This document shows, one piece after another, positions 1 to 64,000 of a stretch of 64,000 nt of DNA; position 1 is the first letter of the stretch, and the number at the start of each line of letters is the position of its first letter. The DNA comes from Styela clava. Lineage: Eukaryota; Chordata; Ascidiacea; Stolidobranchia; Styelidae. The notes under the pieces were generated by a model. The model saw only the letters and a program-made list of their open reading frames with translations, was not told the origin of the DNA and did no database searches. The translations under genes and the position numbers were made by a program. The stretch spans positions 3,720,001-3,784,000 of the forward strand of contig NC_135259.1 of the NCBI RefSeq assembly GCF_964204865.1, given 5' to 3'.

Positions 1-2540
1 AAAACACGTAATCATGGAATAGCTGCATGTTTTGTGCGTGAACTTATAGGTTTCTTTGTTCATTCAAATTTATGAAGACTGATTAATCAGTATTGTTGTT
101 CACAAAGTAAACTATTCATGCATCAAAATTTTAAAGTCGATGCATTTTCGATGAATACACCCGCCACCAACGCGATACATTTGAGACGAGGCCACGTTTT
201 GTTTTCCTTTCACTCCATAAATATGAACATGGTCTAAGTACGATTCAAATATCACGAATAACAGCGATAGTATTGAATAAATATTTCTCCACACTGTACG
301 CCTTGTTACAGTAGCTGTAAACAATGTCACACATTGGGCAAAGAGGGTGTCAACTGATCAGCTGCAGTAGTCATGTCTGAATTGGAACTTATTGTGTCGC
401 ATTAAAGGGAGAATCGCAGAGGCAAAGTACTGCAGCTGCGGGTGTTTCTAAAATGGATGTGACGTATTATTGAGTTACATTCTCATGGGAAAACAGAGCG
501 AAGTGATGTGAAACGTAACATGATGACTTTTCATTAGTAATCATGCTGTCAGACTTGATGGGAAGACTGTCTAAAATGCGGGCTGGAATAAAAAAAAATA
601 TATAGAGATTCACTGTTTTGAGTTTATGGCACAGCCGGAAGTTACGTAACATTTGAAACTATTTATAAGGGTACACCAAAAAATAGTTGCTACAGAGTTC
701 CAGGGGTAGCAGTATTCAGTATTTGAAAACGATAAGAATGATAAGAATATATATATAATATACCAAGAATAAATATATTTATAAAATTTGGGAATACGAG
801 GTCTCAAAATTACAAATGGAAGTTTTTCTATGGTGCATTTCAGTTTAGTAAATATCTGTAGGGGGAATTGACAGATAATTTAGTGGTAACATACACTTTG
901 TTTTCATTGTTAGCTCAACGATTTCAATATTTTATTGTTTGGTCAAATACCATATTAAAGAGATTACAAAGTTGTGCTATTGTCGTGTTATAGCATGGTC
1001 CTCCAGTAGAAAATTGGAATCATCGGCTATCGATATTTTTTTGGAACGTAAAATGTGAGTTTTGTCAGATTATACGAAATTCAGTAGGCGAGCCTGAGAT
1101 GAATATTGAATATTTAAGTTTGAATACGGGGGAAAATGGGATGAAAAAATATCGAATTTTCAAACGGCATCGAAGATGCTCTGGAAACTGTCGACTCAGA
1201 ATTCCGACTTTTTGGGAGGTTGAAATTGCGACAATAGACGAGTTCAACGCTCGAGGAGTCGTTTTCTCTCCATTACCGACTGAAATAAAACAAAGAACGT
1301 TAGGTGATTGGTTCTTTGAGTAAAAAAACATTCCTCGCTATTCACTAATTTTCCCGCGAATTCGCTTTTTGGTCCTAATCGATATAATTCAGATTAGTTG
1401 ATCGCGTAATATAATTTTCCTACTAAAGCTCCCACCTATAATGTCCTACATTTCCATCATTCCGAATTAATTCAACAACTGAGTCAGATGATTTAGCGGA
1501 ATTTGTATGGTGCATGGATAAAAACAATTAACTATATTGACTAGGTTGGAATAAAAATCGAATAACTGATTTTGTTTGTAACAAACCGCAAAAGTATTCC
1601 ACGTACGAGATTAGAGGCTAAATCGATTTTAGAAATTGATTTGCGTCCTCATTCTTCTCATACCGCTTTCGTGCTAACGCAAATTTGTCCGGTGTGTAAA
1701 TTCTGTATACAGTTAGTGCATAGATCGTAATGCGCAAATACGCAAGAATGGCAAATAAGATTTGATTAAAAGATGCCTTCTGCTTCATTCATCGCAGGGC
1801 CAAAAACTGGAAGCCAATACTAGTAGAAACTTGCAGGTTTTAGTTACATTGTTATGGTACGATTGCTCTGTCAAGAGAATACGCAGAACACCTTACATAT
1901 TATCCCAATATTCTTTACTCTCTTTTTGAGTAATATCCTCACTATTCTACCAAGTTTTTATTTATTTTCATGAGGTGGGTGGTTTGTCAAAATACCGTCA
2001 TGTATAGGTATGGTGGTATGTTCTCTTAAATATGCATGTATGTATATTTGTCTCAGAATGCAACGCCATGTGCATATTAAATAAACAGTGAAGCAGTCGA
2101 AACATACATGTTGTCGGTCTATAACACACATATTTATGTGGCATGTAATCCTCACTGGCAGATGGCAGCAATATACACGACTAAATCGCGATAGCACTCA
2201 AAGTATTTCACCAACCACATTCAAAATACCAATTGGATCCAATCAATAATGTGCGCATTTGGTGATAAGTTGCGTAACCTAATTGAAAATTCGTCAGCCA
2301 ACCCATGCGCGTAAATAACCTGTCAATAAAATCTGGATTATTTGTTTTTTTGAGTAAGCCATTTAGATGAGCTGATCATCGTATTCTCTGTAACGCCGTA
2401 ACAAAGTTTTACGGATTTTTCAATTTCTTTGCTTCTAAATTGCGTATCGATTCACATCAGCGATACTATAGGATTGAAAACAAAATTAAGTTTTGGTGAA
2501 TTTACAAGAATCGTGAATAAACATATTTTGAACTGGAGTC
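1..2540. other. Gene-free left flank
   Basis: I see no exon I can support here. Two overlapping open frames near 1065-1331 lie on opposite strands and have no recognisable domain. The stretch is AT-rich with no clear inverted-end element. It ends at the TATA-like motif in front of the RGK GTPase gene. Confidence 0.5.
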
Positions 2541-2550
2541 TATTCAACTA

Positions 2551-2560
2551 TATATAAATA
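2551..2560 (+). promoter_or_regulatory. TATA-like motif upstream of RGK GTPase gene
   Basis: TATATAAATA lies about 150 bases before the proposed start codon at 2707. This is a plausible distance for a TATA box plus a short 5' leader. It is placed by motif and position only, and AT-rich DNA yields such motifs by chance. Confidence 0.35.
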
Positions 2561-2706
2561 AGAACCGAATAGTCATTGACATTACAACTTATTTCCAATT
2601 TCCATTTCTGTGCAGTTTATCTTAATTCTAGTATTACTTTTTAATACACACACATTTTTAAGTGTTCTACGGGATATCGTTTCTTGATTTGTTAAGCGAG
2701 TTTAAA

Positions 2707-5700
2707 ATGGTCCAAACTATGGACACACAATTACTTCTTCCTGCTTCCTCGTGGGAAGATGACAATAGACATACCATGTTGTCACGATCACCAAGCAACA
2801 AACCTTCAATCGTCCTTGACGATGGAAAATGCGTGATGCAAGCCATGAATAACGCTGTTGCTTATCGAAAGGTATGTGGATAATACAAATCAATATTAGG
2901 CGAAAATGAGTGGAACTTTCGTCAGATAATTTAAACAATCTGACTTTTGTGATCAAATATAGGGTTCAGATCATATTAGGATGTTTTCACTCTGAAATAC
3001 ATGGCAGTAAATGATAGCTCACATAAAGGCTCTAAAAAAATTGTTTGATTATTCATCGGGTCGATGAGCTTAGACACTCTTGAGTAAAATTTCGTTGGCG
3101 ATAAAGTACCGATGTGTGAGGTTATTTAGAATTATTTATCATCAAACTAAACTGATTACGGTGACACTCTCGAGATTTTACAGACATCTTCCATTTATTG
3201 TAATTGCCATGCTAAATTTAAACAAACGTTTCAGAAAAAGATAACATTTTCTGTATTTCTCGCATACATCAATTTAAATTCTATCAAATTTTTATTTGGT
3301 CCATATTGTCTGAAATAGTAGGCTACGTGTTTAGATCAACATATTTCCAAAGTAGCCAATACCAGATTAAGTGATATACTCTCGAGTGTAAGTAACTTTT
3401 TTGAATACGATACTTTTTAGCAGTATGACACTAAGTATGTTGGTGGTAAATTTTAAACAGTTTCCGTTGCCTGGATTTGGGAGAAACCCGTTTAAACCAC
3501 GAACCTTCAGTGGCGTGTTATACTGTAACAGGGAAGGATAGACAGCGAACGCATTATATTTTTCAGATATGTGTTTTAATTTTTAATCTCTTTCATTTTA
3601 CAGACTGATTGTGAATCGATTGATGAAATATTGAAATATTGCGGCAGTAACCCATCATCGCCTGTCGGTGTGTCAACACCTCGATTAGGAGTGCGAGCTT
3701 TGCAATTGGGAGGTGGACTGAACGTTCCTGGTGCTGCTGGAAATGTTCCTTATATGCCGCCTCTTAGATCACCAAGGTTGATATACAGCGAAAAATCTCC
3801 AGACAAGGAAGCTGAACAAAACCGATTCAAATTTCCCGCAAAAGCTGGTTCTGAAAAGCGACGCAGACCAAAGAGACGATCACAGCGAACGAATACAACA
3901 CCCATTTTAGGAAGAGCTGCTAAAAATTGTTTTCTGTTGGGAGCTTTCAATAAAGATTACAGCGTTGAAAGCGTTTCTACTGCGCTTTTGCAAGACGATC
4001 AGGAAAGTAGTGAAATGTTCATGTCAACATACACAGTAGTGATCTTAGGAGAGTTGAGTGTAGGAAAGTCTGCATTGTGCAGAAAGTTTTTCCGCTCTGG
4101 CATAAAGGCAGACGCTGAAAACAATAAATCAAAGAGAAATGGCGGAACAGTGCCTCAGTACGACGAAGATGAAGATGACGATGAATTTATGGATTCATAT
4201 ATGGAAGAAACACAAGACGATGCAACACCACGATCTGATAGTCGTGAGTTTAAAAAAACATTCATATTTTCGACTAACTATTTTCCATGTTCTTATGCTC
4301 TCAGCCATATTACGCTAAAATATCCAGGCTAATTTAATATATATTTCGAACAGAAACCTCTGTATAATATATATTTGTCTGATACCCGATAAATAACAAT
4401 ATCATTGTAAATTTCGATTCTTAATGTAGTGGTTTCAATTGTCAAAAGAGACAATCGACGTGAAGTTAAAAAGATGAATCACATATTTACTTTCAACGGG
4501 TTCCTTTCTATATATATATCCATTCGTCATGTTATGATTAGGCACTTTGTATTTGTACATCTTTCGATACCTCTTTTAATTTTCGCATACTCCGATTGAT
4601 ACTGGATTTGTCGATTGATGGTAATGAGAACTAGTTACTAATGCGTTAGCTGGTGGTGTCTTTCAACTTCATTACTGCCAAGAACTGGTCGTGATATCAG
4701 TTTCAGAAAATTTATTTGTGGCATTGGTTACACAGATTAATATTATATGTCCTTGGATGTGATTTGACAAAAATAAAATAAAACAAATTGTGAAGTTCGA
4801 ATAGTACCCGAATATACAGACTAGAAGCGTCTGTTAAAAGCTACATGCAGTATAATGAACTCTGTATGTCGACTAATCAAGTTTATCGTAATTACAAAGG
4901 AATATAGATGAACCTTGGCGTAAAACCCAACAGCTACCCTCTACGGAAAATGTCATACTGGTGGGACATTGGTAACTTTAATCCATCTTTATTTAGAACT
5001 GTAATCTATTCCAAGATGAAACCATTTACTACCATATATATTTTAATTTGAAAATATTGATATTTTAGATCATATATATGAAAGGCCTGTAACAGTCGAT
5101 GGTCAGTGTACAAGGATACGGATTTTGGACATAAACGCCGAGGTAATAATCAATCAGAATTGATTAGATATATTAATCCATTCCATTGGTGGATAGGCAG
5201 TGATGGGTTACAATTTCGCTGATCAACAATTATCCTAAAACATGTAGCAAAATCCCGTACTTCACCACTCAAAATCCGACAAAACGCCAAATTATTCTTA
5301 TGCCTTCCCACGACCAACTCTCCAGTTCAATTTTCACTTTCGCACCAAACCTTGTCTGGCCATGCATAATGCATAAGGTATTCATCGTTTTGTTCGTAAT
5401 ACATTGTAATTTTATTGAATAAGCCAGAAGAAATAATAAACAGAATTATGATCGAACGTTTCTATCTCATGGGAGTATTTAATTAAATATGTTTACGTGT
5501 GTACTGCTGCTAAAACTTCAGCAATATAAGCTGATATTTTCTTGCAATTGCATTGTTCTGGCAGACTACCCAATTTAAAATTTAAAATGTTCAATATCAT
5601 TCTGCTTCATAACAAACAAATAGAATTGAAATAAATCTTTCGTTTGCTCAGCCGCCTATATTTAGTTGTTTTACATGTGAAGTACATGTATTGAAATGTT

Positions 5701-8322
5701 CATATATGGGTGCTCCCGTAGTATTCGTACCAAGATGGCGCACAACCTGAACACAGTATGTGTACCAGGTTAGGGTTAGCAGGTTGTGCGCCATCTTGGT
5801 ACGAATACAACGGGAGCGCCTATATATGGTCACACATAAGCAAAAATTTGAACTACATTTCTTATTACTTTTACTCTACTCACTTGTCTTGAAATTCAAT
5901 CATGTACTGCATGTAATTCCTTTGTGTATTCCCCTGTTGAAGACAGTAATCTGATAGACCAAGAGGCGATAACCGGATTAGGGGAAAAGGCAGCTGACCG
6001 ACCGTGAAAACACCGGGTCAAATCATCCCACTCCTTCTATCTCGTAAGGTTTAGTTAATTAAAAGTCTATATATAGTGAAATGAATGTGAGCCAATTGTA
6101 ATGTATACGATGGTACCAGAATGTCAAATTTTATACCAACTTAAAATAAATGTCTCAGAGAACCTAATTTACATACATCACTTACTTTTATGGATTTAGA
6201 TTTGCAAAAAGTATTGTGTCGTTCTAACGACCAATAAAGCATTTGCTTGTCAATCTATAGAACTAATCTAGTGATCTATTTTACTATTTCTTATTTTGTT
6301 GTAATGAGCTCGAATTGTTTGGCTTTACAGAAACACAGAATGGAATGCGAAGATGTTGGAGATTTCGAACCTTATTTACACACTGGAGATGCCTACATTT
6401 TGGCGTACGCAGTAACAGGTAACATTTACAAGAAACTGATATTCGCACTTTTGTAAAAAAAATTACGGATATCGGTGAAAGGAAGGTATACTAAAACGCT
6501 TTTCTCTACAAAAGCGTTTTTTCTTGTATAGACCGCAAATAATTGGACGTGAAGTGTACATATCCATCGGTTCGTTTACTATGTTGTTGTTGTTTTTATT
6601 CTGGTGTGTTTTCTTCTTCTTATCGTTGTGAAAAAAAAATCGCTTTCCTGCTTAATTATCGGCTTTGAAATTTTATGGTTAAAAAACTATAGTGGATTAG
6701 TGGTTACAGATTGTAGTTTTTGCTAGAAGGCTATTACTTTTATTTATTCCAAAAATTTCTGTTGGCTCTATGGAATTCGTTTTTGTGTGCCACGACGTCA
6801 TCAAATATTGCGCATTTCGTGGCGGTTCCGTGCTCGCGTAAACTTCTTTCTATGACCACCGCACGCACAGTAAATTATATGAAGTGCTGTATCTCCTCCA
6901 ATTATTTTGATCGTTGTGGAGTAAGCACGTTTAATTTTCAGTTTATTTGACATTGTCATAATTTCTGAATTCTTATTTTTTAGATAAAGGGACATTTAAA
7001 ACAGTTTCCCAAATCTTATCTCGCATGTCACAATTTCATGCTGAAAGAATGTCTTCTCTGCCAGTGATAATTGCCGGTAACAAATGTGATTTAGTGCGCA
7101 GAAGACAAGTCGCCACAACAGGTATGTTATATTGCTCTGATATTTAAATTCTACCAAAAACGCATTGACTGTAAAATAGTACACACAATAAACTAGTTTA
7201 TTCAATGTCGTCGAGTGAGTGAATTGGCACGCGCGGGGTCAGAGGTCACAACACTATATGGTGATGATAAATATAAACATAATTCATTTATCTTGATATT
7301 GAGAGATGTTTTTCGTGCATATTTAATCCAAAAATATCACATAGAGATGATTTGTAAAAGCCACATCGTAAGCATACAGCAATACGCAAGCCGCAAACTT
7401 AGTATATATTGAATGATTGTAAACCAGCGAAATACCACATGAAACGATAGTGCTTTGCGGGTAACTATAGCAATACTTGTGATATCACCAGACGTCTTAT
7501 ATAGCTTACCCATTTTCTTGTAATCCTGCCATCATATTTGTTACAAGAATGTACAAGTTATCATTGATATTTTTAACAGATGGCGTAAGGCTTGCTGCAA
7601 GGCACGGAGCCAAGTTTATTGAAACGTCGGCATCACTGAATCAAAACGTTTCAAAGCTATTTGAAGGAGTTATTCAACAAATTCGTTTGCGTCAGTGTAC
7701 TGGCGAAGACGGCGAAGAAGAAGTTCCATTGACAGACATGAGGTGAGCCAGCTAATATAATTACATCTTTGACGGTTCACACCTCTTATATATCAACATA
7801 ATGAAGGATCTTCAGATACAAACCATGGCTGCGATACGTCTTGCTGATATTTTCTGGATAACACTAGATTAGGAATTTAAAATTCGTAGAAAGTTTACTT
7901 TGTAGTTGAGATATCTAAACCTGTGTTACACTACTTTTCCTGCAATCAATATAAAATAATCGCCAGATACCGTTCTTTTTCATTTCAGTGCAAAGAAACC
8001 ACTATCCCACTCGCTGAGTGACGACAGCGAACGTCAGAGACGATGTACGCCACCAACAATGGCATCTCTCGGATTACCTGGTGGCGTCGCCAGTGGAACA
8101 CAGACTCGCCGCAAATCTTTAGACGCACTGCGCAATAGTCGACTTGACTTTTCAGCGTCATCCGCTCAACCGGAAACCAGTGGTTTATCTACTGGAGCTT
8201 CGAACGAAACATCAGGTTATACGAAGCGACTAAGTCGATGCTTATCAAAAATCTTACATCGCAGAGATAAAGGCGAAAAAGCTCGTAAAAGCAAATCATG
8301 CCAGGACCTGTCAGTGCTATAA
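2707..8322 (+). CDS. RGK-family (Rad/Gem/Rem) small GTPase
   Basis: Seven exons: 2707-2871, 3604-4243, 5069-5142, 6331-6418, 6984-7121, 7580-7742 and 7989-8322. All have GT-AG borders and join in one frame of 533 codons. The N-terminal ~195 residues are a basic, Ser/Pro-rich extension. The G domain then shows the P-loop GELSVGKSA (about residues 203-211), NKCD (355-358) and ETSA. As in RGK proteins, the usual DTAGQ switch II is absent and LDINAE stands in its place. The C terminus is basic and ends SKSCQDLSVL, the RGK signature tail (calmodulin and 14-3-3 binding in vertebrate members; no prenylation CAAX box). Vertebrate RGK proteins bind voltage-gated calcium-channel beta subunits and restrain channel activity at the membrane; the same role here is inference. 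At 533 residues it is longer than the ~300-residue vertebrate members. An acidic Asp/Glu run (about 4160-4220) is inserted between P-loop and switch region. Introns hold a MITE (5709-5820) and a dispersed repeat (~6548-6840). Which of Rad, Gem or Rem it matches best is not resolved. Confidence 0.94.
5709..5820. mobile_element. Palindromic MITE, copy 1 (RGK intron)
   Basis: 112 bp with long inverted ends. The left arm starts GGTGCTCCCGTAGTATTCG and the right arm is its near-perfect reverse complement, with CCAAGATGGCGCACAACCTG inside both arms. The short centre contains GGTTAGGGTTAG. Flanks are TATAT-rich on both sides, suggesting an AT-rich target duplication. Related copies are at 26755-26935, 35016-35127, 41719-41900 and 59988-60192. 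Confidence 0.85.
6548..6840 (+). repeat. Dispersed repeat R1, copy 1
   Basis: This sequence recurs, diverged, at about 37089-37290 (+), 32700-32800 (+) and 60770-60990 (-). The shared core reads like AGAAGGCT...TTTATTTA...TCTGTGGGTTCTG...GATTCG. I cannot place it in a named transposon class. It lies in intron 4 of the GTPase gene. Confidence 0.55.
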
Positions 8323-10274
8323 ATTGTTTTACCAATTTATTAAATGTTGTTTCATTTTGATGATTTTTTATGAGATTCAACTACTACTTTTGTAGTTGGT
8401 CATGGAAGTTTCCCATAGCTAGCCGGGCATAGCTATATTGAGTGTCAAGTACCATTTCACGAACGAACTGGTTTTCCACCTACATCCTAACTTGTTCATA
8501 TTATCTATTTTCTCGTTCTTGAATCAAATAGAAATTGATTTCAGTATATATTAGGTCCAATTAAATAATGTAGTTCTTTGTGATGCATTTCACACATTTT
8601 TCCCAACAATGCAGCAGTCGCTTGGATATAAGTTAAGTTGGAATGCTGCTGAATTTTGAGTATGACTACCTAATTTCGAATTACTCAGGAAAACGGTGTG
8701 GTAAAGGTTTGAATAACAAACTGAGTAACCCAGTGATAGATCTTTCGCTTAAGACTGCAACTGTGCCACCGCAACCTAATATGATTTTAGTTAGTTTTTA
8801 TTTTGCATTCGTTGCCGAAAGATCACATATTCAAATATCTACCCTGATGATTCATGGTTAGTTTAATTGCGGGACAAAAATAAAACTCCATATAAAATGA
8901 AATGCATATTATAGGGACATTTGTATATATTATTACCGACACCTGTACATACTGGGATAACCAAATGTTTAATCTTAGCACATTTCTATTTGATAATTTT
9001 TTCTGTATATAAAATTGTCTACCAACGTACCATAAAACCAATAAAACTTGACCCGAATTGGTATGTGTTCTTTTTGCAATTCAACTACTTTCCGGGGCAG
9101 ATATTATTAGTTTTCGCGAAACCCAATATTGAATATGTGGAAGTATCTATTGCTTACTACTCGAATATCTAAAAACTGTGGTCGTGCACCCTATTGTTAA
9201 GCTGGTTGCCTTACAAGAAAGCTATTGCCTCAAATGCTGTAGAAAGCACAAAATTGTTAAGTATATACTATTTTCTCACTGAGTAAATTTTACATCGCAT
9301 GGACAATAACTGGTTTAGTTACGCTGAAAATAGGGTAATTTCATTCGAACGTAGGCTCTTTGGCAGTAGTCACAAGACATATGTGTCTATATATTTGGGC
9401 TCGATTCCCATTTCTGTGTTAGACCTGGTACTAGCTGAATAAAATAAACCATACATGAATACAATTAACCACTTTTAGTAACATGATTTGAATGGACGCA
9501 AAAAGTAAACAAACCGAATGTACAATCAAAGTATGTGATTCGTACGCTTAATTTAAAGATGCGTCGTAATTGATTTCTTTCGTTCTCGATTATTAATCCC
9601 ATCACTCACTCCGCTAACGCTGACTGAGAAGATTATCTCACAACGCACCATACTAATCATAATCTAATATCTCACTAAGTATAATAACTTTGTTAAATTG
9701 ACCCAGGTCGTATGTGACGCTAATTGATCTATTGTCGCTCACAATTAATTTATTCAAATAAATAATTTGTTTGTGCTAAACTGATACGGTGGTATCCTGT
9801 GGCTGTTCACCTTATTCGACAAATTGAGGAAAAGCAATATTGTTTATTTCACTGGTCTTAGAGATATATTTGTTATCATACCCGATTTTCGGGCATCGCT
9901 TGGTAATTTTTCGACTACCACATTAGGGACAAAATTTTCAGCAATGACAAATTTTCATTCTTCTTGCTCGTCGCAATGAACAGCCTTACAAAATTGCATC
10001 GCTCAAATTATAGTTCTTGGTGTTTAAGTTGATTTAAAACTGCACTCGATAATGAGCTCTTCTTTCAATTTAAAAAGAATATTGTGTAACAGCATTTTTA
10101 CAGTTATTTTTGACATTCAAATTTACATCATTTAATTACTTCAACAGTGTTTGATATAAAGAAAGTGCACAAACGTGAACATTACAAAAGTTTTTATCAT
10201 TTATATAAATATTCACTTATTGAAGATCGTCATGATAATGGAATGAAATAAAATCATCTATTTATACAAAGGCT
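8323..10274. other. Gene-free interval
   Basis: About 2 kb with only short unsupported open frames. I see no domain, tRNA or inverted-end element. It separates the GTPase gene from the convergent secreted-peptide gene on the minus strand. Confidence 0.5.
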
Positions 10275-10280
10275 TTTATT
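10275..10280 (-). terminator. Polyadenylation signal for peptide gene A
   Basis: AATAAA on the minus strand, about 70 bases after the proposed stop codon at 10349-10351. This supports that position as the 3' end of the gene. Confidence 0.5.
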
Positions 10281-10348
10281 ATAAAACAGCAAACAGCTAT
10301 TGCTTTTTCCTCGTGGTGACAGTAGTGAGCCAGTTTCGTAGAGAAGTT

Positions 10349-11844
10349 TCACAGTATCAAGACCGCTGAAGCGACTTGACATCCTCTAACTCTCGGACTT
10401 CGACAAAAACGACAAACCTCTGAAGATTGAAAAATAACAAATTATTCCAGCATTTCGAAATTTTAATATCACTACTGAAATTCACTGGTTAAATTGAACA
10501 ATATTTTGGAATAACGATACATTTTATGCTAGAGTGCAGAGATGGCGAACCACTGACCCGTTGATCACAAAGTGCTGGTGACCCGCCAAGGTACGAATTA
10601 ATGAAAGAAGCATACAACCATCACTTGATGAAGATTGATATTAAAACCGTATTTTTTAAAATTCAATCTAACAATAAGATAATTACTTTATTATACCGAT
10701 ATTGATGCGCTACAATGTCTGTGACATAACAATTTGTTGTGGGAATAGTTTTTTGTCCAAATCGCCATTTGCATAGCCTCTCTAGCATATTAGGCTGGTC
10801 TATTTGACAACAGGTTTGATTGATAGGGTGGCTGCACAGGACGAGCAAGTGCAATGCCTATGTAAAGATTTGTTCTTCAAAACGTGTACCACGGTGTTAG
10901 TGTTAAAAGTATAGCAGAAGCAGAACTAAGGAAGAAAAACGGCGAGACATATGCGAACCAGGATGGTAGTGACTTCAATGCCGCTAAAACTGATCAAAAA
11001 TTACTATTGTTTCAGAGTGATATTCCTTTCCAAACTCTTATGCAACCACGAAAAGATTTGCCATAGCAGTGAAACGTATTTGGGTAATTCATATATGCAT
11101 GCGAAGTCATGTTTTCGTACACAATTTACATAAAAGCGAGTACCTGATATCGCATCAGTCATTATATGAATGCTGCATGTTTAAATCTCTCTTAAATCTC
11201 TAAACAAGACCATCTCCAGGGTTATAAGACTCACGAGGAAGATACGCCATAAAGTTTCCAATTTACTATATATCTATGACTCACAGTCTTTTTTCCACAA
11301 GAAAAATACAATTTTTGACCCATTTCTTCAAAAAGATTCGCCATCCCTGCTATAGTGTATCCAATTGATTAAATTTTACACTAATTTTATAGAATTATAA
11401 AATTTCTAACCTGGTCGTGACACATTGTCACAGTTTCTGACATATCTCTTTCGCAACACATTATATCTGCAATATTTAGTGCAGTCGACAACAACAACCT
11501 TGTGATTTTTAGGTTTGCTGGGTGATGCTTGGTCGTGCAAGTTTTGTGATATTTTCCCTTTAAAATAAAAATTTTTTTTATTGAAAATATCACACAGGGG
11601 TGTGTATACATTTGCATGTAGACATTCGGCCGTTTAATATTATAACATTTTTAATATGTTATGTATTAACACTTTTATATATTTTGGAATGTTCAACAAT
11701 CGTTTTGCAGAAGAATAAAATGAATGGTCGCAAAGTTTGAAGCGCGATTGAAAAAATTATATTAAAATGAATACCTTTTTGTACAACTTCGCTAGCAGCG
11801 ATTGTAATCAGTACGGCAATGCATACAAGAAATAAGGTCTTCAT
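10349..11844 (-). CDS. Secreted six-cysteine basic peptide, family member A
   Basis: Three exons on the minus strand: 11844-11775 (70 bp), 11557-11411 (147 bp) and 10419-10349 (71 bp), 95 codons in all. Both introns are phase 1. Exon 1 encodes a clear signal peptide (Met-Lys, then a Leu/Val/Ile/Ala core). Exon 2 carries a basic linker and CTKYC followed by a third Cys twelve residues on. Exon 3 carries CRFC and a last Cys. The spacing is C-x3-C-x12-C-x8-C-x2-C-x7-C. The layout matches member D (54433-55420) and, less closely, B and C. A TATA motif lies ~105 bp before the start codon and AATAAA follows the stop. Intron 2 contains an 813-bp hAT element. The exon 2 acceptor (TTTTAAAG) is weak. 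The likely role is an extracellular defence or effector peptide, which is inference from size, charge and cysteines only. Confidence 0.72.
10537..11349. mobile_element. hAT-type element in intron 2 of peptide gene A
   Basis: Inverted ends CAGAGATGGCGAA and TTCGCCATCCCTG are flanked by near-identical 8-bp target duplications (CTAGAGTG at 10529-10536, CTATAGTG at 11350-11357). At 813 bp with no transposase domain visible, it is non-autonomous or decayed. Confidence 0.88.
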
Positions 11845-11947
11845 ATTTTCTTAAAAATTGCGTAAAGAGCTACTTTCAAACGTTTCTTCAAAATTCTTCG
11901 TTCGATTACTGATCTTTCTGTTTGGCGATTTCGACAACAGATTACGC

Positions 11948-11957
11948 TTTTATATAA
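11948..11957 (-). promoter_or_regulatory. TATA box of peptide gene A
   Basis: TATATAAAAG on the minus strand, 104-113 bp upstream of the start codon at 11844. It is a good match to a TATA box at a sensible distance. Confidence 0.5.
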
Positions 11958-12754
11958 TTTCTCAATTACAAAATTGGATCACCATTCCCGCAGTAGACGG
12001 TATCTTCTAAACAAATATGTAACTCGCTTTTAATGGATATCATAGTTGCTCCGTGATTCGAACCAGACAGTAGGAGTTAATACTTTGAGAGAAATGAATT
12101 TCGTTTTCGACCTTCGGGCTACTTTCGTGTAGTGATAATTCAGGTTGTAATAGTTATATCTGACTGACAAAACGAAGTTTTTATAAAATATAACCCACAA
12201 GGTAATCCGACTTTGCGGCCAACAAATGTAATACTTTTCGTATAACCAAAAAAGGTAATGGTAATACATTACCTCATATATATATGCTTTATTTGTTCAT
12301 TAAATTGAGAAAATAGATTAGTAAAAAAATAGGTTTTTGAGATACTAAGAAATATGATTTCATACACCTATATTTATCTACTTAACTAAGTCTAGAATAT
12401 ATTATTAAATTTGATGCGGTCATTTTTATGAGCGTCAAGAATTGTAGCCTACAAAATTTATGGGTTTATTTGAGGGGTATCTGACCTCAGTCTTCCACTT
12501 GAAGAAAGACAATTTTTATTAAAATTATTTTATTGTCGAACAACAATTGTGATATTTCGCTGCCCCAATACTTCAGTCGGCATTAGGTTTATGTTTTGCC
12601 GAATTACGTCACATTTTGTTGCTTATTTGTGGCTAATCCTCATTGAGTCACTATTATAATCGTCACAAAGTTTATACAGATGAACACTTTTCTTATTTAC
12701 TTTTGTGTAAAATATAATTCAAACAACAAATGTTTTTGTATGAATGCATTATGA

Positions 12755-13543
12755 CAGCGGTTTCCAAACTATGGGTTGCGACCCACTGGTGGGTCGCAAA
12801 AAGAATCTTAGTGGGTCGTGAAAAGATGTAGAAAGCTTTGATTAATTATACTGGTAATTATACTGATCGGTGGCGACTCAAATACGTAAACCTTGAAAAA
12901 AACCAAAAGAAATTAAATTGAATTTAAATTCTAGTCTGTGAAAGTTTTCTTTTTAGGATCTTTTTAGGACCATGTGGTTTTTTTACGCATAGCAGTTTTG
13001 TACACTGTGCAGCACTTGTTACCGTGTTTCCCCGAAATTTAGACAGGTTTAGATTTATTTTCTTTTGAAGAATAACACTATGTTTTTTTTTGTTTTGGAA
13101 GAGGTCTTTTGTGTTCATTTATCAAAAATATATTTACATTGTAGAAAATCACAAGATTTTTTAATGAACATTATATAAAAACCGACATTCATTGTTTTTA
13201 TTTGTATTTCTTATACAAAAATCAAGTGACAAATATCAAAATCGTGATTGTGACATCACACAATCTTGAATAGTGGTGTAATCTTCACCTTACCTCACGT
13301 CATTGAACCATTCCTCTCCCACACATTTTAAATTTATTTCAGGGTAGGGTTTAATTAAAATCATTTTTAAAATTCAAATTAGGTTTTAGTTCCAGGCCAA
13401 GTCTTATTTTCGAGAAAACACGGTAGTTGTGCGATGATCAGCCATTGCTGTGTTCTGTAGTATGTCATAAAAAGTTAAGTGGGTCGCCATAAGCTGTGGT
13501 AATAAATAGTGGGTCCCAACTCTAAAAAGTTTGGGAACCACTG
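12755..13543. mobile_element. hAT-type element with a nested insert
   Basis: Inverted ends CAGCGGTTTCCAAACT and AGTTTGGGAACCACTG are flanked by 8-bp sequences matching at 6 of 8 (CATTATGA, CACTATGG). The termini contain repeated GTGGGTCGC-type motifs common in hAT elements. A second palindromic element lies inside at 13021-13424. Confidence 0.85.
13021..13424. mobile_element. Palindromic element nested in the hAT
   Basis: Ends ACCGTGTTTCCCCGAAA and TTTTCGAGAAAACACGGT are imperfect inverted repeats. The type resembles a palindromic element I recall as widespread in animal genomes. It lies wholly within the 12755-13543 hAT, so it inserted later. No transposase is visible. Confidence 0.65.
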
Positions 13544-13551
13544 CACTATGG

Positions 13552-16500
13552 TGTACGATTTCTTATAATTTCACTATATTACAATTTCATAGGTGGTATT
13601 ATGAGCATTGCACATTTAATGAAATACCCGTAATAGCACTTAAGAACTGCTTGAAATTGTTTTTGTAAATATTCTACTAAACTATATATGTGCAAATATT
13701 CTGGTTTGAACAAGTCAATTCTGGTTTTAACAACACATTGTGCTCTATATTCGGACATTTCTGTGGCCAATCGAAAAACGACTGGCTCACTTACTATACA
13801 GTGCTTAAAATTGTTGTCGACATCTGATAAAATTGTTTCAGTTCTTAAACCGATTCACACTAGATGGCGTGAGATATACACAATTAATGAATGTATTGTT
13901 AAAGACAAATAATTCTAACAATTTCTTCGCATTAAGGTTGATCAAATTTGAACCCCTTTAATTTCAAGTAGCTTTTTTACCATATTTCATAATTTATGAA
14001 TTTTATCATCTTCAGCATTTGAATACGTTTGACTAGGTTCTAATTTACCCAATGATATTCTTTCAAAATCTTTAGATTCTCCTTAGTCAGTCTTCAGTAT
14101 ATATTTAAGTCATTGAAAAAAAATCAAACAAAATAATATATTGCTTTATATCTGAGAACATAACAATATATATATATATATATATATATATCTTATTTCA
14201 ATTTTGTTATGAGTAGTTTGTAAAATAATACGTTGGATATCGATATTCATTTTAAATGACACTTCTATACTATACTTTTTTACTATGAAATCTTTGGATA
14301 GTCTTCAGGTCCACAAATAGTCAAAATTCTGGTATAACACATTCATAGAATGCTTAAACTTTTATTGCTATTGACATTAATCATGATTTAAAAGCTATAT
14401 AAAGCAATATAATGAACAATCAAATAATAATTTGCATAATACTTGATACAAGGCAAAAATCGCCATTGCATCAATGAAAAAATCTTTACAGATTTGTAGG
14501 TGTATCGAACAGCAACCGATGGCATGAGTGACGTCATTGCCTTTGGCATTGTTCGCAAATCCTTTAAGACACACGCAAATCTCTAATGAATGCATTGCCC
14601 TGTACATATTTATTTCGCCTGAAAACACCTTATTACGTTGAGCCTTCTGGTATACTCACGAAATCCCCTGGTTAGTTTAAGAGGGATTTGTAAAATATAA
14701 TGTTATTCGTAGCCCCACAACATTTTCTGAAGTATTTCAGTTGAAAGTATCCGTGCTAGAATTATACCGTTGAAATATTTCAATTCACATTCTTCTGAAT
14801 TCAACCACAACATCATTTAGTTACACAAATGAAAATTGCTAAATCTCCGACAATCTTGATTCTGTCAATTTATCAACAAATCACACTGTAAAATAATTTC
14901 ACTTTCAATTGTTTGGAAACGTTTCATCAAAATTTTCCTTTGAGCCACTGTTAATTTGCCTAATGTTATATTTTACTTTTCTAGTGAAAAATCCATACGA
15001 CTGAACGTGTCTTGTCGAAATTATTTATTCTTCGTTGATGGTTTCATATATAAACCGCAGGCAGTCAAGGTATTTCGAGACGTTTTGCTGTTTTGAATTT
15101 GTAAAATTTTCTAACAGATAAGATATTTATCATTTTTTCATTAAGATATGAAACTAATACCTAACTCATGTATAAGATTACGTGATACGTGAGAGAGTAA
15201 TAGTTTTCTGTAATGGATTTGGTTTAAAGCCTGTCGTGTCGAATTCATATAACACTGTTGAAGAAGTCAGTAATTTTTCTGTTGCGTTTCGATCATTGGC
15301 ATACAGTTACAATCTTGGTACTTTAAATCATCGTCTAACTCATTCAGACGGAACAAAAATCGAGACAAAAAATCTGAATTTACTGATATGCTAAGTGAAA
15401 GTAGTAGGTAAAAATACTAGTTTATTATATAATGACTGATCGTCCAATTAGAGTGAATGGCAGTGCAAAGTTATTGAAATTCGTTATCACAGACTCGTAT
15501 TTTCAAGCCCAAACTATCTACTCAAATAGACCTGCGCGGTCTGTGAGGACAAATTAATTGAAAAACTGAGTATCTGAACCGCTTTGAACCAGCATTCAAA
15601 TAATGAGTGGTTCGTCGAAAATGGATGTATCAATGTTTTAAATTTATTGCAAAAGGTGATTTCCTATTTCGTAGTTAAGAAAGGCTACCGCTAACGAGAA
15701 ATGACCATTTAAATGTCGTGTGTTGGCTATTGCTCAAATCTGCATTTGACTATATAGTCAGATACATTAATTTGTCAGTATACTTTATTATTCGAAAATA
15801 ATTAGTTTAGTTATTCCATGTTTTCTCAGTTTGACGTGACCGGATGTAACTTGTATTTCGATTTACTGAATACCGTTTTTAACGATTTAGAAATGTAAAA
15901 AATGTTACCATATCATCAGTATATACGAACAAGAACCATGGATGGTAATACAATCAAACTTGATAGGTACCAAAATTAATCAGTCACTGATTTTATAGTC
16001 TTTAACAAGCCCCTGTAGATCAGATAGACATTTTAAATTCATCGACTTTAGCACAATTTCCAGGAAAAAAAGTTTCGTAATTAGATTTTGTTAATTTTTG
16101 ACGCGCTATCATTAGGTAGTCTACAGCGTAATATTACAAATTCTTTTGACGCGATTTACATAGCTTTGATTGTAATGACTTCTAGTAATTATTACCTTAT
16201 AATTTCAATATTTTGTTGGTGGGCACGAACGAGATTATTCACTGGCTAATTTTAGTCGGGGATAAGAAAGCCCCAACAATGTGATCGTAGTTCTAAAACC
16301 GGGAAACAAAACCTTGAAACAAATTAAAGCATAAAAATATATTTTATGTTTATCTCTAAACAACGCTTATTTTGAAAGTTATATTGATTAAGAATAGCAT
16401 AACTTTGTGCTTGTTGTTATTATTTAATCTTATCTAAATGTTCACACCGCAAAACATTACGTGACTGCAAATGCGAATTGAAGATCTGCATCTGAAATTT

Positions 16501-18860
16501 TATGTCAAAACAGACTGAAAAGATATAATCTCTATTATTAAGTACTTTGAAACGCTATTGAAATAGAAATATAGAAGTGTTACGTGACTGTCAACAGATA
16601 CCGTGCTATTTTGGCAGGTAATATTGATTGTAAAGCCACTCTTGTACAACTCATAACACACAAAATATAATGCCGCCAAATTTTTCATCATGTTATTCTG
16701 GTGGCTTGATGGCCAACTAGCCGTACTTAAAGAGAATTGATAGCGAGTAACATCAACAATTCACAGCTCGGTTTACCGTTAAAACACCACTTTTTTACAA
16801 TGAAGTCCAGTTTATTCCCTTTTCTCCATACCGGGGATATCACAATCAAATGTTTGAACCAACATTCCGCATGGCTGGTCAGTGCTAAGAACTATCATAA
16901 AGGGAAATTTCATAGGAATGCAATACTGGCGTAGATAACATAATACCATGTACAATACAAAATAAAACAATTACAGCTTCTGTTGTAAAATTCCCCATTT
17001 GCTGCATCATTTAGGAAATTTGATTCCCTAAGCAAGAACTCACCACTTCAGAGCGATCAAACTATTTTGTGTATATATAAAAAAAGTTGTTAGCAATTTT
17101 TACAACGGAAGCTAATCATTATTATGCACCCACTATGCTACGCGAAATATCATAATTTTTTTTATAGTTTAATGGATAAATGTACGGTTCAAATTTTCCA
17201 ATATTGTTCTACTTACGATTGCAATTTTATTTTATATATGAAAGAAACAGAAACATTACCTCGAAACTTCACGACTCCCTTTCATTTGGTAATTTCAGAA
17301 TATCTCATATCAGTTGCATGGAATGCTAATGAAACAACAAATGTGCTTATTACATTGATATTTTTATCATAATTACAAAATGTATTATTATGCAGCAGCG
17401 AATATATATTTGATAAGTATGTTTGTGGTTGTTTTGAGATTATTTGCAATGTAACAATTATCTTAACCACGATCTATGGTCTGTCAATATTTGATATTCT
17501 GTATAATAAGTCCATTAATTTCAGAATGATGAAAAACATAAAGAATCTAAATTCAAGCTTCTTCTATATTGGGTTAATAAGTTTTCATACAATCGCAGCA
17601 TTTACGAACAATTAATGAGTAATTTTAGGAATTTTATGTTGGGGCATATAATTCAACTCATATCATATGGAAAAAATGAAACAACATAACTCATTTACCA
17701 TATAGGTGGATTTTTACGTTGCAAAATGTCCATTCATTGAATATGTAATAGGCAAGTTTGTGTTATGTGATATTACAAACTGTTATATATAAAATATATA
17801 TCTTCCACTACTTTTTTACTAATATTTTCAACGATGTGTGAATAGTTTCAAAAGTATTTCAATAATATTTACCGTCACATGTTTACCGAAAATCTAGATC
17901 AGTGTAGATGATAACTTCAGATAAACGTCACATTATTCAATTTATGCAACAATAAAAATTTTTTATGATATTTTTTATCGTGAAATAAAATTAATATTCA
18001 CACATAAAAGAAATTAAATATAGATCGGCGCTAGAAGATAATAACGCAGATATTGTGTGGTACTTTAAAGAATGTAGTATGTCTAAGTATATTGAATAAT
18101 CTACATACCAAAGACTTACATAATTTCAAATCCTTAAATCTAGAAATTATAAGTTCAAAGTGATGAAATTGTTACTGATTTTAAAAATGAAATAAATATA
18201 TCAAATACATGTCAAAAATCAGAAGAATTTTGAAAATTTTCATCCGGAATCATTTTTAACATAAATTGTATTAGGATTGTATTAGATCTTTGCATTTTTA
18301 GCTAATTCCTTGACATCTAACTGAATACCGAGTTGGACAAAAGTTGGGCCAATGATTCTTCCAAATTTTCTTTATTGCCTGCTTCGTTTGCGTGACATCC
18401 TGACACTAAAACCTTTCACATCGTCATATATTATAAATCACATCGTCAATGCAAGAAAATGAAGTTTAATGTACATCAAAATATATATACAAATATATGA
18501 AACATGTTTGCATCTTGTTATATACAGTGGAAACAAAATAGAACTCTGCATTTTTTTCTGTAAAATGAAGCAAATGAACATATTCTTTAGCTGATGTTTA
18601 TATTAAAACGAACAGAAATATTTAAAAATGACTTTCAGACATAAAGTGAATTGAAGAGATGTTTAATTAAAAATAAGAATTTAATTCTTCAATATTGGTT
18701 CAGCGATTTTAATAAAAATCATAATAAATCGCAATTTCAAATCATAAGTATATTTGACACAATAGAAGAAATTAAACGTCATCACAAATAAATCACGTTC
18801 AAATAGTTTTTGTGATCGTCGTAACTATTGGAATTTTTTCGGAAAGATTTCTTTTTTGTT
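13552..18860. other. Gene-free interval
   Basis: About 5.3 kb with no supported exon. It holds one TA dinucleotide run (14166-14191) and otherwise unique-looking AT-rich DNA with scattered spurious open frames of 60-80 codons. Confidence 0.5.
14166..14191. repeat. (TA)n microsatellite
   Basis: An uninterrupted run of alternating T and A of about 26 bases. Confidence 0.9.
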
Positions 18861-19617
18861 TCATCCAACAAGCGATCCTCCCTTGCAAACGTGTTTGCGA
18901 CAACTGTAGCAGAAGCTGATTTTTTCTTTAAAATCTTTGAGACCTGAAAAAAATATATATAATTATAACATAGATCGTTTGGAAAATCTCGCTTTCAAAA
19001 ATTAATTTTCAAGGTGATTTATAGTTTAATGATACAATACAATCAGCTTAAAAAGTTATTTAATTTTATAGCTTTTTTTAATTTTTTGACATATATATCC
19101 AAATTACTCTCACAAATTGTAACTTTTATATGGAAAATTTTTTATAACCAATAAAGAATACTATTCACCGACCTTTCACAAACTTCAATTTCTTCACAGC
19201 TTTTGAACAACTCATTTTATAATCAGTTTTGTTTTTGCTCAATTTGCAGGCGTTTTTCCAATTTCCACAACTAGTTGCAAATTTCGAAAATTTTGCTTGC
19301 TTTTGATTGGTCATGGCCGTTGTTTCAATATTGTTTGTCCCCGTTCCGTTTACCGTGCTGCTCTCAAGCTCATTTGACAAGGTAGCCGCTGAACCTGAAC
19401 AAAATGTAAATAAACATTTTATTAAAATATTTATTTGATAATTTATAAGATAAATTAAAAAAAGTTTGACCATTACATTAAAGCCGATTTGAATTTATTT
19501 TAAAACATTTTCATTTAAATTTAAAAAATGCAAAAGAACAGACTTACCGGTGTAGGACATAGCAGCAATGCAAGCAAGCACAAGACTGACGGTCATCATG
19601 TTTGAAAAACTTGACAT
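18861..19617 (-). CDS. Secreted six-cysteine basic peptide, family member B
   Basis: Minus strand, three exons: 19617-19548 (70 bp), 19394-19173 (222 bp) and 18943-18861 (83 bp), 124 codons with phase-1 introns. Exon 1 is a signal peptide. Exon 2 encodes a Ser/Thr/Asn-rich spacer, then a Lys-rich cysteine domain starting SCGNWKNAC. Exon 3 ends in CYSCRKHVC then KGGSLVG and stop. Spacing is C-x6-C-x12-C-x22-C-x2-C-x4-C, identical to member C at 24992-25957, with which it shares most domain residues. The exon 2 donor is GTCGGT, a weak but usable site; without splicing, a stop follows two codons later. A minus-strand TATATAA near 19942-19948 lies ~325 bp upstream, and a CTAG acceptor-like site in the leader hints at a 5' UTR intron. 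The function is unknown. A secreted host-defence or signalling peptide is a guess from charge and cysteines. Confidence 0.82.
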
Positions 19618-19949
19618 TTTCTCCACTTGAAATTGAAACAAATCGTTTTTGTAACTAAATTATTTTATTCCACTAGAAAAATATTAATATTTTAAATTTC
19701 TTAGCAACTTTTCACCGCTCAACTTCAACCGCTTCAATTCAGCGATATTATGATTTGTTCCAAAATTTTGCAACATATTATTGTAGGAATAATATTTTTC
19801 TGTCTGAAAAGTGTATCTGTAATAAATTATTGTAGGCTAAATTGAGTCGGTTGTACTTGGCAAAAATTCAGTTGACTTTAGTCGCTTGATGACAGACGCT
19901 GCTTGCAGACTGTTGCTGTTGAATGATTTCATTCTCTCTTATATAAACT

Positions 19950-22900
19950 TTGGGAAAGCGTTTTCTCTCAAATTCACGGGGAAGTTTTTTACGTAACCGG
20001 AAACAAGTGCAGTTAACAACTGCTTTCGGTTTCGGAGGGTATTCCTCATGTTATTCTTATACTAAAAAGCCGTGTGTTTTTGACAAACGTTATGTTACTC
20101 AAATTTTACCATACATTACCAAGTGTTGTTATTTGCAAAGCAGTTCAAGGAATTTACTAAAAATAAACTTGTGATTGCCTAATATGGCGCATATCACACG
20201 ATATGTAGGGAACTATATGGATACAACATATTGTTTCATTTTGCAAAATTTGAATTTTTCAGCTTAATTGCAAATTTGACCAAGTTTTTAAAGATGTCTC
20301 CATATTGAACTATATTTAATAACTTGAACTTGAGTATTATTTGGGTATGTAAATTTTTAACTCAAGTTATCGTTTATCTAAAATTGTTTATTGTTGTAAA
20401 TTGTTAACGTAAACGTAATCAACTCTTTATTTGTCTGAACATTTATAAATGCGTGTTTTGGATATATATTCAACCCTTCTATACTTTATGGTGCTGAATA
20501 ATTTAGCGGTTTATTATCGTACAAATTTGTTATATATATTTACATAGACTTACAACGTAACATATAAACGCGTTTTCTTGTCATATCGCCGTTGAATTTA
20601 TTAAAACCCAACAAAACCAAGTCCCAAAACTCCAGAATAAAATGTTATCTATCTCGCTTTATAGTCTTATCGGTAACAAATCTCGTTTACTACAAATTTG
20701 AATGACTATTAATAGCTTTATTATTATATACATCTGTAGTAAACTTATTTGACCGAATGCTTATTTTTGGCGCAATGCCTATTAAGATCAACAAATTGTA
20801 ATTTTTTGAATTCTATAGACCACGTTTATGCAAATTAATCTTGCACACGGTTTTATTCTGTTTAACATTATACAATATCGTTTTTGCCATACCTTGCTGT
20901 GGCAAAAAATATTGGTATATTAGAATCATAACAGTTGCAAACATTAAAACCCAGAACTGGGATGAATGATGGAATAACTTTGTATAATTTCAGTTTTAGT
21001 AAGGATTATTAAAATACTAATTGGCATACTTACATTGACATTGTGATATTTATATATCATATGTTGTAAAGTTTGTTTGACAAATTAAAAAGTTCAAGTA
21101 TAGATTGCTATCTTGAATCATTGTTGTCATATTTTTTTGCATCTAGTCTTGAAAGCATTCGTCTAAAAACGCTTCGACATTATGATGGCACTATATTATA
21201 TGACATGATTGAAGCACTTTTACATCCAGCAAGGCCAAGAAAGGAGTAAGCGAGTGTTTAAACTCTCCCTAGGTTCTCCACCTTGTAGAAGTGCTTTATT
21301 TAACGGGAAATATGAGAATAAAATTTGGTAACGAAAAATCTATTTGAAATCAGTTTCGGCAGCTTTTATTTAATTTACCTGATTTATTTGAAAGTACTAG
21401 CGTACACTATTTCTTACAACCTATACATATCCCATAAACCAAAGAATATCCCAGGGGTAATCGAAACAGTTTTTTATTGTTGAATCCCCGTGATATCCAG
21501 GTATACAAATCTCTCGTCTGCAGTAGAAAAGTACCTTGTGCGGATTACTTCATGTGGTATATACCACATAGAAAAAACTTGTTGTTTAAAGTTCCTAAGG
21601 ATTTGGGGGCGTTCACTTGGGGCCTTTAATCCCACGCTTGAACCTAAATAAAATGTGGGGAGTTTTCTGAAGGAATTTATTCTCAATGATAAGTCAAAAA
21701 AATGCTTCGAAAAGCGTGTAGTAATGATGTTCGTGAATTAGACACACAATTTAAACTTATCAAGTACAAATGCAAATGATAATTAATACATGCTATTCGA
21801 AGACGAAATATTTCGGTCATGGCATGTCCCGTTCATTGACGAAATTTAACTATTTTGTCCAGAACAAAACTTATCTTGCCGTTATAAAAAAAAGCCAAAC
21901 GTTTATATAAACATTACACAAATAGAAAGTTTGAAATGAATTTTGACGTATGTGTTTACATTTTACAATGCATACCATGGGGATATTCAGAGGTTTATTT
22001 AGTTAGCATGTAGTTTTTCACCTACTTCAATATTTGAATTGGTGTATTTCAGGTCAACCCCAGTACTGAGATCTTTGTAGGCATATTCAAGTATTGCTGT
22101 AATACTGCAATAACTGTCAGATGTTACGCAAACCAAAACCAGTCAAATTTTTCCAAACTCAGCAGATGTGAATTATATTGCAACTTATTATTAAAAATAA
22201 CTTTCACAGCATTGCGTTCCATGACACTCAGCTATCTCACGACTTGTTTTTAACATGTAATTACGCATTCCATGAGGCAATAAAAATATCACTCATCAGG
22301 ATGCGCGTATGTGCGATAGAATTTGATATAAATATAGTAAGCAAATACATAAGGATGAAAACTTGCATTACCTTTCATGGTTAAATATTTATATAACTAT
22401 ATAAGTTGTCGTCAATTCTCCTTTGCCAAGCAATTATTATTTTCAATATATTCAAATTAGGTTGAAGTCAAATTTGATATTTATTATACGATTTTGCACG
22501 TCAATATTGAAATCGGTCAAATTTAATTGTTTCAATTAACACCGAAATGAACAATTCAGCCAATATTACAATTTGAAAAGATTTTTTAACAGTCATTACG
22601 AATTTATAGTATGAATAAAATAAATTATTTATGGTATTGAGTATTTATATATCATTTTAAATGTTCAGAGAAGAAAAATAGTAAGTTACGCCATTATTAA
22701 TGAAGTGCGCAGTTTCAACAGTTTTTGCCAGACTTTATGGGGTAAACTTTACCTGGGACGAGAAAAAAAATAATTCCGCGTGGATGGAAATTGTTGAAGC
22801 GAAACATGACATTTTTAAACGACTTCGCATCAGTAAGAATAAGGCCATAATTGCTATTTACATTCCATTATTATGTCCTATGGGTTGAATTATCAACCAT

Positions 22901-24600
22901 CTATATATCTTGCAGTTTAACATCTAAACAGTCTCATTCTAAATTTCAATTTTTTGGGAAAATGCCAATTTGAATTAAACCATAGATTGAAAACACATTT
23001 CCCATCGGAATTTACGTGAAAACCAAAAACATTTGTTTGCCTCAATGGTTTCATGCGATATTCATGGTTTCTATAGCTCTTATGTCACAATTGTGAATTT
23101 TCCGTATTGCGTGACAAATCTCAAGTTGCACTTGAATGTCATGATTAATTATTATTAAGTTGTTTTCAGCTGATCTAATAAATTATGTTATAAATAAATT
23201 ATGAGCTAACAAAACTGAAACTGAAAAGTTATTACCTAATTGATGTCAATTTCATCAATACCTAGTGAAAACTGTACTTGAAACTGTAAATATATGAAAC
23301 CTCTTAAAATCAATGATTTATTGCTCAAGTTTAGATTTATTCATGATGTAAATCACCCATGCATCAATTTGATTAGTTACAATGATAATCACGTTTATAT
23401 AAATTAAGTTGATGTTATATGAAACAAATATTATTAAACATTCCGTTATAAAAAATCACATAATTGGACTTTATGATTAATAATATCTTCCCCACGTTTT
23501 TTAATCACTACATATCATTTAAACCAATAAAGCAACTATAAATTTAATTGAGTTTATCTCTATATAGTTATAAACTGTCATGACATGTGCAAAAATATTC
23601 CTGATATCATTCTCATTCAATTCGAAAATATTTTCTAATTTCTGTTTTCATTTCCAGTTGTTGGCATTACTCAATGTTGATATAAATCGGACAATACTAT
23701 GTTATATGCGCAGATGTCAATTTTTCATGAGAATGTTTGTTTTCTTCACTTTGTCCAAATACTCATTATACTCTAAAAATATAACTATTTTTGATTAATC
23801 TAGTACGAAACACTCAGGAAACATGTAATGCAATAAAAAATCTTCCAAATAAGATTCAAAAATGGTAATGTATTTATAGATTAAAATATTTGGTGGTATT
23901 TGAAAACAAAGTGGTGCGCGTAAAGATTTCTATTTTAGTAATAATTTTATTTTTGACAAAATGTATTTTAAGGTATATATAGGAAAAAGGCATTAAATCG
24001 GAATTTTTGATTAATTGCACCATCTCCCAATATTACAATATTGAAGTTATATAAACAAACACGATATTAAAATCTATTTCTAGTACTACAAACATATGAA
24101 TGATCCATCTGGATGCCACATATTTTCAAACAGATTGCAGGAAATGTTTTCTTAATATACAAAATACGCACCAAATATACAAGTACTAATATACGCATAA
24201 TATTAAAACATTTACATTGATGCCAATTGAATATGAACAATTTTTGCATATTTTTCTAAAATAAATCCTCATGTTTTCTTTTTAAATTGTGTCGTTCAAT
24301 GTCCACAATCAACACGAACGCAAAAATGACGTCATTCGAATAAAAATATCTTTTGCCTGAAATGACTCCGTCATAATTAGATTTTCTCAATTAATTAAGT
24401 AAACAAAATTTGATGACAAATTACATGTTTAATCAACTGATGCTATTGTTCTATCGTCCTGCAATATGATTTTCAATGTTTTAACTTCACTTGAACACTA
24501 TTTTTAGTTTTCAAATAAACTGTAAAAAATTTGAATAACGGATAGAAACAAAAACTTAGAGACGTTAGAGTAATACTTCATTTCCGATTACGTCAAATAA
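19950..24600. other. Interval between divergent peptide genes B and C
   Basis: Between the head-to-head genes B and C I see no other supported exon. One small hairpin with 12-bp arms (aagcacttttac / gtagaagtgctt) lies at about 21212-21300. The rest is AT-rich with no recognisable element. Confidence 0.45.
21212..21300. repeat. Short inverted-end hairpin, possible tiny MITE
   Basis: The ends AAGCACTTTTAC and GTAGAAGTGCTT are inverted with one mismatch and enclose about 65 bases. There is no target duplication that I can assign. It could be a miniature element remnant or a chance hairpin. Confidence 0.35.
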
Positions 24601-24653
24601 TTTCCCTTTAACTTGAGAGAAACACTTTTACTGTATATAAGTAAAGTAAAGAG

Positions 24654-24661
24654 TATATAAA
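24654..24661 (+). promoter_or_regulatory. TATA box of peptide gene C
   Basis: TATATAAA in the context GAGTATATAAAGGCG, about 335 bp before the start codon. A second TATATAA lies 20 bp upstream (24634-24640). Gene B has a similar motif at nearly the same distance. An acceptor-like TTTTCCAACAG at about 24911-24921 suggests a 5' UTR intron between promoter and ATG. Confidence 0.5.
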
Positions 24662-24991
24662 GGCGAATTTCAAGCTTACATCAACAGTTGAGAATTTTAT
24701 GATTAGTATCAAGCTGATTAGAAAAAGTGGGTTTCATTTCACAACAATACGATATGATTTTACTTTACTTATTTAAACGATTATGCTGTGAAAATTTGCT
24801 TTAAAACAGAAAATTATTGGACAGGGTATTTATTAGGAACTAGTATTAGAGTCAGAAGTAGAAGAAATAATACTTTGCAACTTCAGGTTTACAGTAAAAT
24901 ATTTTATTTATTTTCCAACAGGTTTTTTTAATTTGTTTCAAAAAAACTCAGTCAAAAAATACAAAAAAGAAAAATAATTTAGAATTTCGAA

Positions 24992-25957
24992 ATGAATTCT
25001 TTCATTTTCCGTTCGATGATGAATTTCTCAAATGTTTTGACCGTGGGAATCTTTCTCGCATACATTTTTATCAGTTCTAATTCTGGTGAGTTTTATTTTA
25101 GCAATTATTGCCTCATGCTTGCTTTTTGGATTGTTTTATTGTGCCTATTTATTTGCGTTTTATTATACTTTGTGTCTATGTTATATATAAACCTCACGGT
25201 CTGGGGTGATAAATGACAATAATAAAATTATTTTGAAAATTATGTTTTTCTGAATTTTTTCAAAGTGATGTTTTATTGAAGTTTATAATTACAAACGGTA
25301 ACTGTGACAGCATAGGTAATATAATTTATATCGTAACTGGCCAAATATAAACATATACTTCAAAAACGGAAAATAATTTTCAATCCGAAAAAGGAAATAT
25401 TTAAAGAATATATTTCTAAATTTAAAGAATCTCTTCATAAATTAAATGAAAATTTGTGTGATTTGATATTTTACTTTGTCACTTACAATTTCCAGATTTG
25501 TTGGTATACAACTAACCATTAATTTTATTTTTGTGACATATACAGCTTCCGCCGCGAGTATATCCGCACCCTCAACAACTGAACATGATACGCTGAACAA
25601 AACAGAATCAACCGAAGCGATAACAACAGCCATTCCAGTTACAAAACAAACTAGATTTTCAAAGTTTGCAATGAGCTGTGGAAATTGGAAAAACGCCTGC
25701 AAGATGAGCAAAAACAAAAACAATTACCAAATGACTTGCGCAAAAGCGGTGAAGAAATTAAAATTCTTGAAAGGTAAGATAAACTATACTTAACAGAATA
25801 CTGTAACTGAAAATAATAATTATCAAATTTCAAATGCGAGATTCCATTAATATTATTGTTTATTACCAATCCAGGTCCAAAAGATTTTAAGACGAAAATC
25901 AATTTTTGTTACGGTTGCCGAAAGTATGTTTGCAAGGGAGGTTCAATTGTTGGATGA
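24992..25957 (+). CDS. Secreted six-cysteine basic peptide, family member C
   Basis: Three exons: 24992-25085 (94 bp), 25546-25773 (228 bp) and 25875-25957 (83 bp), 134 codons with phase-1 introns and GT-AG borders. Exon 1 encodes a signal peptide with a long hydrophobic core. Exon 2 has a Ser/Thr/Ala-rich spacer and then a Lys-rich domain with SCGNWKNAC. Exon 3 ends in CYGCRKYVC, KGGSIVG and stop. Cysteine spacing C-x6-C-x12-C-x22-C-x2-C-x4-C matches member B exactly, and the linkers differ much more than the cysteine domain. The last two exons could be taken for a longer open frame through the donor, but the B/C match fixes the splice. B and C face away from each other, 5.4 kb apart, which suggests an inverted duplication. 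The family is not recognised. An antimicrobial or effector role is possible but unproven. Confidence 0.85.
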
Positions 25958-26010
25958 AAAATTGGAAATCATTTGTCGGAATTGAACTACCTACCAACTA
26001 TTTGTGGCAG

Positions 26011-26016
26011 AATAAA
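26011..26016 (+). terminator. Polyadenylation signal of peptide gene C
   Basis: AATAAA about 54 bases after the stop codon of gene C. Confidence 0.55.
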
Positions 26017-26754
26017 AACGCTCACCAAGAAGAGCTTAACGATGCAGAATGAATGTTGACTGTATTTAAAAAAAAATGTATGATCGTGCATGCTCTTGGA
26101 ATTGATTTGTAGTTTTTATTTCCCCAAATACTTTTTCGATGCCTAATTATTTTTATGTACAAATAAGATGCTTTTAAAAATATACAAATAATCAATTAAT
26201 TTATTCATTCATTTCACTGTAATTCATTAACAAAATATAGGTTTCATATATCTTAAATGAAGTGAAGTGTAATCCATGTTGTTTATTTTATTAATTTACC
26301 ACGCTGCAAAAATTTGAATTCAAATAAAAAATTTACTAACAGTCACGTTTACATCATTCCCAGAATCAGAAATTAGTTAATATTAATTGGTAAGAAACTT
26401 TGCTTACTTTTCAATATATTAGAAAAATTAGAGTGTATTATGTCCTGAATTTAATTCTTTGTAATTCAGTAATTAGCCTTTATATTTATTAATTTATATT
26501 TAGTATTCAGTAATTTGGGCTTTATCAGTATATATTATTACGTCACTATCAACAAACCATAATACCCAGTCATGCTCCCAATTTGAAAGAGTAGAAGGTT
26601 GTCATGCTAGTAACAAAAATAATTGAGAATTATTGGAAAGTGTATTTAAGTATGCAAATTATTAAAACAGACTGTAACTTGTGATTTGTTGACGTTTGAG
26701 TTTACAAGAATGTTTAAAAATTAATATTAAAATAGAATAAACTATGATCGTTGG

Positions 26755-26937
26755 AAAATTTGTTATTCGCCTCCTTTACGTCAAGTTGTGTAAAGGGACT
26801 GAAACCTATGGGCAGGGGATATATTCACTTGGCTAACACAGACAGTCCCCGAACTCGCAATAGAACTAAAATGAGGGAAATCGGAATAAAATTATGGCCT
26901 CACCCTAACCTGGTCCACGCACTACGGGAGTACCCAA
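26755..26937 (+). mobile_element. Palindromic MITE family, truncated copy 2
   Basis: The internal sequence, including GTTGTGTAAAGGGACTGAAA and CACTTGGCTAACACA, closely matches the copy at 59988-60192. The right end is ACTACGGGAGTACCC, the family terminus, and CACCCTAACC lies inside. The matching left terminus is not seen, so the copy looks 5'-truncated. Confidence 0.7.
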
Positions 26938-26959
26938 ATGGTAATAAGGAGGTCATTTA

Positions 26960-28160
26960 AATTTAGATATTTTTGTGATCATCTTTCATATTCCCAGAAT
27001 TGAGATTTTTCATTGTGGGTTTGCAGTACCCTCTGGGGAACGATTATGTGGGGCAGTATATTACAGGGGTTTGTTTTCGCTTCATTGAGCAAACGTGACT
27101 TTAAGCCACTTACTGCTTTATGTAGTTTCGAGCAAGTTATCACTTGCGACTTTACTGTTCAATAAGCTTTCTGTTTTGTTCAAGTAAGTTCTGGTGACAC
27201 ATCTATTAACATATTTTAAATAAAATTTCGTGCATGTTTTCACACTAAAGCTTTACAGTCATATAATTTTCAAGCAAGTTCTATTTTCTGCGATGTTATT
27301 AGGAATTTATTCAGAATTTATCTGTGATGGTATTCGGAGTGCTCATATTTTCATGCTATGCTCAATACTGTATATTATGTGATTACTTTTATAACAATAT
27401 AAATTAAAATCAAAAAATAAAAAGTCTCAAGTTGGGATATTCAGTTACTTTCGAAAAATGTAAAATCAGGTCATAAATTTTCAATACTAGTGCTGGGGAA
27501 TTCCGCAAAGTACTAAAATATGCAAACAAAAGTGAAAACGTTTTATTCAGGTAAACAAACTTGACAAACACTTGACCTTTTTTTGTAAATCAGGGTAAAA
27601 TGGGAAGTGGCAAGCTGCATAAAATTATATACGAATAGAATAACGAGGTTTTAAGATAATCTCTACATCAATTTGAAAAGAGATATTCTCAATTCTGGCG
27701 ACAAATTATTCAAATTCCATACAAGCAGTGCTAAAGCGATATTGAAAAAAAGACAATTTGTGAAAAATACTTTTTCAACTATTTAATTATTTGAATAAAC
27801 TGAATATTAACCGTTATTCAGCGAGAAAATTATTTTGTTCTTTCTATCGCAGAATCTGCAAATGAATTGTTTTTAAGATTGGCATATGGGCGACATCCTA
27901 ATTAATTAATGTTGAAATAACCTTAATAAATGTCATCATATGGTTTCGATTTTGGTCAATAGTCATTTCGGTATTACGTCATTAGGGTATAATTACTGAA
28001 GCATTTCCTCGTGATTTTCAGCATGAAATTCAATAAAACATACTGTTTCGAAATGTTAACTTGCCATTCATTATGTCACTACAATCTGATATTACTTGAT
28101 TTCATACTTTATAAAATATAGGAAAAATCAATTATCCAACTGATTTGTAGATTATATAGT
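26960..28160. other. Gene-free interval
   Basis: I see nothing beyond AT-rich sequence and short spurious frames. Confidence 0.5.
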
Positions 28161-28161
28161 G

Positions 28162-28524
28162 TATTGCTTTACAAGGGTATCAAAATTCGATGAATATCAA
28201 GTATTATCAGTTGTATAATTGCGCAAAATTGTAGAAAATACGGTTCCATTACATTTGAACCCACGTACATTTGAACCCATGACAATTGCACTTGTATGCT
28301 ATTGCACCTATGGAATTTTTTTTGTTTTTCGGATAGTTGAACCCATACTAACCCTAACCCATGGGTTTTAGCACCCGCATATAGATTGAACCCGTGGATA
28401 TACGCATGGGTTCAAATGTACGTGGATTCAAATGTACGGTCACCTATTGCTTTACAAGGGTATCAAAATTCGATGAATATCAAGTATTATCAGTTGTATA
28501 ATTGCGCAAAATTGTAGAAAATAC
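28162..28524. repeat. Perfect 80-bp direct repeats flanking a 203-bp palindromic insert
   Basis: 28162-28241 and 28445-28524 are identical over 80 bp. The 203 bp between them (28242-28444) has inverted ends of about 40 bp built of CATTTGAACCCACGTACATT-like units, and a centre with CTAACCCTAACCCATGGG. A normal target-site duplication is far shorter. Either an unusual insertion or repair event duplicated the target, or a foldback element landed at the border of a tandem duplication. Confidence 0.85.
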
Positions 28525-28640
28525 ATAAAATAACATACACATTAACCCGCCGAAAACAATAAAATGAAATCTGCTGAGTTTCACGGTATTGATAGACCAG
28601 TGGTCCCGGCCATTTATGACGCATTGCGCATATTCTAGAG

Positions 28641-28956
28641 CAGGGCTACTCAACTGGCGGACCGCGGTCCGCATCCGGACCTTTCGAGTATTGGATTTGG
28701 ACCGCACCTAATTTTTTATTTTGGATCAATAGCCCCACTTTTTGAATTTCCTATTATAAAATGACTTTCATAGTTTTGAATATATACAAAAAAAACTATA
28801 ACACGATGATAAACAATTTTAATTTGCTACTAATCATTAGTCGGTCGAGGAAGTGCTCGTTTAAGGATGCCGAAATATCATTTCTGGAAAGACCGGACCC
28901 AAATAGTTTTGAAGTTTTGTTTGCGGACTTTCGATAAAAATAGTTGAGTAGCCCTG
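28641..28956. mobile_element. hAT-type MITE (316 bp)
   Basis: Inverted ends CAGGGCTACTCAACT and AGTTGAGTAGCCCTG are exact, and both flanks carry the same 8-bp target duplication TTCTAGAG (28633-28640, 28957-28964). It is non-autonomous and appears recent, because the duplication is intact. Confidence 0.93.
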
Positions 28957-30000
28957 TTCTAGAGAGCTAGGCCATCGAATAACTTTGGTAAAGCCAGAGG
29001 CAACGTAACCGTCGTTCCATTTCAATTTCTTGCGCAAAATAAATTCAAATATTTTTTTGCGTTTTTAATACGTTTACGACGGCAATCTCACAGTCATGTG
29101 AAACTGTCATTATAAGCAGACTGGGATCGACAGTTATTTGCAGGTTGGACGACTTGCAAACCAGCTACAAAGATTCGAATTCGCAGGTCATAAATTAAGT
29201 CATAATTTGTTAGGAATAGTGATCTTATTTCACTATACAACCGGAAATGAAACCGATGAGTAATAATCTTCAAAATTTCATGTTTTTTATTATAATTGCA
29301 AAATTCCAATGTAGATTGGGATAATCGAATTTATTCTTACGAATTCGTCGAATGGTCAATAAACCAATGACTAAATTATTTTACACGTGCACAAGGAGTT
29401 CCAGTTGTCCCCTTCGTGTTGATCATTGTGCTGCGCAGATAGCCTTATTATGTATGAAAAGCCATGACTGTGCAGGTATGTGGCTGGGATGGTAGTAATA
29501 TTTATATATCCACTCCCCCCCCCCAACTACGCTTCAAATTCATTGCCGACTTGTTGCGAAAATAAAAATAAAAGTTTGCTTGACATTCGATCCAGATGTT
29601 GCTGACTTGATGATGACTGTAAAAATGTTTATTCTTGCGTATATATTTGCCAATTCCATTATATTCATTTATATATATACCTATATAAATGCTATTCATT
29701 GAAGTTGGTGGATTATTTCCATGTCGTCTAAATTTCGTCCTATTGAACTTGTCTCCGGTATTTTTACTTTCAAGTAAACTTTCAAAAAAAGAATATTTTT
29801 GTGATGTCTAACGGACGTGCTCTTGTTTTGAAAAAACAAATCCCGCGTTTTTAAACGATAAAATGACAGTACTTTATCAGTCCAAAATATGTGACCCTAT
29901 AACACACATTCGATCGAGCAACTCCAACAACAACTTAAAATATATTCATGGCAATTAACTTGATTTAAACATATAGGCTATGAAAACTATATATAAACTA

Positions 30001-30518
30001 TAGTGGTTCCCAAACTTTTTAATCTCGTTACCCCTAAATCGAATAATCAATTACCAATTCCATAAAAATAAAATTTCCATCTCGCAATTTATCAAATTTA
30101 ATAAAAACAATAAGAAACATAAGGATATTGTCCTGATTTAATACCAATGGAAATGATTGCACTCATTTTGCGATATCAAACATGTACAGAGTGGCCAAAA
30201 GGCATCTCAAATCATCGTCAATCATGAGCTTATTTCGATATTTTGTTTTAATGGATGTCATCGCAGAAAATCATACCTGAAGACAACAGAAATAGGTTAA
30301 ATTACATTGAATCGAGAATAAAGCTTTTGAATTATGTCTCTCCTAACCGCGTGACCGAATACATTAAGACGTAACAATGTGCATATACCGGATGCGAACA
30401 CTGCACATCCTGCTTTCCGCAGATCAGAAAAACAGACAAAATTGAACGTCTGAATTACCCCCTGAAAATGTCAAATTCCCCCCATCGGGGATAATTACCC
30501 CCAGTTTGGGAACCACCG
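30001..30518. mobile_element. hAT-type element, degraded
   Basis: Ends TAGTGGTTCCCAAACT and AGTTTGGGAACCACCG are inverted and of the common hAT form, with CCCC-rich subterminal sequence on both sides. The flanking 8-mers no longer match, so it is an old copy. No transposase is recognised. Confidence 0.72.
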
Positions 30519-30529
30519 ATATAGGGCAA

Positions 30530-32500
30530 CTTGGAATTAAAAAGCACGAAATAGGGGAATTTGATACACATGAAAGCTCGTTTTGACGAATTAAAAGTTA
30601 CTATTACAGTAATAATGATGCGCGCGTTTATAACAGCTCACAACTTGACACGGAATGGTGTAATGACATTGAAGCAGTGACTCGTGTCTTTGCACAAACT
30701 AAATTGAACAACATTTTATTTTTGAAGTGAGCTCATTTTGAAAGTTTCAGAAATAGAAACGTGACTATCGCGATCTTATATGCATAATCAATTAATTTGA
30801 AAATACTGAAACTTTCTGATTCAAATAAAATATTATTTTTTAAACTAATAATAACTGTTTAATGTTGTGTAATTGTTCTATAAAGTCTCATTCGCAGTAT
30901 ATTGCGACATTCTTGTAAGAACAATAATTTAACAGATTACGCTCCACATTATTCTCAACATTACTTTACATATCTTGTCCCGTCCAATCTAAATATTGTT
31001 GGAAACGAATGAGCACAGAGATATCGTTTTGCTAAACTGTTGTTGTTGTCATTGGAAAAAAAAAATATTTACAATTAATTTCGGACATATGGGCAAAATT
31101 TTACATGACTTCCATATATATGTATATATATATATAGTATGTTTGTGAAAATTTTGCTCTAAAATTTTTAATTCTTTTTTTCATAATTTATTAGACTGAA
31201 GTACTTATGGCCCCAAATGCGCAAGACACCTCTAATGTGAGATATTAAGGTAAGGTTATTCAAATTTTAAGTATGAAGTTTCCTCAGCAAAATGTAATAG
31301 ACCGTAAAAATTCGTTTCGGGTCTTTGGCATTGGAATGTCATTCCTCTGGGAATCCCATGACATCGGATGGAAGGGGACATCATGTATTAGTATTTCACA
31401 TAGCAACCTAATTACGTCAGAAATACCATTCATTTTTATACTTATCTTTTAGAAGAATTTTATTTTTCCTTTCTAATATACCTGGTGGTGGCGGCGGGAC
31501 ACCTCTTACAAACATAGCGTTTTTTATGATTATACTTTTTGGTGGTGCTTCACCAAAGTTAACAGGTCTTTATCTGTTGTTGAAAATTCATGCAAAAATG
31601 ATCGACTTCAACATGATGCGCATTCGTAACGCAATTTAGGAATTAGATCTTTAACAGATTTTGATGATAGTCTCTAGTGATCTGTAATTAGATATCTGGT
31701 TTAATCTGTTTCATTGGAGTCTGCTATCTGTTTCATTGCTGAATTCCATTAAAATGACAAATGTCAGATTCTGGATCACAATAAAACTGTATTGTTAAGA
31801 TGTTAAGTGATGAATTAATGATATAATGAGCGATGAACTATATCAATAATAATATTTTAATAGGATTTCCGTGAGATGGGGTTAAACAAGACTGAATTTC
31901 CATTTCCATGATGTGGAATGAGATAATGCTTTTCACAAATATATTGTAGAGTCCATAAAAATAACAAAAGAATATATATATTACAAGCATTCGAGTGTGT
32001 ATATCTTTTATTGCGTGAAGGAAATGTACTAGAATAACAACAGTATTTATCACGCCCACATGTTCGAAATTAGATATTGGAGTACGGAGGCGTAAAAAAC
32101 CGTATGCAAATTTGAACGTGCTAAAAACCCACATGAAATACAGCATAGCTCGCTCCAACCTAATGTACAAAATCGAGAGTATCACAAAAGCCCTATGAAA
32201 TACAAACAAATTTTCGCATCGTAATATGATAGCGACCATATATAAACAATGAAATAGAAGACAATAACAAAAATACAGGGTCTAAAATCGAAAAATCGCT
32301 GAATTGCCGGCAGCGTCCATGGTAATTATTACACTTAAAAGCATAACATTTAGGACGCCTCCAGAGTTGTTTACAATGCAGTACGCAATGTCTGCAAAGC
32401 TGTGAATAGGAAAAGTAAACAAGCGGATGGCAAATACGGGCTGCACTGTTTAATGTGAATGCTGTGTATAAACTTGTGACCCGTTTAAACGGCCAAGTAC
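30530..32500. other. Gene-free interval
   Basis: No supported exon. A 133-codon minus-strand frame at 31838-32239 has no recognisable domain and a composition expected of random AT-rich DNA. Confidence 0.45.
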
Positions 32501-32509
32501 ATTCAAGAC

Positions 32510-33007
32510 TAGGGATGGCGGAATCGAGTCCGGATTCGACTACAGAATCGATTATGTACGGAATCGACTAGAATCGATTCCGATGCATTGGAATCGATTC
32601 TCGAGATTAAAACTTGGATTGAAAAGAATGGGTGGAGTTTTGTAAACTGCTTCACTGCTATGTTGAGTTGCTACGACGACGCAAACTTCATTTTACTATA
32701 TATAATATTTCAATAGAAGGCTTTAACGTTTATTTATTTTAAAAATCTCTGTGGGTTCTGAGGGATTCGTTTTTTTGTGCGATTTCGTCTCCTGTGACAG
32801 ATTGGATACTCATACTACTTAGTTCAGGCCTTCTTGGCAGTCCGAAATTTGAACATCGTGCTCTAGTTTGATTTCATATGGCATTGCTTAGGTGGGTATG
32901 TTTTTTCGGTAAAATATGTCAAGGAATCGAGATTCGGAATCGGAATGGAAAATTTAGGAATCGGATACGAATCGAATACTTGTAAGTACTCATACTTGGC
33001 ATCCTTA
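32510..33007. mobile_element. hAT-type element (498 bp)
   Basis: Ends TAGGGATGGCGGAATC and CATACTTGGCATCCTTA share an inverted TA(A/G)GGATG(G/C)C terminus. The exact 8-bp duplication TTCAAGAC flanks both ends (32502-32509, 33008-33015). Internally it has many GGAATCGA-type motifs and a fragment resembling repeat R1 (~32700-32800). Confidence 0.85.
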
Positions 33008-33081
33008 TTCAAGACTAGATCATATTCAAGATCACGAGCGATTGGATATCTTATGCATGTTCCTTCATCGTAATTAGAAAA

Positions 33082-33300
33082 TCGTACACGATTAGACAAT
33101 TATTTAAGAAAAATTAAAACGAGGATCACGATTAGACAACTATCTACGAAAAGTTAGCAGAAGGTGCACGATTATGTGATTATTCAGAGGTAGAACGATG
33201 TACACTATTACACATTTATTTTGGGAAAATCCAAAATTACGCACTCGATTAGGCAGTTTTTAAAAAAAACATAGTCGATCACGAGTAATCAAACTTGTCA
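33082..33300. repeat. Degenerate tandem repeat
   Basis: Units of roughly 40-50 bp beginning (C)ACGATTAGACAA(T/C)TAT recur four to five times with drift: near 33082, 33127, 33167, 33246 and 33273. The period is irregular, so it may be an old minisatellite. Confidence 0.45.
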
Positions 33301-34033
33301 TTGACGAGGAGTTGCAAGCGCATGCTGAGAAAATATAAATAATCCCGGTCATTTGCAATCCTTGATGCGGAAGAATGTCGCTTCCGATAGTAGGCTGTAG
33401 TAAGTTCCATGAACAATTCAAACAACGGGTGATGCATTGTACTGTCTCGCTCCATTTTGCTTCTCAACAATTAAGACTGGTTTGGTTGCGATGGTCAAAA
33501 GGTTATGTATTTGAATATACGATTTCGGAGATACATGGATTCTTAACAAATAAGTTAGCCGATGCTTCTCACCGTGGCGTGGTTCGTTCAATTACAAATT
33601 AATTTTTCCAAATCTTGAATTATTTAGTCAATACAGATAAATAAACAGTCAGAGCTTCCATAATTAAACATCTAATAATTGATTGGTATAAAACGATTTT
33701 GTTTTCTTTAGGCAGTTGGAATCAAATTTACCGAAATATTTCATTTTCGGTGTTATAGCGACACCTAGGCCTGTGTCGTACTGGCCGTTGATTGGTCGCG
33801 CCACGTGTTGCCAACGATTTGATTATTAGGTTCCGATATTCGGCCAATCTACTTTCAGCCGTCGGACCACCAAAAACTCAACCGCAAAGATAAGTTTTCC
33901 GACTCAATCCAAAGTTAAGTCATTTTAATGTTTATCGCCATCTTTATATATATCATAGATTTTATCGTTGCCGTTTTAATTGAAAAATACAATACACATC
34001 CAAAATTTCACTTGTTTTAATTAGAAACTTGGA

Positions 34034-34129
34034 ATGAAGTTGGAGAACACAGTCCCGGCACGAGCGGAGTCGCAGGGAAACAACCGCGTACCCAACAGTG
34101 TCAAGGACGTGGTTCCAAATCAGCATTCA
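34034..34129 (+). CDS. Possible isolated first exon
   Basis: An ATG-started frame of 32 codons, distinctly richer in G+C than its surroundings, ends at a GTAAAT donor-like site. It lies in the only moderately GC-rich stretch nearby (33740-34400). I could not find a second exon with matching phase, so the parent gene, if any, is unknown. It could be a promoter-proximal exon of an unseen gene or a chance frame. Confidence 0.25.
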
Positions 34130-35015
34130 GTAAATGTACAAAACTCATTATTTCTAGCGTATTTTTAATGTCGAGGTAAATTTGGCATAAATGAGGTACA
34201 ATGTTTATAAACAGTATTCGTTGCACATGTTAGCACACGGTTCTGTAATCATACTCTAAGGTCAATCTTTTGTGACGTTCACGTCAAAACTGCAGAAGTA
34301 ATCGCAGATGTATTTTGTTCGAGCACTACCGCTAGAGGCTGAAAGAGAGTCGACCTAATTCTTGTTGCCGTACTGTGGCCTTCAAGATATGTATTTGCCC
34401 ACTGTATGATTCTCCTTATTTTAGAATTTGGATTATATTTTCAAAATGATATCTTTTTATATTTCATAGCTTTGCGTCATCACGTGCTGTTCCGTTATTT
34501 CTTTGATTGTTGTATTAGCGTCATTGCCTTTTTTTTATAGCAAAATACCCAAAGCAGGTGGGTCCGTGTTGCGAGTGCAGAGCCCTTTAGTTCATGTTCA
34601 TATGATCTAGTACAACCGTATATCGTGTGAAACCTTGTGTGGATTCTGGGTGTCATAAACAGGTAAGCTTTTTCAGTTGTCGCTTATTCTTGTGTAGACC
34701 AGGCGTTGTCCTTATACCTACTTTGCTATCAAAATCAGAAAGATAGGAGACTTGAATCTGAACCATCGAGCTGCAGGTTAGCGCGACTAGCATTGTCAAT
34801 TCGAATACTTGAAAAAATAAAATAAAATAAAAACACTTCGTACGTGAAAATGTGTTCAATGAAGGCAGTTTCAGTATTTTTCTTAATTTTAGTTACTGAT
34901 GTTTGGCCGTTTTTGAAGAACATTATTCAAATTGACAAAGCATCTGACTGCATTAACTTGTCGCTTGCTGGTTCAGTGAACTCGACTTTTATTTATATTG
35001 GATTAAATTAACGCA

Positions 35016-35127
35016 GGGACCTCCTGAAGTATGCGCACCAAGATGGCGCACCACCTGAACTCAGGTTGTGTACCAGGTTAGGGTTCATGTTAAGCGACAT
35101 CTTTGTGCGCATACTTCGGGAGAACCC
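35016..35127. mobile_element. Palindromic MITE family, copy 3
   Basis: 112 bp, the same length as copy 1. The arms are GGGACCTCCTGAAGTATGCG and its imperfect reverse complement, with ACCAAGATGGCG inside and GGTTAGGGTT in the loop. Confidence 0.82.
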
Positions 35128-35329
35128 GTTGCAGCGTGAATAATCTTCATTTCATACATACATGGCTAAATCATTTCTCATTTTTTTCTTCTATGGAACA
35201 ATCGTCTGCCTACCTGACTGAGCCGTGCACATAAGTAAATGCTGTAGCTCGTGCTGAAATATGGAAGAAGGCTTCAAAGTTTTCAAATCTGGTATATTGC
35301 ACAAACTCAAATAAAATATTGTCAACAAT

Positions 35330-35672
35330 TTGGCAACCGTAAAAAAACAAAACAATAGTGCTTATTGTGGTTTAGAGTTAGACGACATGGAATCTGTTGT
35401 ATCTATTCTGTCTATGCTTGATATTGACGCGTTCTCTGACAGAGAATTAAGAGATTTGCAATATTTAATACATTTCACGATATTTTACCAGCTGCTGCCT
35501 CACAAGACCTCATGCATCGGTCTGCCAGTCTGGCAACTTTTAAGACAATTGGTTTTGTTTTCGATCGCGTTACAGCGATTAGTACTACTGTAAAAGATGT
35601 CACTCTTACGTTAGCCAATAAGGGATGGATTGTTCTGGTAACCACATGGCAAGAAAACTTTTGTTACCAAGG
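35330..35672 (+). pseudogene. Unrecognised coding-like ORF with a frame change
   Basis: The first part reads MESVVSILSMLDIDAFSDRE and continues to about 35460. After that the coding-like frame shifts and runs on through a second open stretch, containing FDRVTAISTTVKDV and ending at a TAA at about 35672. Codon choice in both parts looks coding, and the two frames overlap near 35460. I do not recognise the protein. It may be a decayed gene, a transposon gene remnant, or two exons joined by an unrecognised splice. Confidence 0.3.
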
Positions 35673-36265
35673 TTAATAGTATACAATGTAAATACTAACT
35701 TCTAAGGAAAACAAACAAATACTGCCACGGTCAGCTACCAAAAAAATTGCATTCAATAAAACATCGTATGGTTTTAATATCGAGACATTCACTACTATAT
35801 TCATTTGCAACCATCAACCCGCATTGGATAAAATGAAAACCTAAAATTTCAATTATTCATCATTTTGTAATAAAACTACTTTCTTAAAACCGGGTATTCC
35901 CGTATTTCGCTACCAAAGTCACGTTCATTATTCAACGGTCTCTTAGGAGTTGTTCTGCAAAACAGCGATGCCAAATTGAAATATAACAATGTAAGTTCAG
36001 AGATAGGCAATTTCCGTGTCAGTGAAATTGTATTGATACTCCCTTATAATATAAATTATATGAGGATGAAGAACAGATAGTTTTGAAAGGTTTTGAGCTC
36101 GTTTCAAAGTTTATATTTCTTCAAATTATGAGGAACTACATAATAAATAGTGATTAAATGATAATATTGAGCCAAAGAATAAATAAAATTAGTAGAAAAA
36201 GAATCGATGAATGCATCAAATACCCAATATATTAAACAAGAAAAAACTTGTTTTTTTGTTACATT

Positions 36266-36655
36266 AATTTGATTCGATAATCTCGCTGCACACTAACACA
36301 AATGTATTTATATAACGTTTCGTCCGACCGAGGTAACACTTCTTCAGAAAAGCAGACACTACAGCGTGTCAAATAATCTTCATTTCTAATTTGTTTATGA
36401 TCAAATCTTTTCAAAATTTGATTCTGCGGAACAAACACTGCAACGAGCTTTGTATGTAAATAAATGCTTTAATTTTTTTTAAATGCAATTAAGCAACTGT
36501 AAGGAATAAACAATGGCCACTATTGTGGTTGAAGCAGACATGGATTTCGGCTAACCCTTTAAGTACTTTTATAGATTCTATGCTCGAAATGTGATTGTCA
36601 GTTTTCGTGATTGATACATGGGTGTTAGTGTGCTGCAAGACTATTGAACCAAATT
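36266..36655. mobile_element. Inverted-end element with hammerhead-like motif
   Basis: About 34-bp inverted ends (AATTTGATTCGATAATCTCG... and its imperfect reverse complement) bracket ~390 bp. On the minus strand, CTGAAGAAG...GGACGAAACG (about 36316-36350) resembles the conserved 3' motif of Penelope-like elements, which often carry hammerhead ribozymes. It could be a Penelope pLTR fragment or a MITE that captured one. Confidence 0.45.
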
Positions 36656-37088
36656 GAAATCATCTTCATCCTAGCTGCAGCATTATACGCATACGAATCC
36701 ACTTGTGCAAACGCATAGAGGAAAGGCATTTAGTCTTGCGTAACTCCAACTAATAGATAAGTTACATTTAGTTACGTATTTATTTTTTGTTACATGTAAT
36801 TTCATTTACAAACAATGCCCGGTGTATATATATATATATTTTCAAATTGACCTTTACATATCATTCAAATGATATATTCTGTTTAAATGTACGAAATAAA
36901 GTTAGGAACCGTCGACAAATGGTAAAAAGATTATTGTATCATAAAGTACTGCCTTAGCTTGTTTGCCTCTCACCACAATTTAATTACCAAGCGTTTCGCT
37001 TGTCATGATAAAGTCTACTGACGGTATTCGCTCAGTACTTACTTTATTTACATCGTTAGTTTGCCTATAACTGTATTTCTCATTGGAC

Positions 37089-37290
37089 ACGAAATGTACA
37101 TATATATTGATCGTTTTGTTTTTATGTTGTAGTTGTTGTTTTTCCTCTTATGCTTTTAAGTATTCCATTACCTGCCTGACCAATTGCATTAAAATTTTCA
37201 GTGGTCAAAAATTGTATTTTTCGCTAGAATGCTATTACTTCTATTTATTTTAAAAAATTCTGTGGACTCTATGCGAATCGTTCACACCGT
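37089..37290 (+). repeat. Dispersed repeat R1, copy 2
   Basis: Diverged copy of the sequence at 6548-6840: shared TGTACATAT..., TTTTTCGCTAGAATGCTATT and TCTGTGGACTCTATG blocks. It abuts the 3' end of the Penelope-like element. Confidence 0.5.
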
Positions 37291-37419
37291 GACAAAATAA
37301 CTTAACCGTGACCAAGCTATAACTCTTAAAAAAATTGCTCATTACGCACAGGGAGAGTACAAACAATGGAAACAAAACAATGCAACTATCATTTAGTACT
37401 GATAATAAATGAAGCACAA

Positions 37420-38520
37420 CCGGTGTTAGCAAAATCGATGTAATTTGCCGACGTTTCAAATTTCTATACAGAAAAACTTCATCAGGGCATGATATGGAAA
37501 GGACACAAGTGGATATATATATGCAAGAAAAAGAAAAAATTATCATGGCGTCAACTCTAATCTAAAGAGATGATGATAAGATAATATATATAAATAAACA
37601 AATTAGCGCAAGTTCAAACAAAAAGGGGACTATTTAAACAATGATTTATACACAGGCGGGAACAGTGTGTTTTCTTTGTCATTCATATCGAATTCTTCTC
37701 TTTATTTATGTAATACGATTCGAGAAATAGTCTTCTCCTGTATTGAGTTTTTTTTCTAGTATCCTTCTGTTTTCCCAGTCGATGCTATGGTTTTTAGGAA
37801 GGGCCTGCTTCGAAAGAGCCGACTGGTCAATTTTCTTTTGTTCAATATCTCGTAGATGTTCCTTGCTGCGAGTTTCAAGGCTTCTTTTGGTTTCCCCAAT
37901 GTAGACTGAAGAATAGTCGCTGCATGGGATTGCATAATATACAACTCCGTTTTTTTGTTTAGGGCATGGGCGGTCTTTGACGTTGGAGAGCAATTGGCCG
38001 ATAGTGTTTTGGGGTTTAAAATTTACTCTGATTTTAACGTTTTCCAAAATTCTTCGATTTTTTTTTTAGTCCTTGGACATACGGAATGGTGGTAGATGCG
38101 ATTGGTTGGGGTTTATCAGGCAGTTTTTGGAGATTTACATGATTTCTGAACATTTTCGTTGGATATCCATTTTGTCGTAAAGTCTTCTTGAAATTTATTT
38201 CTTGTTTCTGCTTTGTTTCATCCGATATAAAGGTTTTGGCACGATTCATAAGACTACTAAACACTGAACGTTTATGGTTAACGGGGTGGCTGAAATCAAA
38301 ATTAAGATACCGATTAGTATGGGTCTTTTTCCTAAATATATCAGTCGTCAATTCTCCATTTCCTTCTCTCTGTATCTGGACATCTAAGAAGGCTATTGTC
38401 CCATTGACTTCTTTTTCTATGATAAATTTTATGCTTGGTTCGATCGTGTTGATGTCATTTAGTACGTTTACAGAGTATTTACAAAAAGTTTCAGGTTGAT
38501 GTACTGGAGGTCAAACAATA
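37420..38520 (-). mobile_element. Penelope-like element, 3' part (RT C terminus and GIY-YIG endonuclease)
   Basis: On the minus strand, an open frame from about 38495 to 38034 encodes the C-terminal part of a reverse transcriptase, with IAFLDVQIQREG and TNRYLNFDFSHP. It is followed by the endonuclease frame 38047-37706, with YYAIPCSDYSSVYIGETKRS (GIY-YIG fold) and a conserved SKEHL. The two are broken apart by a one-base slip in an A-run near 38060-38070. The catalytic RT motifs upstream are missing, so the copy is 5'-truncated. Downstream, CTGATGAAG...GAAACGTCGG (37485-37449) matches the conserved Penelope terminal motif and hammerhead core. The copy is dead. It sits just before the first exon of the methionine-synthase-like gene. 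Confidence 0.88.
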
Positions 38521-41500
38521 TATTTCAAGGAAATAATCTTCTCGTGTCATTTGAGAAAGTTTTCTGTTTGCTGTAGCTTGCTGCCGATCTGCGTTGATGA
38601 ATATGACAAAGACGAGAAGCTACAGAAGTAATTACTTTGTAGAAATAAGCCAACAAAAATTGATGATTAAAATTTACTCATAGAGATTGATGGGAGTAAA
38701 CAATCTGTGTGTCAATCTCATATGGAACTAATCGAAAAATTAAGATTTGTTAACAATTTCACGCATGAACATGGAAGATCGACTTAGGAATAAACTGGTT
38801 TATATTAAATAGTTTTTAATAAAGGGAATTATATTGCAAAAATAAATTCAATTGAAATCGAATATTAGTGTGAATCGTCATTATCTATTTTAGAAATTCA
38901 TGATGAACTTGACAAATTGCTCAAACGCAAGATTCTGGTATTTGCTGAACTGGGCAACAAGAGTTGTAAAGAGGTAATGCTCGTTTATAAGATCATAAAT
39001 CTTCAGTGCATGAGAGCAAATATTAAAATATATATATACTCAAAATTATCGACAATTTGAACTCTTTCAATGTTCAACTTCTTTCATGACTACCTGCGGT
39101 GTGAGAAGTAGGAAGAAATTTTCACGTGACTTCGATTCATTCATAAAACTGACTTTATATCTGATTTTTAATTGACAAATTTTTCACATTCTAATTCTTG
39201 CCCCGAGTAACAAAATTTTGACCACCATGACTTTTATGATTTCAAGCCTTTTTATTTTTTGTGTGAAATTTTTCAACTATAATACTTATTAAAAACTTAA
39301 AATTGCAATTCTAATTCTTCACTATGAAATTTGCCTAACTCCGAATTCAACTCAACTCTCGACTGAGCAAAATTTGAAAAGAACACTTTAACTCCACTAT
39401 TTAATGCTCGATCTGAATCAAGAACTTTTTAAAAAGAGTAGCTGCGAAAGTAAACGAAGTGGGTGTTATTAGAAGTATCTTATCTTAATAGTCTTTCCAT
39501 AAAACTATGTATAATTTATTAACGAAATATACCTGTAAGTCATGTGATATTTATTAAATTATATTAGGGAATGTTTTGTTTAGTGCATTGAAGCTGGTGC
39601 GAATGCTGTTATTGCAAGAGTGAGTTGCGATGCAAACCAGAACTGGAACGAAATGCGACAATTGTTTAAAGATACATCCGCTGCTGTACAATGTAGGTCA
39701 ACGCTGCCGCCATTATTCTATTAATGACACTATTCAAATAAAGATATATAAGTTGATATGGTCTAATAAACATCATCCTAATTTATTTTCTTTTTTGTTG
39801 GTTTTATTCCAAATCGTGTAATGTTTTATAGATATAAAATAATCCAAATTTTCAATATCTTAAAAGTTAGTAATTGTCGTAAATTGTTGTCAGATGTTAT
39901 GTCTTTCTATTACGACGAGGTAGCCATCAAAAAGTATATGTTGTATTTTAGCCTCCAGCAATGATAAGCAGCAAGAAAAGGTTTTCATTGCAGCGAAACT
40001 GAACCTGAGTAATGATATCTGCGAGGGCGAGTTTAGTAAGTATGGCTACTCAACGCAATTAAACTTGAATAATATATCAACCTGTGCCTACACAAATTTA
40101 TACAGTTTAAAGTATCAATATATATTTAGTCTTACAAAAGTACAAATCGCCATACATTTTGAGTGAGTCAAAAGCAATTCTCAAATCAATCAGTGTTTTT
40201 TTTTAAACTCTTACACCCTTTTCCATGGACAACGATTGAAAAGCTCACTCAGTACAAAATACCCATCTTGGTACAAAAATGATAATACACGACAAAAAGT
40301 TTTCAAAATTCAATGTTAATCTCTTACTATTTGTGCTACATGGGGAGAGTCAGAGAAGCAAGATATTAAAAATAAATCAATTCTAATGTTCAATTTATTT
40401 GTTCAAACTACTGCTAAAAGGAGTTGTGTAGATTTCGAATTCCTAATTTATTGCAAACTGTTACGACGACATACTACTTTAGCGCTTTTTGAGCAAACAA
40501 ATCTTATGAGCTTCTGACTCTTGCTCGGCATCAGAGTATTCATTTGAAATTTATTCACAATGCATATTCATGGATACATTAAGTTTATTCCCACTCTATG
40601 AGAAATGGGAAGAAAAAAAAAAACAGATGACAAAAACTAAAGTCACAGTATGATTAAGGATAGAGCTTAAAGGTGGGGAAGAGTAATGTTGTTTATCTTT
40701 TTGCCGTCACTTTTGACAAGCATATCATTGTAATTCGAATTTTATCCTTTTGGAGGCCACTGTGACCAAATAAGAAAAAAAAAAGATGAAGAATTGTGTA
40801 GATGGACCATTCAATTCAAACGTTTGATAAAGAAGTCACATGCTCTGAATACCAATGAGTCAATGACAAATTTAAGATATCAGTTACAGTTTCATATTTG
40901 TTTAGATTTTGACCTCGCAGCAAATAAGGTGACTGATGTTTTAGAAGAACTTGATTTTGCTGTAGTAGATTTGTTGATTCTTGATTCAATACAGGACACA
41001 AGGATTGCAAGAGTAATTTCTTACATTTTTACATGAAAATTTTTGAATAATTCTCTATTTTTTCGGAGCATATGGGTCATATTATTCTTTCAATGCTATT
41101 AAAAATATTTGAGTGTTGCTTATATTTAGACATTTTAAGTAATAAATACTTGTGCTTACGAGTGAGTGGTGCACTAGCTATATGTTAGCAAAAAAAAATC
41201 TTTTTCGTTACGACACTCATTAGCTCATTAAATTGCACCGATCTCTCGCGTTAATGAGGTAATTATTAATTTGCTTTCTTCGCTATCTGTTTTTGGTCAC
41301 AAACGATGGAGGCATAGCGCTTTTGCTCTTATATGATGCAATTATATCATTGTAAAATATATCAAACACAAATGAATTACTTATACTGCTTTTATATTTT
41401 GAACTCAGGCGGCAATTTTTGCTCTTGAAACATTCAAGGAGACAGAAAAACAAGTCAAAGATATACCACTGGTAATATCATGCTTAGTCGAAGAAAATGG

Positions 41501-41718
41501 ACGTTTGAAATGTGGTCAGACTGTGGACGCCTTTAGTGGAATGGCGTTCGTTATGCAAATCCCTTGAGGTATTCACACAGTTTAGCTCAAATAGTCGGTT
41601 TTCAGATATTGGGGAATATCACTACAAAATCTATACCGCACGTCAGTGTTTTTGTTGAGCTACCTAATTTAAATACAATACGCCTGACATGCATTGTAAT
41701 CTCGTCACAATAAAATTT

Positions 41719-41900
41719 GGCACTTCCGTATTATGTGAACCAAGATGGCGGACGAGATGGCATAGTTTTAATACGAGTTCGGGGACTAGCTAAGTGACTA
41801 CTGTAGTACATGTACCTGAAATTATGGCCTAACCCTAATCTTCTACACATACTACGTTCCGGTGTCCGCCATCTTGGTTAACATATACTACGGGAGTACC
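41719..41900. mobile_element. Palindromic MITE family, copy 4
   Basis: The left arm GGCACTTCCGTATTATGTGA and right arm ending ACTACGGGAGTACC are inverted, with ACCAAGATGGCGGAC inside and CTAACCCTAATC in the middle. It lies in an intron of the methionine-synthase-like gene. Confidence 0.8.
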
Positions 41901-43723
41901 TAGGATTTTTACAAGACCCTGCATGGTTATGCATTGATGAATGCATATTTTATGTACATTCTATTTAATTTATTGCATATGGAACTTGGAAAATCGGGAT
42001 TTTCGGTAACTTAATTAACGGCGAGTCGCTTAATCGTCATATTATAGAGTGTGATTATCATTTTTCCATGATATCAATCAATAATTTGCAATTATGAGAC
42101 ATTTTATAAATTTCAGTATTGGGGTAGAATGCAACGAATAAAAAACAAATTGTGTCATATTTGAAGTCACCATACGTCTCAGACGTCTACTCAAGTCTCA
42201 AAATCACTGGATCTGGCATACTTGGGGTACGTTGAAATATAAGCAATATTAAATATAATTCAAGTGAACGAACCAAGAAATCAATACAAAGATTAGCATT
42301 GTCCTGTACCTGACTGTTAATAATTTATTGGTCCTAATATTTTCTGTAGAATTGGGCGCATATAATGATTCTACATGACGAATGTACCGTTGAAGAAATG
42401 AAGCAATGTGTCGAAAGTGCAAAGCGAAAAGAAAAACTAGAACAATCTGAAAGAAGTTTCGATTCCAAGGTTAACAATTTTTATTACTGCAATAATAAAA
42501 AGTAACAGTAGTATTTGTTTAGAAATATTGCATATCAACAGCCTTAATTTTGTGGATTGTTTTTAGTGACAATATAATTAAATATTACTTTAGGTAATTG
42601 GACAAGGTAAAAAATTACTGCTTTTAAAAGTTTTTAATGCCGTCTAAATATGTATTTTTGTCACGTATCTACTATATTCAGGCGCTCCTGTTGTCTGGAT
42701 CCAATGTACTACGTAAGACTATTGGCGAATCGGGAAAAGGAAATGTGGACGAAGGTTTTTCCAGTGAAATAAGAAATTCTTTGATAATCGGACAAAGATG
42801 CGACATTGCCAACATAGCAAAGTTTAGAGAAATAATTCTTAAAATTGCCAAACTGAACGATGAAATCTGCAAAGATATTGGAGACGAAAAACCAGTTCTA
42901 ACACCAGAGGTGATATGTTAATTCAAAAAGACGAAAAAGTTTTATACAAGGTTAAGATGGAAAAATCATTTTGATGAAATGAATAGATATACTGATACAC
43001 GGCCAAAATAATCAGTTGTAATTAAATGCTTTCTTACTGATCAATATTTTCAGTTTGTCTACCCAAATATTTCAGGGCAACTCCTTTATATACGCTTTCC
43101 ATGGTTTGCTTCAACTATCGAAGCGCTTGGCGAATACACTTCAAAGAAATCCTGATATATTCGAAAACAATCTGCAACGCCTAGCAAGCATTCAAGTTGA
43201 GCAGGACAAAGCATTAGAAATCGCGAGAAGTCAGATTGCAATGGGAGCTGATGTACGCAGTACTCGTATTTACATTTGGAAATTTGTACACAATAATTAT
43301 ACATAGTCAAAATGAAAAGAAAACTGTAAAAACTATTTCACTGCCATATAAATTTGTTTCTATTTATCAAATACATATATGTAGCTAATTTATATAAGCA
43401 AATTCAAAATTGCGCACTCTCAATTGTGTTAAAACAAATCACAAGATCAACCAAATTTTTAGACTTTATATATAGCCTGATAAACATATTTAGCAGAATT
43501 TTATTTTTAAACTAAATGCATTGTTGAACAGGTCATAAATCTGTTGTTTGATCCGATCAGCTACAACTCAAAAAAAGAATTGCCAATGCCATCTGAGTGG
43601 ATGAAATGGTTCATTAATTTGGCCGAGTCAGATTATGGAGATAAAAAATCGACCATACCGGTCTGTTCTATCCCCTTGTGCATCAACTCCGGGAAGATTG
43701 AAGTCATATTGGAAAGTCTAAAG

Positions 43724-45025
43724 CAGGGGTCACCAACGCGTTGCCCGCGGGCATCAAGTCGCCCGCGAAGACCATATGAGTCGCCCGCAGGTCTGTTCCA
43801 AACTGAGCTTAATAACGGCTCTTATAAGTAAGCTACATCAATTAAATTTTGTCCTGCTATTTTAGTATGAATCACACTTATATGGGAACTAGAAATGACA
43901 CTATAATAATTATTATAACCATCAACCTTATTTTTATTTGACCTCAGTAATGTGACTGGTCAATTAACACTCTTCCAATTATGACATCACACTGAGATCA
44001 CTTTCCACGAACACGCGTTTTTTCTTGTCCGTTGGTTAGCGGAGCAGTATACAATTATTGATTCCAAAGACTTCACTTCCACGATGAATGGGAAGTGAAT
44101 ATATTTTTACCACCATGAAAACAGCCTGCGTGTGTCTTATTAGTGGGACGATTTTAGCAACGGCAAAGCGGAGAGATATTTCACATCTTGTCACGTAATC
44201 TTCCGCGCTTACTACCCACTGGTCAGCACAGTACGGACAGAGAAAGCTCGCGATTCAAATTATACAGCAATCCTATTTTACGAGACCATCGTTTGTTTCA
44301 ACCTATCCTTTCGAATCAACATTTTTGACATAAACTCAGGATAGAAGGAGATTTACATATTTATCCCGGGGGAGAAGATAGCCGATAGGACGGCTTAATC
44401 ATATGACAAACCACGGATTCTCGCCGGTCACCATTCGATGTCGGGTATGGGATTATTTATTTATTTTTTCCGGAAGCATGAACTTGATGGCGAAGGAAGC
44501 CTCAACGACCAGCGGTAACGTTACGTGAACCACCCTACCGCGGCGAGGAGTCCAGCAATCCTTTCGTACATAACTATCCCCGCATGGGATTCTAACCTGC
44601 GAACCTAACGATTAACTCCACCAGGAACACGCCTCACTGATGAAAAACTGCAAGACTCGCTCAGAGTTACAGTGTCAAGTTAGACGTCGGAGTATAATAC
44701 ACTGCAACATTTGATAGTACAACTGTTGAGTCCATTTTATCTTAGACTTGTGCAGATTGTTGAAAATCAATTTAAAAACACTCAGTTTTGAAATACAAGT
44801 GTTATTGATAGAAATTTATTTGCAACGTTGTGATATGCGTTTGATTCCCTGAAGAATCCTAAAGTTTATTAGTGTATATACTTCACTAATTACCAGTAAT
44901 TATATCAATAATTGAAGCTTAATCGAGCAACTGAGATTTTTAGAAGTGTACATTGAACTGGTAGCCCGCAGCTTAATCTGTACCCAAAAAGTAGCTCTCG
45001 GCTTCGAAAAAGTTGGTGACCCCTG
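43724..45025. mobile_element. hAT element inserted in a coding exon
   Basis: Ends CAGGGGTCACCAAC and GTTGGTGACCCCTG are exact inverted repeats, and GTCTAAAG is duplicated perfectly on both sides (43716-43723, 45026-45033). The insertion point is inside exon 11 of the methionine-synthase-like gene: flanking codons rejoin in frame when the element and one duplication are ignored. It is 1302 bp with no transposase recognised. A tRNA-like A and B box pair on the minus strand (about 44640-44570) suggests a SINE-like piece inside. The intact duplication points to a fairly recent event. Confidence 0.95.
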
Positions 45026-46639
45026 GTCTAAAGTATACACGTGGAAGAGCAATTGCTAATTATCTTTCATTTTACAATGGCAAAGAGCAATTTATACAAG
45101 ATGCAAGGCTGATCAAAAAACTTGGTCCTGGGGCAATAATAGCCTTTGCACAGGACTATAAAGAGGCGCCGGTAAGTGCCGGCAAATTAGTATGATTGAA
45201 TTAATTTAATTTCCTAAAGAAAAACCCGTGTAAAGCTCCCGCAAGTGATAATGAAACGTCAAGAAAGAAAAGGTTTTTAGTGAATTGCTGTAATCTCTTC
45301 TAACTGATTTAGTGGGTATTCGAAAACAAAAGTATTTAGATGACGAACAATGATTCTATCCGTGCGATTATTTAGCGTTGACCTAATTCAGCAAAAATGA
45401 AACAAATTGTTCATATCAAAATGTTCTTATCAAGTTCTTATTTAAAGAGGGGATATCTACCAATTCATTAAATATTTTTACAAAGGCCAGAACTCCAGAG
45501 AAAAAGGAAAATCTTTGCATCGAAATGTTTAAACTGCTCGTGGAAACCGTCGGATTTCATCCTAATGAAGTGATTTTGGATCCCGTAGTGACTCGTACAC
45601 CTATCAACAGCCAACCTGGAGCCAATGAATTTGGAGAGACTTTTTTTGAAGCAATTTCTTTGATTCGCACCTGCTCAGATCTTCGTGATTACAACGTTCG
45701 TCTGATAGGCGGAATAACAGCAGTTTCGCAGTTTTACAGAGGATATAGTAAAACACGAATTGATTTGAACGGATCTTTTCTGAAACACTGCTTAGAAGGT
45801 CTGTTTTATTGTTATATATATTATATGTAGTAATTTGGATGGCCATGGTCGAACCGGAAAGATTCTAAAAATACTATCATAGGTTCACACACATATATAT
45901 ATATATACTTTTTTGTATGCACACTTTTTCCATTTACATACACCTGATGGCTAATTTTAACTGATTTGTTTGTTCAGCTGGTATGCATCACGTGATCATG
46001 GAAGTGACAAATATTGCTCACGAGATCAAGCAAAACCTCGTCGAAGATCTCGTAACAAACAAAGATCCAGAAGCTAAACAAAAGCTGAAAGCATTCTGTT
46101 GTGCTGAAAATTACGAAAAAGAGAATCAGTAAGAACGTGTGACCAGTATATGTATATAATATAAACGTTAGAGACAATTTGAATCCTTAGAATGTCAGTA
46201 TACAATAGAAAGCGCGTTTATTTGATAGTATATTTTAATGATGTCTATGCGTTATTGTGATAGTAGAAATTAGATGCTTTTCAGTACGAGCATCTGCTTA
46301 TCCATAGGGAAATCCAAGAATTACTTCTTTAAATTGAGCTAATGAAATGAATAATTTTTGATTGAACTGAATTTAATTGAATTTTAATTGTGACAGCCGG
46401 ACGACAATACGAGAAGTAAATATACATCAATTTTTCAATACATATTATGATAAATATAATTTTAGTATTTTGTTACGTTTTTAGAAGCGTCAAACAGAAA
46501 GACTTCACTGGCCTTCGGGGTTGCAAAATATCGAGAATCTTGGGCCGTGAAAAATATCGTCAAAAATTGGTGCTTACATTGTGGTTTACTGCAATTCACA
46601 GTATAAGTGATATAAAAAGTATATAAACGACTATGCCTT

Positions 46640-47880
46640 ATTAACGAAGAAAACGATCTCAGTACGTATTATCAGTTTCTACACAAAACCCATTTATTAA
46701 TGGCTTTAATTACTATCGGGACCCGTAGTGTAGTTTTGTACCTTTCCAGTATTATTTCCAGTTATGTGAATAAAGGACACTGAAAATATAATTATTAAAA
46801 TGAGCTTTATGCGTTTTATCAGCGTATCACACATCTTTTTTAATAAAGGGTTTTCTTTTGCATGAACTGAATATCCATGCACTCGGATTCACCTAGATGT
46901 GCTTTCAGTATTGAGCCAATATTGATTTAGCATTTTTTCAATCTGACAAAACATTAAACATTGCCTATCGTATACATTTATAGATTTCCATTTCCTATGA
47001 ATAATTGTCGAATCGTACTTTCGTCAACGCACACAGTGAATCGTTTTACAGACACGGTGAAATCACTTGGCCTATGTTTGTCAATCATTTGCAATTTATT
47101 CGTTTGAATCCACTAGTGAAAAAGCGATTTGCAAAGAATTGATGCTTGGCATCTTTTCAGGATGCCCAGGATACACTGTGTATATTAATAGTAGGTTTTT
47201 TAAATATAACATAAATCTACGATAACGATGAAACAAATTAATGAAGTGCAACTTAACTTACACAAACTGTCCTTCAACTGTTGGAGGTTCGTGGAAATGG
47301 ATAAAATGTGTTTTTAGTTTACCCTGACAAGTAAAACAGTTTCGAGTAATTATTGGATCAGATTTAAATTTCACACTTTTTCACTGGATTTCACACATCC
47401 CAGGCGTTGGTTTGAGTGACTCGAGGCAAATCTCTCAGACGTTGTGTATTTAGGACGCTTGTCAAACATGTAAATATTGTAGCAAACAAAGATTTGAAGC
47501 ATTCCTCATCATGCCACCAACTCCCACTTACCAGATCATTTATATTTCAGACTTCACCAGAAAATACTTACGAATAATAAGAACTTTGGTTTCTTTCTCA
47601 AATTCGAGAAACATCGTTTATAATTTATATCGACTAATCTCGATTTTCAGCAAGAATCATTTACACAATCAACATATTTAGGAACTATTTTCACACAACG
47701 TTTGATTATACGCAGAATCTATTATTATTTATTGTTTAATGGCTTGAACATTACATGAATAGTATATTGATTATTGTTTTATGCAAGATACGTTGCAAGT
47801 TGTCACAAGATTATTTTCTTCTTTTATTACTATAACGGCGAATTTACTTTAAAAACTGGTGAACGATTACATCCTTGTTC
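46640..47880. other. Gene-free interval
   Basis: Apart from the AATAAA at 46769, probably ending the methionine-synthase-like transcript, I see no feature. Confidence 0.45.
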
Positions 47881-47891
47881 TTCTATTCACA

Positions 47892-48016
47892 GTTCGTTTG
47901 TGAAAATATTTTATAAACATAAAGCGAACAAGATGAATACAAAATATGATATGTTAAAAAAAGATCACCCAAAGTTTCCAACTGAAGGTCCATCCCCCGG
48001 CAAATTTCCTTACTAG
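47892..48016 (+). CDS. Possible terminal exon of a small gene
   Basis: A good acceptor (TTCTATTCACAG) opens a frame rich in Lys, His and Pro that ends HPKFPTEGPSPGKFPY and a TAG at 48014-48016. Codon choice looks coding. I found no upstream exon with a signal peptide in phase. It could be the last exon of another small secreted protein, or chance. Confidence 0.3.
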
Positions 48017-48019
48017 AAA

Positions 48020-49660
48020 ATTTTGTCAATTTCGATTTAATATTTATTTAGGGCTATTAAATTCCATGAAAAAAGAATAATAGTATCCTTTTGTATATTG
48101 TATCAAATGTTGCAAGATTTAGGTAACAGTTTTAATTTGATACTGAAGCCCCTTAGTTTACATTCATTTCACCCCTAATTAGGATAGAAAGATATCAAAA
48201 TAGATTTTGCGTATGCAAGCACAAGTTTTAATGTTTTCAAGTTTAAATCTAAGAATAATGCAATCATGGTAAGATGTGATGTGTGAAAGTCTAATGATAT
48301 GGAATGTACTTTTGGGTAATCTTATAAATGTAATAATATCGAATGCGTCATTTTTATTGAAACATTCGGAGACACATACAATAAATTTAATTTGGATGAA
48401 TATGATCCCCATTGACGCATTCATATAATATATCCACTTTTATATGCTGCTGAGTGTGAAGATCTTTACAAAGGTATATCTATCATATAAGTCATATTAA
48501 AGCAATAATAAACAGTAAAGCGTGGAATATTAAATATGAAATGCCTACTTTAAAATCCGTTATTACATCATATAGTGACAGAACCACTTTGTATTTGCTT
48601 GAAAAATTCACGCATTTAGTAGATGTGCTTATTCTCTGAAATTTTGTTGGCAACGGAAAAGCGATATTGCCAAAAATTGCTTTTACTACATTTTGATTTT
48701 TTAGCTGACAAATTACAGTTAAATGTAGCCTATTGGTACTCAATTACTTTTAGTATCGTAAATAAATTATATTAATAAATCAACGATTACCTCAATGGAA
48801 AACGACTTGACTGTCGGAAAGTAATTTCAAAAACAAATTGCAACTTTGGGTAGCACTGTTTCATGTTTTATCCATTTGTGATAACTAAACAATTGAAACA
48901 AATCGAGAAATCCAATTGGAATTTAATCGTGCACCTGGGTGACACATGCAATCCTTTAGGTGTGTATACTCGGTTTTGTGCACTGAACAACCTGGTACAT
49001 GCTCTACTCAGCATAAGATAAAAAACAAAGCCTGCATTACGTAATCATATAGTGATGAAGTGGGAATAAAATGCATTCATAATGCTATGCACATTAAATA
49101 CATAATACAAATCTATACAAACGCATGCATCGTTGCTCGAAGCTGAAAAAACTTGGTTTGAAACGATCGGACAAGCTACTGTACAAAGTAATCAAAGATA
49201 TTTGAATCAACCAGATGCTATGTGATATGATCGCTTTCAGGAGAATGTTTTGTGAAGCTTAAATATTGGGGCTAACAGTCTTTGAAATGAGTCACTATTC
49301 CGTTGAACAATTATTGTCAATCCCCTCCCCCTACAAAAAAGTTTACATTCTCATCATCACAAGCATAAAGGTAATATGAAAATGTAGGAAGTAAAATAAT
49401 CATTTTAATAAATTTATCATGTGGGGCATATGTAAGCTCATAATCAATCGTGATCCACTTTTTATACGCCGTTTAATAGGCTCCAACATGTTCCATCTAT
49501 GTTCCTCCAATATGTTCAATCACATATTAGAAATTATCCCAGACGTCATTTCCGTCCCACATGGACAATAATTCAAATGAGTTTCAGCAGAAACATCTTT
49601 ATTATGCAAACTTATAGCTGTATTTAAAACGAAAATTCCGATTTGATTTACACCCATTTC
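48020..49660. other. Gene-free interval
   Basis: Nothing supported. There are only short frames on both strands. Confidence 0.45.
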
Positions 49661-49669
49661 CCAAATAAC

Positions 49670-50082
49670 CAGGCTTGTCCATGGGATTGGATGAGACAGC
49701 ACACATTTGTATTTCGCATGGGACACGTGGGACACGAAAACCATGATTCTCGGGGAAATGATGGTAATACATTTTGTTATGAACTTCGTGGCCATATATT
49801 TGAGCATAACTCTCTTTTTGGTTATGAAGATTAAAATATATTCAGCATTGTCAATATACTCCGTGAAGGGGCTGATGGACACATGTATAATAGTTAGGGA
49901 CATATAAAAGTAACAAAGTCTGTATATTTTATTGTTTTGCATGTCTCTTCAAACATGTAGTCCTATTTAGTAGACCCTAAACCTAAATTTAACAATTTTT
50001 ATTGAATTTCATTCCAATGGGACGGGCATAATTGCTAGGGAAAAGGAATGGGACAGACAAATATGTCCTATGGACAAGCCTG
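49670..50082. mobile_element. Inverted-end DNA transposon remnant
   Basis: CAGGCTTGTCCATGGGAT at the left and CCTATGGACAAGCCTG at the right are inverted repeats about 413 bp apart, with GGGACA-type repeats inside. No target duplication is evident. A 10-bp tandem duplication (AGCACTGATG) follows the right end. A 140-codon minus-strand frame across the left border is not credible as a gene. Confidence 0.6.
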
Positions 50083-50248
50083 CGTGAAATAGCACTGATG
50101 TAGCACTGATGACTTTCGATTATTATAGTCAAATTTCAATTCGGTAATTGAGTTTCGATATTGCATATATTTCTTTCGATTCAGTAGGCAGTTTTGGTGT
50201 TTAATAACTATTTATTACAATTGCTTTAAAAACAACTCAGCAAACGGT

Positions 50249-50256
50249 ATAAATAT
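50249..50256 (+). promoter_or_regulatory. TATA-like motif upstream of small peptide E
   Basis: TATAAATA about 200 bp before the start codon at 50458, in the context GGTATAAATATAGGC. Confidence 0.4.
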
Positions 50257-50457
50257 AGGCTCGGGTTTTTATAAACATCAATTCATTTGAAATCGAATAT
50301 TAAATTTAATATCGAACTCAACGAATAATTTTAGATTGTAATGTGTATTGTTTTCAATCAAGTCACACCCACGTACGTTATCTAATACAATTTTTTAAAT
50401 TTAGAGAAAATTTAATTTTAGCTAAAATTTGCTTTCTGCAAACTAGAATCGTGCAAA

Positions 50458-50855
50458 ATGATTTCCTATCAAGAGTTTTTGATCATGATGTACATGATGA
50501 TATTAATCATCGCAAGCTTGATGACTGAAGCCGATGCGTATAGTAAGTATACTCATTTATTATTTTTTCAAGTCTAAACAGGCGAAATGATTTGAATGGT
50601 TAGTTTAATTGTGATTTTATTGAAAACTAGCCAAAATCTGCTTCAGTTACTTGCAGAACAAGATTATTTGTTGTTGCGTCTCTGTTTTAACATAATTTTC
50701 TGTTGAAAACATAAGTAAACCACAATCATACATTCAAGTTCAAATTTTTTAAAGCTAATATATTCATTTTATCATCAGAATGTACAACAATCTACGATTG
50801 CCCCCGAGGATACGACGCGTGTTATGGAGGTTGGTGCGTCATGTATGCTGCGTAA
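50458..50855 (+). CDS. Small secreted four-cysteine peptide (E)
   Basis: Two coding exons, 50458-50542 and 50779-50855, give 53 codons with a phase-1 intron (GTAAGT donor, ATCATCAG acceptor). The first ~25 residues are a Met/Ile/Leu-rich signal peptide ending ADA. The mature part is only about 26 residues with cysteines C-x5-C-x6-C-x4-C and the motif CYGGWC. AATAAA lies 3 bases after the stop codon, and a GTAAGA donor just beyond hints at an alternative 3' UTR intron spliced to about 51199. A TATA motif is upstream. Unlike members A-D it lacks the third-exon C-x2-C motif, so I treat it as a separate family. The function is unknown; a secreted defence or signalling peptide is inference. Confidence 0.62.
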
Positions 50856-51296
50856 AAAATAAAGGGTAAGATGAGGTTAATATTTCCCACGTATCAATTT
50901 CCTCCGCTAATTTGCAATGCAGAATTTTAACAAATCCCGAAACCCTTTAGGTGGAATAGACACTACTCATTATTAACGACAAAAAGAGCTAAATAAAAGC
51001 TGAGTTTTTCCTCATTGCCTCAGTGAGGCTTTAGCTGGGAACTGAGTTCACAATTTGCAACCTATAAAACCCGATGACAGTCATTAGAATGAGTCTCTTT
51101 GAAAAAAAAATCCTAATCAATATTTCGTCTGTTTGAATCAAATTAATGTCATTGTTATTTTTAATTGAACTGTTTACGAAAAAACACTCACTTTTCAGGT
51201 TTGTGATGCTTCAATAAATAGCAAGTCGCAAAGCAGCAGTTTGAATTTAATATTTCTTTTTGATTTATTTATAACTTTTCCTTTTTTGTTTTTCAA

Positions 51297-51429
51297 GACA
51301 AAAGATCATCTTGCCATGTCAAATCATCACGACGACATCTACCATTTTGAAAACCCTAATTCACCTAAAACACAGATTGTAAATAATTTCTGCTCACCAG
51401 AGGAATTGGCTTTGTGCAATGCATATTAA
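51297..51429 (+). CDS. Possible terminal exon of a small gene
   Basis: An acceptor (TTGTTTTTCAAG) opens a frame that ends IVNNFCSPEELALCNAY and TAA at 51427-51429, with AATAAA near 51494. It could be an alternative 3' exon of the peptide E locus or belong to a separate gene. The phase does not match the E exon 2 as drawn. Confidence 0.3.
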
Positions 51430-51826
51430 GACCTTCATATTCAATTCATTTTAATTAGTAGCTAATACCAGAATAATATATAAATACATGCTGAATAAAT
51501 TCATGGCAACAATTGACTTGTATATTCAATGGTAGAGAAATGGGCGAAAACTGTTATTAGATTCTTACCGTACATATACACCAATAAACAGCCGCTGCTA
51601 AATCACATGTGAATTTCGGAGTTGATAATAAATGACTTCGATTGATTGAATGAAATAATGTTCAAAAATGAGTAGAACATAAAACTTGTCCCTACCCCGT
51701 TCAAGAAACAGAATTTCTCACGAAGAAATCTACATTATTGTTCTTTGATCCTGCCAGTAGTGATATGTTTGTCTCAACGATGAAGCCATGCATGTCCAAG
51801 TACGAGTTTTAAGTCAATATCAAGTA

Positions 51827-52965
51827 CAGGGACCCAAATATGAAACCCAATAAATTCCTAATCACTTTCACGGAAATGAAAATAAAAGTATCTAAATTTG
51901 CTTGCGCTCGAACTTCTGTTTGTGTATGAGCATATCCGAAAGTTTCAGGAATCTAAGACCCTTGTACAAAAGTCATATTCCCCCTGTTGCTGTTCGAATA
52001 TGTTCCAAATTATCTTATTAATCATTTGTTGCGCAAACTTGTTATTCACCTACATGGTTTTCTGCTGTAGAGTATTTTCTGCTGTCAGGACATTTCAATA
52101 GCAACAATATTGTTTAACGGGGCACATCACCTCCGAAGAAAGTCTTACAGAAGCCGTTACACTAAAGTGCACGGTATGGGTAATTAATTTCAATCATGGC
52201 CTAATCAGTCCATGTTACTTGAAAGGCAAAATGAAATAGCTCAAACGGTGGATTGATAGAGGTTACCAGAGGTCTCAGCATAACGAGGTGACCCTTACGC
52301 ATAAAATTACACCATGTACTGGCCAAGAGAGCTATTTCAGGAAACGCTGATCAGCATTTAGCAATGACGTCGATTGGGCACCTGATTCATCGGACTTGAA
52401 TCCGAATTAGCCGAGTATTTTGTGATTATTACGAGATAGTTAAAACAATGAATGGAATACATTAATCTGTCATATTAGGCAATTTAATATAATAGTATTT
52501 AATAATGATAATAGAAACCACTCTTCGCAAAAGTGAGTGACAAAAATTACAACAATAGGTAAAACAAACATAACAATATTTTGAAACTAGATTTTTTATA
52601 AGTACAGGGTAACCCAAAAATCAGAACCCATTACTATTTTCTTTATCTCTATGAAAATGGAGTAAATCGTTAAATTTTGTTTTTACTTAATCTTCTGTCT
52701 CTGTATGATTGTACCCATAGTTTCAAGATCCGTGATGTTTTGCACAAAAGTTGTGTTATTTTCAGAATATGTTCCAAATGACCTTCAAATGACGTCAAAC
52801 GTGCGATTTAATGTGTTGGAGGTCGTCTCGTTTTGCTTGAACCACTGTAGAAGGTTCCCAACACCACCACGTAAAGTTCCGTATTTCAGTTCCAATACGG
52901 ACGAGTTATGCCATGTTTGTAGATGTTTACCGATTCCGTACACGTTACTGAGAGTAACAATCTAA
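51827..52965. mobile_element. Mariner/IS630-like remnants
   Basis: Two diverged copies of the same start (TACAGGGACCCAAA at 51827, TACAGGGTAACCCAAAAA at 52605) share downstream blocks such as GAATATGTTCCAAAT. Between them, at about 52372-52430, a broken frame reads DWAPDSSDLNPN. This resembles the conserved transposase motif around the second catalytic Asp of DD34E-type enzymes and is followed by a stop. Confidence 0.55.
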
Positions 52966-53072
52966 CTAAAACCTCCTTCGGAGATGCTGTTCCCCCCATT
53001 CCAGTTCCCCATCATTTTTGCTATTCAAATGTCCAGACATCTGTAAGTTCCCTTCAGCAGAAAACCAAATGA

Positions 53073-53743
53073 ATAGCGGTTCCCAATAGGTTCGCCGTGG
53101 CGAGTTGCCAAATGCGCCGCGAAAACTAACAGAATTGTGATAAACATACCTAAAATATGATTGAATATTTTATATATTGCATCTATTGTCTCTCAATTTA
53201 AATGCTGTGTATACGAATCAATAAATTAATTTTCCCTTTCTATGTCTTTTACTTTCCATTGCGTAGTGTTTGCCTCTAATGTTACGTCTAATGGAGATAG
53301 AAGCACTTGCTGTAATTTCGCGAGCTGCAGACCTGCAGTTAATTTATCTGCTGAATCGAGTTGAGCGAATATTGATTTTTTTAGCATTTCAAAGTAAAAT
53401 CAGGCAGAGATGAATAAAGAAAATTTGACATTTTGCATTTTTTTTAGACCTACTTGTTTGCTTATAGCAAAACCAAAAGGATTGCTGTAAACTAGATAAT
53501 AAACTTAACAGTCTATAAGTTCGGCCGGCGGTTAACGAAATTACCTTACCTACCTACCTTAGTTAGTCCGCTTTAGGCCGACGGTGACGCGAAATTGAAT
53601 GGGTCAGTTGGGCAACAACTTCACGATCCCTAGATCGCCACTGTGAACAATTTTAGACGTATTTTTGATTCCCTTTCCACGGAACGCTCGGAAGACGCTC
53701 GCGGAACAATAATGTTCCGCGGAACACAGTTTGGGAAACGCTG
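53073..53743. mobile_element. Possible degraded hAT element
   Basis: AGCGGTTCCCAA at the left and TTTGGGAAACGCT at the right are inverted hAT-like termini 670 bp apart, with GTTCCGCGGAAC palindromes near the right end. The flanks do not show a matching 8-bp duplication, so the two ends may come from different copies. Confidence 0.4.
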
Positions 53744-54432
53744 CTCTAGAGAACTGTGTTGATTTATGATATCTCTTGAGGTAGGCAGCCAAGTTTCATG
53801 ATTCAGTGCAAAGACGCGGCTGATTCTTTCAATGCTTCAAGCTGTTATAATTCCAACGCATTTTGTATGGTATATGCCAGTGGTATATTCTTTTGCAGAC
53901 AAGATTTCGCTATAATTATATTAGCCTTACTGTAATGAAAATTGCTACCAGCTGTACCTACAGTATTTCCATATTCTATGAACGTCCGAAACAAATCAAT
54001 TCTGAGGTAAATTCGCTGAAATGAAGTATGCAAGAAATATTGGGTATCTCATTTTAACTTCAAGCATATTCGAGCTTTAAATTTTTGTATGATGTTGTCT
54101 ACTCTACAAGAATTCATTACGAACACGAAATGGCACTCTGGATGGTTTTGATATTATAAAACTGCTAATAAAATTTTACTTATTGACATGCGGATGCTTT
54201 GCTATTAATGATTGTTGTGTGTCATTTTCACTTTCGTGTCCATATTCAAGCACAACTCTGCTTTGTCGTTATTCATAGTTTATTAACAAAAATAATCTTC
54301 GACGCTATGATGTTATGTTACTTAATTGAACTTAAAGCTGATTTATGTGATAATTCAACTTCGAATGACAGTAAATTCTTCAAATAAAGTGAACTATTCA
54401 TGATTGAAGTCGTCTCCGTAGTTAAGTGAATC

Positions 54433-55420
54433 TTAACCCATAATTGTCCCCGATTTGCAGCGGAGTTTTCGACAAAGTCGACATAAATCTGAAAACAAAA
54501 AATTGCACGTTTAAAATTCTATTTTTAAATAAAACTAGAGCTCGTGCTTCTAAAATCTGAATCAATAAACTGATCCAAAATTAGAATGACGCCTATGAAT
54601 AATCATATCAAATTAACCCACAATAGCCAATTGAATGTTATTCGAGTATTTCAACTAAAATATCCTCATGTAAAACAAAATTCAGGAACAGAAAAGATTT
54701 TCATTATTATTATTTTGTCATCTGAATAACGCCATCTGTTGAATTAATCTCACTTGGATCATCCTTGAAAAAGCATTTCCCCAAATATCTTTCACGATAG
54801 TGATTCCATTCACAATAAGGTGTACAATTCAGGATAATTTTGATTTGTTTATTTCTTTTTCTAAATGACCCCCTTTTCAGCTTCTTTTGCACCGATGCTG
54901 ACATATAAAATAATTAAATAGTATTAAAATTGTAAAATCGTGAAGCGCAAGAACGAATCATGAATAGTTTATTGTTAGTAAACATGAAATAAAAAATTTT
55001 GTGGGAAAATCTGACAAGCACGTACAATAAAAAGAAAAAAGTAATTGGGGTTCTATATAAAATGTTCTGAAATAAGCCTCCACGACTTATGATGAAATTT
55101 CAGACAGAACCTAGCCGATATCGTTAATTGTCTGTGTTATGTGTTACCTATTCTATATGGAAGCTTGACATTTCTACCATTACTTAAATATGTAAATCTA
55201 CCAGAAAGTTTTAGAATAGTTCGTTCTGCTTATATCTTCAGTAAACAAACTGGAGTAACTAAAAATTGCGAATTACTTAAAATTTACCAAATAATCACAA
55301 TGTGATCAGACAATAAAAACGAATTTAACGCAATAAGCACATCTATTTACCTGCTTCCATTAAGTTAATGAAGAGCATGAGTGCAAATGCGATAATCATC
55401 AATTCTTTAATGTTATTCAT
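54433..55420 (-). CDS. Secreted six-cysteine basic peptide, family member D
   Basis: Minus strand, three exons: 55420-55351 (70 bp), 54897-54754 (144 bp) and 54488-54433 (56 bp), 89 codons with phase-1 introns. Exon 1 is a signal peptide, the same length as in A and B. Exon 2 has a Lys/Arg-rich linker, CTPYC, and a further Cys twelve residues on. It leaves through GTGAGA, inside a longer open frame that would otherwise run to a stop at 54715. Exon 3 follows TTTGTTTTCAG and encodes CRLCRKLRC, KSGTIMG and stop, clearly like the CYGCRKYVC/KGGSIVG end of C. Spacing is C-x3-C-x12-C-x8-C-x2-C-x4-C. An acceptor-like site 50-70 bp before the ATG suggests a 5' UTR intron. The extracellular role is unknown. 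Confidence 0.78.
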
Positions 55421-56639
55421 CGTTGAACAAAAACGATCAAATTATAGTCACAAACAAAAAAATAAAATCTGTAATAATATTTTTTACATTATAACATGAC
55501 ATTCAGTTTAGAGCTTTGAGAAACGTAAAAAGTCCATTCATAAATATGTCGCAGAATCGATCCTTTAGTCAACATATTTTATCAAAATAAATTCGTGGAT
55601 CAAAATATGAAGGTTTTATGGGATAACTAGTTGAGTATATTATCCAAGCTTCCATAACATGTGTATAAATAATAGTAGCCTAGTCAAAAAAGGGCTTGGA
55701 AAATGATAAAAAAAAATATTTTGCTCAATAATGAAATAGATTATACTAAAAGTTGGTTATGAATCGTCAATCAAATTTTTGGCTCAAGAACCATTTTTAC
55801 ATCCCAGATGAAATATGACAACTTTTTTAAAAATAATATAACTTTCAAAGAAACTAAACTGAAACATCACCTGAATGAATCTTCATTTTCATCAGAAATA
55901 AGCATTCTCAAAATTTAATACGACAAGAGGAATCCAACAACAGACTTTTTTTAAAGTAGTTCAAAAATTTACTTGCGTAACGGAATTGATGCGCCGAGAT
56001 CCGAAGTTGCCGCTACTTACCTATATCAAAGGTGAATTCCTTAGGTCCCTCTAACAATGAAGGTTCATTGTTATTTTGACGTCTCTGTACCTACGACACC
56101 TTTTATATGCTCGCTGTAGTGCAGGGTAATTTATGTTGCGCTATGTCTTATTTCAAGTTTTTAAGTTCCTTGTTGCGTTTAGATATAATTAACTTACTTG
56201 TGAAACCATAATTAAACAATAGTTAATGTCTTGCTCATTGCAATCATTTATATATAAATCTATTACGTAGACTACTACAAAGCTGGCAACTTTATAAATA
56301 AACAATAGTGATAGTTTAAACTTAATAGCCAAGTTAATAACATATGCTAAATTTAGGTTGCGTCACGTTACGCAACAGCTTACTCGGTTGACGCACTGGT
56401 TTCGTATGCCGCATTCATATCACGACTTCAAAATATTTGTGTCTTAAATATTTGTGTCTTAGTTTTATTTTTACAAATACTCGATTGCTGCATTGCATAA
56501 ATACATATGAACTGTTTTTTAGTTCCAGTCTATCAGTGATTGTAAAGTCCGCAGCAACATTGATTCTGCACTGAATAAGATTTCATTTTTTTTCTCACCC
56601 TAGCAATAGTTCGTTTGAATTTCTCATTTTTCTACATTT

Positions 56640-56879
56640 TATATTGGTCTCATTTTTGCAGAAGCGTTACAGAAATATGGATATCAAAATTCGCTTCACA
56701 CAAAAATTGGAGAGTTCACACGTGTCCGACATGGCTAAAGTCTACCTTCAAGCATCGTGCTATTTGTTTGTCACTCTAATTTCAGTAGTGATAAAGAAAA
56801 AATTTCAAAACAAAACCAATTGCATCGTTTGGGACGGCAGGCGCTATTATGTTTTCTGTGCTCAAATAACACAAAAATG
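56640..56879 (+). CDS. Possible exon, weakly Tctex1 dynein-light-chain-like
   Basis: After an acceptor (TCATTTTTGCAG, exon from about 56663) an open frame reads KRYRNMDIKIRFTQKLESSH and on to CIVWDGRRYYVFCAQITQK and stop at 56879. The layout of hydrophobic strand, charged turn, then Cys-x2-Trp-Asp resembles the C-terminal half of Tctex1-type light chains, but the similarity is weak. No upstream exon was fixed. It is convergent with the ITIH gene, whose stop lies 175 bp away. Confidence 0.3.
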
Positions 56880-56906
56880 ATAACATATTTTGCTCATTCA
56901 TGATAG

Positions 56907-56912
56907 TTTATT
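56907..56912 (-). terminator. Polyadenylation signal for ITIH gene
   Basis: AATAAA on the minus strand, about 145 bases after the ITIH stop codon. Confidence 0.5.
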
Positions 56913-57054
56913 ATATCACTATTACAATAAGGCAAAAACAATAAGCAATCAATGTGTCGTTTACTTTTAATATCAATTCGTCGTTCTATAAATCTATAAT
57001 ATACAAAATCAAATCCATTATGTCCATACTGTTTCTCTAAACTGCATAATAACT

Positions 57055-60000
57055 TTATGAGCGATAGCGGGGCGAGATCTGTGGTATGTCAGGTCTATCA
57101 AATAGCCCCTTTAAAAGATATCTGTATCTTCCTTTATCCATCACGTCGTTAACATGATGCAGGAACCAACATTCCACATCTTTGCCATGTCCGTAATCAT
57201 ACATTGTCTTCAACTTGACGGGGATTGGTTTGCGTCTTACAGTAAAAATAGATACGTGATAAATACAAACTATGCTCAAAACAAACATATGTGAGGTTGC
57301 TAAATTGCAACACCAATAGTTTAGTCGAAGATGTAACAATATGTAGAAAAAACGAAAGCTCAAAGGGAAATAATGGGAAGATTAGAAAGGGCAGCGGTTT
57401 GGCAAATCATATGATGTTATAAACGAGAATATCGGTCAGAGACCGAAGACTTATCGATCGAAAGTTAGGGGATCCCCCAAAACAGAAACTGCGGTTTCGA
57501 TTCGAAAAATTCTGCAAACCCGAACTGGATTGTTTTGATTAGTTTTCAGCCAATATCAGAAATGTAGGAAACAATAGCCAACTCCCCATGTCGTCGAAAT
57601 ACTACTCGAGGAAATACTTTTATGAAGAATTCTGCAAATCCGAACTGGATTGTTTCGATTAGTTTCCAGCCAATAGCCTATTTCTGTATTTACCAATCCT
57701 ATAGTTTGTGTCAAATACAACGGCGCTAACCCAGGTTGCGACGGCTATTCAAACACAGCCTAGCGATATTTTGGTGAGGAATTCTGCAACCCCGAACCTG
57801 ATTTAGGGATATGGTCATTGCTTAAACTTTAAGGAGTAATTATAAGTAACGAGATACGATCTCGCGGCGTGTATCCTTCGCTCTGACTCAATAGTGTGGG
57901 AATTTTCTCGAAGGAAACTTGCGCATCGCGACGACGTCAAAGTTACAAGAGAGATATGGACAAGGCTCAAAGATCAATCACGAGATACGATCTAGCGGTG
58001 TGTATCCTTCGCTCTGACTCACTAGCGTGAAAACTTGCGCATCTGATACGCACACACACATTCAGCGCGTCTCGAAAATCTCTCGATTTATGAAAATCCA
58101 GATCTCTTCATCACTAATTAATTAATACCTCGCTAATTATACGACATAATTCATCCAAAATCAATAGGCTTCTGGTCCGAGATATGATGAATGCACATGC
58201 AAAATTTGGACACACAGACAGACAGACATACATACAGACAAATACCTATCAATATACTTACCGATCTTAAGATCGATAAGTAATAATTGCGAGTCATGGG
58301 TCCTGCAATTATCAATCTGAATCTTTACAGAACTAACAAATTTATAAAGGCGAACGGATTGTTCCTGCTGGTTTGTATAAATGTTTTTTTTGTTACATTT
58401 GGGCGTCTCCCACGAGCGTTGGTAATCGTTAACAGAATAAAGGTAATAGACGAAAAGCTAGCTTCAGATATTCGAAATTTCTAAATTTAGCTTCAATCAT
58501 TTTTACGGGTAGCCTATATGAGAAATTGTAATCGTTTGTTTTTGTCACCAAACGTAGTTTTGGTTGTTTCACTAGATTATATAATATTTCTCATGTTGTT
58601 GCTGAATTTTCTTCTTCCTGTTGTTTATATAGCAATTTTGGTTTGAATTGTTGCATGTCAATCGTTATTTACTGGCATCTATGTCGCAACATTGCTTGCA
58701 ACTCCTAAATCAATACTTTTACAATTTAAGTGCTGAGGTTAGTACCAAGTCAAATTGTATAAAAGAAAGCTTGTTAAAAATAGAATAACACATTAAACGA
58801 CATTCTTTTTGCTGCAAGAATGTGGTAGAAATAAGATAGAGGATGTTAATGTGCTAAACAATATAGGCAGGTATGTGAAAACAGTAATAGGAGAGAATAG
58901 CAAAATGGTCGAATCACTTACTTGTACCACAAAAGGCCTTCGTTAGTTTTCCCAATTGAAACATCAATCGAAGCATCATCTTTTTTCTTTCCGTCCTTGT
59001 GTTCAGAAAACTGACCTAAAACTCCAAATGCATTTTCAGATATTCCTTCCTGATCGATTATCGAAAAATCTAAGTGACTTGCTACTTTATCGATATGCTT
59101 TGATATCATTTTGTGGATCTAAAGAAATGATGAATTTGTACAACTTAATCATTGTCATAACAAGTTTTAACTTAAGGGCAGTGGTGGGATTCAGTCGGTT
59201 CCCACCGGTTCTATATACCCGTCTCACGGAATTTTATTAGATCAGCGAACCGGTTAGCATGACTGGGACTGTCAATGGATTTTTGCATCTTGTCTGACAC
59301 ACCGATTTTGGAGATCAAGTAGCTCACGTGTTTTTTCTATTTCGATGCTAATTTTGACATAACGATTCTTACCATTATTTTGAAATGTTAATTAAAAATA
59401 ATCAGTTTATTTGCTAAAAAATATGACTTTTTGTTAAAGAACCGACTGAAAAATATGAATTTTGTGATGGAACCGGCTGACGAAAATTTGAATCCCACAT
59501 CTGCTTAAGGATCATTTTTAAATACCGAATGACTAAGAAAAATGAGATAGTTTGAGCGACTTGACATTAAACGGTAAACTTTAGGTAATACTATTGATGA
59601 GCGTTGCGTATTGGCGACAGTTTGTTTGATAAGGAGGAACTGGTAGAATGCTTCTAAATATTCAGACTTGAGAACAACAACGTAATAAATAAGAGCAGAA
59701 GTTTCAATAAGAAAAAAGACACAGGTTTCAAAATATTTATCTGAAAATTAACAGACAACAAACTATAAAAAACAACTCGATTTAAATGACACCGTCCGTT
59801 TCAAATTGATCCCACTGCAACAGCGTACTATTTATTTGGACCATAATGAATAATTCAGCATGCAAAAATATTGTATTTAGTCTGTTGAATATCCCGAAGG
59901 ACGAGGTACATCTATCTATTCTTTTGAGTAACATTTATATAACATGAATAATAATTCATATTGTAGGATATGTGTTACCATTTCAGAGGCGCTCCAGAAG

Positions 60001-63000
60001 TATGTGTACCAATATGGAGGTAACTAATTTTGTTCGCCTATTTTACATCAAGTTGTGTAAAGGGACTGAAACCTATGGGCGTGGGATATATTCACTTGGC
60101 TAACACAAACAGTCCTCGAACTCGTAGTAGAACTAAAATTGGAATAAAATTGTGGTCTACCCCTAACCTAGTACACATACTACGGGAGTACCGTTTCATA
60201 TAGAATGACAGTGAGCTGTTTACAATATTTTGGGCCTATTTCAATCGAATACGATTTGACATCCGCTTCCGCTGCTATGTAATTTACCAAGAAGAAAATT
60301 TGCACAAAGCACCAACACACGGGACAATTTTGCAGCAAAGATTTCTGATTTTTTTTCTAATTTATTGTTCTTTTTTTTATTATACTCACCCTAAATACTA
60401 CTCCGGGCTGTATTTCCAAAAACATGTCACCGTTAAATTTACCATTTGCATCGACAAGGATTTTGATATTCTCGATTTGTGTTTTATTTGAGTTGATTAG
60501 AGAAATTTTAGTAGAGTTTCCATGGATATTGTTTACAATAATGATCTTTTTGCAAGTGATCTAAAATAATATCATGTTATAAATATTTTTAATTTTATGC
60601 GATTCACCATAACAGATTCTAGTAAACTTATCGCAACTTTATGACAAATTCTTTATGTGAAACAGTTTATCACAATTAATGTACAATATTACAAAAACAA
60701 CTATATAGATAAACAAGAGAGCAATGCTCAAATATATATATGAACACGAAGATCAAAGCGAAGTAGTACCGATGTCTGATCTTTAACAGTAGACTAGCGG
60801 TACCGCTGTCTTCGCCTGGCCACCATATCGCGAACGCTGTACCACCACAGGTTGCGCAAGTTTTTATTTTGACAGCGTCATCGCACACACACCAAAAAAG
60901 AATCCCACAGAACCCACAGAAATTTATGACACAAATATAAAAAAAGAGCCTTCTGTCGACAAATACTTTCTTTAACCACTGGAAATATTAGAGCAGTTGG
61001 TCGGGTAATTGAAGAGAAATGCGATTTTTTTAAAACAACAAGAAAAATAATTCTAACGACAATAACAACAAAATAATACCAGTAAAAGTTCGTGTTAAAT
61101 ATAGTGTTGAATTAGTTAAGTGAGTACTCAACATACACGAATAGTCATGTTTCGATGCCAAAGAACAATTCCAATTTCATCCACAAATATTTTCTTTTTT
61201 TTTATTCCGGGAGTTCTTAAAATCTTAATTTTGCCATTAACAGTAATTCCATTTTCGTTGTCATCAATTAGGTTAAAAATCTGTCAAAAATAATAAATAC
61301 TATATCAGGCCACGATTAAAAAAAAAATAATTTCAGGCATGACTGCAATTCGACCAAGGCACCCCTGCATTCAAACTACATAAGATCACAATGACTTCTG
61401 CGTCACGTAGGAATCGATCAATAGATTATCTTGGCCAATGTACTCCATCTATTTATTAATTAACAAAGCTCTTCTTCAATTGAATAGCTTTAGGTTTCTA
61501 TGTTATAGGCAAGAACTTATGGTTTACACAATGAAGCGTCCAATCTAACTAATTTAACGGACAACTATACTAGCAATTGCGAATATACATATATATGTAT
61601 TAAGACATTAATTTATTGAAATATCTCAAAACTCATTATCGCAAATATGAAATTTACAACTTTGTCCATTTAATCAAAATTTACAAGTATGACGTAATTA
61701 CCTGTCCCTCATGCCCAGGCCAATTGAAGCAGATAGTTAGCTGCTCACTCAGAGTTACAACAAAATGTGGATCGCCAAAAAAACCAAACGTTGGTCTATC
61801 TGTTGAATCGCTATCGCCCACTATTCTAGGTAAAGCACCAAGCCTTGCGATTGCTCCTCTTTCCGGTCTACGTAAATCTAATTCTTTGAACTCACTGCCT
61901 TCTTCGGTCGATTCAATAACTTCGACATCTTCCTAAAAAAAAACAAAGTGTACCATTTTCTACGGCTTCTTATAAACAAAACAAAGGAGCAATGGTGCAG
62001 AATTTTTATTCAAAGACCAAGTAAAAAGGATGAGCGGTAAAACTATCATCATCAGGTAGCATAAAAAACTTTCCATCTTATTATAAACGGTTGGTTCATA
62101 ATTTCAACGTCCTTTAGTTTAATATAAATTCCCACAGACCTGTTTGTTTTCCAAATCTTGTAGTAGATTCTCCTTGTCTTCGGGCTTCAAAACAATCATT
62201 GAAGTAATTCCAGGGGTAACAAAACCGAATCTAATTCATGGAATAATAATAAATGATTGGTATTTAAAAAAGGTGAGAAAACTACAATTCAGAAGATTTT
62301 ATCAAGATATTAGTTGGCAAGTATATTCTTCGTTTGCAAAAATACATACAAAGTTTTACAACGTTATGATTAATCTCTAATTTGTTTTAATATGAGGTTA
62401 ATATTTATTAAATTTTATGAGCATATCAGAGTACAAATTGAAAAAATTAAGATTCGATAAGATGTGGTTCACCCGAAATTTAGAGTTTTAAGATTAAAAT
62501 GTTTCTCACTTACTCGAGAGATTGGTTTAGAGTTTGCTGTGTAAGAGTTTTTTTAACAGTATCATTGTTCTCAGCCGATATTCTTTTTAACATATGTTGA
62601 AGTTCCATAAATACGCTTAAACGTTCTGTGAAATTTTCTATCTACAACGAAACAAAGAAGACAGTTGATTTAAAGAGGTACATCGCATACTTCAATCCTA
62701 TGTGAGTCGAATCAGGTAAAAACGATTGCACTGTAACATTCAATAATATAATGTTTATATATTCTACCAAACGGCATTATGTATATAACGTGTGAAACAA
62801 TCATGATTGATTAACAAGTCACATATATAAACCTATTGTTTTATCATATATTAAAAGAGCAGTTTAGATCGATCTTCCATCTTACTTTAGTAGACTCTTC
62901 AATGCATTCGATGCTGGGGGCAGTCGGCTGAACTTCAACATCAAGAAAAAAGTCTTTCTCGTCTTTTCCTTTTCCCCGAACAGTGAAATCGAACATTTGC

Positions 63001-63879
63001 GCTGCAAATATTTGTCTGCGCCTTCGTTTCAAGTGAGGCCTAAACGCATCGTCTTTCAATTTTCCAGTGACTACTATCTCTGATCCATGATATAACACAG
63101 GAAACAATGTTTCGGATGCGGATTCAACCTGGAAGTGATATAAAGGTATTTCAAAGCTGTTTTAGCAAAAATCGGAAAAATTTATTGTGTGTTCACCCAC
63201 CTGATCAGCGTCGTACTTTATCTCTAGTTCATGAAGCATAGGGCGAGCAAATGTCTCAAAATAGTCAGAAATCTATATATGTATGAATATATAAAATGCA
63301 AATTTATTTCACACATGTGACAATTTCTTTAACGGAGTTTGAGTAAGATAACTAGGGGAACAAAATCAAAAACATTGCAAGAATAATATAGATTATCCCA
63401 CGATGCTTTACAGGAGGTTCAATCATCATTCTTAGCAAAAAGACTTACTTTTGGCGAATAAAAAATGACAACATCGGCAACGGCATATTGATGAAAATGA
63501 AAGTTAGCAAAATATGGTGCTCACTGCATTACAGTGAGAAGTTGAACTTCTAACCCCCTTAAAACTGTCAATTTTACAATTGTTAATGATACATAATATA
63601 GAAATATCAACAGATTATAGTCTTTCATAATCTCAATTGGCGACGATCTTGTGTAACTTGCTAGTATTGTGTCAAATACAAGTGATTCATCAATTTTATG
63701 TTGAATTGTTCTGACTATATTTTTCAAAATTTATCAGATCTGATCTACATACTTGGGAATCGGCGTCAATGTCTTCGAATATTTGTACTGAAGATCCATT
63801 ATTCCTAGAAGCAATTTTCGCCAATGTGTCAGCATCGACAAGCGAGCCGAATCCAATTGTGTGAACCCCGAATGATCCG
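57055..63879 (-). CDS. ITIH: Inter-alpha-trypsin inhibitor heavy chain (ITIH), 3' part
   Basis: Ten exons on the minus strand: 63879-63753, 63272-63201, 63128-62886, 62641-62514, 62230-62140, 61932-61702, 61280-61137, 60560-60390, 59118-58922 and 57235-57055. They join in frame for about 528 residues. The first exons are the end of the von Willebrand A domain (TIGFGSLVDADTLAKIASRN) and the segment after it (LYHGSEIVVTGKL). The fifth has FVTPGITSMIVLKPED, strongly conserved in the family. The sixth contains FGDPHF at about 61776-61760; in vertebrate heavy chains the Asp of DPHF becomes the C terminus that is esterified to chondroitin sulfate and passed to hyaluronan. The rest is the ITI_HC_C domain (FGVLGQFSEHKDG; ECWFLHHVNDVMDKG). 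The signal peptide, VIT domain and most of vWA lie beyond the right edge. The protein is expected to be secreted and to stabilise hyaluronan matrix. Introns contain three mobile elements. Confidence 0.93.
57449..58281. mobile_element. Inverted-end element with internal direct repeats (ITIH last intron)
   Basis: The 11-bp ends ACTTATCGATC and GATCGATAAGT are exact inverses. Inside, a unit starting ATTCTGCAAA(C/T)CCGAACTGG recurs at 57509, 57629 and, diverged, 57781. A second unit with GAGATACGATCT and TATCCTTCGCTCTGACTCA recurs at about 57850 and 57980. CAGACAGACAGACATACATA lies near the right end. The class is not known. Confidence 0.6.
59179..59503. mobile_element. hAT-type MITE (ITIH intron)
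   Basis: Inverted ends CAGTGGTGGGATTCA and TGAATCCCACATCTG are flanked by 8-bp duplications matching at 7 of 8 (CTTAAGGG, CTTAAGGA). It is 325 bp with GAACCGG motifs near both ends. Confidence 0.9.
59988..60192. mobile_element. Palindromic MITE family, copy 5 (ITIH intron)
   Basis: Left GGCGCTCCAGAAGTATGTGT and right ACACATACTACGGGAGTACC are inverted. The interior matches the 26755-26937 copy over about 150 bp. CCCCTAACCTAG lies near the right arm. Confidence 0.85.
60770..60990 (-). repeat. Dispersed repeat R1, copy 3 (minus strand)
   Basis: Read on the minus strand it carries the R1 core AGAAGGCT...ATTTCTGTGGGTTCTG followed by GATTC, like 6548-6840. It lies in an ITIH intron. Confidence 0.5.
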
Positions 63880-64000
63880 CTATATATAATCGAATAAGTT
63901 TTATTGTAATTTCAACATCTGTAAGATTAGGAAAAGGAGAACAAACAGAATAAACAAAGTTATAAATAAAACGGAGATTGCCAGAATATTGTGGACTGTT

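Follow-up and report, generated by a model that had tools for sequence, protein, structure and literature searches.

A multigene tunicate family of six-cysteine peptides with putative amidation and a putative host-defence role

Cysteine-rich antimicrobial peptides of ascidians, such as the turgencins and the St-CRPs, have been isolated chemically (PMC7024374, PMC13208793). Turgencins A and B from Synoicum turgens are described in the available part of their report as amidated antibacterial peptides with six cysteines in the loop pattern C-x3-C-x4-C-x7/8-C-x2-C-x3-C, with the motifs CxMAC and KKxGG and with disulfides C1-C6, C2-C5 and C3-C4 (PMC7024374). The precursor of botryllin, as given in an epitope table, carries an acidic stretch past the mature C-terminus (PMC9966394, PMC8719109). 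Within the available text of the literature searched, no gene family was found described for the turgencins or the St-CRPs.

The window analysed here, a stretch of 64,000 nucleotides of Styela clava DNA, contains four three-exon genes (A to D) with six ordered cysteines, in which all eight introns are GT-AG and of phase 1. The original prediction gave the same models, and its cysteine spacings were recovered unchanged: C-x6-C-x12-C-x22-C-x2-C-x4-C in B and C, C-x3-C-x12-C-x8-C-x2-C-x4-C in D and C-x3-C-x12-C-x8-C-x2-C-x7-C in A. The features are as follows.

10349..10419, minus strand: gene A exon 3, C-x2-C-x7-C and the C-terminus (stop at 10351-10349)
10537..11349, no strand assigned: inverted-repeat element in gene A intron 2, with ends of 13-14 nt
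11411..11557, minus strand: gene A exon 2, pro-region and cysteines 1-3 (phase 1/1, GT-AG)
11775..11844, minus strand: gene A exon 1, signal peptide (ATG to donor, phase 1)
18861..18943, minus strand: gene B exon 3, cysteines 4-6, ending LVG-stop
19173..19394, minus strand: gene B exon 2, Thr/Ser-rich spacer and cysteines 1-3, C-x6-C-x12-C
19548..19617, minus strand: gene B exon 1, signal peptide (gene model)
24992..25085, plus strand: gene C exon 1, signal peptide (gene model)
25546..25773, plus strand: gene C exon 2 (gene model)
25875..25957, plus strand: gene C exon 3, ending IVG-stop (gene model)
54433..54488, minus strand: gene D exon 3, C-x2-C-x4-C, ending IMG-stop
54754..54897, minus strand: gene D exon 2, cysteines 1-3, C-x3-C-x12-C
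55351..55420, minus strand: gene D exon 1, signal peptide (gene model)

The inverted-repeat element, which we take to be hAT-like, makes up most of the 991-bp intron 2 of gene A. Exon 2 of A resembles exon 2 of D (tblastn, E 6.5e-4), and B and C match each other as inverted repeats in exon 2 (79%) and exon 3 (73%). Searched against the genome, D exon 2 matched the further genes J (E 3.7e-15), I (E 3.1e-13) and H (E 2.4e-10). Genes B and C belong with the D group by the similarity of exon 3 (hhalign probability 91, E 1.1e-6). An exon-3 profile built without B and C recovered both (E 7.2e-4 and 1.4e-4, respectively), and the corresponding exon-2 profile recovered neither; these leave-one-out profiles were built with priors. 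An exon-3-like frame at 21257-21183 on the minus strand of the window was rejected, with scores of 0.054 and 0.28 and a single cysteine.

The family had been thought to have four members, which is true of the window only, since the contig, chromosome-scale in size, carries no fewer than 17 readable genes. At least 13 of these are additional to A-D; 12 lie some 320-440 kb past the window, and another is at 5.38 Mb. Decayed copies, with Q and R as decayed-looking examples, and additional matches are also present on this contig, the only one of 379 on which the family was detected at the sensitivity used. The genome also carries a CesA-GH6 locus, a mark of tunicates.

Several observations bear on whether the exon chains are real. 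In the relative H, exons 2 and 3 are fused and the cysteine framework of D is kept exactly, which supports the predicted join between these exons. A splice-aware scan of 244 kb found seven pairs of exon-2-like and exon-3-like sequences, whereas 40 second-order Markov simulations averaged 0.075 such pairs and never gave more than 1; the pattern was fixed after members had been seen, two of the seven pairs (K and L) were then new, and among A-D only C and D pass it. The leave-one-out profiles indicated M, N and O before these were counted as members. Between the recent duplicates M and P, 2 of 240 exon positions differ, compared with 40 of 517 intron positions (p = 2.3e-5), and the cysteine domain of B and C has a dN of 0.107 against a dS of 1.56. 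The spliced product is conserved in the pairs tested. That the exon chains are spurious or the genes pseudogenes is therefore very improbable, in spite of the look of Q and R, as H, the excess of exon pairs, the prior flagging of M, N and O, the M/P contrast and the excess of dS over dN all argue against it.

Judged by these rates, the B/C cysteine domain is under purifying selection. The description of the family as fast-evolving thus applies to part of the sequence: the paralogues have diverged widely from one another and the pro-region of B and C is loose (dN 0.58), whereas their cysteine domain is not.

The N-terminus encoded by exon 1 is hydrophobic and signal-like, and the most hydrophobic stretch lies near the N-terminus in all 17 peptides (Kyte-Doolittle 10-residue mean 2.27-3.79). 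Exon 2 contributes cysteines 1-3 and a pro-region that differs between members, being acidic in F and G and Thr/Ser-rich in B, C and H; C-x2-C-R...C and the C-terminus come from exon 3. The domain charge is +3 to +16 in each of the 12 members computed; G has a net charge of -3 after the signal exon, yet its domain is +4. The data support a real family of basic six-cysteine peptides with signal-like N-termini, and a signal peptide with a cationic mature part is one mark of secreted antimicrobial peptides as a functional class. Ten of the 17 peptides end in Gly-stop and so could be substrates for amidation. I and J have the same glycine followed by an acidic tail, DESWTDDDEF, while A, F, L, N and O (5/17) end in another residue and lack a tail behind a conserved glycine. 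Mean column identity is 38% over 13 aligned domains, and one cysteine framework is exactly retained in six paralogues. Structure prediction, proposed earlier as a route to the disulfides, was run and gave two poor, mutually inconsistent domain models (pLDDT 56 and 58), one with three strands and the other with a strand, a helix and strands, and neither giving the pairing.

As the original prediction had supposed, the peptides matched no known family in Pfam (A-J), NCBIfam (eight members) or PDB sequences, and the family was not found in the titles and abstracts of the literature searched. The Pfam scans took in A-D and, as isolated domains, A and D-J (10 members together); the NCBIfam scan took in that second set of eight domains, and neither extended to K-P or T. 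The best Pfam match, YgbA_NO (E 0.0081, two of eight members), an NCBIfam family of identical description (E 0.023, one of eight) and Macin (Pfam, E 0.02, one of eight) were taken as chance. The same holds for the Pfam matches under the cut-off, namely PIP49_C (E 0.037), Anillin_N (E 0.043) and FYVE_2 (E 0.048) with gene C and LEAP-2 (E 0.17) with gene D. A snaclec chain, the best PDB sequence match (E 0.2), was not convincing.

We propose, with a probability of about one half, that this multigene tunicate family encodes putative amidated cationic host-defence (antimicrobial) peptides. The defence or effector role suggested previously may be read from the charge, the precursor layout, the probable amidation and the behaviour of the gene family. 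The signal peptide would be removed, the pro-region cut off and three disulfides formed, and the terminal glycine would be converted to an amide by the animal's peptidylglycine amidating enzyme. The resulting compact, amidated cationic peptide of about 45-70 residues may bind and disrupt microbial membranes, perhaps after release from blood-cell granules as with other ascidian peptides. The antimicrobial reading is favoured by the phase-1 gene models, the framework kept in the fused-exon gene H, the exon conservation between M and P, the B/C rates, the charge, the N-terminal position of the most hydrophobic stretch, the Gly-stop ends and the tunicate identity of the host. It also draws on the ascidian turgencins, amidated six-cysteine antibacterials with C-x3-C, C-x8-C and C-x2-C loops in the available account, and on the tail of I and J, which parallels the botryllin precursor as far as the epitope table gives it. 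Against it stand the lack of sequence similarity to turgencins, the charge of G, the five peptides with neither a Gly end nor a tail, the poor models and the lack of NF-kB-like sites, none of which turned up within 600 bp upstream of any of 15 genes, where chance alone would give about 1.1.

Other roles are also conceivable for secreted peptides of this kind. They may be amidated signalling peptides (cytokine-, hormone- or pheromone-like) acting on host receptors, with paralogues specialized for different receptors. This is rather unlikely: the frequent C-terminal glycine, the strong constraint that purifying selection places on the domain of B and C and the unchanged framework of the six paralogues would suit such a role, but the paralogues are highly divergent outside the cysteines and the CxxCR motif, the positive charge is strong and the genes undergo tandem birth and death with decayed copies. 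The family, being secreted and multigene and having three disulfides predicted within about 35 residues, may alternatively consist of protease inhibitors or of defensive peptides acting on ion channels rather than membranes; we regard this as unlikely, as Pfam, NCBIfam and PDB searches linked none of the members scanned significantly to such families and the sole inhibitor name to appear was carboxypeptidase A inhibitor, in one of eight members (E 0.68). A structural or reproductive role (tunic matrix, egg coat or seminal), with the divergence driven by other forces, accords with a tunicate host and a divergent, secreted multigene family. However, a small, compact basic six-cysteine domain with an amidation-type C-terminus would be unusual in matrix proteins, and this role appears improbable.

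We suggest tentatively, at less than even odds, that the peptides have a disulfide framework of their own (C-x3-C-x12-C-x8-C-x2-C-R-x3-C, with variants) and perhaps also a small fold that is new, that the paralogues, perhaps dozens, constitute a main arm of innate immunity in this animal, and that gene finders readily overlook the genes on account of their very short last exon (56-83 bp in A-D). The case also illustrates how peptide genes can go unnoticed when the final exon is tiny. The family is now described at the level of genes, with its cysteine framework, a size of at least 17 genes, its location and a testable precursor logic.

Beta-defensins, CS-alpha-beta defensins and ShK peptides are, by their familiar patterns, likewise small, secreted, basic six-cysteine peptides. 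Beta-defensins have an adjacent CC at the C-terminal end, CS-alpha-beta defensins a C-x3-C paired with C-x1-C and ShK peptides a C-x3-C-x2-C at the C-terminal end. As the original prediction held, the family departs from all three of these patterns: in the 15 aligned members there are no adjacent cysteines in the domain and no C-x-C, and C-x2-C is present in every one; C-x3-C is N-terminal in position, the C-terminal motif being C-x2-C-R-x(3-6)-C. Pfam gave no match to these three families among A-J.

Styelins and botryllin share with the family a signal and a cationic mature peptide and, in botryllin, a propeptide after the mature C-terminus, as in I and J. In the available text, they differ in being partly or wholly alpha-helical and having no cysteine domain, and styelins show 0 in what appears to be a cysteine column (PMC9966394, PMC8719109). 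St-CRP-1 and -2 are also ascidian peptides with six cysteines and C-terminal amidation, but are described in the available text as having 18-19 residues, two adjacent-cysteine pairs and a neutral charge (PMC13208793).

Homology with the turgencins was rejected by a profile comparison (hhalign probability 0.9), the sole aligned piece being around CxxC. Inspection of 13 aligned domains by eye did not show the motifs CxMAC and KKxGG, and a turgencin A query gave no match in the genome in a search run without a positive control. From the available account, turgencins differ in their size of 35-36 residues, their middle loop (x4 versus x12 here) and their last loop (x3 versus x4 here). They resemble the family in their tunicate origin, positive charge and six non-adjacent cysteines, with an amidated C-terminus in the turgencins, and in the C-x3-C first loop, the C-x8-C from third to fourth cysteine (turgencin A), the C-x2-C and the short last loop; C-x3-C, x8 and C-x2-C are common to turgencin and to D, E, F, H, I and J. 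By this similarity of framework and by their amidated C-terminus, turgencins A and B are the nearest analogue seen, and the family opens the way to asking whether turgencins descend from such genes.

Four three-exon genes in the window (A, B and D on the minus strand, C on the plus strand) had been put forward in the original prediction as a four-member family of secreted peptides. Models of these genes rebuilt from the DNA agree with the structure and cysteine spacings claimed: exon 1 is signal-like in 4/4, the middle exon carries the first three cysteines in all four, the last exon (56-83 bp, 4/4) encodes C-x2-C-R and the final cysteine, and all eight introns are GT-AG and of phase 1. The number of members was set too low, as C13, the 22.5-Mb contig that holds the window (its positions 3720001-3784000), contains at least 17 readable genes including A-D.

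The genome searched was a 376.6-Mb assembly of 379 contigs, and the match counts obtained from it are lower bounds. With D as query, three additional exon-2 sites were found at C13:4.18-4.22 Mb. Around these sites 140 kb of C13 and then 40 kb more were examined, leaving out 3.804-4.09 Mb, and this region contains 12 genes (E, F, H, I, J, G, K, L, M, O, P and N). With A-D and gene T (below), the family totals at least 17 readable genes, of which 16 have three exons and one (H) has two. Two decayed near copies of O were also found; Q lacks an ATG where O starts, and R lacks the last cysteine. One further gene and one further broken copy are as follows.

C13 5379788-5378566: gene T, found with M as query and then spliced
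C13 4112299-4112222 (exon-1 match) and near 4111830 (exon-2 piece): additional broken copy

Using O as query, more exon-2 matches were detected on C13 at 12.14, 9.64, 9.63 and 5.14 Mb (E 1.8e-6 to 0.0015); at 12.14 Mb exon 2 is present, and no exon 3 was found inside the 1 kb examined. Among the matches listed for family-member queries, all with E < 0.03 lie on C13 and three lie elsewhere (E 0.035, 0.26 and 0.55). The intervals C13:4103058-4107284 and 4115388-4119288 form an apparent segmental duplication with the pairs Q/P and O/M, which indicates that birth and decay are still under way in the cluster.

The spacing C-x3-C-x12-C-x8-C-x2-C-x4-C is identical in D, E, F, H, I and J, while K has a last loop of x5. 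A second framework, C-x3-C-x11-C-x10-C-x2-C-x5-C, is common to M, N, P and T (that of P being taken from its sequence), and G, L and O have individual loop lengths. B and C have a first loop of x6 and a C3-C4 loop of x22. Their exon 3 aligns over 24 columns with that of the other members (hhalign probability 91, E 1.1e-6), and an exon-3 profile built without them still detects both; exon 2 by itself, in a profile likewise built without them, gave no tie to the rest. Gene structure and location also agree with the family, and B and C are taken as a subfamily of it.

Four lines of evidence agree that the family is real coding sequence. In H, exons 2 and 3 are a single exon, whose unbroken frame gives the exact framework of D. 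The recent duplicates M and P differ at 2/240 exon positions vs 40/517 aligned intron positions, gaps excluded (p 2.3e-5). Substitution rates are dN 0.107 and dS 1.56 in the B/C cysteine domain, dN 0.58 with saturated dS ahead of it, and dN 0.061 and dS 0.173 for I/J. Lastly, a splice-aware scan, its pattern fixed after the members had been seen, returned seven exon pairs vs 0.075 expected, and leave-one-out profiles (each from 11 of 12 members) placed pieces of M, N and O highest among the presumed non-members at a stage when these were still unrecognised as genes. In the same leave-one-out tests, for exon 2, 9/12 outranked the best presumed non-member (E, G and L were missed); for exon 3, 7/12 did so, or 9/12 if the competitor is counted as gene O (A, H and K were missed).

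Other elements of the window are listed here.

10537-11349: 813-bp element within the second intron of gene A; its inverted ends (CAGRGATGGCGAA) are 13-14 nt long
37709-38510 (-): frames with a GIY-YIG match below cut-off (E 2.8e-4); a second frame adjoins
2662-8319 (+): fragmented gene, probably for a Ras-family GTPase, with PF00071 above cut-off at 7483-7743
28162-28241 and 28445-28524: 80-nt direct repeat, the two copies identical and separated by 283 bp
26763 and 60030: 110-nt repeat, 91%

Near-identical 8-nt sequences, judged by eye, flank the 813-bp element, which we take to be hAT-like. The GIY-YIG frames and their neighbour resemble a Penelope-like retroelement, and the GTPase gene appears RGK-like. 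Elsewhere in the genome, a search for the GH6 family gave one match (C9:16179895-16180164, E 1.5e-6). The exon concerned also matches family-6 cellulases of known structure (E 3.6e-6), and the exons directly upstream encode, by eye, a long hydrophobic membrane-type stretch. Tunicate cellulose synthase fuses a membrane CesA with a GH6 domain. This domain was reported in 8/8 tunicates and 0/35 other metazoans (PMC6523144). The C9:16.18 Mb locus is of this tunicate CesA-GH6 type, which makes a tunicate the very probable source of the genome. A search of the assembly for COX1 gave no match.

All 17 peptides have a signal-like N-terminus, judged by hydropathy. Domain net charge is +3 to +16 in 12/12 members computed; G is an exception in that everything after its signal exon sums to -3. 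Pro-regions vary: those of F and G are acidic, B, C and H have Thr/Ser-rich ones, and some other members have basic ones. Peptidylglycine amidation acts on a C-terminal Gly, and 10/17 peptides end in Gly-stop; in I and J an acidic tail comes after this Gly, and the last residues of A, F, L, N and O are Leu, Ser, Ser, Met and Gln, respectively. Structure predictions were of too low confidence to be used (pLDDT 56 and 58). Overall, the genes form a real and apparently undescribed tunicate family that encodes secreted peptides with six cysteines. Host defence is its likeliest predicted role, with a probability of about 0.5; a function as signalling peptides, the main rival, appears rather improbable.

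No description of the family was found in titles or abstracts of the open-licence PubMed Central papers listed, at most 20 per search, and its cysteine spacing does not fit that typical of beta-defensins, CS-alpha-beta defensins or ShK. The nearest analogues are turgencins A and B, amidated cationic peptides of an ascidian that have six cysteines, antibacterial activity and disulfides C1-C6, C2-C5 and C3-C4 (PMC7024374). The family may act in the manner of turgencins; identity with turgencins is unsupported, because their middle loop is 4 vs 12 in this family and no sequence similarity to the family profile was found (hhalign probability 0.9). The likeness lies in the C-x3-C, x8 and C-x2-C loops, which turgencins and this family share.
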